A stretch of DNA of 61,417 bases from a virus. Location of the stretch: IMG/VR virus record IMGVR_UViG_3300042888_003765, positions 1 through 61,417 of that record; one strand, written 5' to 3'. Positions 1-61,417 of this stretch are shown in pieces. The notes under the pieces are model-generated. The model had not been told where the DNA came from and made no database searches. It saw nothing but the letters and a program-made list of their open reading frames with translations. The translations under genes were made by a program, and so were the position numbers. Numbering within the stretch: position 1 is the first letter of the stretch; every line of letters starts with the position of its first letter.

Positions 1-160
1 AGCAGTTAAAATATTCTTCACAGATTATGTACAAAAAGAATAAGGCTGCAACTGGCATAATGGTGATGAATGATAGGGTGCTGATTAATTCTTGTTGAGA
101 ATCAGGCAGTGCTGGGTTATTTGTGGTGATGTGTTGAATAATGTATATGATTTCTTCCAT
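1..160 (-). CDS. Partial small membrane protein, cut by window start
   Basis: A minus-strand reading frame opens at ATG 160 (MEEIIYIIQHITTN...) and stays open to base 1, giving 53 codons. The readable part has a polar N-terminus and one clear hydrophobic segment at about residues 29-48 (LSFITIMPVAALFFLYII), so a single-pass membrane protein is likely. The C-terminus lies outside the window. No family is recognised. It is divergent from the following plus-strand gene across about 100 bases. Confidence 0.5.
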   Translation of the reverse strand, partial: MEEIIYIIQHITTNNPALPDSQQELISTLSFITIMPVAALFFLYIICEEYFNC

Positions 161-221
161 GCATTATTTATTGAAATTTTATTCTTAAAAGTATGAATTC
201 TAGATGAAATTATGTTTAAGC

Positions 222-229
222 AATAAATA
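222..229 (+). promoter_or_regulatory. Putative T4-type late promoter (AATAAATA)
   Basis: AATAAATA lies 29 nt upstream of the ATG at 259. It is followed by a short leader with an AAGGA Shine-Dalgarno. The same arrangement precedes the paralogue at 1688. Assignment rests on resemblance to the T4 late -10 element TATAAATA. Confidence 0.4.
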
Positions 230-258
230 TAATAATGTGTTAATCAAGGAAATAAAAA

Positions 259-1086
259 ATGATAAGTTTTTTTGAGTGGTTGAAATTAAATGAGATGGCA
301 TTGGGTCATACATTTAATCCAGAAAAATCAGGTTATTTTAGTGGCAATGACCAAAAAATAGTGGGTCAAATGTTTCCCAAGATTAAAAGCAAGTTGAAAT
401 CATTTTTAAAAAAACTGGATTTTGTAACAATTCACATGTATTTTGGAATTCCTCCTGTTATGGCGTTTGGAGATAGTGGCGAACAATTTGTTAAAAAATT
501 ACGCCAATATTTCTTTGATGGTGAGACTTTTTATGGAAATAATCTTGGTATAAAAATACCTAAAAGTGATATAGTTTTTGTAAAGCAAGGTACTTTTGCT
601 GATTCTTTAAGTCCTTGGATGATTTTGCATACTTTCGCACATGCTGCAATTGATTCTGTCATAGACGGAACATTTATAAATGTAGATTTTGGTAATTTTC
701 AAAGACCTGCATTAGAAAAGGCGGTATGGTCAGCTATTGCGGCAAACCGTAAATTAAAAAATTTAGGAGTGGGAGAAAGTCTGCTTTACATATTTTTCCC
801 TATGGGTTCTTTAAGAAAATCTATAAAAATGAACAAAGGAGAAAAAGTTCAAAAAGGTTTTGAGCTTAATGATAACGAATTGTTTCGTGAGATGTTTGTT
901 TACTATTTGACAAAGGGTGGCAAGATACCTATTCCTAGTGATTATAAAGAGAAACTTGCTGGTTATGGAAAATCAGAAAGTGAAGTTAGCGAAATTTTAG
1001 CAAGCATACAAGAACTTTCTGATGCGTTTAAGAATATTTTAGAAGCTTGCAGAGGAGATGTGCTTACCGACAGTAGATCATACTAA
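259..1086 (+). CDS. Putative capsid-targeted protein with HxxxH motif, paralogue A
   Basis: The 275-residue protein begins MISFFEWLKLNE|MALG. This fits the N-terminal capsid-targeting peptide shared by many genes here, with a possible prohead-protease cut after LNE. The body is clearly homologous to the protein at 1688-2545 (shared YFFDGETFYG, KIPKSDIVFVK, YREMFVYYLTKGGKIP-type blocks). A central segment, SPWMILHTFAHA (His124, His128), looks like a zincin HExxH with Glu replaced by Thr, so it could be an inactive metallopeptidase-like fold or another metal site. An AAGGA ribosome site precedes the start. I do not recognise the family. Packaging and injection are inferred from the tag. Confidence 0.75.
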   Translation: MISFFEWLKLNEMALGHTFNPEKSGYFSGNDQKIVGQMFPKIKSKLKSFLKKLDFVTIHMYFGIPPVMAFGDSGEQFVKKLRQYFFDGETFYGNNLGIKIPKSDIVFVKQGTFADSLSPWMILHTFAHAAIDSVIDGTFINVDFGNFQRPALEKAVWSAIAANRKLKNLGVGESLLYIFFPMGSLRKSIKMNKGEKVQKGFELNDNELFREMFVYYLTKGGKIPIPSDYKEKLAGYGKSESEVSEILASIQELSDAFKNILEACRGDVLTDSRSY

Positions 1087-1099
1087 ATATTTATTATTT

Positions 1100-1594
1100 T
1101 TACAGAATTGGGTTTGTTACTTTGTTAATGAAGTCTGAGTACTCGATATCTTGGTTTGGTTCTTTGTTAATTATTTTTATTTGGCTGGGGTTAAACACAA
1201 GAACTTCTACCATTCTTCCGTATATCATACCTGTTCCTATTCCCAATACGATTACGGAGTCGTAGCCATCGTCTTTGATTTTTTGGGTTAATTCTTTTGC
1301 GGCGCTTATTTCATTTTTTGGGTATCCCTTTATTTCATATTTTTCGGCTAATTCTTCTTTTCCTTTTTCCCATATGAGTGGGTTGTTGAGAGTTACATGG
1401 CACTTATATATTTTGTGTCCGTAGTATTTGGCGTATCTTGGGTTTGAAGACAAATAAATTCCGTATCCGTAGTATCCGTAATCTGTATTCATTCTTTTGG
1501 GATTTTCTTGAAATTCGTCGAAATCGGCATTTGTGCCGTGATATAGAGTTAGTTCCATTATTGACTCTATTATGAGCCATTGTTTAAATTTCAT
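1100..1594 (-). CDS. ADP-ribosyltransferase-like effector with capsid-targeting N-terminus
   Basis: This 164-residue protein opens MKFKQWLIIES, matching the shared capsid-targeting peptide with a possible cut after IIE. The rest reads as a compact H-Y-E class ADP-ribosyltransferase: LYHGT (His19), then GYGIYLSS (Tyr47) followed by an A-x-x-YG helix, then VEVLVFNPSQIKII near the C-terminus with Glu130 in the catalytic position. Such domains move ADP-ribose from NAD to protein or nucleic acid. T4 packages an ART (Alt) in its head, so the same logic is likely here. The start is 4 nt from a CTAAATA element with no Shine-Dalgarno. It converges on the gene ending at 1086. The target is unknown. Confidence 0.8.
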   Translation of the reverse strand: MKFKQWLIIESIMELTLYHGTNADFDEFQENPKRMNTDYGYYGYGIYLSSNPRYAKYYGHKIYKCHVTLNNPLIWEKGKEELAEKYEIKGYPKNEISAAKELTQKIKDDGYDSVIVLGIGTGMIYGRMVEVLVFNPSQIKIINKEPNQDIEYSDFINKVTNPIL

Positions 1595-1598
1595 GAAC

Positions 1599-1605
1599 TA
1601 TTTAG
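1599..1605 (-). promoter_or_regulatory. Putative leaderless late promoter (CTAAATA)
   Basis: On the minus strand CTAAATA ends 4 nt before the ATG at 1594 and no Shine-Dalgarno is present. Transcription from a T4-type late promoter would start at or next to the initiation codon. Confidence 0.5.
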
Positions 1606-1650
1606 TTTTCAAATTATGTTTTTGTTTTGATAAAATTATTATAAAACAAA

Positions 1651-1658
1651 TGTAAATA
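1651..1658 (+). promoter_or_regulatory. Putative late promoter (TGTAAATA)
   Basis: TGTAAATA lies 29 nt upstream of ATG 1688. The leader resembles that of the paralogue at 259 (TAAATATAAT-R-ATG, then an AAAGGA ribosome site), so the promoter was probably duplicated with the gene. Confidence 0.4.
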
Positions 1659-1687
1659 TAATGATGTTTTGAGTAAAGGATTAAAAA

Positions 1688-2545
1688 ATGAAAAGTTTTC
1701 TTGAGTGGCTCAAATTTAACGAGATGGCATTGGGCAATACATTTGTTCGGAAAGTGAAAAATGCCGATGGAGAGGAAAGAGCCGATATTGGTTTTGGTAA
1801 AAATGACGAAAAAATATTAAATAGAATGTTTCCCAAGATTAAAGAAAAGTTGAAATCATTTTTAAAAGGACTGGATTTCGTTGATATTCACATGTACTTT
1901 GGAATGCTTCCAATTTATGATTGGAATGACACTCCTGAAACTAGGACAGAAAAAGCAAACAAATATTTCTTTGATGGTGAGACTTTTTACGGACATAATC
2001 TTGGTGTAAAAATACCTAAAAGTGATATAGTTTTTGTAAAGGAATCAACTTTTGCGGATTCTCTTACTCCTTGGATGATGTTGCATACTTTTGCACATGC
2101 TGTGTTTGATTCTGTCGAAAAAGGAACATTTATACATGCTGAGTATCCTAAAAAAATAAGGCCTGAATTGATGAAAGCAGTAAATTCATCCTTGGGTATT
2201 ATGAGATATTTGAAAAATAAATTAAGTTCAGAAGAGCTTTACATGTTTTTTCCTATGGGTTCTTTAAGAAAACTTATAGATAAACAGAAGGGGAAAAAAG
2301 TTCAAAGTAGATTTGATCTTATTGAAGACGAGTTATATCGTGAGATGTTTGTTTATTATTTGACAAAAGGCGGCAAGATACCGACTCCTAGTGGTTACAG
2401 AGAGATGTTTAAGTCTAATAAAAGAATGGACAATGAAATTGATGAAATTTTATTGAAAGTACAAAGTCTTTCTGATCAATTAAGAAATGTTTTAGAGGCT
2501 TGTAGAGGTGATGTGGTGATTGATACTAGAAGCAACAAGGGATAG
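1688..2545 (+). CDS. Putative capsid-targeted protein with HxxxH motif, paralogue B
   Basis: The 285-residue protein starts MKSFLEWLKFNE|MALG and is a diverged tandem paralogue of the protein at 259-1086, with a minus-strand ART gene inserted between them. It keeps the TPWMMLHTFAHA motif, so the HxxxH spacing is conserved although the usual zincin Glu is Thr in both copies. That conservation suggests the histidines matter. An insertion (ADGEERADIGFGKN) distinguishes its N-terminal third. AAAGGA precedes the ATG. Its function is unknown. Packaging is inferred from the N-terminal peptide. Confidence 0.75.
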   Translation: MKSFLEWLKFNEMALGNTFVRKVKNADGEERADIGFGKNDEKILNRMFPKIKEKLKSFLKGLDFVDIHMYFGMLPIYDWNDTPETRTEKANKYFFDGETFYGHNLGVKIPKSDIVFVKESTFADSLTPWMMLHTFAHAVFDSVEKGTFIHAEYPKKIRPELMKAVNSSLGIMRYLKNKLSSEELYMFFPMGSLRKLIDKQKGKKVQSRFDLIEDELYREMFVYYLTKGGKIPTPSGYREMFKSNKRMDNEIDEILLKVQSLSDQLRNVLEACRGDVVIDTRSNKG

Positions 2546-2547
2546 TT

Positions 2548-3798
2548 TCAATTTTTTTTCACATATTTTCTTTCTAGTATTTCTCTGGCTTGTATTACAG
2601 CATTGCTGAGTCTTTCGAGGACTTTGCGTTTTATTTCTGGTGTGAGTTGTTTCGTGTATAAATCAAAATCAGGATCTGACTTTAAAGGACTGATATAATT
2701 TTGCGCTTTTGCATCAACAAAAGGTGCCGTAATACCGCTAACAATACCAGTTTTAACATCTCTAAGAATACTTTTAAACTCGTCAAAAAAGTCTTTCATC
2801 CAATTAACAAAAGGAGAATTATCATTTCTTGATGTGTTTGTTAGATTAGGTCTTGGTGCGCCTCTTAGTTGTTGTGCTATAATTTCGATTTGATATTTAG
2901 TTTTTTGATAATCTGTTGAATTGTTGACCAGATCGAATATTTTTTGAACCATTTCTCCAATATTAGCTTCTATTTCCATTTCGTTTGACTTATATGTTTT
3001 AAGGTCTTCGTAATTATATTTATTTCCATATGGTGAATAATATTTATCAGCCCGAATATTGTAAATTAATTTTGGATCAATGCAATGTATTATTTCGTGT
3101 ACTAGCAGTGTTTTTATTTCTTCTTTGTTTTTTCCACACATGTATTTTTCGTTTATATGTACTGTACCTAATATTTTTATTATTTTTGTTTCTTCATCAA
3201 AGTAATATTTAATTTGACGAATACCAATATTTTTACCATAAATAATTTCGTCTCGATGACCTTTCAAATCTGATTGTAATTCACGCATATATTTGCCGTA
3301 TTGTTCGGAATAGTATTTGTCAAAAATTTCAGTTATATTTTTATAATTGTTATCAATAATTTCATCTACTTTTTCTTTTAATTCTAAATAATCTGTTTTT
3401 ATTTCTTCTGTGTTTGCCCATCCTGCTGCGTGTGTCATTGTTTCAGTTTTTTCTGGATCAATTATAATTTTTATGATTTGATTTGGTGTTTGTGGTGTTT
3501 GTAATTGATCTACTTGTTTTTTTATTTCTTCAATTACTGGATCTTTTTGCATTTGATCCCATTTAAAAATTAAGTTTAATCTAGAAATTTCAGGATTCTC
3601 AACATTAGATTTTTTTATATATTTGTTATTAAATTCTACTAAATTCATTTCAAATTTTTTGCCTGTATTCTTAGATTCACAAATTTGGCTCATGATTTCT
3701 GGCAAGTGTTGATCGATTGCTGCTAATACTTCTGGAGGAAGAGTTATGTTTTTCCCTTCGTTGAGTTCTTGTTGATAGAAAAATTGTTTAAAATTCAT
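2548..3798 (-). CDS. Zincin metalloprotease with capsid-targeting N-terminus
   Basis: The 416-residue protein opens MNFKQFFYQQELNE|G, a variant of the shared tag with a possible cut after LNE. Residues 231-240 (LLVHEIIHCI) form a canonical HExxH zinc site (His234, Glu235, His238). Glu residues in SNEMEIEAN (about 273-277) are plausible third ligands, as in gluzincins. The N-terminal half is charged and probably helical. A basic, PFVDAKAQNY-containing tail follows the catalytic domain. If packaged, it would be a protease delivered into the host at infection. The start is 4 nt from CTAAATA without a Shine-Dalgarno. The substrate is unknown. Confidence 0.75.
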   Translation of the reverse strand: MNFKQFFYQQELNEGKNITLPPEVLAAIDQHLPEIMSQICESKNTGKKFEMNLVEFNNKYIKKSNVENPEISRLNLIFKWDQMQKDPVIEEIKKQVDQLQTPQTPNQIIKIIIDPEKTETMTHAAGWANTEEIKTDYLELKEKVDEIIDNNYKNITEIFDKYYSEQYGKYMRELQSDLKGHRDEIIYGKNIGIRQIKYYFDEETKIIKILGTVHINEKYMCGKNKEEIKTLLVHEIIHCIDPKLIYNIRADKYYSPYGNKYNYEDLKTYKSNEMEIEANIGEMVQKIFDLVNNSTDYQKTKYQIEIIAQQLRGAPRPNLTNTSRNDNSPFVNWMKDFFDEFKSILRDVKTGIVSGITAPFVDAKAQNYISPLKSDPDFDLYTKQLTPEIKRKVLERLSNAVIQAREILERKYVKKN

Positions 3799-3802
3799 AA
3801 TT

Positions 3803-3809
3803 TATTTAG
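3803..3809 (-). promoter_or_regulatory. Putative leaderless late promoter (CTAAATA)
   Basis: CTAAATA on the minus strand ends 4 nt before the ATG of the zincin gene at 3798. The intervening bases are AATT and no ribosome site is visible. Confidence 0.5.
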
Positions 3810-3880
3810 AATAATGTTAATTATTTTTTAATGTGCAAGTGAACATTGTCAATATAAAATTTAATTTTCAATTTATTTAT

Positions 3881-3888
3881 TATAAATA
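3881..3888 (+). promoter_or_regulatory. Perfect TATAAATA late-type promoter
   Basis: This is an exact match to the T4 late promoter core. It is followed by a roughly 60-nt leader to the ATG at 3950. The leader contains a 12-codon mini-frame (3902-3937, stop included) and a hairpin (arms 3927-3932 and 3940-3945). Confidence 0.5.
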
Positions 3889-3926
3889 ACATTAAGTTAA
3901 AATGTTTTGGAGGATGCAGATTTATT

Positions 3927-3945
3927 CACGTTGTTGAAAAACGTG
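3927..3945 (+). promoter_or_regulatory. Leader hairpin before the 3950 start
   Basis: CACGTT (3927-3932) pairs with AACGTG (3940-3945), placing a small stem-loop 4 nt before ATG 3950. A mini-frame beginning at ATG 3902 and containing GGAGG overlaps it. This could modulate translation of the downstream membrane protein, but the stem is only 6 bp. Confidence 0.25.
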
Positions 3946-3949
3946 TTTT

Positions 3950-5287
3950 ATGCTTAAAAATATGATAAACAAATATAATCCTAGAATAAATCCATATCTT
4001 GAATTTGTTTACAAAAAGAATTATGGCGTTGTTGACAGTTATCTTTTTGAACAAGATGATGTTCTAACAGGAAATCCTTCACAGGGAGATTTTCAGCAAA
4101 GTGGATCTAATGCACAGCCACAAAAAATACCAAAATTTGATGCTGGAAAAATTCTAGGTTCCTTCACATCTGGATTTAAGAAGTCTTATGATGCTTCCAG
4201 TGTTTTTAGTCCAGAAGAAATACAGATGTATGAGGGCATGAAGAGTAAAATTGATCCATATGTTAAAAAGGCTATCGACTTTTGTAATAACCCTACTATG
4301 CAATTTTTGTTGAAATATCTTAAAATTTCATTGCCTCTTGGCGTTGCTGTAACCGCTGCTGCGCTTGTGGGCGGATCTGTACCAATGGTTACAGTAGTTT
4401 ATTTTGTGCAGAAATATTTTGCCTCTGCTACGGCTTGGTTGATAGGACTAAAACATCATAAAGAAGAAAAGCATGAGTCTTTTAGTTTTAGTGATTATTA
4501 TCATAGAAGACTTTTAGAAGAAGGCATTTATGACGACATAACTGCTGGAGCGGGAATGGTTGGTGGAGCATTGGGCAATGTCGCTGGTAATGTTTACAAG
4601 TATGGTAATTTAGCTCGTAAAAATTTAGTATCAATGGGATCTTCTGCGCTATCAGCGGCATCATCAATAGGATCTTCTGCCAAAAAATTATTTTCAGACA
4701 TATGGAGTTCAATGAAGTCGAATCCTTATTCTACTACTGTTACTGCTATGAAAATAAGTATTGTTGTTGCTGTTGCCGTTGCATCTGGAGGAGCAGCCGC
4801 AACTGCATATAAAATGTTAACATCACCAGAAGGTTTGTCAACTATTTCTGGCATTGTTGCTACTATGGGAGTTGCTAGTGCTGAAGAAGCAACTAAAACA
4901 CTTGCAGATGTTGGCCATCAAATGGCAGCAGGTCATGCAATCGATGCTGCTGGTCATTCAATCGATGCCGCTGGCCATGCAGGTCATGCCGCTCATGCTG
5001 CTGGCCATGCTGGTCATGCCGCTCATGCCGCTGGCCATGCAGGTCATGCCGCTCATGCCGCTGGCCATGCAGGTCACGCTGCTCACGCTGCTCACGCTGC
5101 TGGCCACGCTGCTCACGCTGCTGGCCATGCTGCTCATGGTCATGGTTTGGCTCATGATTTATTACACATGGGTACTCATGGAGCGTCTGATGCTGCGGCA
5201 CACGTTACTGATGCCAGCAAAAAGAATCATCCTGAATTAGCAAAATTGGCCAAAACAATTCATGGATTTACCTTAGGTGGAACTTAA
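3950..5287 (+). CDS. Membrane-segment protein with internal tag and His/Ala/Gly repeats
   Basis: The 445-residue protein has a hydrophobic block at about residues 124-165 (SLPLGVAVTAAALVGG...), a tag-like segment FSFSDYYHRRLLEE|G at about 180-193, and a second hydrophobic block at about 266-292 (KISIVVAVAVASGGAAA). Residues ~322-405 are a low-complexity run of GHAAHA/AAGHAGH units with dozens of histidines, possibly metal-binding or helical. The order hydrophobic block, tag, hydrophobic block matches the protein at 16710-18173, so the two are likely distant paralogues. A packaged, membrane-inserting protein is a reasonable hypothesis. No known family is recognised. Confidence 0.7.
   Translation: MLKNMINKYNPRINPYLEFVYKKNYGVVDSYLFEQDDVLTGNPSQGDFQQSGSNAQPQKIPKFDAGKILGSFTSGFKKSYDASSVFSPEEIQMYEGMKSKIDPYVKKAIDFCNNPTMQFLLKYLKISLPLGVAVTAAALVGGSVPMVTVVYFVQKYFASATAWLIGLKHHKEEKHESFSFSDYYHRRLLEEGIYDDITAGAGMVGGALGNVAGNVYKYGNLARKNLVSMGSSALSAASSIGSSAKKLFSDIWSSMKSNPYSTTVTAMKISIVVAVAVASGGAAATAYKMLTSPEGLSTISGIVATMGVASAEEATKTLADVGHQMAAGHAIDAAGHSIDAAGHAGHAAHAAGHAGHAAHAAGHAGHAAHAAGHAGHAAHAAHAAGHAAHAAGHAAHGHGLAHDLLHMGTHGASDAAAHVTDASKKNHPELAKLAKTIHGFTLGGT
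4950..5145 (+). repeat. Tandem GCTGGCCATGCAGGTCATG-type repeats (coding)
   Basis: Short, imperfect tandem units encode GHAAHAAGHAGHAAH-like sequence inside the 3950-5287 gene. Long open frames on other strands and frames here are by-products of the repeat. Confidence 0.8.
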
Positions 5288-5304
5288 AATTCATTGAGAT
5301 TTTT

Positions 5305-6759
5305 TCAAATAATTTGATCTAATTCTTTTGTTTCAAGTTCATTAACGATATTAATATGTGTACCCATAAAGTTATAGGTTATGTCTAGTAATATCTTTTT
5401 TTGTGCATATGTTATCAGTCCGTATTCATAATTTTCTTCATGGTTAAATTGGTATAACATTCTATTTTCTGGATATTCTATATTTTGTGTGAATAGGTTA
5501 AAGAATTGATTTTTTATTCCCTTATATGATATATTTACACCTTTGAATTGTTTGTCATCTGTTTTCTGATGAGTCATTAAAAAGTCTATTACTATATCAT
5601 CTGATGGATTTATGTTATTTTTCTTGAGCATATAATATACTTTTGCTGGGTAAAAATCTCTATTATTGTTAAATAGCGCATTGTCTGCTTCCATTGCGAA
5701 CTTTCTTAGCCATGTTTTATCTCCTTCATTTTCTTTTTTTATTTGTTCTTCTTTTATTTTCATTTTATTTTGTATTTCTGAGTTATTTTTACCTTTTAAT
5801 TCACGACCAATATATTTGAAACCATATTTCCATAAAAATCTTTTCATTTCAAGTGAGTCATAAATATTATCTTTATTTGATGCGAAAATATTAAATGATG
5901 ATGATGGAATTATAATTTTACCTTTCATTGATTCTTTTTCAGGTGAATTTTGTATTGTTTCTTCAAACTGAAAGTATGAGTTTTCAAAGAAATTCATTTT
6001 TATGGCTCTGTTCATAGCCGTTTTTACAAGATCTAAGTATTTTGGTTCTTCTGGTTTGCCCAAGTATCCTACTCCTGCTGATCTGATTAATTCTTTAACG
6101 GAAGGAGATGCAATAGATGCCAAGTAAGCTGTTGAGGCATTATCTCTTGTTTGCAATGCCTTATCGAATTCATTTGGAAGATATTCCAATATAGATCCAT
6201 TGTTGTGGATTAACTGTGTCAGTTCGTTTACTTTATATACAATTTGATTAACATTAAATATTGGTGTTTGTTCTTTTGTTTTTTTGATTAATTGTAATAT
6301 TTCTTTCCATGGATTTTGATTGCTATATATGTCCATAGATACTTCTATAATGTTGTCTTTATCTTTATTTGTAAAATTATGCCATATGTCGAAAAATTGA
6401 TTATCTTGCCAATTTCTTGAGAATCCTGTTCTAATTCTTCTTTCTTCTGGAATTTTTTCAAAAGTCTCTGGATATTTTTCTTGCATTATTTCTATAAAAA
6501 TTTCTGTTCTCATATGTCTTTTTAGAACTATAAAAGACATATCGTCGATAATTTCGTCGATTACTTTGTTTCCTTTGTCGATTATTTTGTCTTCAATTTC
6601 CTTGTCATATTCTGTTCTTTGGGTTGATAATTCTCCATGGATGTTCGGCATTTTTTGTATTGCTGCAAGAGTATAAAAGTCATAGAACTCTTGAGCCTTA
6701 AATTCCAATAATGGTTTCTTATGGTTTTTAAAAAACCATTCTTTAAAATTCATTTTCAT
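5305..6759 (-). CDS. Unknown protein with capsid-targeting-like N-terminus
   Basis: The 484-residue protein begins MKMNFKEWFFKNHKKPLLE|F. It has the FKEWFF core of the shared tag, followed by LLE as the best protease site. The rest is charged and Lys/Glu/Asn-rich, with no motif I recognise and no membrane segment. The ATG is 6 nt from ATAAATA with no Shine-Dalgarno, and it is divergent from the ART-like gene at 6808. The two promoters and starts form an 18-bp inverted repeat. It converges on the membrane-segment gene ending at 5287. Confidence 0.7.
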   Translation of the reverse strand: MKMNFKEWFFKNHKKPLLEFKAQEFYDFYTLAAIQKMPNIHGELSTQRTEYDKEIEDKIIDKGNKVIDEIIDDMSFIVLKRHMRTEIFIEIMQEKYPETFEKIPEERRIRTGFSRNWQDNQFFDIWHNFTNKDKDNIIEVSMDIYSNQNPWKEILQLIKKTKEQTPIFNVNQIVYKVNELTQLIHNNGSILEYLPNEFDKALQTRDNASTAYLASIASPSVKELIRSAGVGYLGKPEEPKYLDLVKTAMNRAIKMNFFENSYFQFEETIQNSPEKESMKGKIIIPSSSFNIFASNKDNIYDSLEMKRFLWKYGFKYIGRELKGKNNSEIQNKMKIKEEQIKKENEGDKTWLRKFAMEADNALFNNNRDFYPAKVYYMLKKNNINPSDDIVIDFLMTHQKTDDKQFKGVNISYKGIKNQFFNLFTQNIEYPENRMLYQFNHEENYEYGLITYAQKKILLDITYNFMGTHINIVNELETKELDQII

Positions 6760-6765
6760 AATGTT

Positions 6766-6772
6766 TATTTAT
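6766..6772 (-). promoter_or_regulatory. Putative leaderless late promoter (ATAAATA)
   Basis: ATAAATA on the minus strand, then AACATT, then ATG 6759. There is no ribosome site. Confidence 0.5.
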
Positions 6773-6794
6773 CAAAAAATTAATTCTTTTTTCA

Positions 6795-6801
6795 ATAAAT
6801 A
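6795..6801 (+). promoter_or_regulatory. Putative leaderless late promoter (ATAAATA)
   Basis: ATAAATA, AACATT, then ATG 6808. It has the same element and 6-nt spacing as the starts at 6759, 8413 and 9805. Confidence 0.55.
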
Positions 6802-6807
6802 AACATT

Positions 6808-8394
6808 ATGAACTTTAAACAATGGTTGATTTTATCTGAAGAACTGTATACACAGAATAACACTGCTACTATATTCCATAGAACAATTTTTGAATATGTA
6901 CGACAAATGATGAACGATGGATTTCGAGCAGGTGAGGGTGATTTTCATGGACCGGGACTTTATACCACTTATACATTAGAAGGTACAACAAATTTAGGCT
7001 ATGGAGATTATGTTGTTAAATTAAAAGTAAATAATTTAAATAATTACTTTGTTCTTGAGCCAGATGTTGCCAAACAAATACATGGAAATAATTGGAAATT
7101 AAAAGATCAAGCAAGAATTCTTAAATTGACATTAAAATTAACTGATGAACAATGGCAGAAATACCAAAAAATAAGCGAAGATGGAGAATTTGGAAGTGCT
7201 GCTGCATCAAGAGCATTAAAAGATGATGAACATTTTTTATGGGAACATAAATGCAAAGGTATTGTTTATAATGGAGCGCAAGACGGCAAATGTATATGTG
7301 TGTATGCACCTTATGAAGGACTTAAGTTTTTGGCATATGCATATGCACCAACACCTACGACTGTAGATTTTATTGAGAAAAATTGGATTAAATCTGGTCA
7401 AGGTGTAAGTATTAGATCAATATCTGATCTTAAGTTCCCAAATGAGAAAATTGGTTTTACTTCAGTTGAAAAACAATATGACCTTGAAGAAGAAAAAGTT
7501 ATTCCTTCACAAATTTTAGATGATGTTCGCAAAAGTGAATATGTAAAATTAAGATTTTATATGAAAAAAAATAAATTAACTGGCGATAATGTTTTTCATT
7601 TGCTTCTTGGCGCACCTGACAAAGAAAAAATGGCAGAAATATTAGGTTCAGACAATATTAATAAAATAAATCGTGAATATGTAAGATTTTTGCTTGATAG
7701 CGCATCTAACAGACAGGAAATGATAAATTTAATAATTAAATATAAAACAGAATTTTCTGGTGAAGATGTTCATAATTTGCTTAGTGGTGCATCTGACAAG
7801 GAAAAAATAGCAAGAATATTAGGTCAAAATAATATTGATAAATTAACTGTTCGTCATGTTCATAATTTGCTTAGTGATGCATCTGACATAGAAGAAATGG
7901 GAAGAATATTACGTCAAAATAATATTGATAAATTAACTGATGGTCATGTTCATAATTTGCTTAGTGGTGCATCTGACAAGGAAAAAATAGCAAGAATATT
8001 AGGTCAAAATAATATTGATAAATTAACTGTTGGTTCTTTTTATGGTTTGCTTAGTGGTGCATCTGACAAAGAGAAAATAGTAGAAATATTAGGTCCAGAC
8101 AATATTAATCAATTTTCTGATCATCATGTTTATTATTTGCTTAGTGGTGCATCTGACAAAGATCAAATGGCAAGAATATTAGGGCAAGAAAATATTGAAA
8201 AATTATCTAGCGATAATGTTCATAGTTTGCTTTATAGAACACTTGACAAAGAGAAAATGGCAGAAATATTGGGTCCAAAAAATATCGCTAAATTATCTGA
8301 CGATTATGTTAAATATTTTATTGATAATGCAAAAAATCCAGAAGAAATGGCAAGAATATTAGGTAAAGAAAATATTGAAAAAATACACAAGTAA
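6808..8394 (+). CDS. ART-like packaged effector with C-terminal 30-residue repeats
   Basis: The 528-residue protein starts MNFKQWLILSE|E, the clearest form of the capsid-targeting peptide. Residues ~12-185 resemble a mono-ADP-ribosyltransferase fold: IFHRT (His24), GPGLYTT (Tyr52), and GKCICVYAP in the place of the last catalytic strand, where I do not see the usual Glu. From about residue 250 on come about nine 30-residue repeats (consensus DKEKMARILGxxNIxKLxxxxVxxLL), probably a helical solenoid for target binding. It is first of three tandem genes with the same tag and repeat type. Translation appears leaderless. Enzyme activity is uncertain because of the missing Glu. Confidence 0.75.
   Translation: MNFKQWLILSEELYTQNNTATIFHRTIFEYVRQMMNDGFRAGEGDFHGPGLYTTYTLEGTTNLGYGDYVVKLKVNNLNNYFVLEPDVAKQIHGNNWKLKDQARILKLTLKLTDEQWQKYQKISEDGEFGSAAASRALKDDEHFLWEHKCKGIVYNGAQDGKCICVYAPYEGLKFLAYAYAPTPTTVDFIEKNWIKSGQGVSIRSISDLKFPNEKIGFTSVEKQYDLEEEKVIPSQILDDVRKSEYVKLRFYMKKNKLTGDNVFHLLLGAPDKEKMAEILGSDNINKINREYVRFLLDSASNRQEMINLIIKYKTEFSGEDVHNLLSGASDKEKIARILGQNNIDKLTVRHVHNLLSDASDIEEMGRILRQNNIDKLTDGHVHNLLSGASDKEKIARILGQNNIDKLTVGSFYGLLSGASDKEKIVEILGPDNINQFSDHHVYYLLSGASDKDQMARILGQENIEKLSSDNVHSLLYRTLDKEKMAEILGPKNIAKLSDDYVKYFIDNAKNPEEMARILGKENIEKIHK
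7560..8390 (+). repeat. About nine 90-bp coding repeats
   Basis: The repeat unit encodes 30 residues with the core ILGxxNIxKL and VxxLLxxAxDKE. Several adjacent units are nearly identical in DNA (for example around 7770-7860 and 7950-8040), indicating recent expansion. Confidence 0.85.
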
Positions 8395-8471
8395 TTTATC
8401 TAAATAAACATTATGAACTTTAAACAATGGTTGATTTTATCTGAAGCGATAACTGTTGATGGAAAAGAATT
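8345..8471 (+). repeat. 127-bp perfect direct repeat, copy 1
   Basis: This segment is identical to 9737-9863. It spans the 3' end of one repeat gene, the CTAAATA promoter, and the tag plus the first codons of the next gene. Confidence 0.9.
8400..8406 (+). promoter_or_regulatory. Putative leaderless late promoter (CTAAATA)
   Basis: CTAAATA, AACATT, then ATG 8413. It lies inside the 127-bp direct repeat, so promoter and tag are duplicated together. Confidence 0.55.
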
Positions 8472-9786
8472 TCGTGAGCCATTGAATGCATTGAGACACA
8501 TACAAGAAACTCATCCAAACCCAGAAAATATTTTTGTTACATTTACAGCAATTGACAAAGTTGGAATCAATCCAAAAAGTGGATACGATACGCCTCTTGG
8601 AATTTACTTTTATCCATTAGATTATGTGGTTAAAAATGAAATGAATGTTCCATTTGCTGGAGATAAACCTTATATTAATGTTTGCGAGTTTACAAGACCA
8701 GACAAAATATTGCATATGAATCCTGATATAGAAAATCAGAAGGGATTGGAATTACTTGATATATTTCCAAAAGAAGAAGTTGATGCTGCAATAGAAAGCC
8801 TTGAGAACAATTATGAATTGCGTAGTAATTATTCTAAATTATGGCTTATCACAAGAGAAATAGCAGGAAATAAACCTGTTTTATGGAATGCTAATTTAAG
8901 AAAATGTGGGATTGATGGATTTGTAGATCATAATACTAAAACAATTCATGAAAGCGAGCCAACTCAAGGTGTTGTTTTTACTGGTACTGCGTTGAGAAGG
9001 ATACTTGTGATTCCACAAATATTGAGGAAGCCATTACCTGATATAAACAAAATTACTGTACATCAGATTGAAAACTTGTTAAAAAATAGAAATTTGTTTA
9101 ATACTGATATTCAAAAATTTCTTGATGACGCAAAAAACAAAGATGAAATAGCAAGAATTATAATTCAATATAAACCAGAATTGTCTAATGAAGATATTTA
9201 TACTTTGCTTTATTATGCAGAAAATAAAGATGAAATAGCAAGAATATTGGGTTCAGACAATATTAATAAATTATCTAATGATGATATTTATGGTTTGCTT
9301 AGACTTACAAAAAACAAAGATGAAATGGCAGGAATATTTTCATCAGACAATATTAATAAACTATCTGATGAAAATGTTTTTAATTTGCTTATTTATACAA
9401 AAAACAAAGGTCAAATGGCAAGAATATTAGGTCCAGACAATATTAATAAATTAACTGCTAAAAATGTTTCTGATTTGCTTGAGTATGCATCTAGACATAA
9501 AAAAATGGCAGAAATGGCAGAAATATTAGGGCAAGAAAATATTAATAAATTAACTAATAGTGGTGTTTATAATTTGCTTCGTAATGCATATGACATAGAA
9601 GAAATGGCAAGAATATTAGGTAAAGAAAATATTGATAAATTATCTGGTAATACTGTTCTTGGTTTGCTTCGTTATGCATCTAACAAAGATCAAATGGCAA
9701 GAATATTAGGTAAAGGTTATGCATCTAACAAAGATCAAATGGCAAGAATATTAGGTAAAGAAAATATTGAAAAAATACACAAGTAA
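8413..9786 (+). CDS. Packaged effector with ART-like N-domain and 30-residue repeats, copy 1
   Basis: The 457-residue protein begins MNFKQWLILSE|AITVDG. Residues ~12-200 form a domain shared almost entirely with the next gene. TFTAIDKVGINP and TPLGIYFYPLDY resemble the first two ART core strands, and QGVVFTGTALRRILVIP the last, with Gln where a catalytic Glu is expected. I therefore call it ART-like only tentatively. From about residue 220 on it carries about eight copies of the 30-residue ILGxxNINKL repeat. Near the end a 45-bp tandem duplication repeats YASNKDQMARILGK. The gene is leaderless and the middle of a three-gene tandem array. Confidence 0.7.
   Translation: MNFKQWLILSEAITVDGKEFREPLNALRHIQETHPNPENIFVTFTAIDKVGINPKSGYDTPLGIYFYPLDYVVKNEMNVPFAGDKPYINVCEFTRPDKILHMNPDIENQKGLELLDIFPKEEVDAAIESLENNYELRSNYSKLWLITREIAGNKPVLWNANLRKCGIDGFVDHNTKTIHESEPTQGVVFTGTALRRILVIPQILRKPLPDINKITVHQIENLLKNRNLFNTDIQKFLDDAKNKDEIARIIIQYKPELSNEDIYTLLYYAENKDEIARILGSDNINKLSNDDIYGLLRLTKNKDEMAGIFSSDNINKLSDENVFNLLIYTKNKGQMARILGPDNINKLTAKNVSDLLEYASRHKKMAEMAEILGQENINKLTNSGVYNLLRNAYDIEEMARILGKENIDKLSGNTVLGLLRYASNKDQMARILGKGYASNKDQMARILGKENIEKIHK
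9672..9760 (+). repeat. 45-bp tandem duplication in coding sequence
   Basis: The stretch starting TTATGCATCTAACAAAGATC at 9672 recurs 45 bp later at 9717, in frame, adding 15 residues (half a protein repeat). The copies look identical, so this is a recent slippage event. Confidence 0.85.
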
Positions 9787-9863
9787 TTTATCTAAATAAA
9801 CATTATGAACTTTAAACAATGGTTGATTTTATCTGAAGCGATAACTGTTGATGGAAAAGAATT
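9737..9863 (+). repeat. 127-bp perfect direct repeat, copy 2
   Basis: Identical to 8345-8471, at an offset of 1392 bp. It is a ready substrate for unequal recombination that would add or remove one whole effector gene. Confidence 0.9.
9792..9798 (+). promoter_or_regulatory. Putative leaderless late promoter (CTAAATA)
   Basis: CTAAATA, AACATT, then ATG 9805. It is identical to the copy before 8413. Confidence 0.55.
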
Positions 9864-11010
9864 CCGTCAGCCATTGGATGCGTTGAAATACATCCAGAAT
9901 AATCATCCAAATCCAGAAAATCTTTTCATTACATTTACAGCAATTGACAAGGTTGGCATCAATCCGAAAAGTCAATATGATACACCTCTTGGAATTTACT
10001 TTTATCCATTAGATTATGTGGTTAAAAATGAAATGAATGTTGAATTTGCTGGAAATCAGCCTTATATCAATCTTTGTGAATTTATAAGGCCAGACAAAAT
10101 ATTGCATATGAATCCTGATATAGAAAATCAGAAGGGATTGGAATTACTTGATATATTTCCAAAAGAAGAAGTTGATGCTGCGTTGCGAAGTATCGAAGAA
10201 AAATATGAATTGCGTAGCGACTATTCAAAATTATGGCTTGTGACGAAAGAACTTGCTTCAGATAAACCTATATTGTGGAATGCCAATTTAAGAAAATGTG
10301 GCATTGATGGATTTGTAGATCATGGCACTAAAACAATTCACAGAAGTGAGCCAACTCAAGGCGTTGTTTTAACAGGTACTTCATTAAAAAGAATACTTGT
10401 GATTCCACAGGTATTATTTAGCAAACAAGGCGACAGTATACCAGTAAGAAAAACATCAATTGATATAAGCAAAATTCCTAAAAGAGATATTGAAAAATTA
10501 TTTAAAAATAGAATCATAACCAATAGTGATGTTATTAGGTTCATTAGTTACTCATCAGATAGAGATAAGGCTATAAAAATTATAATTCATTATAAAAAAG
10601 AATTATCTAGCGATAATGTTCATTGGATGTTTGAATATGCTGTTGATAAAGATGAAATTGGAAGAGAATTAGGTCCAGACAATATCAATAAGTTGTCTGA
10701 GAATCAGATTGGTAGTTTAATTTATTCTCCAAATACCAGAAATAAAATACTAAGAATTATAGTTGGATATAGAAAAGAAATACCAAATCGTAATATCAAG
10801 TTTTTGCTTGGAAGTGTTTATTCTAGGCCTGAAATAGAAGAGATGGCAGAAATATTAGGTTCAGGCAACATCAATAAATTATCTCACAATGATTTTTCTC
10901 AAATAATTGATTATTCATATTCAAAAGATTTATTGAAAAGCGTATTGAGAAACCATTATACAGGATCAGATTCACAAATAATTTCTTTACTAACCAGTGA
11001 GTACCAGTGA
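9805..11010 (+). CDS. Packaged effector with ART-like N-domain and degenerate repeats, copy 2
   Basis: The 401-residue protein has the same tag and N-terminal domain as the preceding gene (MNFKQWLILSE|AITVDGKEF; GINPKS; TPLGIYFYPLDY; QGVVLTGTSLKRILVIP). The C-terminal half is different: an insertion (SKQGDSIPVRKTS) and only a few diverged ILGxxNINKL repeats. The tail ends without the KENIEKIHK signature of the two preceding genes. It appears to be an older or faster-evolving copy, which suggests that the repeat region rather than the N-domain determines target choice. It converges on the gene at 11062-11535. Confidence 0.7.
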   Translation: MNFKQWLILSEAITVDGKEFRQPLDALKYIQNNHPNPENLFITFTAIDKVGINPKSQYDTPLGIYFYPLDYVVKNEMNVEFAGNQPYINLCEFIRPDKILHMNPDIENQKGLELLDIFPKEEVDAALRSIEEKYELRSDYSKLWLVTKELASDKPILWNANLRKCGIDGFVDHGTKTIHRSEPTQGVVLTGTSLKRILVIPQVLFSKQGDSIPVRKTSIDISKIPKRDIEKLFKNRIITNSDVIRFISYSSDRDKAIKIIIHYKKELSSDNVHWMFEYAVDKDEIGRELGPDNINKLSENQIGSLIYSPNTRNKILRIIVGYRKEIPNRNIKFLLGSVYSRPEIEEMAEILGSGNINKLSHNDFSQIIDYSYSKDLLKSVLRNHYTGSDSQIISLLTSEYQ

Positions 11011-11061
11011 TTAATCATTTATTGTTAATTGAATAAAAATTTTATTATCTTGGGCCGATTT

Positions 11062-11535
11062 CTATGCTTTTTTTGCATTTGCTGATTTATTTTGTATATA
11101 TTCAATTGCTATATTGTTAGCGAATCCCTTCATATTTTCTGGTGTAACTGATTGTGGGTTGGCCGCAATTTTTTGCAATCTGGTTTGCACGAGTTGTAGG
11201 ATTTCGTTTTTTGCTAATTGACTGAGCATTCCTGTTTTTTCGTCCCATAGTGAGTCATTTATGTCGAATATTTCTGCATTTGCTACACCTCCTCTTGTGG
11301 AGTCGGGTAGAGACATAGCTTGTTGTATTAGTTTTCCTGCGTCTTGACGATTTTTGATGAGGTTGAAAATTTGTCCAGCTATTTGTCCTGCTTGTATTAT
11401 TGAATCTATTCCCAATAATCCTGTGACCATTCCTGCTGCTTGGCCAGCGACTCCTTTTGCAATTTGTCCTACTGTGTTTGTTTGTGTGATATTTGCTTCA
11501 CGCATTTGAACATAATTTGAGAATGAAAGTTTCAT
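11062..11535 (-). CDS. Small Gly/Ala-rich protein with capsid-targeting-like N-terminus
   Basis: The 157-residue protein opens MKLSFSNYVQMRE|ANIT, a tag variant also seen in the nucleotidyltransferase at 24300 (LFSRYFRIRE). Residues ~22-60 are rich in Gly, Ala and Ile (GQIAKGVAGQAAGMVTGLLG) and could form an amphipathic or membrane-active helix. The rest is Gln/Asn-rich and helical. The start is 4 nt from AATACATA with no Shine-Dalgarno. The function is unknown; a small internal head protein like T4 IPI-III is a fair analogy. Confidence 0.65.
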   Translation of the reverse strand: MKLSFSNYVQMREANITQTNTVGQIAKGVAGQAAGMVTGLLGIDSIIQAGQIAGQIFNLIKNRQDAGKLIQQAMSLPDSTRGGVANAEIFDINDSLWDEKTGMLSQLAKNEILQLVQTRLQKIAANPQSVTPENMKGFANNIAIEYIQNKSANAKKA

Positions 11536-11539
11536 AACT

Positions 11540-11547
11540 TATGTATT
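11540..11547 (-). promoter_or_regulatory. Putative leaderless late promoter variant (AATACATA)
   Basis: AATACATA, AGTT, then ATG 11535. The same variant with a 5-nt gap precedes the plus-strand gene at 28838. Confidence 0.4.
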
Positions 11548-11551
11548 ATTT

Positions 11552-12226
11552 TTATGTGATTATTTTTAGTTCTTCTTGTGACATTTGAAATGGATGGATT
11601 AATTCATAGAGTTCTTTTACTGCTAGTTTTATTGATTTGGTGTTATCGATAGGTGCTGGTTTGATCCAATAGTCTTTTTCGACGCTCATATATTTTTTTA
11701 TTTCTTTCATTACTTCTGGTTCGATGTCATCGAATTGCATTTCGTAGTTGTTGTTCCATAGTATTAAGCCTGACAGGTGATCGATTACATCGAACCATTT
11801 TTTTTTATTATTTGGGTTGAATTCAATTTTTTCTTCGCATATTTCGTGATAAATTTTTAATATAGTTTCTCTTATTTCGTTTGTATTGTTTAGTTTTATT
11901 TCGTTTATGATTTCATCATTGATTGAGTCGAATATAGCTTTTACTGTTGCTTCGTTCCATGCGTATTGTTTTGGTGGTTTATTTATTGAGAACATATCGT
12001 TGCATACGTTGTGTATGGCGACGATTTTTTGTGTATCTGGCATAGAGAGGAATACGCTTGGTGCATTGCCGCAAAATTCTTTATCATTTTCTATAAGGTT
12101 TTGGAATGCTTTTATTGGGTTAATTTTTTCGTTGCAAATTTTTTGAGTTATTGATTTGACTCCGATCATGATTAATTGTTTATTTGTTCCTGATATTTGT
12201 TTGATTCCTAGAGGTGTGTTCCACAT
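11552..12226 (-). CDS. Hypothetical protein, 224 aa
   Basis: The soluble, acidic and Lys/Asn-rich protein begins MWNTPLGIKQISG. It lacks the capsid-targeting peptide and instead has a normal ribosome site (AAGGAT about 6 nt before ATG), so it is probably controlled differently from its neighbours. The C-terminal half contains LSGLILWNNNYEMQFDDIEPE and a helical tail. No family recognised. It lies between a tagged gene and metK, all on the minus strand. Confidence 0.6.
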   Translation of the reverse strand: MWNTPLGIKQISGTNKQLIMIGVKSITQKICNEKINPIKAFQNLIENDKEFCGNAPSVFLSMPDTQKIVAIHNVCNDMFSINKPPKQYAWNEATVKAIFDSINDEIINEIKLNNTNEIRETILKIYHEICEEKIEFNPNNKKKWFDVIDHLSGLILWNNNYEMQFDDIEPEVMKEIKKYMSVEKDYWIKPAPIDNTKSIKLAVKELYELIHPFQMSQEELKIIT

Positions 12227-12333
12227 TTGCTTATCCTTCTGGTTTAGAAGATTTTAAGCGATTTTTATTGTGGAAGCAATATGGATTTGTTGTAGGTTGA
12301 GAAAATTATTTAATAGTGGTGGCGATAATGCAA

Positions 12334-12369
12334 CAAAAAGGGACATGTTTTTAGGCATGTCCCTTTTTG
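12334..12369 (-). terminator. Strong hairpin terminator after metK
   Basis: A 14-bp perfect stem (12334-12347 with 12356-12369) has an 8-nt loop and runs of A and T at the stem base that give a U-tract. It begins 12 nt past the metK stop. The symmetry would let it work in both directions. Confidence 0.85.
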
Positions 12370-12380
12370 TTTGGTTAGTT

Positions 12381-13508
12381 TTAGTTGATTTTCAGGTTAA
12401 TCAATTCCCAAGGGAACTGATCTCTTCCGAAGTGACCTCCTGTTGCCGTAGCCGAGTAGATAGGACGGCGAAGTTGGAATCGTTCGATAATGGCCTTGGG
12501 GCTGAGTGGCACATTATTTTGAACTAGTTTGGTCAATTTGGCATCGTCTCCTGTTCCGAAGGTTTGGACACGGACTGAGACTGGTTCTGCCACTCCGATT
12601 GCGTAAGATATTTGGACTTGGCATCTTGTTGCAAGTCCTTGAGCGACGATATTTTTAGCCACATGACGTGCTGCGTAGGCTGCACTACGGTCAACCTTGG
12701 TTGGATCTTTACCGCTGAAGCTACCTCCTCCAATTGGGCAATCTGCGCCGTAGTTATCGACTACGATTTTTCTGCCGCTTAGTCCTGTATCGGCTCCGGG
12801 TCCTCCGAATGTCCAAAGGCCTGCTGGGTTGTAAAGCCACTTCGTATTATTGGTGATATACCTTTCATATAATCCAGCAATCGAGGGACGAACTATTTTG
12901 TGCAAATAATCTTTTAGTTCAGAAAGATTATTGAATGTTTCTTCTTTGTGTTGTGTTGAAACAAGCACTGTGTCGATGTATTTTGGTGTTCCGTTGTCAT
13001 TATAGGCGATTGTCACCTGTGATTTTGCATCTGGAAGTAAGGCAGAGTCAGATGAAGTCCTATCTGTTTCAAGTGCATTGATAGCCTTGAATGAAAGGTG
13101 GTGAGCGAGAGGCATGAGAGAAGTTGTTTCATCACATGCAAATCCGAACATAATTCCTTGGTCACCTGCACCGATATCGCCATTTTCTTTGGCTACGGCG
13201 TTGGCGATTTGATCTGATTGGGTGTTGATGAGATTAAGCACTTTGACGGTGTTACCGTCATAGCTTGTATCAGGATGATTGTATCCGATTTCTTTGATCT
13301 TATTGCGGACGATAGAGTCGATATCAACAGACTTGCTGCTGCTTACTTCTCCAGTGACGAGAACGACTTTCTTACAGCATGTCACTTCACATGCGACACG
13401 TTGTGTTGGGTCAACTGTAAGGTATGCATCGAGAACTGAGTCTGCGATCTGATCAGCGACTTTGTCTGGATGGCCTTTAGAAACTGCTTCGCTTGTCCAG
13501 AGATACAT
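12381..13508 (-). CDS. metK: S-adenosylmethionine synthetase
   Basis: The 375-residue protein covers the whole MetK family. It has MYLWTSEAVSKGHPDKVADQ at the N-terminus (ATP/methionine site), the signature GAGDQGIMFGFA at about residues 111-122 and the glycine-rich loop GGGSFSGKDPTKVDRSAAY at about 252-270, and is close to the usual bacterial length. It should make AdoMet from ATP and methionine in the cytoplasm. It has its own GAGGGT ribosome site and a strong terminator, so it is a single-gene unit. Its DNA is visibly GC-richer than its surroundings (two hand-counted 60-base lines: 53% and 43%), which suggests later acquisition. A possible partner is the AdoMet decarboxylase-like gene at 22090. 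Confidence 0.95.
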   Translation of the reverse strand: MYLWTSEAVSKGHPDKVADQIADSVLDAYLTVDPTQRVACEVTCCKKVVLVTGEVSSSKSVDIDSIVRNKIKEIGYNHPDTSYDGNTVKVLNLINTQSDQIANAVAKENGDIGAGDQGIMFGFACDETTSLMPLAHHLSFKAINALETDRTSSDSALLPDAKSQVTIAYNDNGTPKYIDTVLVSTQHKEETFNNLSELKDYLHKIVRPSIAGLYERYITNNTKWLYNPAGLWTFGGPGADTGLSGRKIVVDNYGADCPIGGGSFSGKDPTKVDRSAAYAARHVAKNIVAQGLATRCQVQISYAIGVAEPVSVRVQTFGTGDDAKLTKLVQNNVPLSPKAIIERFQLRRPIYSATATGGHFGRDQFPWELINLKIN

Positions 13509-13642
13509 GATGTTACCCTCTTTTTGCGTCAGTTGATGACGTGCTTCTAAAAATGAACACTCATACCATAGATTAGTTTTTCTTGATTGTAAAGAAAAAA
13601 TGTTTGGATTTATCTTTTTTTTTAAGTTTGTGTTTTTGGGTT

Positions 13643-13650
13643 CATAAATA
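13643..13650 (+). promoter_or_regulatory. Putative leaderless late promoter (CATAAATA)
   Basis: CATAAATA, GGTT, then ATG 13655, matching the element and spacing used by the tagged effector genes. It supports the small gene that follows. Confidence 0.45.
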
Positions 13651-13654
13651 GGTT

Positions 13655-13813
13655 ATGGGAAGTGATAAGGAAAAAGTAAAAATTCAATCTGTGAGTTGGT
13701 TGTTGGTATTTTTTTTAACACAAATAGCTAGCACCGTTATTCAATATATTACTATTTATTTTTTAAGACCCATTTGGGATAATATTGTTAATTCTTGGGT
13801 TAAAAAGAAATAA
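13655..13813 (+). CDS. Small single-pass membrane protein, 52 aa
   Basis: The 52-residue frame reads MGSDKEKVKIQSVSW followed by a long hydrophobic segment at about residues 15-37 (LLVFFLTQIASTVIQYITIYFL) and a basic end (VKKK). The ATG is 4 nt from CATAAATA with no Shine-Dalgarno, like many genes here. Together with the 13856 gene's ribosome site, it fills most of the gap between metK and 13856. A small membrane protein such as a holin or superinfection-exclusion factor would fit, but nothing specific shows it. Confidence 0.55.
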   Translation: MGSDKEKVKIQSVSWLLVFFLTQIASTVIQYITIYFLRPIWDNIVNSWVKKK

Positions 13814-13855
13814 TTATATTTATAATGGTTAGTTTTTGATTAAAGGGAAAATTTA

Positions 13856-14497
13856 ATGTCAAACTATGAATCTTTGACTGCTAAAATTAAAGAATTATAC
13901 AATGATCTTAATCAGGCAAGTATGTCTGAGAAGTTGCCTCCTAGTTATCGAAGCTTGCAAAACAGTATAGGTGATTTTATTCATGGTCGTGGAGAATTTA
14001 AAGCAGTAACACAGGATGATGCTGTTGGTGCAGGTGGTGCATTTAGTTTTGATGCTTTCAATAGGGGTGAATCTGGTCGAAAGTCTGTTCCAACATTTGT
14101 TAGACCAACTGCAATTGGAAAGTTTGGCACATCGTCGGATAGTTTTGAAATCAAAGAACCAAAAGAGGTTCGTCCAAAGGTTGTGAAGAAAAAAAATGCA
14201 TCTGGTGAGATTGATCCTGCTGATCCTGCTGACATTTATGCTAATGTATCAAGTAAAGCGAACAATAGGCTTCAAGGTGAAGTTTATGGTCGTAGCGGCA
14301 CAGGTGAAGATGGAGACTTTACTAAATTTGAAAATCCAACTGCTGCGAGAGAATATTTTATGCAGCATTTTTCAGGAAAGTCAGCAGACCATCTTCATTT
14401 TGCACGATTTTTGAGGGCATTCAAGCATAGGGAAAGAAATATGCAAGAATCGTTCATTGAAACATTGTGCAGATACAATAAAAAACATTGGTTATAA
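13856..14497 (+). CDS. Hypothetical protein, 213 aa
   Basis: It begins MSNYESLTAKIKELYNDLNQ after an AAAGGGAA ribosome site. The N-terminal ~45 residues are helical. The middle is Gly/Ser/Pro-rich and probably disordered (VGAGGAFSFDAFNRGESGRKS). The C-terminal ~55 residues are compact and basic (AREYFMQHFSGKSADHLHFARFLRAFKHRERN). It overlaps the convergent gene at 14492 by 6 bases. No family recognised and no capsid tag. Confidence 0.65.
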   Translation: MSNYESLTAKIKELYNDLNQASMSEKLPPSYRSLQNSIGDFIHGRGEFKAVTQDDAVGAGGAFSFDAFNRGESGRKSVPTFVRPTAIGKFGTSSDSFEIKEPKEVRPKVVKKKNASGEIDPADPADIYANVSSKANNRLQGEVYGRSGTGEDGDFTKFENPTAAREYFMQHFSGKSADHLHFARFLRAFKHRERNMQESFIETLCRYNKKHWL

Positions 14498-15112
14498 TAC
14501 TTCGGCAATTTCTTCTGGTTTTAAAGAAGTGGCAATTCTTGCTATTTTGACGAGATCGATTCGATCATTTTCTGGGCTATCGTAGTAAGTACGATGTGCT
14601 GCATTAGCTGCAAACATATTGGCATCTACTGTTATTGCCATGATACAAGATATAGCTGGACCAACGTATCCATCTTCTTCTTTTGTTGATACAATTTCAA
14701 TTTTTTCAAGTTGTTGTCGCACAAGATCGGCTGTTTCTTTTGTTTTATTGTTTCCGAGCAAATAGTTTTTGGCCCACATTTTGAATGCTGTGTTATTGAC
14801 TAAATGTGTGGCACATAATATAGCAAATGATATTCTTTGTTCATTTGTTGGTGCTTTTACATCTAATTTTTCGATAGAGGTAATTTTTCGACATTCGTAG
14901 CGAAGTCCGAAATTATTGGTTATTTCACCTTCAGCTGTCCAAATGCATGGGTTGTTATATCCTTCGTATGCTGGATTAAGTAGGTGTGCCAATATTGGAT
15001 CAGTATAAGTGCTGAATAAATAATTTGGGTTATTTTGTTCATGGGTTATATTTTCGCTCCATTGGATATTGCCCCATGTTTTGTTTTCACCATCAGTAAT
15101 TAGGTATTGCAT
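14492..15112 (-). CDS. Hypothetical phage protein, 206 aa
   Basis: The start MQYLITDGENKTWGN is chosen because GGAG lies 7 nt upstream of this ATG; an in-frame TTG four codons earlier is less likely. Motifs such as NPCIWTAEGEITNNFGLRYECRKIT and NEQRISFAILCATHLV recall a small family common in tailed phages, but I cannot name it with confidence. The start codon overlaps that of the divergent gene at 15111 (shared CATG). Confidence 0.65.
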   Translation of the reverse strand: MQYLITDGENKTWGNIQWSENITHEQNNPNYLFSTYTDPILAHLLNPAYEGYNNPCIWTAEGEITNNFGLRYECRKITSIEKLDVKAPTNEQRISFAILCATHLVNNTAFKMWAKNYLLGNNKTKETADLVRQQLEKIEIVSTKEEDGYVGPAISCIMAITVDANMFAANAAHRTYYDSPENDRIDLVKIARIATSLKPEEIAEVL

Positions 15113-15728
15113 GTTATTCTCCAAAACAATTAGAGTTATATTTTTTACAGTTTCATTTTTATTTGTTTTAGTATGTTACAAAAATTTCCAAACAATTCAT
15201 CCGTCTTATTTTATGAATAATTTTATGGATTTATTACAACAGCCTGATGATATAACTTGCGGTCCAACTTCAGCTGTTATGTTGATGAGATTTTATGGTA
15301 TTAATTCTAGTATTAGTGATGTTAAGAAAAACACTAGAACTGTTTGGTATTCTTATGATGGCAAAGACATTGGCATGACAGCGCCTGAGATGATTAGAAT
15401 TTCTTTGATTAGTTATGGATTGAATGCTAAGTTAAACACTGGAAACATGCGTGATTTGAAGAATAAAGTTTCTTTAGGAAAACCTTGTATTGTATTGGTT
15501 AGGAGTTGGGAGTGGGGTTGGCATTATGTGGTTGTATTTGGTTATGGTGATGGTGTTATTTATTTTGCCAATCCGAGTGATGGAGAAGTTGATGCTCTTT
15601 CTTACAATGAATTTTTTAGAGCTTGGGATTGGGGTGGTGATTTGCAAGGAAGAAAGTGTAGTTGGTGGCAAGCTTTTTGGTTAAGGTCTATTGAAATTTA
15701 TCCTTGTTCTTATGTTTATATTGATTGA
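15111..15728 (+). CDS. Membrane-anchored C39-like cysteine peptidase
   Basis: From ATG 15111 the 205-residue protein has a signal anchor at about residues 8-23 (RVIFFTVSFLFVLVCY). A papain-like domain follows: DDITCGPTSAVMLMRFYG (Cys50 nucleophile), WGWHYVVVFGYGDG (His138) and FANPSDGE (Asn154 or Asp157), the Cys-His-Asn/Asp order of Peptidase_C39-type proteins. It would act outside or at the membrane, on peptides or as an inactive binding domain. No clear ribosome site is seen at 15111. An upstream in-frame ATG (15069) lies inside the divergent gene and is less likely. Confidence 0.7.
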   Translation: MLFSKTIRVIFFTVSFLFVLVCYKNFQTIHPSYFMNNFMDLLQQPDDITCGPTSAVMLMRFYGINSSISDVKKNTRTVWYSYDGKDIGMTAPEMIRISLISYGLNAKLNTGNMRDLKNKVSLGKPCIVLVRSWEWGWHYVVVFGYGDGVIYFANPSDGEVDALSYNEFFRAWDWGGDLQGRKCSWWQAFWLRSIEIYPCSYVYID

Positions 15729-15746
15729 CATATATATAATTGTCAA
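15725..15746. promoter_or_regulatory. Inverted repeat TTGACA-N10-TGTCAA
   Basis: TTGACA (15725-15730) and TGTCAA (15741-15746) flank TATATATAAT, overlapping the stop of the peptidase gene and lying 17 nt before ATG 15764. The symmetry and position suggest an operator or promoter for the next gene. Confidence 0.35.
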
Positions 15747-15763
15747 ATTTTTGAGGTAATCAG

Positions 15764-16684
15764 ATGAAATATTTGGCTGTTTTTCTTGTTGTTATTTTTG
15801 CTGTTATTTTTTTCTGGCCACAGTCGCCAGAAAAAGAAAAATTGGTTGAAAGAACATTTGAAGTATCGGATTTTAAAATATCAGATTCCAGTTGGAAAAA
15901 GTACAATCCTTTAAGAGAAGTTAGAGATCCTGCTCTTGGTGTTATTCTTGGTGACTTGGAGAGTCACATTGCGAAGGAACACAAATATTTTGATACAAAT
16001 AAAATCACTTGGGCGCATCAAGTGTCTCATGGAATAAATGCAAATTTAAGAAATAGAATTCAGGACAAAGAATTGTGCAATTGTTTTTATGTTTTGCGTG
16101 ATCGATACATTAGTTTGCGTGAGCCTAATATTTCTATTAGAGACATTGCTTTAGAGGTTCCTGAAAAATTGCGTGGTCCTAGTTTTAACATGTATTTAGT
16201 TGATTCAATGGACAGATGGAATGATAAGCCTCTTTATATTTTTGATGAATGGGTTGCATTTACTAATGGTGCTGAAGTTGGCAAGGAGTTAAATTTTGAA
16301 GGTTGGTATTTTGAGTTATTTCAAGCTCATAATTTCAATGTTTACTGTTTGTATTTAGCTATGGTTGTGAATAGGGATGTTAGCAATTACAATGATATGG
16401 AAATGAAAAAGTTTTTACGCTGGAATATTGAGCGTGTTTTTATGATAAGTAATCCTAGTGATAGAGATGAAATTGACAAAGATATTTTGAAAAAAACAGT
16501 AAGCTTTAACAGTAATCATTTTTGTCCGCATTGTAGAATTGATGGATCTGGTTCTAAGTTCGATTTAAATCGCAGCAAAGAATACGTCAAAATGATTCGC
16601 AATTCTCCAGAAGCTGAAAAGCTACGACAATTTGCAAAAGAATATTTTGGTGAAGATTGGTGTAAAAAGACATATGGTTTTTAA
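15764..16684 (+). CDS. Membrane-anchored protein with HxxxH motif
   Basis: The 306-residue protein starts MKYLAVFLVVIFAVIFFWPQ, a signal peptide or anchor, after a GAGGT ribosome site. ITWAHQVSHGINANLRN (His85, His89) resembles zincin-like HETTHGINA motifs with the catalytic Glu replaced by Gln. IFDEWVAFTNGAE at about residues 154-166 could hold a third ligand. Near the C-terminus, CPHCRIDGSG adds a Cys pair. It follows the C39-like gene on the same strand, so both may be exported or periplasmic. Loss of the Glu makes protease activity doubtful. The family is not named. Confidence 0.65.
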   Translation: MKYLAVFLVVIFAVIFFWPQSPEKEKLVERTFEVSDFKISDSSWKKYNPLREVRDPALGVILGDLESHIAKEHKYFDTNKITWAHQVSHGINANLRNRIQDKELCNCFYVLRDRYISLREPNISIRDIALEVPEKLRGPSFNMYLVDSMDRWNDKPLYIFDEWVAFTNGAEVGKELNFEGWYFELFQAHNFNVYCLYLAMVVNRDVSNYNDMEMKKFLRWNIERVFMISNPSDRDEIDKDILKKTVSFNSNHFCPHCRIDGSGSKFDLNRSKEYVKMIRNSPEAEKLRQFAKEYFGEDWCKKTYGF

Positions 16685-16709
16685 TCATATTGACAAATTA
16701 ATCATTATT

Positions 16710-18173
16710 TCACTTTAATTTGATGATATTTTTACCGTCAAATTTCCATTCAGGTGTTCCATCTGAACCGTAGAACATATGATCACTCTTATTGTAATAG
16801 TTGGTGGTAGGAAGGTTTCCGCCAAACTGAGAAGTATCTGTTCCATGAGGTAAAGAACTCATTTTCAGGCTATGATTATTTCCTCCAAAAGCACGTTTGA
16901 TTGCACTGAATAAACTTCTTGTTTCAGCTTTGTCTTGGAGGTCGGCAAGTGATCTTCCAAATCTATCATAACCAGTTGGTCTGTCGGCAGCATTTTTAAT
17001 TTCATCGGCAAGTCTTTGCTTATCAATATCACTATCAGGAATGAACTTATGACGGTGATCTATTGGAGGTTCGTTTCCAGTTTCATTGTCTATTCTTCCA
17101 GATTGAAAACCATGAACTGGTCCCGGTGATGGTGGTCCTTCTTGTGCTTGGTCAAAGTCGCCAGATGATTCGCTACCATCTGAAAAGTCGCCTGATCCTT
17201 TTTCAAGAGCTATATTGCTAACAGTGTTATGAATTTCTTCTGCTGGCACATTTGCAATTACTGATGCTATTTTATCTGATACAGCTTGAACAAGATCATG
17301 GGAAATTTTTCCAACAAAGCCACCTGTGGCCATAGACACTCCAACTATTGCGGCCATTTTAACTGCTTCTCGTGGATTTTTAGTTATAAATTGAAAAATT
17401 TCACCAATACGATCTTTAAGTGCAACTAAAAGATTTTTGAAGAAACCATAAACGCCGCCAGTCATTCTTCCTAAGAATTTACCAGCACCTTCCCAACTTT
17501 CATCTATTTCAAGCCATTCTTTAAAAGAAATATGTTCTATTTCTAGTTTTTGATTAGAAAAAGTAGTTCCTGTTAAGTTTTTTCCATATCCAGTTGTTGC
17601 TGCAAAATTATCAACACTTACAGGTTTTTGAGGAAATGTTTTAACTTGAGTTGGACTAGCCATTGGACTTGGACTAGCCATTGGACTTGGACTAGCCATT
17701 GGACTTGGAGTTCCAGTTACTGGAGTTGGACCCGCCATTGGAGTTGTTGGAGGTGTTTTTTGATTAGCGGGAATATTAGCATTTTTATTATTTCCTGCTG
17801 CTAGATCAAAAGACATGTCAACTAATCCTCCGACTCCTTTGCTAATTGCTAGATTTAAATATTTTCTAGAAAAATACATAGCTGCTATCATTGGCATAGC
17901 GGAAGCGCCGCCAGAAGCTCCTGCCATAACTAGAGCCAATGTTACAGGCAAAGACAATCCAGTATTTTTGCTTAAATAATCAGCTAAACCTTTTGTTTTT
18001 TGTATTAATAATTGAGCAGCACCTTCTAAATGATCAAAACTTTTTCCTCCAAATTCAGATCCTTGATCGAAACCTTGTCCAAATCCAGTAAAAAATTTAG
18101 AAAAAGATTCATCATACATTTCTTCAAAATCATCTGAAATATTTCTTTTATAATATAAGTCTAATGTATCCAT
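16710..18173 (-). CDS. Membrane-segment protein with internal capsid-type tag
   Basis: The start MDTLDLYYKRNISDD (18173) is preferred over an ATG 21 bases upstream, because a perfect TATAAATA lies between them and ends 5 nt before it. The ~487-residue protein has a hydrophobic block at about residues 76-110 (SLPVTLALVMAGASGGASAMPMIAAMY), then a Pro/Thr/Ser linker with PSPMAS repeats, then HISFKEWLEIDE|SWEG (about 208-223), an excellent internal copy of the tag. A second hydrophobic block follows (VKMAAIVGVSMATGGFVG). The layout matches 3950-5287. A packaged, possibly membrane-inserting protein is inferred. Confidence 0.7.
   Translation of the reverse strand: MDTLDLYYKRNISDDFEEMYDESFSKFFTGFGQGFDQGSEFGGKSFDHLEGAAQLLIQKTKGLADYLSKNTGLSLPVTLALVMAGASGGASAMPMIAAMYFSRKYLNLAISKGVGGLVDMSFDLAAGNNKNANIPANQKTPPTTPMAGPTPVTGTPSPMASPSPMASPSPMASPTQVKTFPQKPVSVDNFAATTGYGKNLTGTTFSNQKLEIEHISFKEWLEIDESWEGAGKFLGRMTGGVYGFFKNLLVALKDRIGEIFQFITKNPREAVKMAAIVGVSMATGGFVGKISHDLVQAVSDKIASVIANVPAEEIHNTVSNIALEKGSGDFSDGSESSGDFDQAQEGPPSPGPVHGFQSGRIDNETGNEPPIDHRHKFIPDSDIDKQRLADEIKNAADRPTGYDRFGRSLADLQDKAETRSLFSAIKRAFGGNNHSLKMSSLPHGTDTSQFGGNLPTTNYYNKSDHMFYGSDGTPEWKFDGKNIIKLK
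17655..17710 (-). repeat. Three tandem 18-bp repeats encoding PSPMAS
   Basis: GGACTTGGACTAGCCATT is repeated within the linker of the 16710-18173 gene, giving SPMASPSPMASPSPMAS. It is a disordered hinge that probably varies in length. Confidence 0.8.
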
Positions 18174-18178
18174 ACAAT

Positions 18179-18186
18179 TATTTATA
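18179..18186 (-). promoter_or_regulatory. Perfect TATAAATA late promoter, leaderless
   Basis: TATAAATA, ATTGT, then ATG 18173 on the minus strand. It lies inside the frame that would be read from the upstream ATG 18194, so it also decides the start. Confidence 0.6.
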
Positions 18187-18240
18187 GATGCCATTAAACT
18201 TTTAACAAAGAAAATTGTTTTTTAATATGCTATTTTTTCA

Positions 18241-19161
18241 ATGGATTTATTCACCATGAAAGTGCTTTATATTTTAAATGAGTCTTCATTTTATATGAAA
18301 ATGGCACTTTTCAGCATTTCCACCTTGAGAAAATATAATGACAGCATTCCAATAGAAGTTCTTTATATTTGCGATAATGGAAGAGACAATCGTTCAATTG
18401 GATATCTTAATTATTCTGAATTCAATATTGAAAGTTTAGATAAAATTTCATTTTTCAAAAAATGCAAAAAATTTAATGTTAAATTAATTGTTGTTGATGA
18501 TATTGATCTCCATGATGAAAATGGATATCATCCAGTTCAAAGAAAAGAATTTGTTAGGATTGCAGATGATAAGATACTTTTATTAGATGCTGATACATTT
18601 ATTTTTGGTGATGTATCATGCATGTTTGATTCTTTAAATAATTATGACATGGTGATGGACAAGAATGAATGGGGTCATTTTGGTGGCAAGTTCCCTTATC
18701 ATGGACAAATGATAAGTCCATTTAATTCTGGTGTCGTTTTATTTAACAATGGTATATTACAAGAATATGGCCGTCAGGTTTACGATCTTTCTATGAAAGT
18801 GAAAGGAAACGATCATCCAGTTGGTAATTGGCTGGATAAATATCAAAAATATGAGGGATCAAAAGGAAAGTTAGGTCGTGAAGAAATTGCATTTACATTA
18901 TTTGTTTATGACAATAAAATTAATTTTCGCTATTCAAATCCAAAAGAAATACAAACTTCAAAATGCTTTTGTAAGACAATGATACATCATACTCATACTC
19001 AAAATTACATTAAGTATTGGAGAAAATATTTCAAGAGTGGTGTATTCAAACCTTATTTGAATTTAAAATATAAATTATTTTCTCAGAAAGGTAAATATAC
19101 TAGAAGATCAACAATTAATGGGCTAAAAAATGAAAAAGAAAAAATTAAAGATGTATCCTGA
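18241..19161 (+). CDS. GT-A fold glycosyltransferase-like protein
   Basis: The 306-residue protein may instead start at ATG 18256 (MKVLYILNESSFYMKMAL), which resembles family N-termini better. It has the nucleotide-sugar/metal motif LLLDADTFIFGDV (DxD) at about residues 116-128 and a later FNSGVVLFNN, as in GT8-like enzymes. It should move a sugar from a nucleotide donor to an unknown acceptor. No ribosome site is evident. The last 32 bases overlap the small tagged gene at 19130. Confidence 0.75.
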   Translation: MDLFTMKVLYILNESSFYMKMALFSISTLRKYNDSIPIEVLYICDNGRDNRSIGYLNYSEFNIESLDKISFFKKCKKFNVKLIVVDDIDLHDENGYHPVQRKEFVRIADDKILLLDADTFIFGDVSCMFDSLNNYDMVMDKNEWGHFGGKFPYHGQMISPFNSGVVLFNNGILQEYGRQVYDLSMKVKGNDHPVGNWLDKYQKYEGSKGKLGREEIAFTLFVYDNKINFRYSNPKEIQTSKCFCKTMIHHTHTQNYIKYWRKYFKSGVFKPYLNLKYKLFSQKGKYTRRSTINGLKNEKEKIKDVS

Positions 19162-19291
19162 CAAGACTATTCCGATGAAATTTCATGATCCTGTTGCTCC
19201 CATGCCAATGTGTGGAGAGGGTTACATTGGCTTTCAAGAATGGTTAATTAAAAAAGAAAAGAAACATTCCGCTAAAAAGAAAAGACATTGA
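19130..19291 (+). CDS. Small basic protein with C-terminal tag-like motif, 53 aa
   Basis: The 53-residue frame begins MKKKKLKMYPDKTIPMKF. It contains GYIGFQEWLIKKE|KKH at about residues 31-46, the same FxEWLI...E pattern as the capsid-targeting peptide but near the C-terminus, and ends in a Lys-rich tail. It overlaps the 3' end of the glycosyltransferase gene and is followed 5 nt later by a hairpin. A DNA-binding internal head protein is a guess based on charge and motif. Confidence 0.45.
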   Translation: MKKKKLKMYPDKTIPMKFHDPVAPMPMCGEGYIGFQEWLIKKEKKHSAKKKRH

Positions 19292-19296
19292 GGAGC

Positions 19297-19329
19297 AAAC
19301 TAAGCACATCGGTCGATGTGCGTTAGTTT
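19297..19329. terminator. Bidirectional hairpin between convergent genes
   Basis: AAACTAAGCACATCG and CGATGTGC-G-TTAGTTT form a ~15-bp stem with one bulge and a GT loop. It lies between the plus-strand small gene (stop 19291) and the stop of the minus-strand ART-Nudix gene (19328-19330), overlapping the latter. Confidence 0.7.
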
Positions 19330-20779
19330 AATATTGACTGTTTAATTGTTTAAGATAGTTTTTATTTATTTCTTCATCAGAAAGAATAGGTTCTGATACT
19401 TTTTCACTTATGGCTTTAAGTTTTTCTCCTGCATTTTTGATTAATGCTGTTAGTCCAAAGTGTTTTGGTTCCAATTCAATTAGTTCATTGTATGTGACCC
19501 ATCTATCTTTTCCTGTTGTTTCCCATTCACTATCTTTTTGTGCTTGCGGGTTAAATTCTTCCCTTACAATTCCAAGGAAATTATAATAGTGAAAATCACA
19601 AACATCGTCTTTGTATATGAATAAATTTTCTAATTTAATTGAACCAGAAAAACCTGACTCTTCTTCTAATTCTTTTGTTGCATGAATTTTAAATGCTTCT
19701 GGTGTTTGAAGAAGTTCTTCGTGAGATTTAATTCCAAAATTGACCAAATCTCTAAACAATATACCTCCTCCAAATATTCCATATGTATTTGGTTGCATAA
19801 CTTGTGCGCTTCTGAGATTTGGAAGAAATCTTTTTGTTTTTTCGCAAAAAGGCAAAATGCCTGCTCCAGAAATTCCCCAATATTTTCTTTTGCATTCTTC
19901 TGGTATTTCTTTTATTTCTTTTGGTATAGTTTCATCAACCCAATCATCACCCTTTAGAACAAGTATTTGTTTTACTTTTAGCGGTTTTTCTCCTGTATAT
20001 TTAATGGTTAAACTTTTTTTGCCGTAGTTTGTATTAAACCACCAAGCCTCTAGTTTATGGTGCAATGTTGGATTTGCGTCTTGATGCAATTGATAAAGAC
20101 GGGAAATATTAGGAGCCCCATCCATATCTGCATCTCCTTCAAGACCAATTCTCAATTTTGGTATTCTTTGCTTATTTTCTGGATCATCAGTAATTGGATT
20201 AAAAGATACTTGTTTATCATCAAAAGTTGGATTTGATAAATCGTATCCTTGTATGGTGCCTTGGCGTTTAACTTTCATATCACGAAGAACATCATCAGTT
20301 CTAAAATCTCTTTGAAAGTATTCTTTTGTTTTTGGTTTATAATAAGCTTTTCCTAGTTTTTTTAGTTTTTCTATATTACCGGGATGTTTTATCAATTGGA
20401 TAATTGGACTTTGTGCATTTTTTTCAGAGGAAACTTTTTCAATTTCGATATCATAATCCCATTCATTAAAATCAATTTGTGGAACTTCAACCACTACTAC
20501 CATTGGACTTCCATCACTTGATCCAGATATCGCCATATCTCTGTGACTTCTACCTTTTGCGTGTTTTTTTGCATCATCAATTCCATTTGGATCAGTCCTG
20601 ACAAAAAATCCTCCTCCTTGTCCATGTCCATGTCCTAAAGGAAGTGCTCCATCTCTCTGAAACGATTTAAGGTATGAGTCCTTTGGACCAGTTGTTGCTC
20701 CGTGGTATAACAGGAATGGTCCTTGAACAATAGATGTAAGTTCTTCTGCAAATAACCATTCACGAAATGAAATATTCAT
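19328..20779 (-). CDS. Fusion of ART-like and Nudix hydrolase domains with capsid tag
   Basis: The start MNISFREWLFAE|ELTS is chosen because it recreates the shared tag and sits 5 nt from CTAAATA; an ATG six codons earlier breaks this pattern. The 483-residue protein has an ART-like N-terminal half (FLLYHGATTG, His26; GGGFFVRTDP with Phe instead of Tyr). The C-terminal half has a Nudix box, E-x7-KELEEESGF, at about residues 378-394. ARTs add ADP-ribose or NAD-RNA to targets, and Nudix enzymes cleave ADP-ribose or NAD caps. Joining both in one putatively injected protein is unusual. Which partner is active, and on what, is unknown. Confidence 0.75.
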   Translation of the reverse strand: MNISFREWLFAEELTSIVQGPFLLYHGATTGPKDSYLKSFQRDGALPLGHGHGQGGGFFVRTDPNGIDDAKKHAKGRSHRDMAISGSSDGSPMVVVVEVPQIDFNEWDYDIEIEKVSSEKNAQSPIIQLIKHPGNIEKLKKLGKAYYKPKTKEYFQRDFRTDDVLRDMKVKRQGTIQGYDLSNPTFDDKQVSFNPITDDPENKQRIPKLRIGLEGDADMDGAPNISRLYQLHQDANPTLHHKLEAWWFNTNYGKKSLTIKYTGEKPLKVKQILVLKGDDWVDETIPKEIKEIPEECKRKYWGISGAGILPFCEKTKRFLPNLRSAQVMQPNTYGIFGGGILFRDLVNFGIKSHEELLQTPEAFKIHATKELEEESGFSGSIKLENLFIYKDDVCDFHYYNFLGIVREEFNPQAQKDSEWETTGKDRWVTYNELIELEPKHFGLTALIKNAGEKLKAISEKVSEPILSDEEINKNYLKQLNSQY

Positions 20780-20784
20780 AAACT

Positions 20785-20791
20785 TATTTAG
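20785..20791 (-). promoter_or_regulatory. Putative leaderless late promoter (CTAAATA) in a 9-bp inverted repeat
   Basis: CTAAATA, AGTTT, then ATG 20779. CATAAACTT (20777-20785) and AAGTTTATG (20796-20804) are inverted arms enclosing most of the element. Confidence 0.5.
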
Positions 20792-20831
20792 AAACAAGTT
20801 TATGAATATTTTTATTTTTGGTTATGATTTA

Positions 20832-21131
20832 TTAACCAATGTGGAATTTTCGGTTAGCATATTCTTGTGCTTTTTCGATTTCGCCTTCACTCATAAATCG
20901 ATTGAATTTCTTGCGTTGAAGAAGTTCAACAACTGCTTCGATTTCGGCAAGTGAGGCTGGTTTTGGGAAATAGATTTGATCTTCATCATTTTTCTTAGCA
21001 ATGAAACAGATGACTTGATCGACATCTGCGTCAATGATTTTAACTGTTTCCTCACCTAGACCAAAGCATTGATCAACTGCTTTGGTTTCGACGATTCTCT
21101 TTGGCTTGGGTGTCTTTGTGGCCTTGTTCAT
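20832..21131 (-). CDS. Hypothetical protein, 99 aa
   Basis: The start MNKATKTPKPKRIVETKAVDQ is preferred over an ATG nine codons upstream, because AGGA lies 9 nt before it. After a basic, Pro/Thr-rich N-terminus the protein has an acidic core (FGLGEETVKIIDADVDQVICFIAKKNDEDQ) and a helical C-terminus (ASLAEIEAVVELLQRKKFNRFMSEGEIEKAQEYANRKF). No family recognised. It lies downstream of the clpP-like gene on the same strand, 79 nt away, and has no capsid tag. Confidence 0.6.
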   Translation of the reverse strand: MNKATKTPKPKRIVETKAVDQCFGLGEETVKIIDADVDQVICFIAKKNDEDQIYFPKPASLAEIEAVVELLQRKKFNRFMSEGEIEKAQEYANRKFHIG

Positions 21132-21210
21132 GGCTACCATTCCTTGTGTTGAGTGCAAGTTTCTTCACAAATTCTTTATACTCGAAAAAGAATGTTTTGT
21201 AAAGCCAATT

Positions 21211-21813
21211 TCAACTGAAACTATATGTTACACCCACATGAACTTTTAGTTCGGGGATTCCTATGTGAGTGCAGATTTTATGTTTTTTAGCTTCTTTTGC
21301 AGTAAGGAACCAATCGGCGTGACCTTTTTCGTGGATGATTTTGTTGAAATAATCATCTTTTTGGCAGCAATTTTGAGCGAAGATAGTAAAAATTAGCTTG
21401 TTGAGTCTTTCTAATTCTTTTGAAGTACTTTTGATTTCTTCTGTTTTGCCTGCTGTCCAAGTTGCCGCATCGTGGAGCATAAGTGTTGCGTTTTCGGCCA
21501 TATATCTTGTTTGTCCCATTCCGAACAAGATAGCTCCTGCGCTCATTGCCTTTCCTGTTATAATTGTGTGGACTGGAAGTTCTGATTTTTTTAGATGGCT
21601 TATCATATCAAGACATCCGTATACGCTACCTCCATAGCTATCGATTAGAACTGGTATGAGTGGTTGTCCTGTGTGGTGTGCCTTTTCCATTTCTTCACGA
21701 AAGTTTTTGACACCTTCGTCATTAAAATTATTTACTACGACAATTACGGGTTGATCAAGTAGTTCGCTATGTTTGGCCCTGATAATTGGATCGACTGTTA
21801 ATTTTTTATACAT
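21211..21813 (-). CDS. clpP: ClpP-like serine protease
   Basis: The 200-residue protein has the crotonase-like ClpP fold signatures: IDSYGGSVYGCLDMISHL, TIITGKAMSAGAILFG (nucleophile Ser91), ATLMLHDA (His114) and a likely Asp167 in HADWFLTAKEA. The length matches ClpP without a propeptide. It would form a multimeric chamber working with an unfoldase; whether it pairs with host ClpX/ClpA is unknown. AGGA precedes ATG, and the gene overlaps the upstream small gene by 16 nt, suggesting translational coupling. A ClpP-type capsid maturation protease is an alternative, but no head genes adjoin it. Confidence 0.85.
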   Translation of the reverse strand: MYKKLTVDPIIRAKHSELLDQPVIVVVNNFNDEGVKNFREEMEKAHHTGQPLIPVLIDSYGGSVYGCLDMISHLKKSELPVHTIITGKAMSAGAILFGMGQTRYMAENATLMLHDAATWTAGKTEEIKSTSKELERLNKLIFTIFAQNCCQKDDYFNKIIHEKGHADWFLTAKEAKKHKICTHIGIPELKVHVGVTYSFS

Positions 21814-22028
21814 TGTTTTTCCTGATATTTGATGAATTCTTGTCGAGCGTAATGGAGCAAATCGATTGCGATCATTTTTCGCTCAAAGAAACATTGTTCG
21901 TCAATATCATAGGAAATATTTTTTATTTTGTTTAATACTTTCAAAAATTCTTTATAATTACTTACTGTAAAGTTATCACCTTCATAGTTTATGTGAATGA
22001 TGCCGTTTTCATGATAAATTTTTGGCAT
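21798..22028 (-). CDS. Small hypothetical protein, 76 aa, coupled to clpP-like gene
   Basis: The start MPKIYHENGIIHINYEGDNF is chosen because AGGA lies 9 nt upstream; an ATG 13 codons earlier has no ribosome site. The protein starts with a short beta-rich stretch, followed by charged helices (LKVLNKIKNISYDIDEQCFFERKMIAIDLLHYARQEF). No family recognised. The 16-nt overlap with the ClpP-like gene suggests co-translation and perhaps a shared function. Confidence 0.55.
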   Translation of the reverse strand: MPKIYHENGIIHINYEGDNFTVSNYKEFLKVLNKIKNISYDIDEQCFFERKMIAIDLLHYARQEFIKYQEKQCIKN

Positions 22029-22089
22029 GATTGATATTCCTGTGCTGATGATTTTAGATAGCAACATATTATGTTTTTTTTGAGGAAAA

Positions 22090-22476
22090 ATGGAAAAAAA
22101 TCACAAGCACATGATTCTTAATGCAACAGTTAGGAATCCTATCGTTTCTGAGGAATCTTGCAAAAATTGGTTAAAGAAACTTGTCGAAATTGTTGACATG
22201 AAAATTCTTATAGAACCTGTGGCAAAATACTGCGATACATGTGGAAATGAAGGAGTTACAGGAACTGTCGTTATTGAAACGAGTCATAGCAGCATTCATG
22301 TTTGGCACAAAGAGGAAGAGCCTTACATAAAAATGGATGTTTATTCTTGTAAAGATTTTTGTCCTGATGTAGTTGTCGATTTCGTCAAGGAAACGATGGA
22401 CATTGTTCATGGTGGATACATGATTATTGATCGCAATGGATCTTTGCCAGAATTAATTCAAACTGGTATTATTTAA
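22090..22476 (+). CDS. speD: AdoMet decarboxylase-like pyruvoyl enzyme
   Basis: The 128-residue protein has the length and layout of bacterial AdoMet decarboxylase proenzymes. GVTGTVVIETSHSSIHVW contains Ser65 (predicted pyruvoyl precursor) and His70 at the canonical 5-residue spacing. IKMDVYSCKDF holds Cys87, two residues further from the His than usual. The normal Glu-Ser cleavage pair is Thr64-Ser65 here, so self-processing should be tested. The product, decarboxylated AdoMet, is the aminopropyl donor for spermidine. With metK in the same region, it would form a two-step route. GAGGAAAA precedes the ATG. Confidence 0.75.
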   Translation: MEKNHKHMILNATVRNPIVSEESCKNWLKKLVEIVDMKILIEPVAKYCDTCGNEGVTGTVVIETSHSSIHVWHKEEEPYIKMDVYSCKDFCPDVVVDFVKETMDIVHGGYMIIDRNGSLPELIQTGII

Positions 22477-23338
22477 TTTTTCCTCGTTGATCCAATATAC
22501 TTTTTGCTAAAATAGCCATATAGTGTGCGTTTGGCGTATTCATACATTCGGAAATTATTTTTATTGGGTCGCCAAATGAAAAATGTTCTGGTGATGGGTA
22601 GGAAAACATAGACTTATTGAAATGAGGTGGTACGCCATGTTCGTAATCTATGAACATGGTTTTCTTCCCATCATTCATAATTGAGCAAAGATTATCGACA
22701 TTTAAAATTTGAATATCTTTTTGATAATCAATCATTGCTATGATCCAAGACAATCTGATTGTTTCTTTCCAAATTTCTTTATTTTTGATAATTTGTCCCA
22801 ACATAATTTCTTCTGCGATTAAAATAATTTTCCAAAGAATGGCTGGATGAAATGCATTTATGACAAAAACATTACCGAGGTTTATCCATTTTTCTTGGTA
22901 ATATTCTTTGGTGTTTTTCATTTTTTCCCAAAATCCATTACAGTTTTCTTCGGCAAAATCAAATGTAAAAAATGGATCTTGAGCATATAGAAAAACACGC
23001 TCTTGTTTTATTTTTTTTATTTCATCAATTGGATTTTGTAATACAACATGTGATTTCATTATTACAACTGGCGCATCGATAAGTTTCTTTTCTACAACAA
23101 AATAAATTTGATACAACTCATTGAGGCCAGAAAATCCTTTTTTCTTGCCAAAATCTTCAAAAGCAAATATTTTTTTATGATTTTTAAGATTAATTATTTG
23201 ATCATATCTGTATCTTTTGTCTGAATTATAACAAATTGCAAGATCTTTTTCTATTCTATTTTTTTTGAAACTTTCAATTAAAAGTTCCATTTGCCAATCA
23301 TGATAGGCGCATTGGTTAACACTTACGAAGTAATTCAT
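22469..23338 (-). CDS. Glycosyltransferase-like protein
   Basis: The 289-residue protein opens MNYFVSVNQCAYHDWQMELL, like GT-A proteins beginning with a beta strand and a donor loop. It continues with VVIMKSHVVLQNPIDEIKK where DxD enzymes have their metal site, but Asp-x-Asp is absent (KSH). Later WINLGNVFVINAFHPAILW recalls the acceptor half of such folds. It may be a diverged or inactive transferase. No tag and no Shine-Dalgarno are visible. It overlaps the AdoMet decarboxylase gene by 8 bases, convergently. Confidence 0.6.
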   Translation of the reverse strand: MNYFVSVNQCAYHDWQMELLIESFKKNRIEKDLAICYNSDKRYRYDQIINLKNHKKIFAFEDFGKKKGFSGLNELYQIYFVVEKKLIDAPVVIMKSHVVLQNPIDEIKKIKQERVFLYAQDPFFTFDFAEENCNGFWEKMKNTKEYYQEKWINLGNVFVINAFHPAILWKIILIAEEIMLGQIIKNKEIWKETIRLSWIIAMIDYQKDIQILNVDNLCSIMNDGKKTMFIDYEHGVPPHFNKSMFSYPSPEHFSFGDPIKIISECMNTPNAHYMAILAKSILDQRGKIK

Positions 23339-23353
23339 AATATAAAATAGTAA

Positions 23354-23698
23354 TTATTTACAGTCTTTTGTAAAAAGATAAAACTGTTCATATGTTCTAT
23401 AAACTTCGCTATATGCTACTCCCCAAGAAGCATCATGCGATCTTAGTTCAAATTCTTTATCATTTAAAGAATCATGAAGGTGGTTCCATGCTCGTGCGTG
23501 TGCCCATTCGTGAAGAAGAGTGTCAATTGCTGATCCTTCACTCATTTGATTATTGATTCTTATATAGAATTTTTTATTTTCCAACATGCAGTCGCCGTCT
23601 AGTCCTTTCATTTTCACTCGACGAACTGTAACTGGATAAGCGGGAGGTAATTTTTCCCTTAGCATGGAAACAATTTTTCTATAGACTTCATATCCCAT
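23354..23698 (-). CDS. Small SprT/WLM-like zinc metallopeptidase
   Basis: The 114-residue protein consists almost wholly of a minimal zincin domain. TLLHEWAHARAW gives His63, Glu64 and His67, and SHDASWGVAYSEVYR supplies His88 or Asp89 as third ligand, an arrangement common in small phage metallopeptidases. The preceding DCMLENKKFYIRINNQMSEG forms the usual edge strand. GGAG lies 7 nt before ATG. It is part of a minus-strand run with the glycosyltransferase-like and HAD genes. The substrate is unknown, and unlike the zincin at 2548 it lacks the tag. Confidence 0.8.
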   Translation of the reverse strand: MGYEVYRKIVSMLREKLPPAYPVTVRRVKMKGLDGDCMLENKKFYIRINNQMSEGSAIDTLLHEWAHARAWNHLHDSLNDKEFELRSHDASWGVAYSEVYRTYEQFYLFTKDCK

Positions 23699-23713
23699 TT
23701 GCCTCCAATAGGA

Positions 23714-24265
23714 TCAGAACTCGTGCATGTTACCTGTTACTGCATCATGTATAATTATTCTTTCGATGGTTGATTTTTTTTGTTTTAATTCTTTTGCTAG
23801 TTCAGAAAATTCTTTTATATGTTCTGGTCGATCTTCCCATATTTTTAAAACATTATATTTTGGACTCATTAGTTTAATTAAATTATTTTTTTTAATTTCA
23901 AATATTGTTGATCCAACAGAACCATGTTGTCCAGAAAAAAAATAATGATCAAAAATCATGTCATTGTATTTTAATATTTGAATTATTCTATTTTTAAAAA
24001 AATATGGTCTACCAGTCATTAGGACTACGGTGGAATTTTCATCTGCTGAATCTAATTTTTGATGATTAACAACATTGTTGACATACCAATTTTGATCTGG
24101 TTTTTCTGGAACAACAGGAGGGGACAACGATTCTTTTCGTCCCCACCAGCCTTTAAAGGGCCATTTTTTTCCAGTTGATTTTTCATAGAGTTGCTCGCCT
24201 AATTCTTTATTAGGCGAGTGAAATAAAGTACCATCAAAATCATAAATCATTAGACTTTTTGGCAT
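23714..24265 (-). CDS. HAD-fold, Swiss-Army-Knife RNA-repair-like protein
   Basis: The 183-residue protein starts with the HAD motif LMIYDFDGTLFHSP (Asp9 nucleophile, Asp11). The cap-region GWWGRKESL is typical of the HAD family linked to RNA repair (Swiss Army Knife type), followed by VVLMTGRPYFF (motif II) and KIWEDRPEHIKEF (acidic motif). It is probably a phosphatase, possibly on RNA or nucleotide ends. The polyA/CCA-type nucleotidyltransferase next door and the kinase at 50377 fit a nucleic-acid end-processing theme. Confidence 0.75.
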   Translation of the reverse strand: MPKSLMIYDFDGTLFHSPNKELGEQLYEKSTGKKWPFKGWWGRKESLSPPVVPEKPDQNWYVNNVVNHQKLDSADENSTVVLMTGRPYFFKNRIIQILKYNDMIFDHYFFSGQHGSVGSTIFEIKKNNLIKLMSPKYNVLKIWEDRPEHIKEFSELAKELKQKKSTIERIIIHDAVTGNMHEF

Positions 24266-24299
24266 TTCCGATTCTTTCTGTTAATGTGTGAATCGAATT

Positions 24300-25769
24300 T
24301 TAACATTTATTATTTTTAATTGTATCTTGCCAACGATTCGTTAGCAAGAGTTTATTGATAGAATCAAATTCATTTCCAACTGGTTCTCTTCCTAAAGCAT
24401 GAATATAAATTGGATTAATTTTTTGAACACCAAAGGCATCAATGTTATGACTATTGAGGTCATCACCGTTGAAATTCATGAAATTATCAACTTCATGGCT
24501 ATAGTTGTTGGTAACGTGCATCCACTCTTTAATTTTAGATTTTGTTAAACCAGTGTGGCTTTTTATCATATTGTAAAATTCTGATGAATCGAATTTGTTT
24601 TTACCCCACTGATAAAATTTAACCAGATAAGAAATATCATTTGCTTCTTGTTTGTTCCATCCGCCAGCAATTAGAAGATCTTTTACATCGTTTGGGTTAT
24701 TTTTTCTTAGTACCCAAGCACAAGCCATCCAACGGTCAGACCTTAGATCGGCAGGTATTTCGCTGGGATCAAATTCAATGTTTGGGAACATAAGTCCCAT
24801 AAGCCCTGTTGAATGATATGTGTTTAAAAATTTCTTGGCATCAACATCAGGATTTTCTAAGCCTTTAACAAATTCATCTTTCATTTGTTTTGGATCAATG
24901 CTGGAAAAAATTTCATTTGAATCAATTTTCTTGTTGTATTTTTCGGGGAATTTGCCTTTGCCGTAACGATTGAAATGATTGACCATTCTGAAAATGGTGA
25001 GTGGATCTTCTTCCATTCTTTCACCAAATTTTTCCCCAACAACCTTTAGTTCTCCTGATTTAAGGTGATGAGCGCCGCCAAATGGATCGACTAGATCGCT
25101 ATTTTCTCCATCAGCTTTGGTCAATGGAATATACATGGCATTGATTGTTAAGTCACGATTGGAGGCATCTTCTTCAATGCTGGATGCCATTTTAGCATCT
25201 TCTGGATTAAAGTTTTTACTTTTTGGTGATTTAGATAAAGTTGAAATACGAAAAGGTTGACTTTTGACAACAGCCAGTATTTCCATTTCTTTGCCACGCT
25301 TGTCCCAGCGGCTTGCATAGAAAATTTTTCCACTCTCTACTGTATTGGGCAACTTATCATTTTTTGGTTTATCGCCTTGTGATTTTACTTCTTTAAAGCC
25401 AGCGTTTTTAAGAATCATGCGTATTTCACTGGGAGTTGCATCTGTGACAAGATCATAATTTTTTGGTGTTTTGCCAACAAGGTGATCTCTGACAGCACCA
25501 CCAGTTAAATATAATGATTTCTTTTTTAGTTGTGGCTCAACTTCTCCCTTGTTTTTTTCAATTGTGGTGTAGCCTAAACCAACTTTATCTGAATTAACAA
25601 ATGCTTTGACAATTTTAGCTAAATTAGCATGATTAGACTTATCGATAACAAATGGTAAAAACTCATTATTTCCTTGTTTTTTTTGAAGCTTAACGTGTGA
25701 AGTTACTGTGTTAGAAGAATTTTCTTCACTTTCTTCACGAATTCTAAAATATCTGGAGAATAGGCTCAT
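24300..25769 (-). CDS. PolyA polymerase/CCA-type nucleotidyltransferase with tag-like start
   Basis: The 489-residue protein begins MSLFSRYFRIRE|ESEEN, close to the tag variant of 11062. The head domain follows: LYLTGGAVRDHLVGK (Gly90-Gly91) and TPKNYDLVTDATPSE at about residues 101-115, where the usual catalytic Asp-x-Asp reads Asn-Tyr-Asp. Then come EEDASNRDLTINAMY, which binds the nucleotide, and DPLTIFRMVNHFNRYG of the neck. It should add nucleotides to RNA 3' ends if active; the first Asp being Asn makes that uncertain. AGGA precedes the ATG, after a roughly 28-nt leader from ATAAATA. Confidence 0.8.
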   Translation of the reverse strand: MSLFSRYFRIREESEENSSNTVTSHVKLQKKQGNNEFLPFVIDKSNHANLAKIVKAFVNSDKVGLGYTTIEKNKGEVEPQLKKKSLYLTGGAVRDHLVGKTPKNYDLVTDATPSEIRMILKNAGFKEVKSQGDKPKNDKLPNTVESGKIFYASRWDKRGKEMEILAVVKSQPFRISTLSKSPKSKNFNPEDAKMASSIEEDASNRDLTINAMYIPLTKADGENSDLVDPFGGAHHLKSGELKVVGEKFGERMEEDPLTIFRMVNHFNRYGKGKFPEKYNKKIDSNEIFSSIDPKQMKDEFVKGLENPDVDAKKFLNTYHSTGLMGLMFPNIEFDPSEIPADLRSDRWMACAWVLRKNNPNDVKDLLIAGGWNKQEANDISYLVKFYQWGKNKFDSSEFYNMIKSHTGLTKSKIKEWMHVTNNYSHEVDNFMNFNGDDLNSHNIDAFGVQKINPIYIHALGREPVGNEFDSINKLLLTNRWQDTIKNNKC

Positions 25770-25797
25770 ATTTATTTCCTAGCATAAGATTATACTT

Positions 25798-25804
25798 TAT
25801 TTAT
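25798..25804 (-). promoter_or_regulatory. Putative late promoter (ATAAATA)
   Basis: ATAAATA lies 28 nt upstream of the nucleotidyltransferase ATG 25769, with an AGGA ribosome site in the leader. Confidence 0.35.
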
Positions 25805-25824
25805 CAATAGATCAGCTTTTTTAG

Positions 25825-26121
25825 TTAACTTGGTGGAGATTGTAATTTTAAAAAATACAAAATAGTTGCACCTATAACCATTAATGCTAATTTCCACGCA
25901 CTATCAAAAACTTTTTCCCAAAACCCATTCATATTATCAATTTTTAACTTATATGATTCAAGAGACAACTTCAAATCTATCAATTCTTTTTTTAAGGCTT
26001 TGATTTCTTCAGAAATAGAATCATTGTTTCCAATTAAGTTGTTGATACGTTCATCATGCCTTGAAGATGTCTCAACAAGTGAGTCGATACTTTCTTGTGT
26101 TTGATTTTTAGGCGGTGACAT
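25825..26121 (-). CDS. Coiled-coil protein with C-terminal membrane anchor, 98 aa
   Basis: Residues ~8-65 are a polar coiled coil (SIDSLVETSSRHDERINNL...EEIKALKKELIDLKLSLESYKLK). Residues ~73-92 are a hydrophobic segment (AWKLALMVIGATILYFLKL). This layout resembles XhlA-type lysis accessory proteins of phages, but no lysis enzyme is adjacent. CGGAAAA precedes the ATG. It is divergent from the structural block starting at 26163. Confidence 0.65.
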   Translation of the reverse strand: MSPPKNQTQESIDSLVETSSRHDERINNLIGNNDSISEEIKALKKELIDLKLSLESYKLKIDNMNGFWEKVFDSAWKLALMVIGATILYFLKLQSPPS

Positions 26122-26162
26122 AATTTTCCGTTTCTAGTTCTTTAAACCTATATATTCTAGCC

Positions 26163-26684
26163 ATGAATAACTCAGAAAATATAAAAGAAAAGCCAGAAGT
26201 GGTGATTGCAGAAGAAGTAGCGAATGATATTTCGCAAAACGACGAAGACACCATTGAATCAATGATTCCTTCTATGAATTTAAGTGTTCCTGAAAATGGA
26301 GTACCCAAGGAAAACCATTTGATTTCTGATGAAAAATATTTGGAAGTAATTGATGAAATCATGACCAATATGCGAGAAGATCGAAAAGAAGTCACGAATT
26401 TCATCGATACTTTTTCTAATATGGTTATAAATGATGGCGATGCAACAACTTCAACCAAAGAAGCCTTGGTTAATTTAATTAAAACAAAAGTTGACTTGCA
26501 AGATAAAATGCTCAAGGCAGCAGACTTAATGACAAGACTAAAACTTAAAAACACTTATGCTTATTCTGGCCCACATTTAAATGCTCTACAGCAAAATAAC
26601 ATAAATATTGGGACAGACAATACAAATTTTAATCGCAAAGAAATAATTAGAGCAATCAACCACGCTAAGAAGAAAAAGGAATAA
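26163..26684 (+). CDS. Hypothetical protein at the start of the structural block, 173 aa
   Basis: It starts MNNSENIKEKPEVVIAEEV; the first ~60 residues are acidic and probably disordered. The C-terminal half is helical and ends in a basic segment (VDLQDKMLKAADLMTRLKLKNTYAY...RKEIIRAINHAKKKKE). The stop is 2 nt from the next start, so it is translated with the 26687 gene. It is likely a virion or assembly protein by position. No family recognised. Confidence 0.6.
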   Translation: MNNSENIKEKPEVVIAEEVANDISQNDEDTIESMIPSMNLSVPENGVPKENHLISDEKYLEVIDEIMTNMREDRKEVTNFIDTFSNMVINDGDATTSTKEALVNLIKTKVDLQDKMLKAADLMTRLKLKNTYAYSGPHLNALQQNNINIGTDNTNFNRKEIIRAINHAKKKKE

Positions 26685-26686
26685 AA

Positions 26687-28009
26687 ATGTCAAGACACGC
26701 AATCAATTCATGGCTGGCTGAAGCTTCTGGAGATGTTGCTTCTGGTCAATCCCCAATGGGGCAACCAGATTCTCCTCCTAGTGCTGGTGGGCCACCTGCT
26801 GGCGATCCAAATGCTGCCAACCCATCAACTGAAATGACGCCTCCTGTTGCAGGCCAACAACAAAATAGTCCAGATGCTGCCAATAAATCACAAGAAATGC
26901 CAGATGTGAGTAATGATCCAGCCGCTCCTGACATGCCTGAAAATAAACAAAATCAAGATTTTGAAACTTGGAAAAATGAATTTTTCAAAGAAAGCGTTCG
27001 TGGCGATGTAGGTAAACTAATTGAAATGATTCAAAATATTCGTGACGCAAAACTAGAGCCATATCCACGAAAATTTGTAGAAGACAATCTTCAAATATGT
27101 TTTTTACGTCAAAATGCAAATATAGATAAGGCTTGTAAAAATATTCGCAACAATATAAAGCAAAACCTTGATCAGAACAATCCTTCCGTTAGTGTTGTCA
27201 ATCATATTAACACAGCATTGCAAACTACACCTGATATGAATAATATTTTCATAAAACTTAAAGGATTGCTTGGCATGAAAGGTGATCTACATAGAAAATA
27301 TTTATGCAGCCTTTTAGGAGCCGTTCAAGTTGGAAGCGGTGGCAACAATGAAGATTTAATTTATAACGAAAGAGATTATTCTATTCGTATTTCCACTAGA
27401 TTTAACGATAAGTGGGGTAAGGTTGATATTGGTAAATGGAGCTTGCGTGAAGATGATCCAGAAAGATATTTGACTGAGCCTGAACAAAAAAGAATGGACG
27501 ATGGAAGCCCAGAAGAAAAGGATGTTTTGCGTCGTCGTGTTGTAATGGAAGCAATAGCAGAAACATTCAAAAAACGCTCGTTTATCATCAATGTCGTTGG
27601 CACAGATGGAACCATTCACACACTTGGCTGGGACATGGCGGTTAGTCTGAGAAACGCTTACGCAAACGGCAAATTAATTGTAAAAACAATTCTAGGCGAT
27701 AACAGCGAAGCCATGATTGATGAAGAAGGAACAATCATTCCTTATGTTGACATAAAAATAAAATATGTCAAAGACGCAGAAGGAGGAGTCGATGATGACG
27801 GAAGACCAGCCAAAGAAGAACATGAGTTTATGGAAAGAATTGATGGAATTCTTTTTTTAACAGCACAATTCCCAATTTTAAAAGAAGCCTCTACTTCATT
27901 TGGAGGAATTGTTTTAAAAGAAATTCCATATACAGGAAACCCAAGTGATTTGAATGTTTTAATGAGATGCGTTCCATCAGCACCAGAAATTTTACTTCGC
28001 AATTGTTAA
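26687..28009 (+). CDS. Putative virion protein with tag-like N-terminus, 440 aa
   Basis: It begins MSRHAINSWLAE|ASGD, where INSWLAE fits the capsid-targeting/prohead-cleavage pattern. A long Pro/Gly/Asn-rich linker follows to about residue 95. The remainder is folded: helical at about 95-215, then mixed (YSIRISTRFNDKWGKVDIGKWSLREDD; VVMEAIAETFKKRSFIINVVGTDGTIHTLGW; LIVKTILGDNSEAMIDEEGTI). AAGGA precedes the ATG. I infer a head-associated protein processed during maturation. No family recognised. Confidence 0.65.
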   Translation: MSRHAINSWLAEASGDVASGQSPMGQPDSPPSAGGPPAGDPNAANPSTEMTPPVAGQQQNSPDAANKSQEMPDVSNDPAAPDMPENKQNQDFETWKNEFFKESVRGDVGKLIEMIQNIRDAKLEPYPRKFVEDNLQICFLRQNANIDKACKNIRNNIKQNLDQNNPSVSVVNHINTALQTTPDMNNIFIKLKGLLGMKGDLHRKYLCSLLGAVQVGSGGNNEDLIYNERDYSIRISTRFNDKWGKVDIGKWSLREDDPERYLTEPEQKRMDDGSPEEKDVLRRRVVMEAIAETFKKRSFIINVVGTDGTIHTLGWDMAVSLRNAYANGKLIVKTILGDNSEAMIDEEGTIIPYVDIKIKYVKDAEGGVDDDGRPAKEEHEFMERIDGILFLTAQFPILKEASTSFGGIVLKEIPYTGNPSDLNVLMRCVPSAPEILLRNC

Positions 28010-28086
28010 CATATTTGACTTAAAGATCGTAAATAGTAATTGATTAGTTTTACAGAAATATAAACCAAAAAGCAATTAGGGGAAAA

Positions 28087-28563
28087 ATGAAAGTTTTTCT
28101 TGAATTTATTGATAGAAAACAGCGGGAAGCAAAAAGACAATTGAAAATTGTCGAAAAATCTCTTCGCAAAGGTAAATTGCACGTTTATTCACACATAGAA
28201 GACGATGATCCACATCTTTTTGTCAAAGCGAATAATAAAAAGTTAAGTTTTGAAGGTATAAGAATTTATCATATTGGCGATGGGATTGCATATAGAGTGC
28301 AAAAACTTGAAAAAACAGAGCCTTATGGTAAATCATATGCGCTCAATGTCGAAGAAATGTACAATGACTTTATGAGCGAAAACATGGATGAAAAAGAAGC
28401 CGCCGAAAAAGTTATGGAGGCAATGGTAAATGAAATAAAGAAATTTTTCCACCATAGCGCACAAGCAGAAGATAAATTGAGAACTGGACAGAAAGATGGA
28501 GTAGGAATGATTGTAAAAACAGGCGGATCTGATTACAGCAGCACTGTTTTAAATAGAATCTAA
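28087..28563 (+). CDS. Hypothetical protein, 158 aa
   Basis: It starts MKVFLEFIDRKQREAKRQLK after AGGGGAAAA. The N-terminus is basic and helical and loosely resembles the tag, but without a good cleavage site. The middle is a beta-rich domain (HVYSHIEDDDPHLFVKANNKKLSFEGIRIYHIGDGIAYRVQ). The C-terminus is helical, ending in a Gly/Ser tail. It sits between the putative virion gene and the small membrane gene. No family recognised. Confidence 0.6.
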   Translation: MKVFLEFIDRKQREAKRQLKIVEKSLRKGKLHVYSHIEDDDPHLFVKANNKKLSFEGIRIYHIGDGIAYRVQKLEKTEPYGKSYALNVEEMYNDFMSENMDEKEAAEKVMEAMVNEIKKFFHHSAQAEDKLRTGQKDGVGMIVKTGGSDYSSTVLNRI

Positions 28564-28571
28564 GGAGCAAT

Positions 28572-28763
28572 GTGGAAGACAAAGTAAAATATCAAAATGA
28601 AACTGATGACACAATAGCTTTAATTATGGCTATTTTTCTTCCGCCACTTGGCGTTGTAATTAAAAGAGGAATAGATATTCAACTTGTTATAAACATTGTT
28701 TTGACTATGTTTGGATGGTTCCCGGGAATAATTCATGCTCTTTATGTTATTTTAAAAAAATAA
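28572..28763 (+). CDS. Pmp3/UPF0057-like small membrane protein, 63 aa (GTG start)
   Basis: The GTG at 28572 is supported by GGAG 6-7 nt upstream and gives MEDKVKYQNETDDTIALIMAIFLPPLGVVIKRG. The two hydrophobic segments with the IFLPPLGVV turn and FGWFPGIIHALYVILKK match the Pmp3 (UPF0057) family of small two-helix membrane proteins, linked in cells to membrane potential and stress. A phage copy could alter the host membrane during infection. A strong terminator follows 17 nt after the stop. Confidence 0.8.
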   Translation: MEDKVKYQNETDDTIALIMAIFLPPLGVVIKRGIDIQLVINIVLTMFGWFPGIIHALYVILKK

Positions 28764-28780
28764 TTTGCCCAATTTCACTA

Positions 28781-28810
28781 AAAGCCCTGCATTAATGCAG
28801 GGCTTTTTTT
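28781..28810 (+). terminator. Intrinsic terminator
   Basis: AAAGCCCTGCA (28781-28791) pairs with TGCAGGGCTTT (28796-28806), followed by a T-run. It ends the 26163-28763 unit. Confidence 0.9.
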
Positions 28811-28824
28811 ATTTAAACATTTTA

Positions 28825-28832
28825 AATACATA
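28825..28832 (+). promoter_or_regulatory. Putative leaderless late promoter variant (AATACATA)
   Basis: AATACATA, AAATT, then ATG 28838. No ribosome site, and it comes right after a terminator, so a promoter is needed here. Confidence 0.45.
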
Positions 28833-28837
28833 AAATT

Positions 28838-29323
28838 ATGGCAGTACCTTTTATTGACGCAATGTTGCCGGGAGATAAGGCATCACCAAATAAACCAATA
28901 GGTCGTGGAAGTCTTATTACATTTAATTATATTTTCCACAAATCTGGACACGATCCCTATCCAGTAGTATTGGTAACAGATATTTGGCCTAACTATATTC
29001 GTGGTATAAACTTAAATTATTTAACATTCCCAACTATCAAAAAAATGGTATTTCCAGCACCAAATCAAACAGTTTGCGATAACCCATCATTCACATATCA
29101 ATATATAAAAGGTAGTGAATATATAGTTTCAGCATTCCGTCAGTATAAGCGCAATGGAATTCAGCGATTAAAAAAACTAGACTGCGCTTTTATAGTAAAA
29201 GCTCTTGGACTTTCTCGGTCTTTTGATCCAAATGAGATAGAAGCAATTCGTAGATCAGTTCGAGAGCAAATTCGCCAGCTAGCTAATGTAAGAGCAGCAC
29301 CCACTGGTGAAATGACGGTATAA
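28838..29323 (+). CDS. Probable virion/tail-associated protein, 161 aa
   Basis: It begins MAVPFIDAMLPGDKASPNKP. The core VVLVTDIWPNYIRGINLNYLTFPTIKKM resembles a conserved small virion-associated family of T4-like phages with a GLNLHYL-type motif, though I cannot name the protein. The C-terminus is helical and basic. It stands directly before the tape measure gene and is transcribed from its own putative promoter, so tail or neck assembly is likely. Confidence 0.6.
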   Translation: MAVPFIDAMLPGDKASPNKPIGRGSLITFNYIFHKSGHDPYPVVLVTDIWPNYIRGINLNYLTFPTIKKMVFPAPNQTVCDNPSFTYQYIKGSEYIVSAFRQYKRNGIQRLKKLDCAFIVKALGLSRSFDPNEIEAIRRSVREQIRQLANVRAAPTGEMTV

Positions 29324-29337
29324 ATAAATTATCTTTT

Positions 29338-29362
29338 TATTCGATAAGTGTTTTATCGAATA
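29338..29362 (+). terminator. Possible hairpin upstream of tape measure gene
   Basis: TATTCGATAA (29338-29347) pairs perfectly with TTATCGAATA (29353-29362) around a 5-nt loop. There is no T-run after it, so it may be a weak terminator or processing site. Confidence 0.4.
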
Positions 29363-29373
29363 CTAAATACTCA

Positions 29374-29381
29374 TATAAATA
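29374..29381 (+). promoter_or_regulatory. Perfect TATAAATA late promoter of the tail module
   Basis: An exact T4 late -10 match 26 nt before ATG 29408 and just after the hairpin. It probably drives the tape measure and baseplate genes. Confidence 0.6.
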
Positions 29382-29407
29382 AAGACAATTATTTAATTTA
29401 GGCGTTC

Positions 29408-32400
29408 ATGGATCAACCCATATTAGACAATCTTAATCGTAATGTTGGAAGCGTTATAACAAGCCTTCAAGCATTAAAAAGTGCATTAGATACTGCTTCT
29501 ACTGGCACAGCACAACCTGCTGGCGGTGGAAACGTAAACATGGATGACTTAAAAGACATACTAGGAAAATTCGTCAAAGATTTTAAAGAAGTATCAGAAG
29601 AGCAAAAAAAATATACAAAATCTGTCGTCAAAGCAATGAAAGATGTTATAAAAGCTCGTAGCAGTGGCGGCGGTGGCGGTGGCGGCGGTGGTGACGGTGG
29701 TGGTGGTGGTGGTGGTGGTGGTAAAAAATCCAAAGCAGACCAAGAAGAAATTAAAAATCTTCAAAGTAAATTGAGCTTAGAATCTCAACTTATCGATTTT
29801 GCTGAAAAAAATAGTTTTTATGGTGAAAATAGTGTCGATACTTTAACTGAAGCATTAAAAATAACTGTTGCTCAACATAAAGTAAGAGCCAATGCTTTAG
29901 TCAGCATACAAGGAATTAGTGACGTTGAAAAACAAGCATTGAAAACAGAATATAAGCGTTTAGAAGCTATTAAGAATGGCCAATATGCTTATTATAACAT
30001 GGTTAACCAGTTAAGAGAAATTACTGGTTACATGAATACATTTGAAAGTGGCCTTGGTCTAAAAACCATGGAAACACTGACAAGCGGAATTGTTCAAGAG
30101 GAAATGAAATTTACTCAAGAAGTTCGCAAAGCAGCTTATGAAACAGCAGGACTAACCAAAAATAGTCAATCTCTTCAAAGAACATATGAAGAAATTGGCA
30201 CTTCTGTTAAAACAACTGGCTTTGATAGAACTAAATTTCAACAATCTTATTTAAAATCTTTAAAGAGTGGTGTTAAAGATTTAAAGCAAGCTGTATCATT
30301 AACAACAACTCAACTTAACACTGAAAGCCAATTGGGTCTTGAAGCAGGATCATTACAAGAAACATTCCAATCATTTGCCCAAACAGGAAGAATGACTAAT
30401 GGTCAACTTGCTGATATGGGTCGTGGTATGCGTGATGTAGCTAAAAATACTGGATTAACAGGCGAAGCATTAAAAGGAGCAGTTGATTCAAGTCGTGAAA
30501 TAATTAATCAACTCAGAAATGCAGCAAGCCTAACAAGCACTGCTGCTAAAAATGTTATAGAAATGAATGCAAATGCCAAAAAACTTGGTGTTGATCAACA
30601 GATGTTGCAATTGCAAGGTGGATTGACAAGCGGCGCTAAATTACTGATGGACTCATCTTCACAAACTCAGTCAATGATATTTTTAGCAGCAAGTAAAGTT
30701 GGAAAAGTAAACGAAGCAATGAACGGAACTCTTCTTTCAACAAAAGAAGGAATTAAATCTCTTGGCACTGGATTGCAAGGAATTCTTAAAGATTTCGGTG
30801 TCGGAAGCCTTGAAGAAATTGATCAACTGTCAGCAGAAGCAAAAACAAGATTAAATATTCAACTAAAATCCGTCGTTGGAATGGAATTAGGAGAGTTCCG
30901 TTCTTTGATAGAATCTGTAAATGAATCAGGAAAAGGTCTTGGAGACAGACTTGGCGATATCAATAAGAAAATGAAAGATAATATAACCGCTGATGAAAAA
31001 AGAGCTTTAGTTGAACAAAAGCGCCAGTTGAAAGCTAGCAAGCAACTTGAAATATTGACAGCACTAGATGAAGCAGCAAAAGGCGCAAAAGATATGAATG
31101 GTGCCTTAGCTAAATTTGGCGAAAGAAGAAAAGATTTTGAAGGCGATTTACAAGCATTAGGATCAAGCTGGCAGAATGAAACACAAGTTGCTAAAGATGC
31201 AATCAAGGGAGCAATTGAAAGCGTTAACAAAGGGCTGAAAGAGGCTGGTAAATCAGAACTTAAAATAGATTCTTCAGAAATAGAAAAGGCTGTTAAAGAC
31301 CCATCTATGTTAAGGGAATTGACTGCTAAAATAAGCAAGGGTGAACAACAATTAGCCACTGCACAGAAAGCACAACTTGATCCTGTAACAGAGACAAATC
31401 AAAAACTAACTGAAATAAATGACACTCTAAGAAATATGTCTCAAAATGTTATATCAAAAATAATGAGCAGCATTTTTGGAAAGTTATTGGTTGTTGGAGC
31501 AGTAATTTCTGGAATTGCAGCTTCAGTTATTGGTCTTGGAATTCAATTAATTGCGATTAAGAAGACATTGCAAAAAATTGCCTTTGGAGATATGAGCAAA
31601 GGAGAATCTGAACTAAGTCTTTTAGATAACCTAAAATCTGTTTTCACTAGCAAAAAACCAATTGAAGGCGTTAATATTGGTAAAACAGAAACGGAAAAAC
31701 TAACAGGTCAAACATCTCCAACTAGTACTGTTACATCAGAAGCGCAAAAGAAAACAAAAGCAGAAACGCAACCGCAAACTCAAACTGTTGCACCTAAACC
31801 AGAATCAGTAAACGTAGAAGAAAAAATAAGCAAGTCATCAGAAATTCTTACAAAAATTTTAACTACTTTAGATACAATTAAAGATTGTATTTGTAAACCT
31901 TCTACACCATTGACTCAACCACCAGCAGCAGCACCTGATCCAATGGCTGCATTGACACAAGCAAAACCAGCAGCAGCACCTGATCCAATGGCTGCATTGA
32001 CACAAGCAAAACCAGCAGAGCCAGAACCTGTGCAAGTTGCTGAAAAAGCTGCTGGAAAAGCAGCTAAAAAGAAAAAGCTAACTCCAGAAGAAATTGCAGC
32101 ACTTAAAGCTGAAGGTCAGGCAAGAAAAGAAGCCGCCAAAGCTAAAGGACTTGATCCAGCAGTTGAAAAATCCATCAGAAGAAATCAAGAAAAGAATATA
32201 AAGATGGATACGAAATTAAACAATATAGAGAGAAAAGAACAAATAAAAGAAATAAGAAGAGGCAAAAAAGACGATAGAATATTAAGATTAGAAGAGCAAG
32301 CTGTAAAACATGAAAGGAAAATGCAGAAAAAAGAAACAGCTATGCCTAAAGAAGTAGATGCTCCTAAAGAAGCAGCTACGCCTTGTCCTAGTGTTCCAGA

Positions 32401-35400
32401 TGATGGTTGCCTCGATCCAAAAGCAATGGCGGCTAGTGGCGGAAGCATGGTTAAAACAGCAGCCGCTGTTGCTATTTTAGCCGCTGGAGCTTTGGTGTTG
32501 GGAACTGCATTGATATTCCTTGGCAGTAAAGTTCTTAAAGCACTTGGTCTTGATTTAAACAAAATAATGGAAACTGCTGCTGCAATCGCTGCGGTCATCG
32601 GCGTTGCTGTAGCCATTTCAGTTGCTGGCGCTCTTGCAATGAATTGCTTGTCTGAAATTGAACCTGAAATTTCAAAAATACAAAAAAATCTTGGCAAGGC
32701 CGTAAAAACAGGAGCAATTCTTGTTGTCATGGGAACTATTTTGGTCATTCTTGGCGCAGCAATGATTTACTTGGCACGGATGGTTCTAAAGGCACTCAAT
32801 ATGGATGCCTCTACAGCAATTGAAGTTGCCACTACAGTTGGAGCAATTGCTGGCGTTGTAGGAACAGTTGCCTACGCAACTGTTAAGTTTTTAGAAGCAC
32901 TTGAAGAACTTGACGCAAACCCAATGTGGAAAAAAATTAAAACAAATTATCCAGCAATAGTAAAGAATATTGCCTTGGGAGGATTAGCACTTTTAGTCAT
33001 ATCAGGCGCAATAGTTATCCTTGGCGCAGCATTGATAAAATTTTCTCAATATATATTAGGAGCATTAGGAGTTGATGCAGCTACTGCTTTTAAAGTTGGA
33101 TCAACAATAGCCGCAATTATGGTCGCTGTGGGATTAATTGCACTTGCCACAATTGGATCAATTGGTGGATTACAAGCTCTCGGACAATTAACTGCTTACC
33201 TTGTAACACCAGTACCGGGTCCATTTCCTATTCCTGCTGGTGCCTTGATGCTACTTGGCGCTGACGTTTTGCTTAAACTTGGTCTACCAATTCTTTTGCT
33301 TGCTACAGCACTTATGTTTTTTGGCAAAATAATTCTTGGGGCAGCTGGAATTAATGCAGCTACAGCAATGAAAATTGGAATGACAATTTCTGCCATATTT
33401 TTAGCAGTTGGTCTAATTTCTTTGGCTTTAGGGTTTGCTATGGAAGGCCTAACGTATCTAGGAGCAATAGCAACTATAGTTTTAACTAGTCCTCTGGTAG
33501 TATTAATGGAACTAGGAGCATGGGCATTATTGCTTGGAGGAGGAGGAATTCTTCTTCTTGGAGTCGCAATAATGTGGCTAGCTAAAACTCTTTTAGCTAT
33601 TTCGGGATTAAATTTAGCTTCAATTGCAATGACAACATTGACCGTATATGCATTATTTGCTGGAGTTGCATTAATATCGATTGCTTTGGGTGCTGCGATG
33701 GAAGGCCTAATGTATCTAGGAGCAATAGCAGGTATACTTATACTTGCAATTCCTTTAATGGAGATTGGCGCAAGAGCTTTATTATTTTTCACACCAGCAA
33801 TGCTTCTTCTTGCATCTGCAATAATATTGATGGGAATGTTAGTATCGAAATTTATTGTATCGCCAAAACTAGCTGGTCAAACTGCTTACGCTATTGCAAC
33901 TATTCTTGGCGCTGCTGCACTTATTGCTGCCGCTGTTGTCGGATTCGCAACTATCGGAATAGCTTTAGGACTTATTGGACTTCTTTCTCCACTTATTGCA
34001 GGTCTTATGTTGCCTGCCGCATGGGGTCTTGGCGTATTGGCTTTCCCAATGATTGAATTTGTACAAGCTGCTGTAAGAATAGCCAAAGATTTGGCAGGAG
34101 CAATGCCATTAAACAAAGTAAATGAATGTGTTGGCGCTATAGCATCAATTCTTGGTGCTGCTCTGTTAATAGCAGGTATAATACTTGGATTTGCTACAAT
34201 TGGCACAGGCTTGGGACTTATTGGACTTCTTTCTCCACTTATTGCAGGTCTTATGTTGCCTGCTGCATGGGGTCTTGGCGTATTGGCTTTCCCAATGATT
34301 GAATTTACACAAGCTGCTGCCAATGTAGCCAAAGATTTGGCAAAAGCTTTGCCTCCAGCACAAGTGGAAGAAGTAGTTAATGCTGTAACAACAATTTTGA
34401 ATGGAGCAGCAAAGATAGGCGAATCAGTATCTGGAATGATTCCTTCAATGCAATATATGTCAATGATAGGACTTATTGCGCCAGTCATTGCTTGGTCAAT
34501 GAGTGGTGCTGGTGGAGCACTTATCACACTTTCTAAACCACTTGCTTTTTTTGCAATTGCCGCACTATATGTTGCGATTTTACTTAATTCTATAATGAAA
34601 CCCAAAGATGCAGAAGAAGCTGCAAATGCTGTGACAACAATTCTGAATGGAGCGGCTAGTATTTCGGATTCCCTGATGAAAATGGTTCCTAAACTTACGG
34701 CAATTGGATCAACTGCACTCATCATGTTTATGATTGCTCCTATTATGCGTCTTGCTGCTTCAGCACTTTATATCATGTCATGGCCTGTTGTTGAATATGC
34801 TAAAGCAATTGTTAGTTTTGCAATGTCATTGGCAAGTGTAGTTCATCCCGATAAGGCTAAATCTTTATCGCAAGGTGTTGCTTCTATGCTTAGTGCTATA
34901 GGAGAAGTGTCGGATGAGTTCCAAAAAATTAGAAATAAAATTGTCAGTATAGGAATGGGAGAAGGAGTTTTCAAACTTTTCCTTTTTACTTTGCCTGCAC
35001 TTCGCATGGGAGTCTTTGCTTTCAAAGCAATGAAAAAACCAATAACTGATTTTATAATTGAAATTGTAAACTTCAGTACTTCCTTGTCAACTATTGTAAC
35101 TCCAGCTGTTGCTAAAACTGCCACAAAGACAATAAATGCTACATCTGAAATAATTGCAAAAGTATCAGATATTATGAAGAATTTGAATGAAAAGATTGTT
35201 CCCATGACAAAAGCTGGATGGTTTACAAAATCTCCTGTTGACATATTGATAGAAGCAAAAAATAAACTAGCAACTTTCTTCCCAGCAATGTTTGGTTTAA
35301 TAAAATCAATTGTTCTTCAAGTTAACGCTAGCTTTACCGAAACGCAAGGCATTAAATCTGCTTTGAAAATATTGACCTTAATTGGCATGGTTGTAAATGA

Positions 35401-38400
35401 AGTTTCTAACGCAATTAAATCTCTTTCAGAAAAGGTTGCTCCATTTGTTAAAAAGGGATGGTGGAGTGGTAAATCGGCATCAGATGAGATAATTGCTGCC
35501 AAGACTGACATTAAAAATTTAATATTGGCAATTGTAGATTTGATGGGAACTGGAATTGTTGGTCCAATTGCAAAAATGGACAATATTGAAGAAATGAAAA
35601 AGGCTGCAAAAATAATGGCCGTAGTAGCCGTTCTCATGGAATTGACTGGTAAGGCAATTAAGGGGATGGCAGAAGTTGTAGGGACAATGAAATCGGGTTA
35701 TATTAAAAAAGGTTCTGCTGACATAATAAAAGAAAATAAAGATACATTTAAAGAATTTTTTGGAGAAGTTACAAAATTTATCGGTGAAGGAATTGTTGAT
35801 TCTATTTCTATTATTCCTGATAGTTCAAGTTTAAGCAAGGCATCATCAACTATGATTGATGTTGCTAGGCTTCTTTGTGCTACAGGATCTACAATCAAGT
35901 CTCTTGCTGAAGTTATGAAATTAATGGACCCAGTTTCACTTTTCGATAGAAAATCACCAATGCAAAAAATTGTTGAAAAAACTGATAAATTTACAGATTG
36001 GTTTGGTAAAATTGGAAAATTTGTCAAAGAAGGAATAGTAGATCCAACAAATTTAATTTTCACTGACTCAAAAGACATTAATTCTGCTTCGATAATTATA
36101 GTTGCTATGGCTAAGATTGCAGCATCAATTGTTCCGATGATTAAGAATCTTGCTGAAGCCGTTGCTTTAGCCACAGAAGGTAAAGGAATTTTTGATGCGG
36201 CTCCAATGAAGAAAATTGTTGATAGTAAAGATAAATTTACATATTGGTTTGAGATAATTGGCGTATTTGTGCGTGATGGTATAGTTAAACCAACTTTGAG
36301 CGTCATGAAAGATATAGATATAGGAAAAGCCACTCAAATAATTGTTTCGATGGCAACCATTGCCGCACAAATTGTTCCAATGATAAAAAATCTTGCTTCT
36401 GCTGTTGGATTAATGAGTGAAGGAGGCGTTGACAACATTGATACTGAATGTCCTGTCGATAGAATAATCTCATCAAAAGATAAGTTTACTGATTTTTTCA
36501 CACAAGTAGCAATGTTTATGCGTGATGGAATTGTCAATCCAATTTTGAATGAGTTGAAAGATTTAGACGGAATTCAAAAAGCAGCAAGAATAATGAATGC
36601 AATGAATCAATTAATTATAATGATTCCACAAGTTATCAATAATTTTGTTACAGGACTAATTCCTTTGGTGGAAAACAGTATACAAGACATAGCCAAAGAC
36701 ACACCTGAAGAAAAAATTAAGGCAAACTCTGAAAAGCTTAAAGCATTTTTCACAACAACAGCAAGATTTATGCGTGAGGGAATTGTCAATCCAATTTTAA
36801 AGGAATTGGATGATTTGGACAGTATTCAAAGGGCTGCAAGAATTCTTAATGCTATGAATCAATTGTTGATAAATGTTACAGGTGTAATTAGAAGTTTGGT
36901 TTCATTGTTTGGTCCGCTTGATCCTAATCAGTGTCTTAAAGAGGCACCTATTCAAATGATTTCGAGAATGGCACCTCAATTTACCTTGTGGTTTACAAAT
37001 GTTGCTTTGTTGATGAGAAATGGCATTTTATATCCAATTTTGTTACTATTCCCATCTGAAGAAGAAATGAAAGAGGCTGTTGCTCAGTTGGCAAGAATGA
37101 TTGAGTTGGTTAAATTGTTACCTGCATTTTTAATGCAATTATCCAATTCTATGGATATGTTTTCTGGAGTTGTAGGTGCCTTCAACATAGGACTAAAAGT
37201 TACATTTTTTGCAAGTGTATTTACTTATTTGGCTGATACTTTGAAATATGGAGTTATTAATCCAATATTTGAAATGCCTACTGTTGACGAATTAGATGAT
37301 GCTATTGATCGCATGAGTGGAATGGCAGATGTAACTGCGACTGCATCTGGTTTAATGAAATTCTTGTTTGACGTGTTTAATGATTTCAGTAATTCTATTG
37401 GCTTATATACAATATTTTTTGGTGCAAGAAATACAAATTATTTTGCGGACACATTTACTTATTTGGCTGATACTTTGAAATATGGAGTTATTGGTCCAAT
37501 ATTGTATATGCCTACTGTTGATCAATTAGATGATGCTATTGATCGCATGAATGGAATGGCTAATGTAACTGAGACTGCATCTGGTTTAATGAAATTCTTG
37601 TTTGACGTGTTTAGTGATTTCAGTAATTCTATTGGCTTATATACAATATTTTTTGGTGCAAAAAATACAAATTATTTTGCGGACACATTTACTTATTTGG
37701 CTAATGTTTTCATGGATGGAATTATCGTACCGATTAGAAAATTACCTAGTGTTGATGAATTAAGAGATGCTGTTAATAGAATAGAAGGAATGTCGAATGT
37801 TTGTAGTGCGGCTTCTTACGCTATGGGTAAAATGTTCCGAATATTTGGCGAATTTTCAGAAAAGACAAGCTTTTTTGGAATGATTTTTGGTAGATTTGAT
37901 CAATACTTCTTCAATAAGACATTTACAACTATGGCTGACAGTTTGAAGTACGGTATAATTCAACCAATTCTAAAAAACATGCCTGCTGTATCTGAATTGA
38001 ATTTAGTTGTTGATAAGTTAAAGGGATTGGTTAATATTCTTGATGAAGTTCAAAAAATCATGAATAAAATGCAGGAAACTGTAAGTAATATTGGAAATAT
38101 TGGTTTTGATTTTAATGCAATTAAAGAAATGCCTATTGATAAACTTTTGCTTCTTGCAAATCATGCAAAGAAGGGTCTTGATATAGCACAGAGTGTAGAA
38201 ACAAGTGTATCAAAAACAAGTGTGAAAGAAGAGCCTTCTGTTGCGGCAACTAAAAAGGCAAACGCAGAGATTTCTGCAATTGTTGAAAATAATTCAAGTA
38301 ATAAAAATATTACATCTGTAACAGCAACTCCAACATCTAAAATTGGAGGAGAATCTTCTATTCAGAGCAAGATAGCTGCCAAGAAGGCATCTGAAGAACC

Positions 38401-38674
38401 TCAAGCTGCTAAGATTACTGGTAAAGAGTTGACTGAAATTTCTGAATCTTCAAAAGAACAAACTGAATTAACAGGAGAGCTTGTTGAGTTATTCAAGAAA
38501 TTCTTAGACTTAATGAAGCCAACATCTGGTGGTGGAGGATCTGGCGCAGATACTCCTTCAACTGGACTCAATAGAATCAAGGGTAAGCCTCCGAAAATTT
38601 ACAAAGCAACTAGTGGATTATTGTCTAAGGGACCACAAAGACAAGTTGTTAACATGAGTCCATTGCCATCTTAA
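29408..38674 (+). CDS. Tail tape measure protein, 3088 aa
   Basis: This huge protein has the classic layout. A helical N-terminus is followed by a polyglycine stretch (about residues 90-110) and long coiled-coil helices to about 680. A hydrophobic segment lies at about 682-715, then a Pro/Ala/Lys-rich linker with a tandem PAAAPDPMAALTQAK repeat (about 838-870). A series of Gly/Ala-rich hydrophobic helices runs from about 1010 to 1810, then helical repeats, including two nearly identical ~80-residue units at about 2600-2765. It sets tail length and enters the cell envelope with the DNA. At ~0.15 nm per residue it predicts a ~460-nm tail. It is followed by the baseplate genes. Confidence 0.95.
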   Translation: MDQPILDNLNRNVGSVITSLQALKSALDTASTGTAQPAGGGNVNMDDLKDILGKFVKDFKEVSEEQKKYTKSVVKAMKDVIKARSSGGGGGGGGGDGGGGGGGGGKKSKADQEEIKNLQSKLSLESQLIDFAEKNSFYGENSVDTLTEALKITVAQHKVRANALVSIQGISDVEKQALKTEYKRLEAIKNGQYAYYNMVNQLREITGYMNTFESGLGLKTMETLTSGIVQEEMKFTQEVRKAAYETAGLTKNSQSLQRTYEEIGTSVKTTGFDRTKFQQSYLKSLKSGVKDLKQAVSLTTTQLNTESQLGLEAGSLQETFQSFAQTGRMTNGQLADMGRGMRDVAKNTGLTGEALKGAVDSSREIINQLRNAASLTSTAAKNVIEMNANAKKLGVDQQMLQLQGGLTSGAKLLMDSSSQTQSMIFLAASKVGKVNEAMNGTLLSTKEGIKSLGTGLQGILKDFGVGSLEEIDQLSAEAKTRLNIQLKSVVGMELGEFRSLIESVNESGKGLGDRLGDINKKMKDNITADEKRALVEQKRQLKASKQLEILTALDEAAKGAKDMNGALAKFGERRKDFEGDLQALGSSWQNETQVAKDAIKGAIESVNKGLKEAGKSELKIDSSEIEKAVKDPSMLRELTAKISKGEQQLATAQKAQLDPVTETNQKLTEINDTLRNMSQNVISKIMSSIFGKLLVVGAVISGIAASVIGLGIQLIAIKKTLQKIAFGDMSKGESELSLLDNLKSVFTSKKPIEGVNIGKTETEKLTGQTSPTSTVTSEAQKKTKAETQPQTQTVAPKPESVNVEEKISKSSEILTKILTTLDTIKDCICKPSTPLTQPPAAAPDPMAALTQAKPAAAPDPMAALTQAKPAEPEPVQVAEKAAGKAAKKKKLTPEEIAALKAEGQARKEAAKAKGLDPAVEKSIRRNQEKNIKMDTKLNNIERKEQIKEIRRGKKDDRILRLEEQAVKHERKMQKKETAMPKEVDAPKEAATPCPSVPDDGCLDPKAMAASGGSMVKTAAAVAILAAGALVLGTALIFLGSKVLKALGLDLNKIMETAAAIAAVIGVAVAISVAGALAMNCLSEIEPEISKIQKNLGKAVKTGAILVVMGTILVILGAAMIYLARMVLKALNMDASTAIEVATTVGAIAGVVGTVAYATVKFLEALEELDANPMWKKIKTNYPAIVKNIALGGLALLVISGAIVILGAALIKFSQYILGALGVDAATAFKVGSTIAAIMVAVGLIALATIGSIGGLQALGQLTAYLVTPVPGPFPIPAGALMLLGADVLLKLGLPILLLATALMFFGKIILGAAGINAATAMKIGMTISAIFLAVGLISLALGFAMEGLTYLGAIATIVLTSPLVVLMELGAWALLLGGGGILLLGVAIMWLAKTLLAISGLNLASIAMTTLTVYALFAGVALISIALGAAMEGLMYLGAIAGILILAIPLMEIGARALLFFTPAMLLLASAIILMGMLVSKFIVSPKLAGQTAYAIATILGAAALIAAAVVGFATIGIALGLIGLLSPLIAGLMLPAAWGLGVLAFPMIEFVQAAVRIAKDLAGAMPLNKVNECVGAIASILGAALLIAGIILGFATIGTGLGLIGLLSPLIAGLMLPAAWGLGVLAFPMIEFTQAAANVAKDLAKALPPAQVEEVVNAVTTILNGAAKIGESVSGMIPSMQYMSMIGLIAPVIAWSMSGAGGALITLSKPLAFFAIAALYVAILLNSIMKPKDAEEAANAVTTILNGAASISDSLMKMVPKLTAIGSTALIMFMIAPIMRLAASALYIMSWPVVEYAKAIVSFAMSLASVVHPDKAKSLSQGVASMLSAIGEVSDEFQKIRNKIVSIGMGEGVFKLFLFTLPALRMGVFAFKAMKKPITDFIIEIVNFSTSLSTIVTPAVAKTATKTINATSEIIAKVSDIMKNLNEKIVPMTKAGWFTKSPVDILIEAKNKLATFFPAMFGLIKSIVLQVNASFTETQGIKSALKILTLIGMVVNEVSNAIKSLSEKVAPFVKKGWWSGKSASDEIIAAKTDIKNLILAIVDLMGTGIVGPIAKMDNIEEMKKAAKIMAVVAVLMELTGKAIKGMAEVVGTMKSGYIKKGSADIIKENKDTFKEFFGEVTKFIGEGIVDSISIIPDSSSLSKASSTMIDVARLLCATGSTIKSLAEVMKLMDPVSLFDRKSPMQKIVEKTDKFTDWFGKIGKFVKEGIVDPTNLIFTDSKDINSASIIIVAMAKIAASIVPMIKNLAEAVALATEGKGIFDAAPMKKIVDSKDKFTYWFEIIGVFVRDGIVKPTLSVMKDIDIGKATQIIVSMATIAAQIVPMIKNLASAVGLMSEGGVDNIDTECPVDRIISSKDKFTDFFTQVAMFMRDGIVNPILNELKDLDGIQKAARIMNAMNQLIIMIPQVINNFVTGLIPLVENSIQDIAKDTPEEKIKANSEKLKAFFTTTARFMREGIVNPILKELDDLDSIQRAARILNAMNQLLINVTGVIRSLVSLFGPLDPNQCLKEAPIQMISRMAPQFTLWFTNVALLMRNGILYPILLLFPSEEEMKEAVAQLARMIELVKLLPAFLMQLSNSMDMFSGVVGAFNIGLKVTFFASVFTYLADTLKYGVINPIFEMPTVDELDDAIDRMSGMADVTATASGLMKFLFDVFNDFSNSIGLYTIFFGARNTNYFADTFTYLADTLKYGVIGPILYMPTVDQLDDAIDRMNGMANVTETASGLMKFLFDVFSDFSNSIGLYTIFFGAKNTNYFADTFTYLANVFMDGIIVPIRKLPSVDELRDAVNRIEGMSNVCSAASYAMGKMFRIFGEFSEKTSFFGMIFGRFDQYFFNKTFTTMADSLKYGIIQPILKNMPAVSELNLVVDKLKGLVNILDEVQKIMNKMQETVSNIGNIGFDFNAIKEMPIDKLLLLANHAKKGLDIAQSVETSVSKTSVKEEPSVAATKKANAEISAIVENNSSNKNITSVTATPTSKIGGESSIQSKIAAKKASEEPQAAKITGKELTEISESSKEQTELTGELVELFKKFLDLMKPTSGGGGSGADTPSTGLNRIKGKPPKIYKATSGLLSKGPQRQVVNMSPLPS
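31921..32012 (+). repeat. Tandem 48-bp repeat in tape measure linker
   Basis: The segment encoding PAAAPDPMAALTQAK occurs twice in a row with the same nucleotides. Confidence 0.85.
37210..37700 (+). repeat. Tandem ~240-bp duplication in tape measure gene
   Basis: Two adjacent units encode FTYLADTLKYGVI...DDAIDRMxGMA...GLMKFLFDVF...FSNSIGLYTIFFGA with few differences, suggesting recent change in tail length. Confidence 0.8.
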
Positions 38675-38695
38675 TTAATTTAAAAGGAATAATAA

Positions 38696-39268
38696 ATGAA
38701 CGCTACCATACCTGATGGTCAAATGAATGTACTGGAAAAATGTTACATTGATATTCCATCATTATCAATTACACTAAAGATGCAATCTTTGCCAGATATT
38801 AGTGATGGAAAAGGCGCACAATATGGAGATGAAACATCAATCGGTAGAAGTACTCCTTTCAAAACTTATCAGAATTCTGATAATAGGACAATTGGATGGA
38901 CTGCTCATTATATGGTAACTCAAGAAAAAGATATACCATTGCTTTTTAGTTACATAAGAGCAGTTCAGGCGGCAGTTTATCCATTTGACTCAAAAGATTC
39001 AAATTTAGGCGGCAATGTTGCTGGTAATGGAGGTGCTCCATATGCTCCTCCTCCTGTTTGTAAGCTTCAGTGTGGCGATCTTTTATCAAAAGTAGGACCA
39101 ATTAATGCTGTGTTAAAATCATATAGTATTAAATTCGACCCTTCTGTTCCTTGGGATGAAAAAACTTATTTGCCTTATAAATTTGATTTAGACTTAAGTT
39201 TTGATGTTATTTATAATCAATCGGATTTGCCGGGTGCAAATAGAATTTTTAATGATAGTAGTCTTTAA
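38696..39268 (+). CDS. Tail/baseplate protein, tail-tube associated, 190 aa
   Basis: It starts MNATIPDGQMNVLEKCYIDI after a GGA ribosome site. GRSTPFKTYQNSDNRTIGWTAHYMVT and NAVLKSYSIKFDPSVPWDEKTYLPYKFDLDLSFDVIY give a beta-rich protein of the type found between tape measure and hub in myoviruses, where tube-initiator or baseplate-tube junction proteins lie. Exact equivalence (gp48/gp54-like) is inferred from position only. Confidence 0.7.
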   Translation: MNATIPDGQMNVLEKCYIDIPSLSITLKMQSLPDISDGKGAQYGDETSIGRSTPFKTYQNSDNRTIGWTAHYMVTQEKDIPLLFSYIRAVQAAVYPFDSKDSNLGGNVAGNGGAPYAPPPVCKLQCGDLLSKVGPINAVLKSYSIKFDPSVPWDEKTYLPYKFDLDLSFDVIYNQSDLPGANRIFNDSSL

Positions 39269-39281
39269 TTATCGAGGAAAT

Positions 39282-39608
39282 ATGGCTAATTTAATAGAAG
39301 AGACGGCAATAAACCCTAAAAGATTTGTTCCAGTATCTAGCAGATATTCTGATGCTACTGTCATTTATTATACTGAAAACAAATTAATGACATATAAAAT
39401 TTACAAAAAAAATATTATACAAACGAGTAACAGAGATAGATATTATGTAGTAACAGCAGGATCTGAATATCGTCCTGACTTAGTTTCAAATAAAGTTTAT
39501 GGTTCTCCTGATTTTTGGTGGAAAATAATGGAGGCCAACAATATAAAAGATATTTTTGATTTCAAGACGGGTATTAATATTCGTTTACCAGATGCTATTT
39601 TAGGATAA
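39282..39608 (+). CDS. gp53-like baseplate wedge protein, 108 aa
   Basis: The ATG at 39282 follows GAGGAAA; an earlier in-frame ATG lies inside the previous gene. The C-terminal half, RYYVVTAGSEYRPDLVSNKVYGSPDFWWKIMEANNIKDIFDF, is the LysM-like signature of T4 gp53 baseplate wedge proteins (RPDLVS, YG, WW, N). It helps join wedges into the hexagonal baseplate. It sits between the tube-associated and hub genes. Confidence 0.85.
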   Translation: MANLIEETAINPKRFVPVSSRYSDATVIYYTENKLMTYKIYKKNIIQTSNRDRYYVVTAGSEYRPDLVSNKVYGSPDFWWKIMEANNIKDIFDFKTGINIRLPDAILG

Positions 39609-39610
39609 CT

Positions 39611-41182
39611 ATGCCCCCAAAGCCTTGTCAATTAAATAAAGAATGTTTGGAATCATATGCATGTTCTGCTCCGATGGCAGTAATGGAAGGTGCTATTTAT
39701 TCTCCTTATGTGGAATTATCTTTTGGTGCTGCGAAAACGATTACTGGACAAGATCCAGAAAGATTAATTCTTACGGTTGGCAATCAATCTCAACCAAATG
39801 CTAATTTAGCTGCAATTACTTCTTTTAGTTATGGTTTTCAAAATGGTGGTGGAACTGGTCAGGGCGCTGAAATTGAGGTTATAGATAATGGTGGGGCAAT
39901 GTATAGAAGCATTATTAGGGCTTTGAACAAATCTGCTGTAACGAAGAAACAAGAAGTATCTTTTACTGAATTTGATTTTGGGTGGATTGTTACGGATACA
40001 TCTGGGAATAGTATGCCAAAATTAATTACAGCGAAAAGAATTAGTGGAAAAATAATCAGAAGTATATTTTTAGAAGCCGAGACTAATTTTGATGGAGGAA
40101 ATGTTAAAATAAAGATTAAACTGGCACCTCCCTCTAATGAAGACACATCTGTGCCTCAAACTGGTAGTATTGGAACATCAGATCAGCCTGTTGATCTTAA
40201 GTATGCAATTACTCAGCTTTTGACTAGACCTGAGGTTGGTTATTCTGGTGTTGATTTTTTAGCGGCTGGTTATTATGACGCAGACAAAAAGTATGTTCCA
40301 AGTACATCAGAGCTTAATTTTCCTGCAAACATTGGTGGTGCAAAAGGACCGAAGGCAAGCTGGCCTTTAGAGCAACAGAGTGCGTTGAATGTTGTTCGCA
40401 ACTGGTTGTCAACAATTACAACAGAAAATGGAAGAGGAATTTTAATTCTTTACAATAATGAAAATAATAAAATAATTATTCAGGAAGATCCTACTGATCC
40501 AAATGGAAAATGTTGTGCTGGTCACATTGCCACATATGTTGTTAATGGTGGAGGTTGTTCACCAGTTCTTGAATTTAATCCATCAATAAGTTGGCCAAAG
40601 GGTTTAATTCCCGGTAATGGTGGTACTGGTGGTGGTGCGTCAGGAGGAGGAGGCCAGAATATAAATCCTATGATTGATATTCAAAAAACTGGTGCCCAAA
40701 CAAATCCTGTGCTTCAGCAGCATGAATGGCAATTTAGACCTCCTGAAGAGCATGTGGAAGCTGCTGTAATTGGTTATTCTACAAATACTAAGTCTGAGCA
40801 GTCTAGTGGAGCAGCCCCTTCTGGTGGCAAGCCAGCTTGGTCGGCAGATTTAAAAATAATGGGTGATCCTTTTTATTCTAATCCAATTTTATTTGTTGGT
40901 ACTAAATTTGTTTCAATAGTTTTTATAAATCCATATTTTTTTGGTGATGCTGCTAGTGGAACTTGGCTACAAACTTCAACATGCAATAGTATGTTGAGCA
41001 ATAAAAAATATCAGGTAACTGGCGTGAGCCATAATATTGGAAATGGAACTTATACCACTACATTAAAATTAATGCTACCCGTGCCAAATATTGATGTACC
41101 ATCTGGAGATTCAGCAGGAGGCAATGGTTGTGGTAGTAAAGATCAAAACTTTGTTGATGCTTCGGGCAAATCAACAACTTAG
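39611..41182 (+). CDS. Baseplate hub protein, 523 aa
   Basis: It starts MPPKPCQLNKECLESYACSA, 2 nt after the previous stop. SFSYGFQNGGGTGQGAEIEVIDNGG and the C-terminal NKKYQVTGVSHNIGNGTYTTTLKLML are the kind of beta-barrel motifs seen in gp27/gpD-type hubs, on which the spike trimer docks. A glycine-rich loop lies near residue 335-355. It is directly upstream of the gp5-like spike, as expected for a hub-spike pair. Confidence 0.75.
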   Translation: MPPKPCQLNKECLESYACSAPMAVMEGAIYSPYVELSFGAAKTITGQDPERLILTVGNQSQPNANLAAITSFSYGFQNGGGTGQGAEIEVIDNGGAMYRSIIRALNKSAVTKKQEVSFTEFDFGWIVTDTSGNSMPKLITAKRISGKIIRSIFLEAETNFDGGNVKIKIKLAPPSNEDTSVPQTGSIGTSDQPVDLKYAITQLLTRPEVGYSGVDFLAAGYYDADKKYVPSTSELNFPANIGGAKGPKASWPLEQQSALNVVRNWLSTITTENGRGILILYNNENNKIIIQEDPTDPNGKCCAGHIATYVVNGGGCSPVLEFNPSISWPKGLIPGNGGTGGGASGGGGQNINPMIDIQKTGAQTNPVLQQHEWQFRPPEEHVEAAVIGYSTNTKSEQSSGAAPSGGKPAWSADLKIMGDPFYSNPILFVGTKFVSIVFINPYFFGDAASGTWLQTSTCNSMLSNKKYQVTGVSHNIGNGTYTTTLKLMLPVPNIDVPSGDSAGGNGCGSKDQNFVDASGKSTT

Positions 41183-41196
41183 TAAAGGCTATAAAA

Positions 41197-43584
41197 ATGG
41201 GATTTGTTAGCGATTCAGATTTTTCTTCTCTTAAAAAAAGACTAGAGACCATTGAAAATCAAATGGGTGGCATGACTTATGATATGCGTGAAGTCGTTAG
41301 AAACGAAATCATGATGAATGCCGATGTTGTTGAGCAATCACAGACTCAATTTGGGCTATACACAGGACTATGCGTTGATACAATTGATATATGGAAGCAA
41401 AATAGAATAAGATTTTATTCTCCGATATTTCATACGCCTAACATGAAGATAGAAGAATTGCCTTGGGCACATGCTGTGAGCAATATGGGTGGTTTTGATG
41501 ATTGTGGAATGACATGGGTTCCTCCTGCTGGATCGACTGTTTGTATTTTATTTGAAAATGGAAGTAGAACATCACCTTTTTATATTGGAACAACTTGGCA
41601 TAGAAACAGAGGTCCTGATGGAAAGCACAATTGGGGATATAATATTGATGAATATTATCGCATATGGGATGGAAAAAGAAAAGGATATTTAGTTGGACCA
41701 GATGATGGTTCACAAGTCTTTCCGCCTTGGAACACTGAAAATTACAATGGTTTTGATTTAACTTCTTTGGTTGATTTTGATAGCAATACTGAGGCTCAAA
41801 GACTAATTACTTATCCTCATATTTATGGATTTAAAACGCCTGAAAAGCACATGATAAAGATGGTCGATGGCGATGCAAAATGCAATCGCAAGTGGAAAAG
41901 ATTCGAGATTATGTCTAGTTGCGGCAATTGGATCATGCTTAAAGATGATCATCTTCATTATTCAGGTCAATGGGCGCATCAAGATTGTGGTGGTTCAGTT
42001 ATTGATGGTGAAACTAGTTGTGTAGAAGATGCGTATAATCAAAGTCAAATAGATAAATATCGTTTAAATCAAGGAAAAGATGCTTCTGATAAAAATAGTC
42101 CGAAGCAAATTTCTAATGTTGCAGCAACAAACCCAGCATCTGTGACATCTGACGGTCATGGTTTACAAACTGGTGATCAAATACATATTAGAGACACAAA
42201 TTCAAATCCACCTATTGATGGATTTTATTCAATTAATGTAACTGGCCCTAATTCATTCACAATTGACTTAGATCTTTCTGGTGGAGCTTCAGGTTTTAGT
42301 GGAACTTTTGATTTATATAATAGTCCAACAGCAAGTGAAGAGGATTATTTAAGTGCAAATACAAAAGATATTTCTCCAGAAATTGGCAAAAAATTAGAAG
42401 ATTTCGATTGTGAAGGTAAATTAAGTAATAGAAAAATTATTGGTGGTCATCCTAGAACTGGCGCTCCTAATACAACATATTCTTATAATTCTCAAATTGG
42501 AGCTAATCCTTATTTTAAACATAGGCAGGAGTGTCGTCCATACAGGGGATCTCCAACCCCTCAAAACAATCAATGTGATTTGCCGCAAAGTGGTATTCAG
42601 TTGCAATCAATTTCTGGACATACATTTGTAATGGATGATTCTGTTGAAGAACCGAGTGGTTCTCCAACATGGGATCGTGAATTTGATTTTGGATGTAATA
42701 ATAAGTATGTTGGCAGAACATATTGGAAGTCGGCTACTGGTCATTATATTGAAATGAGTGATGTTGAAGGTCAGGCTGGAGACAGCAATTCAACATTAAG
42801 AAATCAAGATAACTTTATTCGTATAAGATCAGCAACTGGAAACAGTATTGAACTTAATGATCATACTGAATCGCAGCCAGATTGTTCAGGTTGTCCGCCT
42901 AATATTGCAGGAAATCGTCGTGGTATTCATTTGAGGAGTACCAGCAATCATACCATTGACATGTCTGATGAAGGCAATGAACAATGTGGATCATGTCGTG
43001 TTGAAGGTGGTGTTCCAAAATCGAAGGCTAAAAAGGCTTATGTTAGGATTAGGACTGGCTATGGTCTTGAAATGAATTTTTCTGATGATTCAAATCAGGA
43101 AATAGCTGAAAATCAACACATACAAATATTTTCACCTCACAAGGGTAATATAAAGGGTCCTCATATTTTGAGGTTTCAAGAATCTGCTCCAAGTAATTCT
43201 GGATTAGTACTACTAAGAGTTGGTGGTAATTATGTTTGTTATACGGTAGATAATCATTACACAGTTGTTGGAACTGAAGACGATCCGAATAATTTAGTTG
43301 AATATGTAACTAAATTCAATGTAGTATATACTAAAAATGCTTATGTAAATGTTACTGAAAAGTCTCATTTATTTTTAGCTAAAAGTAAAATATTCCTTTT
43401 GGCTGGAGAAGATTGTCCTAGTCCAGAAGGAATACTTGGTCCTTGTTTGGCTCCAGTATGCGTTTTGAAAGATGGCGCAATTAGGGCTAGTGATCGTGTT
43501 TTTGCAAGTGCATCACCAAGTGCTCCTGTATTGAGTATTTTCCAATTGAAACCGTTCTATAAGACACCACCAGCAACAGGATGA
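41197..43584 (+). CDS. gp5-like baseplate spike protein with inserted domain, 795 aa
   Basis: A short coiled N-terminus leads into an OB-fold (about residues 45-145: YTGLCVDTIDIWKQNRIRFYSP, GMTWVPPAGSTVCILFENG, YIGTTWH), typical of gp5/VgrG spikes. Residues ~303-380 hold an extra beta domain (VTSDGHGLQTGDQIHI...GFYSINVTGPNSFTIDL). The C-terminal half repeats HTFVMDD/GHYIEMSD/NSIELNDHT motifs, matching the gp5 beta-helix needle. No lysozyme domain is visible. It should puncture the outer layer during contraction. Confidence 0.85.
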   Translation: MGFVSDSDFSSLKKRLETIENQMGGMTYDMREVVRNEIMMNADVVEQSQTQFGLYTGLCVDTIDIWKQNRIRFYSPIFHTPNMKIEELPWAHAVSNMGGFDDCGMTWVPPAGSTVCILFENGSRTSPFYIGTTWHRNRGPDGKHNWGYNIDEYYRIWDGKRKGYLVGPDDGSQVFPPWNTENYNGFDLTSLVDFDSNTEAQRLITYPHIYGFKTPEKHMIKMVDGDAKCNRKWKRFEIMSSCGNWIMLKDDHLHYSGQWAHQDCGGSVIDGETSCVEDAYNQSQIDKYRLNQGKDASDKNSPKQISNVAATNPASVTSDGHGLQTGDQIHIRDTNSNPPIDGFYSINVTGPNSFTIDLDLSGGASGFSGTFDLYNSPTASEEDYLSANTKDISPEIGKKLEDFDCEGKLSNRKIIGGHPRTGAPNTTYSYNSQIGANPYFKHRQECRPYRGSPTPQNNQCDLPQSGIQLQSISGHTFVMDDSVEEPSGSPTWDREFDFGCNNKYVGRTYWKSATGHYIEMSDVEGQAGDSNSTLRNQDNFIRIRSATGNSIELNDHTESQPDCSGCPPNIAGNRRGIHLRSTSNHTIDMSDEGNEQCGSCRVEGGVPKSKAKKAYVRIRTGYGLEMNFSDDSNQEIAENQHIQIFSPHKGNIKGPHILRFQESAPSNSGLVLLRVGGNYVCYTVDNHYTVVGTEDDPNNLVEYVTKFNVVYTKNAYVNVTEKSHLFLAKSKIFLLAGEDCPSPEGILGPCLAPVCVLKDGAIRASDRVFASASPSAPVLSIFQLKPFYKTPPATG

Positions 43585-43590
43585 TAAAAA

Positions 43591-44007
43591 ATGGTAATAT
43601 TTGCAGGTCTACCTTATCCAACTCAAAAAACACCGAGAGGTTACTGGTATTCACAAGGTGGAGTCAATCAAATAAAATCAGACTTATTATGTCTTTTGCT
43701 AACAAACCCCGGCGAAAGAGTAATGCTTCCTGAATTTGGGACTCCTCTTAAAAAACTTTTGTTTGAACAAAATGATTCTACATTGCAGAATGAAACTCTT
43801 CGTGTAATTAGCAATTCAATATCCAAGTGGGAGCCAAGAATAGCAGTTAGAAATATTGAAGTTTCTTCGACAGTTGACTCATCTTCTTTAGACTCAGATG
43901 ATGATGGAACTGAAAAAGAACATATTTTGTTTATAAGAATAATTTTTGTCGATCCACAGAATATAAAAGAAGTACAAGAATTAACGCTAGAAATGCCGTT
44001 AACATAA
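43591..44007 (+). CDS. gp25-like baseplate wedge protein, 138 aa
   Basis: GGVNQIKSDLLCLLLTNPGERVMLPEFGTPLKKLLFE at about residues 28-65, then ETLRVISNSISKWEPRIAVRNIEV, is the GPW/gp25 family signature. This protein starts sheath polymerisation at the wedge. It lies in the conserved hub, spike, gp25, gp6 order. A GATAAAAA leader with no strong Shine-Dalgarno suggests coupling to the spike gene. Confidence 0.92.
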   Translation: MVIFAGLPYPTQKTPRGYWYSQGGVNQIKSDLLCLLLTNPGERVMLPEFGTPLKKLLFEQNDSTLQNETLRVISNSISKWEPRIAVRNIEVSSTVDSSSLDSDDDGTEKEHILFIRIIFVDPQNIKEVQELTLEMPLT

Positions 44008-44018
44008 AAGGAGAATAA

Positions 44019-45578
44019 ATGGCAACCACAAATAATTGTCCATTTGATATTGCACCGTATACGCAATCACAGTTGATTACGACTCCGAACATTTTTAATT
44101 TGAATTATACTAATCAGGACTTTTGGTCCATGAAAACACGTTTGGTTGAATTTACCAGACAAAAGTTCAGTAATGATTTTGCTGATTTTGTAGAATCATC
44201 AATTGCTATCATGTTGATTGAAAACTGGTCATTTATTGCAGACACTTTAAGTTTTAAGATGGATCAGATTGCGAATGAAATATTTATTGATACAGTCACT
44301 GAGTTGGAGAATGCTTTTCGTCTTGCGAAGCTTGTTGGTTTTGAGCCACAGCCGCCGATTGCTGCAAGATCATTATGGACAGCCAGTTTAAATAATTCAA
44401 TTTTATCTGACTGTGTAATTGCTACTCCTTTCAATATTACTGTTAATGCTGGCGGAACAGCTATTACGGTTGAATTATTTCCAGCAGACTCAGATAATAA
44501 TCCTATTTTTGATGATCAAATTGTTATTCCAGCAGGAAGTCTAGTTAACGCTAGTGTTGTTGGTCTGGAAGGTTCGACTCGTCGGATAAATACTGTGGGC
44601 AATGGCATAGTTGGTCAGACGATTACTTTGGCTGAAAGTCCTGTTATTTTTGATTCAATTAGAGTTTATGTTGATGGTGTTAAATGGCAACAAGTTCCAT
44701 TTTTCACTGATTCTCAGCCTAGGCGTGAGTATAGAGTTGAATATGATTCGACCTATACTGCTTTTGTAATATTCGGTAATAATAGAGCGGGACTTATACC
44801 CAATCAGGGAAGTAATATTTTAATTGTATACCGTCAAGGTGGTGGTTCGGTTGGTAACATTGTCAGTGGAACCATTGAAAAACAAGCTATTGTCAATGTT
44901 CCCGGTATTCCTTATGGAATTCCCGTTTCATTTAGAAATTACACTAAAGGTGAATTTGGTTATGATGGAGATACAATTGATGATATTAGAAATAAGTTAC
45001 CAGCTTGGTCAAGATCACAAAACAGGGCAGTAACAGGCCTTGACTATAAAACTTTAACTGATCAATTTGCGACTCCATATCAAGGTCAAATTGGTAAAAG
45101 TACAGCTGTTCTTAGAAATCATGGTTGTTCTGGTAATATCATTGACATTTATATTTTAGCTAGGAATGGTGTTGATGGCCTTCAAGAAGCAAGTAGTGAT
45201 CTTAAAGTTTCATTGGAAAATTATTTAAATAATGTAAAAATGATTACTGATTTTATTTGTATTAGAAATGGTTTTGTCGTAGCCGTAGATATTACTATTG
45301 ATATAACAATGGATCGTTTGTACAAAAAATTTGAAGAAGAATTTAAAGTTAAAATACAAAGAAGGATAAATCAATTTTTTGCTATTTCTAACTGGGAATT
45401 TGGCGAACAATTAAAAGAAATTGATATTACGAAAGTTCTTTCTGATTTGAAGGAAATTACGAATATAGACATTACATTTACTACAGACGATCCAAATAAT
45501 GGTGGAAATATTGTACTCGCAAGATTTTTTGAAATCATTCGTCCAGATGTAACAACAATTGGGTTTACATTTGAATAA
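44019..45578 (+). CDS. gp6/J-like baseplate wedge protein, 519 aa
   Basis: It starts MATTNNCPFDIAPYTQSQLI after AAAGGAG. The baseplate J-like core is clear: an ESSIAIMLIENWSFIADTLSFKMDQIANEIFI helix, a variable beta domain, NNRAGLIPNQGSNILIVYRQGGGSVGNI, then RSQNRAVTGLDYKTLTDQF and a C-terminal LENYLNNVKMITDFICI domain. This wedge protein forms the inner baseplate ring and changes shape on triggering. Confidence 0.9.
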   Translation: MATTNNCPFDIAPYTQSQLITTPNIFNLNYTNQDFWSMKTRLVEFTRQKFSNDFADFVESSIAIMLIENWSFIADTLSFKMDQIANEIFIDTVTELENAFRLAKLVGFEPQPPIAARSLWTASLNNSILSDCVIATPFNITVNAGGTAITVELFPADSDNNPIFDDQIVIPAGSLVNASVVGLEGSTRRINTVGNGIVGQTITLAESPVIFDSIRVYVDGVKWQQVPFFTDSQPRREYRVEYDSTYTAFVIFGNNRAGLIPNQGSNILIVYRQGGGSVGNIVSGTIEKQAIVNVPGIPYGIPVSFRNYTKGEFGYDGDTIDDIRNKLPAWSRSQNRAVTGLDYKTLTDQFATPYQGQIGKSTAVLRNHGCSGNIIDIYILARNGVDGLQEASSDLKVSLENYLNNVKMITDFICIRNGFVVAVDITIDITMDRLYKKFEEEFKVKIQRRINQFFAISNWEFGEQLKEIDITKVLSDLKEITNIDITFTTDDPNNGGNIVLARFFEIIRPDVTTIGFTFE

Positions 45579-45587
45579 GGAGTTGTG

Positions 45588-48500
45588 GTGCCAGTAGAAT
45601 TAGATCAAAATCCGAAAATTACTGATGATGTAAGATTTTTACTGCAAACACCAGATGCAGATGGTTGTTTTTTAACATTTCCTTACAAAATTGATAATAT
45701 CACAATTTATTATGTTGAAAGAAACTTTTCAAGTGGAAATCAAAATGAATATGCTGATAAAACTTATGATCCTAAAAAATTAGTTTTAGCGGAATCAGCA
45801 GAAGTTAACGCATGTTTAAATCCAACTTCTGAAAACATATCAATAGCTAAAAAATTAAGATTAGATGCAGAACAAACTGTAACAAATAATTCTTTTTACT
45901 TTGATCAAGCCAATCCTGTAAAAATAGTAGGAATTCCAACCAATCCAGCTTGGTTGACAGGCAAGCAAATTACAGGAATTAGCACTACTAATCCATCAAT
46001 TATTACCTCTCCTTCTCATGGTCTTAATACAGGAGACAAGATTTTAATTTATGGTTCAAATTCTGTCCCTGCAATAGATGATGAATATGTAATAACCTAC
46101 ATATCAGCTAACACTTTCTCAATTCCTTTTAATCTTAATGATATTTCATATACAGCAGGAACAAGTGGTATTTGGTTTACTCAACAACAAAATGTAGATA
46201 ACATACTAACTCCAATTGTTATTGACAATAAAACTACGATAGGAACATTCGAGTATATTTGGAGTCCTTTGGGTTGCAGAGAAGGAGATTATTTTATTTG
46301 TTGGACTTGGACGCCTTTAATTGGAGGGACAAGTTTATCATCACATATAAGATTTTCTCTTGCTGGAAACACTCAAGTCACAACAAGTATACCAACACAT
46401 TTTACTAATCCTGAAAAATATAAAACATTGCTTGAAAAGTATACGCCTGAAATGTTCAAGACAATGATTTCCGACAAAGATTTAACACCAATAGTTTTGA
46501 ATAATTTCAATCAAGCAGTTGCGATGGGATTCACAACTCTTGAAAATCTTGCCAATCAAATTGTTGACTTACAAGATGCTAATTCATTACACGAAGCTTT
46601 ACTTCCATATCTTGCTAATTTATTTAACTTGAAATTAAAAACAGCAGATCCAACTAAATGGCGTGGTCAAATAAAACGTGCTATACCTTTATTTAAAACC
46701 AAAGGAACAAGGAAATCACTTGAAGAATCATTCTTTCAAGCTGGAATGAGACTCGTAAGTTATAAGCAACTTTGGCAAGTAATTTCAAAATACACTTGGC
46801 AAGAATCTTTTTTATACGAAAATTTAAGTTTTGATTTTATTTTAGAAAAAACACTGATAACTCCTTTGGATAATGATAATTTTGAACTTTACATTAGACC
46901 AGTCAATAGTGATTTTTACACAACATTAACATCTGATTATGTAACATTTTCAACTGTTGATGGCGTAACAACAATGACATGGGTTGGAGACACTCTTCTT
47001 GTTGATCCAATTGTTTTGGTTGCTGGAGACATTATAAGAGTTTTATATCAGTATCAGACAATTCCTTCGCCAACAGAACAATCACTTGAAGATTACGTTC
47101 GACTTTTACCATTAATTGATAATAGAGATGAAGTAAATCAAACCTATCCTCTTAAAAATTGGAATGTTCGTGGGATAGAGCCAGATGATGTTTTGTTCAA
47201 CTTGATTATACCATCTAGACATCCTTATCATGATTTTATTGTTTATGGTAAAGTAAGAACAGAATTTCCATATAGTGAAAATATTTACAATATGGAAGAA
47301 TATAATGGCAGTATTCGCAATTCCAAAGCACCATGTGATATTGATAAAAACTTTGTCGATACATGTTTTTCTTGCATTAGTAGCAGTTATAACATTGATG
47401 TCGAAATAGAAAACATATCAGATGATAGAATTAGAGAGTTTCATGAAGTTATAAGGGAATTTGTTCCATTTCATGCTGTCCTAAACACAGTTAGGTTTTA
47501 TGGAGGTCTACAAGAGTTTATTACATCACCAATTGAAAATATTGAAGTTTTAATTAAACATAGTATTAATCAATATTGTATTTCAGGTGAAGGACAAGTG
47601 TACTTTAATAGAACAATGAAGGGAAGCAATTTAAATAATTTATCAAATAGCAATTGTGTTTTCAGAGATGAATTGGCGGATAAGACACAAATAGTTAATT
47701 CCGTTTCAGGAACTGCTTATAATAGCGACATTGTAGTTTATTGTCCTTCTGCCAAATTGACTAATCGTGGAATGAGAAATGATGGGAGCGCCATCATGGA
47801 AATTCTTAGCGGATCATATATTGGATCATATCTTATCGATAGAGTAGAAGACAATATCGTACATTTTACAACATCGCCAACTGAACCTATTGATGAGTGT
47901 AATAATTTATTTGCATATGATGGAACACAAAGCACTTGCTCTTTTGCTTTTAGGATTATCAATCCTGTAATTGATAATTTTAATTATGGTTCGCTTTGTG
48001 AAATTTATCAAGATGATTATGTTGTTTTTACAGATTCAGATAAAGATTTTGCCGATCTTGGCGTTGAGTCACAATTTGATGTTAATCAGGGAACATCAGT
48101 TTCGGCGTGGGAGATTCAAATACCAGCTTATAGTATGACTAATTATACTATTTTGAATATTGATCCAAATGGTAAATTAATTTTATCATATGATGGTACA
48201 ATGCCAACATCTTCTGTTAGTGGTTTAACTTATACAATTTATAATGGATTGACAGCAGTGGCTACGGGAACAATTGGTGTTTTAACTGTTACAAACAGAG
48301 GAAGAACAATTGTAAATAATCCAGATTTATTGCCAATTAGTAGTATGATCAGAGGGTCAAATTTTTATCAGAAAATTTCTTCAGTTGATTATCAAATTAC
48401 AAGTCTTGTAACTGGAACAGATGATCAGTTTTATATTTCTGGTTATATTGGCGGCACAATTGTTGGAACAAATTTATTGGTAAATCAAAGACTTATTGAA

Positions 48501-49034
48501 GATGTTGTTGGCTACATGACACATCGTGGATTAAATGTTGAAATTTCTGGTGTTGATTACGAAACAAATTTTGGAATTCAAAACGGTGCCAATACTATAC
48601 TACCTTATACAGATCCAATCATAAATAATTTTAAAGAAAATTATATTGTTCAGGTGAATGGTGAAGATTATTGGATTGCAGATATTGATGGAAATGATCC
48701 TATTGGCAGCACAACAATTAAACTATATGGTAGAGATTCTTATTGGACAACATATTCTAATGGCGGAACGCCTGCTACTGTAAGCATATATAAATATGAA
48801 AGTAAAGGTGCTACTATTAAAGGGCCATATCCAAATCAGCCAGAACATACTTTTGAAAATATAAATAGGAACGGAAGTCCTTTTGTTACTGGAACAGAAG
48901 AATCATTGGATACAGTGGTTACATCGTTGTCTAATAAAAATGATTCTATGCTAAATGAATTAATTAAACACAACGAGGTGATATCTTATAGAATTGAATA
49001 TTCAAATGGATCGAAAGAAGAAGGAAAAATATGA
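45588..49034 (+). CDS. Tail-protein-I/gp7-like baseplate wedge protein, 1148 aa (GTG start)
   Basis: Two consecutive GTG codons open the frame. The second (45588) is chosen because AAGGAG lies 5 nt upstream, versus 2 nt for the first. Residues ~128-200 contain an ITSPSHGLNTGDKILIYG-type beta domain like the one inserted in the spike. Residues ~270-400 match the tail protein I core (LHEALLPYLANLFNLKL, WRGQIKRAIPLFKTKGTRKSLEESF). The rest is beta-rich and probably holds fibre-attachment modules. Length is nearer gp7 than P2 gpI. The stop overlaps the next ATG (ATGA). Confidence 0.8.
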   Translation: MPVELDQNPKITDDVRFLLQTPDADGCFLTFPYKIDNITIYYVERNFSSGNQNEYADKTYDPKKLVLAESAEVNACLNPTSENISIAKKLRLDAEQTVTNNSFYFDQANPVKIVGIPTNPAWLTGKQITGISTTNPSIITSPSHGLNTGDKILIYGSNSVPAIDDEYVITYISANTFSIPFNLNDISYTAGTSGIWFTQQQNVDNILTPIVIDNKTTIGTFEYIWSPLGCREGDYFICWTWTPLIGGTSLSSHIRFSLAGNTQVTTSIPTHFTNPEKYKTLLEKYTPEMFKTMISDKDLTPIVLNNFNQAVAMGFTTLENLANQIVDLQDANSLHEALLPYLANLFNLKLKTADPTKWRGQIKRAIPLFKTKGTRKSLEESFFQAGMRLVSYKQLWQVISKYTWQESFLYENLSFDFILEKTLITPLDNDNFELYIRPVNSDFYTTLTSDYVTFSTVDGVTTMTWVGDTLLVDPIVLVAGDIIRVLYQYQTIPSPTEQSLEDYVRLLPLIDNRDEVNQTYPLKNWNVRGIEPDDVLFNLIIPSRHPYHDFIVYGKVRTEFPYSENIYNMEEYNGSIRNSKAPCDIDKNFVDTCFSCISSSYNIDVEIENISDDRIREFHEVIREFVPFHAVLNTVRFYGGLQEFITSPIENIEVLIKHSINQYCISGEGQVYFNRTMKGSNLNNLSNSNCVFRDELADKTQIVNSVSGTAYNSDIVVYCPSAKLTNRGMRNDGSAIMEILSGSYIGSYLIDRVEDNIVHFTTSPTEPIDECNNLFAYDGTQSTCSFAFRIINPVIDNFNYGSLCEIYQDDYVVFTDSDKDFADLGVESQFDVNQGTSVSAWEIQIPAYSMTNYTILNIDPNGKLILSYDGTMPTSSVSGLTYTIYNGLTAVATGTIGVLTVTNRGRTIVNNPDLLPISSMIRGSNFYQKISSVDYQITSLVTGTDDQFYISGYIGGTIVGTNLLVNQRLIEDVVGYMTHRGLNVEISGVDYETNFGIQNGANTILPYTDPIINNFKENYIVQVNGEDYWIADIDGNDPIGSTTIKLYGRDSYWTTYSNGGTPATVSIYKYESKGATIKGPYPNQPEHTFENINRNGSPFVTGTEESLDTVVTSLSNKNDSMLNELIKHNEVISYRIEYSNGSKEEGKI

Positions 49035-49513
49035 CAGACATCAGTACTAAAATTAAAACCCGTGGTGATGTTCAAATGATCATCAACTATACTTCGGGAG
49101 AACAAAAAATCATTGAGTTTAAAAATACCGTTTTAGTCGGTGGCCGTGAGGCTTTGGCTGCTTCTTTGGCAAACAAATTTACAGGTAACTACCAATATTA
49201 CATTAATCGTATGATTTTTGGTACGGGAGGCACTGCTGGCGGCAATCTTAAATATGTTAATGCCAGTAGAAATGGTTTGTTTTCAGGATCTCCAGTTTCA
49301 GTAAAGCCAGTAATTTCGGCTCTAGATCCTGAGATTCCTTCTCAAGTTACTTTAACATCAGTACTTACAACTAGCGATGCTGTTGGAGAAACTTTGAATG
49401 AAATGGCCTTACAAATGGCCAATGGTGATCTTTACAGCATGGTTTCTTTTCCAGATTTGACCAAAACGAGTGAAATGAGCATTATTTGGAATTGGACTTT
49501 GAGTTTTATTTAA
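49031..49513 (+). CDS. Baseplate/fibre-associated structural protein, 160 aa
   Basis: It starts MTDISTKIKTRGDVQMIINY, overlapping the wedge gene by ATGA. It is a compact beta-rich protein (EQKIIEFKNTVLVGGREALAASLANKF; YINRMIFGTGGTAGG; EMSIIWNWTLSFI) resembling small phage structural proteins that sit between wedge and fibre genes. An adaptor role is inferred from position and coupling. Confidence 0.65.
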   Translation: MTDISTKIKTRGDVQMIINYTSGEQKIIEFKNTVLVGGREALAASLANKFTGNYQYYINRMIFGTGGTAGGNLKYVNASRNGLFSGSPVSVKPVISALDPEIPSQVTLTSVLTTSDAVGETLNEMALQMANGDLYSMVSFPDLTKTSEMSIIWNWTLSFI

Positions 49514-49530
49514 ATAATTGAGGAGAAAAA

Positions 49531-50367
49531 ATGCCGGACCTTAATAGCCTTCCAGTTCCACAATATCAAAGCAATCAGCCTTATCATTGGGAATATGACA
49601 ATCTGCCTTTAAAGACACTGGCAGATCGTGATGAATTGATTAATGGTGTAGTTAATGTACACCAAGAAATTCTTAGAAATTGTTCAGGTACTGTTGGCAC
49701 ACTTGCCAATAGATTAAATCAATCAATTCAAGAAGATGGCAATTTAAGTTCTGTTGCTGTTGACGAATCTTTACATAATATTGCTGAACATACAGATGGA
49801 GCAAAAACAATCAGTGCAGGCGATTTATTGACCTATCAGGAGCTTGGATACCCTTTGATATCCAATCCTGTTCCTTTTGTCAGAATGCTTGAAGCTGAAA
49901 GAAATAAGCTGGCCATTATTGCCGATGAATCAACCAAATTAACCATTGATGTTAACACACCATCGTTGATTCTTACATTTGGTGATGGATCAATTGATTC
50001 GTTGAATCTTATTGAATCAAGTTCAATACAATGGACATTTGAAGCGCCAAATTCTGTAAAGCCAGAAATAAAGTTTTCTTTAGAATATGCACATAGACAT
50101 TATTATGATCTTGAACCCATTACTAGTAATTATTTAAACTATTCTGTTACAGGGGCATCAACTCCTTACATCGAAGACAGTCTTCGTGTTTTCATTAATG
50201 GCATTAGAATTAATTCTGAATATGATGTTTATGTTCCTAACCAACAAGTAACTGTATGGACGGCAAACAAGTTTACTCCTAATCATTTATTAGGTACATT
50301 TGCTTTATCAACAGCAATTAGTTACAATGACATAATTAGGATTGATTTTGATGTCAGTGTCACATGA
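49531..50367 (+). CDS. Fibre-attachment-type structural protein, 278 aa
   Basis: It starts MPDLNSLPVPQYQSNQPYHWEYD after GAGGAGAAAA. A helical region (ADRDELINGVVNVHQEILRN...LANRLNQSIQEDGNL) followed by DESLHNIAEHTDGAKTISAGD resembles the N-terminal attachment part of phage fibre proteins. The C-terminal half is a beta domain (SLRVFINGIRINSEYDVYVPNQQVTVW). It probably links fibres to the baseplate. Confidence 0.7.
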   Translation: MPDLNSLPVPQYQSNQPYHWEYDNLPLKTLADRDELINGVVNVHQEILRNCSGTVGTLANRLNQSIQEDGNLSSVAVDESLHNIAEHTDGAKTISAGDLLTYQELGYPLISNPVPFVRMLEAERNKLAIIADESTKLTIDVNTPSLILTFGDGSIDSLNLIESSSIQWTFEAPNSVKPEIKFSLEYAHRHYYDLEPITSNYLNYSVTGASTPYIEDSLRVFINGIRINSEYDVYVPNQQVTVWTANKFTPNHLLGTFALSTAISYNDIIRIDFDVSVT

Positions 50368-50376
50368 GGATAAAAA

Positions 50377-51099
50377 ATGAGTAAATTTTTGAACTGGATC
50401 AAAAATAAAGATGCCATTCTTTACGAGTCCATTTCTCAAGATGAATTCGGCACTGAAAATAATGAAGGAAAATTAGAACTAGTTGTTTTAATTGGTCCTC
50501 CTGCAATTGGTAAAAGCACTTATATTGCTCAAAAATTTGCGCCTCAAAATGTATTTGTCGTTAATAGAGATGATATTGTCAATGAAGTATCATCTTCTAT
50601 GAGCATGACATATGATGATATGTTTGCTTATCCTCCGCCAGATGCATCTTTAAATGCTTCTGTACAAGGGATGGAGCAATATGGTGTTGTTAAAGAGGCT
50701 CCCAAATACATGAGATGGACAAAATATGTTTATGATAAAATTCAAAATGCCAATGATAGAATCAATGAAATTCTGAAGCAAAAATTCAAAGAAGCGATTG
50801 ATTCTGGCAAGAATGTAGTTGTTGACATGACAAATATGACATATGATTCTAGAAAAAATTGTTTAAATTATGTAAAAAATAAAGATTATTTCAAAAGAGC
50901 GGTTGTTTTTACGATGCAAGATTCTGATTTAACAACATTATTTAATCGAATGAGATCTCGTAGTGAAAAAATAAAATCACAAGGCGGTAGTAAAACGATT
51001 GGCGAAGATATTGTCAACAGGATGATTTCTAGTTTTCAAAAGGTAAATCCAGATGAGGGATTTGATAAAGTTGACACAATAAATAGTTTTTCAATTTAA
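50377..51099 (+). CDS. P-loop polynucleotide-kinase-like protein with tag-like start
   Basis: The 240-residue protein begins MSKFLNWIKNKDAILYE|SIS, a longer tag variant with LYE as possible cut. Walker A GPPAIGKST is at residues 40-48, NRDDI follows, and NVVVDMTNMTYDSRK is the Walker-B/lid region of AAA_33-type kinases related to polynucleotide kinase. FNRMRSRSEKIK supplies arginines of the lid. It is out of place among fibre genes, as expected if it is carried into the virion. It could phosphorylate 5' ends of RNA or DNA in the new host. Confidence 0.75.
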   Translation: MSKFLNWIKNKDAILYESISQDEFGTENNEGKLELVVLIGPPAIGKSTYIAQKFAPQNVFVVNRDDIVNEVSSSMSMTYDDMFAYPPPDASLNASVQGMEQYGVVKEAPKYMRWTKYVYDKIQNANDRINEILKQKFKEAIDSGKNVVVDMTNMTYDSRKNCLNYVKNKDYFKRAVVFTMQDSDLTTLFNRMRSRSEKIKSQGGSKTIGEDIVNRMISSFQKVNPDEGFDKVDTINSFSI

Positions 51100-51192
51100 T
51101 AATTTGAATATGAAGAATCGTTTCTCTTATTATTTTAAGAGAGGTGCTTCATCATTAAGAGTTTTACATTAAAATCTTTAAAAACATGCTTT

Positions 51193-51690
51193 GTGATTCT
51201 TGCGCCTGAAAATGCATTGAATATGATTAAAGTTACAATTAATTCTATTAATTATCACTATCCTAATATAAGTCATATATGCGTGACAGATTCATCTGCC
51301 AGCAAAGAAGAAATACTAGAAATTAAAAAACATTGTCCGACATACAAAGGCAAAGAAACAATTACATCGCTAATTAATGTTGGGATGCGTCATGCGCCAT
51401 TGGATTGGGTTTTTTTAATTTTTGCTGGTACTAATGTTCGTCCAAGACTCGATGAGAAGTTTAGTTTTTATGTTGGCAGCGAAAAAGATATTTTGTTTCC
51501 TGTGGCAGAAAAAAAACATAACTTTATAGAAGCAACCTTGAATGGTTTGTTTATGAATAAAAAAACATTCAAGGAAATTGGAGAAATCGCAGACGAAGGT
51601 AAATTAGAATTAATTAAAGCTGAATGGGCCATGAATGCGATTGAATATGGCTGTAAATTCAGAGCTATTGTTGGAAGCAAGATGTGTTAA
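51193..51690 (+). CDS. Glycosyltransferase-like protein with unclear start
   Basis: The frame is secure from GTG 51193 (MILAPENALNMIKVTINS...), but homologous-looking N-termini would need about 13 more residues. Upstream, AGAGAGG (51138-51144) sits 6-9 nt before in-frame ATC (51151) and ATT (51154), so a rare ATT start giving ...IKSFTLKSLKTCFVILAPENAL is possible. The fold looks like a GT2/GT-A protein (ICVTDSSASKEEIL; DWVFLIFAGTNVRPRLDEKF), though the DxD is not canonical. A 20-codon ATG frame at 51110 overlaps in another phase, so a frameshift is also possible. Confidence 0.6.
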   Translation: MILAPENALNMIKVTINSINYHYPNISHICVTDSSASKEEILEIKKHCPTYKGKETITSLINVGMRHAPLDWVFLIFAGTNVRPRLDEKFSFYVGSEKDILFPVAEKKHNFIEATLNGLFMNKKTFKEIGEIADEGKLELIKAEWAMNAIEYGCKFRAIVGSKMC

Positions 51691-51702
51691 TTGGAGAATA
51701 AA

Positions 51703-52422
51703 ATGAGTGAAGCGAATTTAATGAAAGATGAGATTGATGAATTGCTCAAGACCAATAATATCAATCAAAGACATAGTTATTTCCAATTGAAATATTTTCT
51801 TATTGGAAAAGAGCCTACTCTTCAATCAAAAATGTGGCAATGTTTGCGTGAACTGAAGACAAGAAGCGAAAGTTTAAAAAATATTGTTCTCGAAAACGAT
51901 GATTTAAAAGATAAGATTGAAATACTAGATATTAGTGTTAAGAGAATTTTATATGATATGAAAAATCATAAAATTTCTGATGAATTTTTGGCAGAACTAT
52001 TTCTAAAAGAAAGTGAAATAAAAGTCCGCCAAGCAGAGCGTCAAAAGAATTCTTTAGAAATAAGCATTAAAGAACTAGCAGAAAGGGAACGTGGCATAAA
52101 AGAAGAATGTAAATTTTTCCTTGAAGTTTTTAAGAATCTGGAAAAAATAGAACCTATAAAACATTTTGATGATCTAGAATCACAAAAAGAATATTGGCAT
52201 GAGAAATTAAGTCAAAAAATTAATCTTAAAATTCTAACTCAAGGTTCAATTGATTCGGAAATTGTCGAGACAATTATAGCTTTGCCAGATGATGTTAAAA
52301 TCAAACAACAAACACTGCAAACTCTTAATCTTAAACAAAATGAACTATTACAGAAAATTACCGATACAGCTAAAAAGTTTGAAACAAGAAATATTGAAGC
52401 GCAAGTAGACAAGGGGAATTGA
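51703..52422 (+). CDS. Coiled-coil protein, 239 aa
   Basis: The ATG at 51703 follows GGAG; an earlier TTG is not needed. The start MSEANLMKDEIDELLKTNN is followed by HSYFQLKYFLIGKEPTLQSKMWQCLRELK and then long heptad-rich helices (LKNIVLENDDLKDKIEILD; ESEIKVRQAERQKNSLEISIKELAERERG). It lies just before the three fibre proteins and its stop overlaps the next start (TGATG), so it may be a fibre chaperone or spacer. No family recognised. Confidence 0.65.
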   Translation: MSEANLMKDEIDELLKTNNINQRHSYFQLKYFLIGKEPTLQSKMWQCLRELKTRSESLKNIVLENDDLKDKIEILDISVKRILYDMKNHKISDEFLAELFLKESEIKVRQAERQKNSLEISIKELAERERGIKEECKFFLEVFKNLEKIEPIKHFDDLESQKEYWHEKLSQKINLKILTQGSIDSEIVETIIALPDDVKIKQQTLQTLNLKQNELLQKITDTAKKFETRNIEAQVDKGN

Positions 52423-53480
52423 TGGCGGTAACAAAAATAACTTCATACGATGCAGGCTATACTACTGGCTCGCTTTCTTTGTTTCCACAATCAATTGATT
52501 CAAGATATCAATTATACGAAACAAAAAATAATGCAGAAACAAAGTTAAAGAATTCATTGACTTATGCTGCTAAATTTGTCGTTGTTGACAATAATGATTT
52601 GTTTCCAAATAGTGGTATTATTAAAATTGGTCCACCTGCTGGTAAAGTTGGCAATAGTGAAATGATTTATTACGAAAACAAAAGCCAAGGTGTTTTTCGT
52701 AATATAATTCGTGGTTTTGCAGGGTCAAAACAAAATTCTTGGAAAATGGGCAGTAGTGTTTTACATGCTGTTTTTGCTGAACATCATAATTCTGTAAAAG
52801 ACGCAATATTAAATATAGAAAACAATCTTGGTCTTATATCAAATCCAGCACCTGATTCATTAAATGGAATTCTTAAGCAACAAGAAAATAAATTTTTAGC
52901 ACCAAGAGCTATTTTTCGTGCATTTCCAACTAAGGGTCCACCTAATACAAAAATACGTTTTCAGAATTTTAGCACTGGGCCAGTTGTTCGTTATCTTTGG
53001 GACTTTGGAGATGGCACAACTTCTGTTGAAAAATCTCCATCACACGCTTACATCAAAGAAGGAACTTATTCGGTAAAATTAAATATAATTACTGCTCTTG
53101 GCGCTCAAGGTGTTTCAGAAAAGAAATTATATATTACGATTGATCAAACAACTGTTCCGCCATTTTATTATATTACCCCAAGTTCTGGAGTATCGCTTCA
53201 AACTGCAACTGAATTGGGAAATCCAAATATGGCAACAAAATTTAATTTTGTTGATCAAACAGATGGCAGCATTCTACAAAGATATTGGGTTTTTGACGGA
53301 GAAGGCACAAGTAATGGAATTCAAATAGAAAATCAAAGTATTGCTGAATTTAATCCAAATATACATTACACTTCTTATGTTTACGATAAACCCGGAAATT
53401 ATCAACCGTCATTACTGATTTTATTTGAAAATCAACAATTACAAAGAGCTTTTTTAAGCAATAAGGTTGTGGTGGATTAA
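52422..53480 (+). CDS. Tail fibre-type protein 1 with AEHHN module and PKD domain
   Basis: The start is the ATG in TGATGG after AAGGGG. Residues ~1-145 form the attachment module shared with the next two genes, marked by AEHHNSVKDAILNIENNLG at about 120. A PKD beta-sandwich follows (YLWDFGDGTTSVEKSPSHAY, about 190-225), then a second, diverged one (QRYWVFDGEGTSNG). PKD domains commonly mediate surface binding. The stop overlaps the next ATG (TAATG). Confidence 0.8.
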   Translation: MAVTKITSYDAGYTTGSLSLFPQSIDSRYQLYETKNNAETKLKNSLTYAAKFVVVDNNDLFPNSGIIKIGPPAGKVGNSEMIYYENKSQGVFRNIIRGFAGSKQNSWKMGSSVLHAVFAEHHNSVKDAILNIENNLGLISNPAPDSLNGILKQQENKFLAPRAIFRAFPTKGPPNTKIRFQNFSTGPVVRYLWDFGDGTTSVEKSPSHAYIKEGTYSVKLNIITALGAQGVSEKKLYITIDQTTVPPFYYITPSSGVSLQTATELGNPNMATKFNFVDQTDGSILQRYWVFDGEGTSNGIQIENQSIAEFNPNIHYTSYVYDKPGNYQPSLLILFENQQLQRAFLSNKVVVD

Positions 53481-55831
53481 TGGCTATAAATTATCCAAAT
53501 ACATATGATAATAATTCTAATCTTTACCTTGTAAGTGATGGACTTAGAGTAAGATTAGCAGAAGATTATAATCCCGGCGACACTAGCATCACAATTCTTG
53601 GCGACGAAACGACTATGCGCCGTTTCAATAACTCTGGAATAATCACCTTAACCGAACAATGTAGTGATGCAGAATTAAGGGCAATAAGTTTTTATTACAC
53701 ATCAAGAACACTGACGACATTTGATGGCCTGACTATTTTAGAAGGTTTTACCGATATGGTGAAACCAAAAAATATTACTAATGTCACTCAAAATGTAATG
53801 GCTGAACACCATAATACAATTAAAGATGCAATAATTGCAATCGAACAATTTGCTGGTAAAAAAGGTGAAATTTCTCAAAGACCTCTTGAAGGAACAATTG
53901 AGCAAAGAATAAATTATCTAAGAAGTATTGCACTTAAGCCAAAAGCATGGTTTAAAGTAGATGCCAGAACAGGATTAGCTCCTCTAACAGTAACCTTTAC
54001 AGATCAAAGTTTTAGACTTGGAACTGATGGGACTTCTCAAAATGTTCAACACATTTGGGATTTTGGAGACAATACATCATCCGTTATTTCTGCTGTTTCT
54101 ATTATTTCTGGAATAGAAACTTTTGAAATAATATCTGTTGCACCTTCAACAATTTCATTAACATCATATGTTCCAGAATATATTTCCAACATCATTGTCG
54201 ATGATATCGATGGAGAATCAATTACTAAAGTTTATACTGAACCGGGAATTTATACAGTTAAACTTACAATTATCAACGATTTTGGAGAAGATTCCGTTAT
54301 ATTTGACGATTTAATATCAGCTAGGTTTCCAGCCCCATCCGATGCTTCCATATCATTTGTCAGCAGAGCAAATCAATTTATATCAGTAAGTGGATCTCCG
54401 AATGGCGGACCTTATACAACAACTCCAGTTATTCGTTCCCCAATTAATTCAATTATCGATATTTATATACCTTCAGGAGAAAATCCCAATACTCCTAATG
54501 TAACATATGGCGGCGAAAAAATTGTGTCAGGATCTATTGTTGATCCAATTCAAAATTATACATGGTCTTTATCTGATGATCTGGCTCATGGAAATTCCAA
54601 CACAGCAAGAGCAGTTTATAGTATCGGTGGAACTTATGATTTAATTTTAAGAACTGATACAGAATTTGGATCTTATAAAATAACAATTTATGACAATGCA
54701 TTTGATATTGTTGAGAAAATTAATTTATGGATTTGGATTTATAACAGCACTAAAACTCAAGTATCTGTTTCAGAATTTGGCTTATTAAGCGAAACATTTA
54801 AATCAACTGTTGCGCCATTAACAATTAATGTTGATGAATCATTTTTAATTGATACAGTTTCAAACCCAGTTTCAAATTCAACTCAGCAAAGGCGAGAATT
54901 CAACAAGAATGTTGGTTTTGCGCCTAGAACTTCCGCAACATCTGGAAATGCTGGAACAGGAATATTATATTGGGCAAGCGGAAGACCAGCTGGAAGCAGT
55001 GTGTTAAATGAAAAGATTTATAGTAGTGAATTCAATGGATTCACACAAATTTACACTACTGGTTTTGATAAAGCAGGAACTAATATACAACGTCCTTGGA
55101 ATTGGGTTTCCTTAGCATCTTTGGAAAAAATTTATTTTATTCTTGGTGGAGTTTCAGGAATAATACCATCAAATACTTCACCAACCAATCAAAGCAAAGA
55201 TGTGGTTACACTTAATGACTTATCGGCAATCAATCCATCTTTAACTTTAACGGCATCAAATTATAAGAATGGTGCCGATGAACTACAAGAAAATGAGGTT
55301 ACTTATGACATCTCAGGAGAACCAACACAAGGACACATGAGCGTTTATCGAAGTGCTTGGTATGGTGATTCTGGGTTTTTTCTAAGAAACCAAGGAACTG
55401 GATCATTTTTTAGAGTTAAAAGTTTCTATAAAACTAGTGGAAACACATCTGAACCTTTTGTTGATATAAGAAAATTAGTTGATATGACAGGCACATCAAA
55501 AGTAGAAGGTCAATTGGTGCCATTAAGTAGTGGTGTTTATTTCTTTAACAATTCAGGAGCAGTCTCTGCTTACAACCCAACAACAGGTGTCTGGACAACA
55601 GGTGGTCCCGGTATTAATTCTCCTCAATTTCGACAAATTCAAGACTCAACTGTAATTGGGTATGATAACGAAGATCAACAATTACTCGCAACATCTGATG
55701 GCGATAAATTAGCATATTTAAGCTTCGACTATAGTACCAAGGCATTTATAAAGTTTAATGAAACTGATACTACATTTAGCAGCATCACAAGTAGACCTTC
55801 TGGAATTCAATGGAATATGACTATTTTTTGA
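53480..55831 (+). CDS. Tail fibre-type protein 2 with AEHHN module and PKD domains
   Basis: The 783-residue protein shares the N-terminal module (MAEHHNTIKDAIIAIEQFAG at about 107). Its first PKD domain (HIWDFGDNTSS, about 189) is interrupted by a ~40-residue insertion before VYTEPGIYTVKLTI. A second PKD-like unit covers NYTWSLSDDLAHGNSNTARAVYSIGGTYDLIL. The C-terminal ~350 residues are beta-rich, with kelch-like or propeller-like spacing (RPWNWVSLASLEKIYFILGG; GVWTTGGPG), probably the receptor-binding tip. Confidence 0.8.
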   Translation: MAINYPNTYDNNSNLYLVSDGLRVRLAEDYNPGDTSITILGDETTMRRFNNSGIITLTEQCSDAELRAISFYYTSRTLTTFDGLTILEGFTDMVKPKNITNVTQNVMAEHHNTIKDAIIAIEQFAGKKGEISQRPLEGTIEQRINYLRSIALKPKAWFKVDARTGLAPLTVTFTDQSFRLGTDGTSQNVQHIWDFGDNTSSVISAVSIISGIETFEIISVAPSTISLTSYVPEYISNIIVDDIDGESITKVYTEPGIYTVKLTIINDFGEDSVIFDDLISARFPAPSDASISFVSRANQFISVSGSPNGGPYTTTPVIRSPINSIIDIYIPSGENPNTPNVTYGGEKIVSGSIVDPIQNYTWSLSDDLAHGNSNTARAVYSIGGTYDLILRTDTEFGSYKITIYDNAFDIVEKINLWIWIYNSTKTQVSVSEFGLLSETFKSTVAPLTINVDESFLIDTVSNPVSNSTQQRREFNKNVGFAPRTSATSGNAGTGILYWASGRPAGSSVLNEKIYSSEFNGFTQIYTTGFDKAGTNIQRPWNWVSLASLEKIYFILGGVSGIIPSNTSPTNQSKDVVTLNDLSAINPSLTLTASNYKNGADELQENEVTYDISGEPTQGHMSVYRSAWYGDSGFFLRNQGTGSFFRVKSFYKTSGNTSEPFVDIRKLVDMTGTSKVEGQLVPLSSGVYFFNNSGAVSAYNPTTGVWTTGGPGINSPQFRQIQDSTVIGYDNEDQQLLATSDGDKLAYLSFDYSTKAFIKFNETDTTFSSITSRPSGIQWNMTIF

Positions 55832-55841
55832 TCAATGTAAT

Positions 55842-55849
55842 TATAAATA
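55842..55849 (+). promoter_or_regulatory. Perfect TATAAATA late promoter before fibre 3
   Basis: Exact T4 late core, 30 nt before GTG 55880, with an AAGGAAAG ribosome site between. It suggests separate expression of the third fibre. Confidence 0.55.
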
Positions 55850-55879
55850 AATTGACTAATTTAAGGAAAGAAATCAAAA

Positions 55880-58800
55880 GTGGCAACATATTTCCCGCCA
55901 GTACCTATTTATCCTAAGAACTACGATAGTAATCGTACATTGTTCTTAGTATACAATACATCAGAAACAGTTACTACCGAGGAAAATCTGCCTTGGTCTG
56001 AAGAAATATCAATAAAGCCAGTAGCTGAAAACGATCTTGAAATATGGGCAGAAAATGGCTTTGCAAACATAGACGGCGAACTTTTTTACTATGACTCTGT
56101 TGATAAAGACAGTAATGGAAAAATAAATAAATTCAAAAGATGCTCTAGAAACATTGGTGGCACACATACAAAGAAAACTCCCGCATCATCCGAAGTTCGT
56201 GGATTTGTAATTGCTGAACATCACAATCAAATTGTTGATGCAATTGTAAAAATTGAAAATTTTATAGGTTATAATTTTACTCCAGACACAACAACACTTG
56301 ACTGGAGAATTAGAAACCTTCAAAATCTCGAAATTATTTTTGATGATTTTTCTTGCCCAGATATCGTATTTGATTTTTTAACTATTGAAAATAATCCTGT
56401 AACTGGAATATTGGCTCGTTATAGCATAACGATAACAGGAATATTTACAAGTTATAGACTTGATTTCGGCGATGGTGAATTCACAACTGGAAGCACTACT
56501 GGTACGCATAGGTATCCTATAAATTCAACAATAGACCCAATTGTGACAGTAACTAACAATAAGTGTTCTATTGTTCAAAGTCCAATTCAAAGAAATGTTG
56601 CAACAGAGCCTAATACGCCAGCAAATGAAACAGCATTTGAAATTCCTATACCAACAATACCAGACTTTCCACCAATAACTCTGCCAGATATAACTGTTCC
56701 ATCTTCTATACTACCAATTCCACCAATTGTATTTCCTTATTTAAATTTTGGACCTGTTGGTCCAATAAATATTCCATCAACAGTAACATTTTTACCTACA
56801 ATAATTATTCCATCACTAATAACATTTACGCCCACAACATTTATACCTTCTACAATATTTATACCAGATGTAAACATACCTTCCATAATATCCATACCAG
56901 ATGTAAACATACCTTCTATAATATCCATACCAGATGCAAACATACCAGATACAATTACAGTAGTAGTTCCTGATATTCCAACTGAAATTACAGTAGTAGT
57001 TCCTACCATTCCGACTGAAATTATAGTAGGATTCCCTGATTTTCCGACTGAAATAACGATAGTAGGATTCCCTGATTTCCCAACTGAAATAACAATAGTT
57101 GGATTCCCTGATTTCCCAACTGAAATAACAATAGTTGGTCCTACCATTCCGACTGAAATAACGATAGTAGGATTCCCTGATTTCCCGACTGAAATAACGA
57201 TAGTAGGATTCCCTGATTTCCCGACTGAAATAACGATAGTTGGTCCTACCATTCCGACTGAAATAACAATAGTTGGTCCTACCATTCCGACTGAAATTAC
57301 AGTAGTAGTTCCTGATATTCCAACTGAAATTACAGTAGTAGTTCCTGATTTCCCGACTGAAATAACGATAGTTGGTCCTACCATTCCGACTGAAATAACA
57401 ATAGTTGGTCCTACCATTCCGACTGAAATTACAGTAGTAGTTCCTGATATTCCGACTGAAATTACAGTAGTAGTTCCTGATATTCCGACTGAAATTACAG
57501 TAGTAGTTCCTGATTTCCCGACTGAAATTACAGTAGGATTCCCTGATTTTCCGACTGAAATAACGATAGTAGGATTCCCTGATTTCCCAACTGAAATAAC
57601 AATAGTTGGATTCCCTGATTTCCCAACTGAAATCACAGTAGTTGTTCCTAATATTCCAGATACAATCACAGTAGTTGTTCCTAATATTCCAGATACAATC
57701 ACAGTAGTTGTTCCTGATATTCCAGATACAATCACAGTAGTTGTTCCTGATATTCCAGATACAATCACAGTAGTTGTTCCTGATATTCCAACTGAAATTA
57801 CAGTTTTTGATGATATTCCTACTGAAATTACATTAATTGTACCTGATATTCCTAATATTGAATTAATTGTACCTGAAATTCCTAATATTGAATTAATTGT
57901 ACCTGAAATTCCTAATATTGAATTAATTGTACCTGAAATTCCTAATATTGAAATAATTGTACCTGATATTACTAATATTGAATTAATTGTACCTGAAATT
58001 CCTAATATTGAATTAATTGTACCTGAAATTCCTAATATTGAATTAATTGTACCTGAAATTCCTACTGAAATTACAGTAGATGATGATATACCAGAACAAA
58101 TTATAGTAGATGATGATATACCTACAGACATAAGTGTTCAAGATGATATACCAGATTACATAGAAGTAGTTCATGATATACCAAGTGAAATAACAATATC
58201 ATTTGATGGTGCGCCAAGTTTTGGTCCTATTGCCTTTGAAGATCCGCCGATAATTCAGCCTATTACTTTTGAAGGCGTGCCTACATTTGAGCCTATTACT
58301 TTTGAAGGCGTGCCTACATTTGAGCCTATTACTTTTGAAGGTGTGCCTACATTCAGTCCCATTCCTTTTGGAACTCCGCCAGCTTTTAGTCCTATTCCTA
58401 TTGGTCCTGCGCCTGCATTGGGTCCAGTTTCATTTGGTCCTGCGCCTGCATTAGGTCCAGTTACATTTGGTCCTGCTCCTCCATTGGTGGTTACATTTGG
58501 TCCTGCACCGAGCTTGGGTCCAATTGAAGTCAGTTTCTCTGGTGCGCCAACAATATCAGTTGTTTGGGATTCACCTCCGACTGTAAGTTGTGTTGTTACA
58601 GTTCAGTGTCCAAGTGCTACGCCTTTTATGAAGCCAAACAATTTATTTTCAGAGGAAAGTGTTTTTAGTCCGATTGAACCAGTACAAATTCAAAGTGATG
58701 ATTTAGGAATTCCTTCAGAAATTATTATAAAAATGCCTGAAATTCCAGACATTAGAATTATTCATGATGTTCCTGCGATGATTCGCATTGATTCTCCTAA

Positions 58801-59221
58801 TTTTTCGGACATTAGAATTATTGGTCCAGAAGTTCCATTGCCTACTCAAATAAACATTAATGCTGATAATTTACCGACAACGATTGATTTAGTTATAACA
58901 AATTTACCTAGTTCAATAAAGCTTGATACTTTTGAATTACCTAGTTCAATTAAACTTGAAGTTCCTGATTCAATGCCGACGATAAAAATTGATGCTTCTG
59001 GAATACCTGAAAGGATTCAAGTTGTTGGTATTCCATCGTCAATTGAATTAACTGGTGCGCCGTCTGAGATCAAACTTGTTATGCCAGACAAGCCTGAGAT
59101 TGAGATGGTTTATAGAGGTGCGCCTATTGATGTTAAAATCAATTTAGACATTAGCAAACTTACTGGAGAAAATGGTGATCAGCCATGTTTTGCATTGGTT
59201 CCTTGTAATAAACCAGCGTAA
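55880..59221 (+). CDS. Tail fibre-type protein 3 with long proline-rich repeats (GTG start)
   Basis: GTG 55880 follows AAGGAAAG. The 1113-residue protein has the shared module (AEHHNQIVDAIVKIENFIG at about 112) and a diverged PKD unit (YRLDFGDGEFTTGS). A region from about residue 255 to 860 then consists of about fifty 10-12-residue units. The main unit is VVVPDIPTEIT or IVGFPDFPTEIT; it changes to IVPEIPNIEL and later to FEGVPTFEPIT. The regular Pro spacing suggests an extended, rod-like beta structure. The C-terminal ~200 residues keep a loose version. Length is likely variable between relatives. Confidence 0.8.
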   Translation: MATYFPPVPIYPKNYDSNRTLFLVYNTSETVTTEENLPWSEEISIKPVAENDLEIWAENGFANIDGELFYYDSVDKDSNGKINKFKRCSRNIGGTHTKKTPASSEVRGFVIAEHHNQIVDAIVKIENFIGYNFTPDTTTLDWRIRNLQNLEIIFDDFSCPDIVFDFLTIENNPVTGILARYSITITGIFTSYRLDFGDGEFTTGSTTGTHRYPINSTIDPIVTVTNNKCSIVQSPIQRNVATEPNTPANETAFEIPIPTIPDFPPITLPDITVPSSILPIPPIVFPYLNFGPVGPINIPSTVTFLPTIIIPSLITFTPTTFIPSTIFIPDVNIPSIISIPDVNIPSIISIPDANIPDTITVVVPDIPTEITVVVPTIPTEIIVGFPDFPTEITIVGFPDFPTEITIVGFPDFPTEITIVGPTIPTEITIVGFPDFPTEITIVGFPDFPTEITIVGPTIPTEITIVGPTIPTEITVVVPDIPTEITVVVPDFPTEITIVGPTIPTEITIVGPTIPTEITVVVPDIPTEITVVVPDIPTEITVVVPDFPTEITVGFPDFPTEITIVGFPDFPTEITIVGFPDFPTEITVVVPNIPDTITVVVPNIPDTITVVVPDIPDTITVVVPDIPDTITVVVPDIPTEITVFDDIPTEITLIVPDIPNIELIVPEIPNIELIVPEIPNIELIVPEIPNIEIIVPDITNIELIVPEIPNIELIVPEIPNIELIVPEIPTEITVDDDIPEQIIVDDDIPTDISVQDDIPDYIEVVHDIPSEITISFDGAPSFGPIAFEDPPIIQPITFEGVPTFEPITFEGVPTFEPITFEGVPTFSPIPFGTPPAFSPIPIGPAPALGPVSFGPAPALGPVTFGPAPPLVVTFGPAPSLGPIEVSFSGAPTISVVWDSPPTVSCVVTVQCPSATPFMKPNNLFSEESVFSPIEPVQIQSDDLGIPSEIIIKMPEIPDIRIIHDVPAMIRIDSPNFSDIRIIGPEVPLPTQININADNLPTTIDLVITNLPSSIKLDTFELPSSIKLEVPDSMPTIKIDASGIPERIQVVGIPSSIELTGAPSEIKLVMPDKPEIEMVYRGAPIDVKINLDISKLTGENGDQPCFALVPCNKPA
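56860..58360 (+). repeat. Long array of 30/33/36-bp coding repeats
   Basis: Units such as ACTGAAATTACAGTAGTAGT plus CCTGATATTCC (33 bp) are shuffled with 36-bp GGATTCCCTGATTTCC variants, then a 30-bp ATTGTACCTGAAATTCC series (57840-58060), then 33-bp TTTGAAGGCGTGCC units. Neighbouring copies are often identical. Confidence 0.9.
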
Positions 59222-59237
59222 AAAACTATTTTAGTTT

Positions 59238-60107
59238 ATGACAGAAAGAATAAAAAAAACTCCTGATGGCAATCAATATTTTCTAACCAAGGAAGGTATG
59301 TGGGTGAGGAATTTAACTTTAGAACAAATTCCTTATATTGATTTAAATAAAACCATTGAAAACAAAGACACTTTTATGTTTTTGCAGAATGAAACAAAAA
59401 ACAATCTTGAGAAATATACTTGGATAGATTCAGAAAAATTTTCTTTTAACAATGTTGTTATTGTTTCAGATGGTTATGATTTCATAAAAAAGCAAAATAT
59501 TCTATCTAAACTTCCCAAGGACACTACAATCATAGGTGTTAATGGATCTTTGGCCAAATGGAATATTTCGGAAAGATCTTTAAATTGGTATGTTGTCAAC
59601 AATCCATTTGACGAGTGCATTCGATATTTACCGAGAAGAGGGAGAGTTTTGCCGAAATGTATTGCCTCGTGCAGAACAAATCATAAGTTTTTATCTGCTT
59701 ACAGAGGATCTAAGTATAGATATTATCCTGTTAATGAAAAAAACTATACAAGTATTGGATTGAAAGATGTTCATTGGCAAGTTGATGATTATAGAAATCC
59801 TATTTGTGCTGCAATATCTTTAGCATATCAATTTGGCGCAGAAAAGATACTTTTGTTTTGTTGTGATGATAGTTTTAAAACAGAAAGACAAAATTCTATA
59901 AATTTAAAAAATGGATTATATGAATATCCTCAACAAAGTATTGCTCATGGTATAATTGATGGATTATTTTATTGGTTAAAAAATCATCCTTATTATAAAA
60001 CAATTTTATGTGATCATTCTAGTAGTCAAGAATACAAACATGCTACATATATAAGTGAGGAAGATATCCTTCCGTTTTTTCAACAAGGTGGTGAAAAATA
60101 TGAATAA
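59238..60107 (+). CDS. DUF115/MptE-like sugar-transfer protein, 289 aa
   Basis: It starts MTERIKKTPDGNQYFLTKEG. VVIVSDGYDFIKKQNILSKLP, DTTIIGVNGSLAKW and NPICAAISLAYQFGAEKILLFCCDDSF fit the Rossmann-type DUF115/MptE or sialyltransferase-like fold found in glycan-modifying clusters. It follows the last fibre gene, so it might decorate fibres or other virion proteins, or the host surface. It overlaps the next gene by 8 bases. Confidence 0.65.
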   Translation: MTERIKKTPDGNQYFLTKEGMWVRNLTLEQIPYIDLNKTIENKDTFMFLQNETKNNLEKYTWIDSEKFSFNNVVIVSDGYDFIKKQNILSKLPKDTTIIGVNGSLAKWNISERSLNWYVVNNPFDECIRYLPRRGRVLPKCIASCRTNHKFLSAYRGSKYRYYPVNEKNYTSIGLKDVHWQVDDYRNPICAAISLAYQFGAEKILLFCCDDSFKTERQNSINLKNGLYEYPQQSIAHGIIDGLFYWLKNHPYYKTILCDHSSSQEYKHATYISEEDILPFFQQGGEKYE

Positions 60108-60411
60108 ATGGAATTTTAAAAGTGATGATCCATTTGGTCCGTTTAATTTTAGTGATTTTAAAAAATGGATGTCACAACAGCAGGACGCAAATAAATCTAA
60201 TATGATTGGCATACAGGTAGAATCAAAAATTCCCCTGAAAAAATTAATTTCAAGAATAGAAGCCCAAGATGGTGAATTATTGGAAGTTGCCAAGGACTTC
60301 AAAAAAAATGGTGGAAAAATCACAGAAGAGAATGGTCACTACATGTATGTCTCTGTAGATAGTGGTTCTTTTATGATTCATCGTATGCATCTTAAAATAT
60401 CTGATGATTAA
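60100..60411 (+). CDS. Hypothetical protein, 103 aa
   Basis: The ATG at 60100 overlaps the previous stop and follows AGGTGG. MNKWNFKSDDPFGPFNFSDFKKWMSQQQD is followed by a small beta domain (MIGIQVESKIPLKKLISRIEAQDGELLEVAKDF; YMYVSVDSGSFMIHRMHLKI). FNFSDFKKWMSQQQ faintly resembles the tag but lacks a clean cut site. No family recognised. Confidence 0.55.
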   Translation: MNKWNFKSDDPFGPFNFSDFKKWMSQQQDANKSNMIGIQVESKIPLKKLISRIEAQDGELLEVAKDFKKNGGKITEENGHYMYVSVDSGSFMIHRMHLKISDD

Positions 60412-60776
60412 GCTTTACGAATCATAGTATTTTTGTTGGCAAAAGATGACGTGTTAATTATGGTTGTTGTGGCTATAGTTGAACTAATTTCGGGCTGTGC
60501 TGTAAGTGGGATATTTAAATATTTTCGTGTTTTCAGTGCGGCCCGAAAATCTGCAAAAGATCCAGATGATTCTATCCAAGGTTCCCATAACATACGATTA
60601 TCATAAATAATTTGATCCAGTTGGTTTTTCCAATCAACTGGTAGATTTAATGTTTGTGTTTCTTCAAGTCTTGATGCATTTATTGGTTTTCCAGTCACTT
60701 TAAGTAAGATGCGAACAGAACCTTTATCTCTTTTGACGAGATAAATATAAATAGCAGACGATAATTTATTAGCCAT
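60408..60776 (-). CDS. Hypothetical protein, 122 aa
   Basis: It starts MANKLSSAIYIYLVKRDKGS after AGGATAAAA. The N-terminal half is beta-rich (SVRILLKVTGKPINASRLEETQTLNLP), followed by WKNQLDQIIYDNRMLWEPWIESSGSFADFRAALKTRKY and a Ser/Thr-rich tail. It could be a small virion or regulatory protein. Its stop overlaps that of the plus-strand gene ending at 60411. Confidence 0.6.
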   Translation of the reverse strand: MANKLSSAIYIYLVKRDKGSVRILLKVTGKPINASRLEETQTLNLPVDWKNQLDQIIYDNRMLWEPWIESSGSFADFRAALKTRKYLNIPLTAQPEISSTIATTTIINTSSFANKNTMIRKA

Positions 60777-60783
60777 TTTTATC

Positions 60784-60948
60784 CTAATTTTCTTTTGGTT
60801 GATTATAATTAGTATGTGGTTTTGTAAAAAGTTCTTCTAAAAGAACTTCCATGATTAATTTGGTATATTCATCATTGGGGCCAAATTCATTAACAAAATC
60901 TTGCAATGCTACCACAGTCTTACTTATTTGATCGGAGTTTTTTTCCAT
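60784..60948 (-). CDS. Small acidic protein, 54 aa
   Basis: The frame reads MEKNSDQISKTVVALQDFVNEF and ends KPHTNYNQPKEN at a TAG. It is acidic and helical, 7 nt upstream of the next minus-strand gene and probably co-transcribed. Its ATG abuts that of the divergent partial gene at 60949. No family recognised. Confidence 0.5.
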   Translation of the reverse strand: MEKNSDQISKTVVALQDFVNEFGPNDEYTKLIMEVLLEELFTKPHTNYNQPKEN

Positions 60949-61417
60949 ATGATTTCACTAACCGAATACGCTAAAATAAAAAATAAATATTGTATAGCTT
61001 ATTTTGGTCATTCCAAAGAATATATTATTCAACTTCGTTTACTTAGGCCTCTAATGGAAAAAAATTTTCCTGATATAGAGATTTATCTTTCCAGCAAAGA
61101 CGACATGACATATTTATTCAGAAATGAACCAAGAACATTATCTAAAACTGATTTATTGGAAAATAAAAAACAATTTGCTTATATTAATGAGATAAGTTAC
61201 AATGGTAAAGATCATCCAATTGAAAAATTTATGCAAGATTCAGAAATAAAAATAGAACCAATTGTCAGCGAGGTTTCTAATTTCGGTAACGCCGTTTTAT
61301 TTTCACAAGGATCTTATCCAAACAAAAAACTTTGTTATAACAAAATAAAATCAATCATTAATTATGTTGAGTCAAGAAACTGTAAAGTCGATATTAATCA
61401 ACCATTTGAAAATTATT
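60949..61417 (+). CDS. Partial glycosyltransferase-like protein, cut by window end
   Basis: An open frame from ATG 60949 (MISLTEYAKIKNKYCIAYFG) runs to the window edge, 156 codons. The strand-helix pattern YCIAYFGHSKEYIIQLRLLRPLMEKNFPDIEIYLSSKDD recalls the first Rossmann half of GT-B glycosyltransferases. No catalytic motif can be checked because the gene is incomplete. Confidence 0.55.
   Translation, partial: MISLTEYAKIKNKYCIAYFGHSKEYIIQLRLLRPLMEKNFPDIEIYLSSKDDMTYLFRNEPRTLSKTDLLENKKQFAYINEISYNGKDHPIEKFMQDSEIKIEPIVSEVSNFGNAVLFSQGSYPNKKLCYNKIKSIINYVESRNCKVDINQPFENY

What the first reader, a model, noticed from the sequence alone, without database searches (positions are those of the whole stretch)
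259..25769. An arsenal of putative capsid-packaged, co-injected effectors sharing one N-terminal tag
At least twelve otherwise unrelated proteins start with a short peptide of the form M-x-F-x-x-W/F-L/F-x-x-x-E: MNFKQWLILSE (three genes), MKFKQWLIIE, MISFFEWLKLNE, MKSFLEWLKFNE, MNISFREWLFAE, MKMNFKEWFF...LLE, MKLSFSNYVQMRE, MSLFSRYFRIRE, MSRHAINSWLAE and MSKFLNWI...LYE. T4 internal proteins (MKTYQEFIAE) and Alt carry an analogous capsid-targeting sequence, cleaved by gp21 after (L/I)XE. The bodies include ARTs, a zincin, a nucleotidyltransferase, a kinase and unknowns, as expected for injected takeover or counter-defence proteins. The number and range are far beyond T4.
Basis: partly seen in the sequence, partly recalled or inferred. 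Interest (0 to 1): 0.93.

Follow-up and report, generated by a model that had tools for sequence, protein, structure and literature searches.

The report
Packaging-tagged effector arsenal in huge phage
A huge uncultured virus of bacteria appears to mark more than a dozen different enzymes with the same short address label so that they are loaded into the virus head, have the label cut off, and are probably delivered into the next cell together with the viral DNA.

Summary
All twelve peptides are true N-termini. A rule taken from T4 capsid-targeting sequences (aromatic-x-x-aromatic, then hydrophobic-x-Glu) hits 13 of 54 window genes, 0.5 expected (P about 2e-15); one hit is false, and one listed peptide (MSRHAINSWLAE) fits only loosely. 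The bodies form about ten unrelated families, not twelve. The window is a fragment without a head cluster. Relatives (gp6 48-83% identical, up to 595 kb) supply it: a gp21-type prohead protease, gp22, a gp23 whose propeptide ends at the same [LMIF]-x-E site, and a tagged small protein near the portal, where T4 has core genes 67/68. Further findings: (1) tagged genes often carry a TAAATA box 3-8 nt before ATG; (2) a DNA scan for box plus tag core returned 98 ORFs, 86% with the predicted Glu site (28% control), in 40 families; (3) tagged genes fill a hypervariable island beside a syntenic backbone; (4) tags come and go between orthologues; (5) a two-unit family carries the tag internally. Best reading: a T4-type packaging signal expanded into an injected arsenal of ADP-ribosyltransferases, NUDIX, RNA-repair enzymes and many unknowns. 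Packaging, cleavage and injection are inferred; no proteomics exists. New variant of a known kind.

The parts
259..294 (+). N-terminal tag MISFFEWLKLNE| of 275-aa protein 259-1086 (unknown family; HTFAH, zincin-like without the Glu, noted by eye)
   Evidence: no orthologue in relatives
1565..1594 (-). tag MKFKQWLIIE| of 1100-1594, ART-PolyVal domain; TAAATA box at 1599-1604
   Evidence: Pfam PF18760 E 9.6e-19; tag; box
1688..1723 (+). tag MKSFLEWLKFNE| of 1688-2545, paralogue (61%) of 259-1086
3757..3798 (-). tag MNFKQFFYQQELNE| of 2548-3798 (HEIIH, possible zincin); TAAATA box at 3803-3808.
   Evidence: weak SprT-like match E 0.034
6703..6759 (-). long tag MKMNFKEWFFKNHKKPLLE| of 5305-6759 (unknown); TAAATA box at 6766-6771
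   Evidence: same length class as T4 IPI (19 aa)
6808..6840 (+). tag MNFKQWLILSE| of 6808-8394 (ART-like N-terminal domain by motif, 30-aa helical repeats); TAAATA box at 6796-6801
8413..8445 (+). tag MNFKQWLILSE| of 8413-9786 (ART-like domain plus repeats); TAAATA box at 8401-8406
   Evidence: AF2 pLDDT 70 with weak matches mostly to ART folds
9805..9837 (+). tag MNFKQWLILSE| of 9805-11010, tandem paralogue of 8413; TAAATA box at 9793-9798
11497..11535 (-). tag MKLSFSNYVQMRE| of 11062-11535, Gly-rich hydrophobic 157-aa protein
   Evidence: orthologue in G002 tagged MNLSFYDYVFMRE|
20744..20779 (-). tag MNISFREWLFAE| of 19328-20779, ART-like N-terminal half (by motif) fused to NUDIX C-terminal half; TAAATA box at 20785-20790
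   Evidence: phrog_1198 NUDIX E 5.5e-8; orphan insertion in a syntenic block
25734..25769 (-). tag MSLFSRYFRIRE| of 24300-25769, tRNA nucleotidyltransferase
   Evidence: Pfam PolyA_pol 7.2e-23; tag kept in all eight relatives aligned, linker variable
26687..26722 (+). variant tag MSRHAINSWLAE| of 26687-28009, conserved protein of unknown function with long disordered linker
   Evidence: W and, in 7 of 8, the Glu conserved; AF2 low confidence
50377..50427 (+). tag MSKFLNWIKNKDAILYE| of 50377-51099, polynucleotide-kinase-like P-loop kinase
   Evidence: AAA_33 2.7e-15, phrog_505 PNK; tag also in G002, G003, G008 orthologues
23714..24265 (-). HAD phosphatase matching the other half of T4 PNK; untagged here, tagged in G002, G003, G008/G009, W01
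   Evidence: phrog_415/505; orthologue N-termini
17499..17531 (-). internal tag ISFKEWLEIDE| between two hydrophobic units of 16710-18194
   Evidence: conserved between the units in the family members compared
4481..4522 (+). internal tag FSFSDYYHRRLLEE| between two units of 3950-5287
259..11535 (.). hypervariable island of tagged genes next to SAM synthetase (12381-13508); the same slot in relative G002 holds a different set of tagged genes

Best explanation
The peptide is a T4-type capsid-targeting propeptide. Late in infection the tagged proteins are made, their N-terminal amphipathic tag binds the prohead scaffold core, and they are enclosed in the prohead. The gp21-family protease, whose own substrate gp23 carries the same [LMIF]-x-E site, then cuts after the Glu and frees the mature protein, which stays in the head with the DNA and is ejected into the next host. 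The payload is a fast-changing arsenal: ADP-ribosyltransferases, an ART-NUDIX fusion, a CCA-adding enzyme, polynucleotide kinase (in relatives also the matching phosphatase) and many unknowns, most likely acting in the first minutes as host-takeover or counter-defence factors, including repair of cut tRNA. Shown: motif, enrichment, Glu site on held-out data, association with protease, scaffold and capsid genes, turnover of bodies, gain and loss of tags. Inferred: scaffold binding, cleavage, presence in virions, injection and the activity of each body.
For: Enrichment 13/54 vs 0.5 expected, P 2e-15, with a T4-derived rule; all ten relatives analysed are enriched under both rules. gp21 (PF03420) E 1e-26 to 1e-29 in five relatives; gp21-gp22-gp23 cluster with gp23 site QRL[MFI]NE|[VI] and a tagged small protein near the portal. 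Spacing equals T4 IPIII targeting residues 4 and 7, processing residues 8 and 10 (PMC9026906); T4 N-termini checked. Held-out scan for box plus M[KN]F..W: 84/98 ORFs have the hydrophobic-x-Glu site vs 28% in internal F..W controls, P 1e-32; short chance ORFs 6/23; 40 families behind one tag. gp21 also found in 7 of 14 large records from that scan. Synonymous codons in tags roughly follow genome usage, so selection acts on protein. Tag kept on every tRNA-nucleotidyltransferase orthologue aligned while the linker diverges, and gained or lost on the HAD phosphatase. Island turnover. Pfam/PHROG identities.
Against: No proteomics of any member; no cultured relative found. The window lacks gp21-gp23. 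A gp21-bearing jumbo phage with virion MS, RaK2, shows no such tag expansion over 100 kb, so the tag does not follow from having gp21. Several bodies have no recognisable function, and the ART call for 8413/9805 rests on weak fold matches. Some relatives (W01, G013) carry many chance hits (27 observed vs 13 expected with the strict rule in W01).
Confidence: 0.84

Rival explanations
1. The tag loads proteins into the prohead as extra core or internal structural proteins that stay behind or act in assembly; they are not injected effectors.
For: One tagged protein sits next to the portal gene where T4 has its core genes 67/68; 26687 is a strongly conserved tagged protein.
Against: Most tagged bodies are enzymes or orphans with rapid turnover between close relatives and effector-type domains (ART, GNAT, NUDIX, NADAR, tRNA repair), unlike scaffold proteins.
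Confidence: 0.1
2. The peptide is a different protein-level address, such as membrane association, phage-compartment import or a chaperone site.
For: The tag is short and amphipathic, and a similar one occurs inside two-unit hydrophobic proteins.
Against: Low hydrophobicity, max 8-residue mean Kyte-Doolittle 1.75, so it is not a signal peptide; a fixed hydrophobic-x-Glu site is not needed for such signals but is present in 86% of held-out cases; gp23 carries the same site at its likely processing point.
Confidence: 0.05
3. The shared 5' end is a nucleotide-level signal (promoter or translation-initiation context), not a protein signal.
For: Many tagged genes have TAAATA 3-8 nt before ATG.
Against: Codon use in tags roughly follows each genome, e.g. 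G013 TTC 0.70 vs 0.71; many tagged genes lack the box; the tag also occurs internally; the Glu lies up to 19 codons in.
Confidence: 0.01

Closest known systems
T4 internal proteins IPI, IPII, IPIII (capsid targeting sequence)
   Same: Short N-terminal peptide, aromatics three apart, hydrophobic-x-Glu at 10 or 19 residues, gp21-type protease, diverse bodies with a shared tag.
   Different: Here about 13 tagged genes in 61 kb and tens in larger relatives, mostly enzymes or large proteins, in a hypervariable island, with a proximal TAAATA box that T4 IP genes lack, and internal tags.
T4 Alt, head-packaged ADP-ribosyltransferase
   Same: ART delivered from the head is the expected behaviour (PMC9026906, PMC5512222).
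   Different: Window ARTs carry the IP-type tag, whereas T4 Alt begins MELITELFDE; the one Pfam-recognised ART is ART-PolyVal, not the Alt family.
Polyvalent proteins (Iyer et al. 2017, PMC5512222)
   Same: Overlapping domain repertoire (ART-PolyVal, GNAT), inferred injection, and homologous domains: the 8413 domain recurs inside 860-1109-aa proteins of other phages.
   Different: There several activities are fused in one chain; here each domain is a separate gene with its own packaging tag.
SPN3US / phiKZ ejection proteins and prohead-protease propeptides
   Same: Many head-packaged ejection proteins processed by a phage protease (PMC5694885).
   Different: Propeptides there are often over 100 residues and cut at phiKZ-type motifs such as SxE, AVE or ALE; phiKZ (50 kb tested) shows no such tags.

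Membership tests
T4-type capsid-targeting sequence (CTS) proteins | N-terminal 10-19 aa propeptide with two aromatics three residues apart | tested here: met
   13/54 genes vs 0.5 expected by T4-derived rule; lengths mostly 8-19
T4-type capsid-targeting sequence (CTS) proteins | hydrophobic-x-Glu processing site at the end of the propeptide | tested here: met
   84/98 held-out ORFs vs 28% control
T4-type capsid-targeting sequence (CTS) proteins | same phage encodes a gp21-family prohead protease, gp22 scaffold and processed gp23 | tested here: met
   gp21 met in relatives G002, G011, G012, G013, W01, with gp22/gp23 read in G002, G011, G013 and W01; not in the 61-kb fragment itself
T4-type capsid-targeting sequence (CTS) proteins | different bodies share only the tag | tested here: met
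   about ten families in the window; 40 families in the scan
T4-type capsid-targeting sequence (CTS) proteins | cleavage in the prohead and presence of mature protein in virions | not testable with these tools
   needs virion MS
T4-type capsid-targeting sequence (CTS) proteins | injection into the host with DNA | not testable with these tools
   needs infection experiments
T4-type late-promoter control of tagged genes | TATAAATA -10 box and gp55-type sigma | tested here: inconclusive
   related [ACG]TAAATA box enriched at tagged genes, exact TATAAATA not; gp55-family match in G013 and W01 (E 3.5e-8, 7.4e-8), none in five other, partial records
Polyvalent proteins | two or more disparate domains in one polypeptide | tested here: not met
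   apart from the ART-NUDIX protein 19328, the tagged proteins of the window with a Pfam/PHROG match show a single recognised domain
Signal peptides / membrane targeting | hydrophobic core of about 8 residues | tested here: not met
   maximum 8-residue mean Kyte-Doolittle 1.75 or less in all tags

The most novel reading that the evidence does not exclude
A portable 5' cassette of about 50 nt, a late-promoter-like TAAATA box almost abutting the start codon (possibly leaderless) plus capsid tag, turns any captured gene into virion cargo. In this lineage of huge phages it has built hypervariable cargo islands, a virion-delivered RNA-repair kit (polynucleotide kinase, HAD phosphatase and CCA-adding enzyme on separate tagged genes) and polyproteins with an internal tag that the prohead protease splits.
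Probability: 0.45. Interest if true: 0.88.

Novelty: new variant of a known kind. Interest (0 to 1): 0.77.

Why it matters
Which phage proteins are injected is usually unknown without proteomics, and earlier surveys inferred head packaging of ARTs from gene fusion or neighbourhood (PMC9503650). A tag that can be read from sequence, with an independent cleavage-site check, gives a list of predicted injected effectors for a whole uncultured lineage of huge phages, most of them with no known family, and points to counter-defence activities delivered at time zero. The prediction is directly testable by fusing these tags to a reporter in T4.

Tried and rejected
Chance match to a loose motif: rejected by internal-position backgrounds, T7, phiKZ and RaK2 controls and the held-out scan. 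Signal peptide: rejected on hydrophobicity. Nucleotide-level signal: rejected on codon use and internal copies. Sequence-profile search of the 8413 ART-like domain and of 26687 against PDB: nothing significant. AF2 of 26687: mean pLDDT 47.5, not used. T4 gp55 by BLAST: nothing; by profile: weak but significant in two relatives. Phage protein searches for 259, 2548 and one scanned ART-like protein: no match. Looking for MS support in RaK2: that phage lacks the tag expansion. Supplementary tables were not available.
Full report
What was checked. I wrote a rule from T4 rather than from the window: in IPIII the residues that govern targeting are 4 and 7 and those that govern processing are 8 and 10 of the ten-residue propeptide (PMC9026906), and T4 IPII and IPIII begin MKTYQEFIAE while IPI begins MKTFKEF...ITE. 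The rule (aromatic-x-x-aromatic in residues 2-11, then [LIVMF]-x-E within 12) hits 13 of 54 window genes where 0.48 are expected from internal positions of the same proteins (P 1.8e-15). With an automatic start caller the same rule finds all three T4 IPs among 7/144 T4 genes, 1/46 in T7 and 0/58 in 50 kb of phiKZ; a slightly wider rule finds only a handful of chance hits in 100 kb of the gp21-bearing jumbo phage RaK2. One window hit (23354) is a false positive and one listed peptide (26687) fits only loosely; 2548 is an extra true case. The bodies form about ten unrelated families because 259/1688, 8413/9805 and the C-terminal repeats of 6808/8413 are related.

Where it lies. The window is a 61-kb fragment of an uncultured contractile-tailed phage with T4-type baseplate genes (gp6, gp25) and a gp2-like end protector. 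gp6 relatives reach 595 kb (LR756511, called W01 here), 533 kb (G013) and 323 kb (G011); the most useful long relative is G002 (137 kb, gp6 83%). The window has no gp21, but five relatives do, at E 1e-26 to 1e-29, in a cluster of portal, small tagged protein, 650-aa protein, gp21, gp22, gp23 (gp22, gp23 and portal named here by position and by resemblance to T4). The gp23 propeptide ends QRL[MFI]NE|[VI][SA]TDTGD in the four relatives aligned, the same site type as in the tags, and the small tagged protein near the portal (MKTFQQYLNIKE|, MKTFSQFVGLKE|, MKSFQEYLKDNNSVSE|) occupies the region of the T4 core genes 67/68.

A held-out test. I noticed that tagged genes often carry [ACT]TAAATA 3-8 nt before the start codon: 7/13 tagged vs 1/41 untagged in the window, 14/25 vs 4/163 in G002 (P 2e-11), 15/62 vs 24/986 in W01 (P 6e-10), 6/34 vs 4/736 in G013; it is not significant in G003, G004, G008, G009 and G011. 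The T4 IP genes do not show it. I then scanned viral contigs for the box followed by ATG and codons for M-[KN]-F-x-x-W, without asking for the Glu. Of 98 ORFs of 60 aa or more, 84 (86%) have hydrophobic-x-Glu by residue 18, against 28% for internal F-x-x-W controls (P 1e-32) and 6/23 for short chance ORFs; the 84 proteins form 40 families once the tag is removed. A few of the 98 come from the window's own phage or the relatives used before, so the test is nearly but not fully independent. Locus L295 holds five such genes in a row. gp21 was found in 7 of 14 large records from this scan. Phe and Glu codons in the tags roughly follow genome usage, so the constraint is on protein.

Modularity. The window backbone from about 14 to 61 kb is largely syntenic with relatives, but almost none of the tagged genes at 0.2-11.5 kb has an orthologue (exceptions: 11062 in G002, and distant matches of 6808, 8413, 9805); the same slot beside SAM synthetase in G002 is filled by a different set of tagged genes, many with their own box. 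The tRNA nucleotidyltransferase keeps its tag in all eight relatives aligned while the following linker varies from a few to about 25 residues. The HAD phosphatase next to it is untagged in the window and in G004 but tagged in G002, G003, G008/G009 and W01. A hydrophobic two-unit family (16710, 3950 and homologues) has a tag-like site at the unit boundary, which I read as a polyprotein cut in the prohead; this reading is inference.

What is carried. Window bodies: ART-PolyVal (1100, E 9.6e-19), tRNA nucleotidyltransferase (24300, E 7.2e-23), PNK-like kinase (50377, E 2.7e-15), NUDIX fused to an ART-like half (19328), possible zincin (2548, weak), and ART-like domains in 6808, 8413 and 9805. 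The AF2 model of the 8413 domain (pLDDT 70) matches most closely a domain of the cyanophage A4 pre-ejectosome (E 0.012), the anti-CRISPR protein 6kyf, and then many PARP/ART folds, all weakly. The HAD protein and the kinase match the two halves of T4-type polynucleotide kinase, which with the CCA-adding enzyme suggests a tRNA-repair kit; in the window itself only the kinase and the CCA-adding enzyme are tagged. Tagged proteins of relatives include AdoMet decarboxylase, NADAR, GNAT, NUDIX, ankyrin and tRNA-ligase phosphodiesterase matches, but most have no Pfam family, and about a third or more of the hits in the largest genomes are chance.

Interpretation. The evidence fits a T4-type capsid-targeting system greatly expanded in an uncultured lineage of huge phages. 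Motif, site, association and modularity are shown here; scaffold binding, cleavage, virion presence and injection are inferred by analogy with T4. The box may be a late promoter with its start near the ATG; a gp55-type sigma profile matches in G013 and W01, but no transcript data exist, and the exact T4 box TATAAATA is not enriched. Apart from LR756511, all GenBank phage relatives by capsid protein are below 60% identity, and 26687 matches only LR756511 among 50,697 phage records, so no cultured member is available for proteomics. Within the papers searched I found the T4 CTS described for a few proteins and head packaging of ARTs inferred by fusion and neighbourhood, not a tag-based arsenal of this size; most subscription papers were not searchable.

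Noticed in passing
upstream of tagged genes, e.g. 8401-8406, 9793-9798, 6796-6801: TAAATA box 4-6 nt before ATG without a Shine-Dalgarno, suggesting leaderless late transcripts; in 84 scanned cases T is nearly absent just before the box and A/T is almost fixed 17-19 nt upstream of it.
   Followed up: partly
16710-18194 and 3950-5287: Family of two hydrophobic Gly-rich units joined by an internal packaging-tag motif; possible polyprotein split in the prohead.
   Followed up: partly
6808-8394, residues about 264-528, and 8413-9786: Tandem 30-residue repeats (LLSGASDKEKIARILGQNNIDKLTVRHVHN type) after ART-like domains, shared between otherwise different tagged proteins.
   Followed up: no
L216 (1109-aa ORF) and L218 (860-aa ORF): The ART-like domain of 8413 recurs inside long proteins that contain KQGVAE[GA] motifs, perhaps protease sites in polyproteins of other phages.
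   Followed up: no
W01 (LR756511) 242240-243133: Second, diverged gp21-family protease gene away from the head cluster.
   Followed up: no
12381-13508 in the window; G002 84358-85485 and 83588-84115: Phage-encoded SAM synthetase beside the cargo island, and in G002 a tagged AdoMet decarboxylase, hinting at SAM depletion as a packaged activity.
   Followed up: no
29408-38674: Single 3088-aa ORF between the end-protector-like gene and baseplate genes; much shorter (1640 aa) in W01.
   Followed up: no
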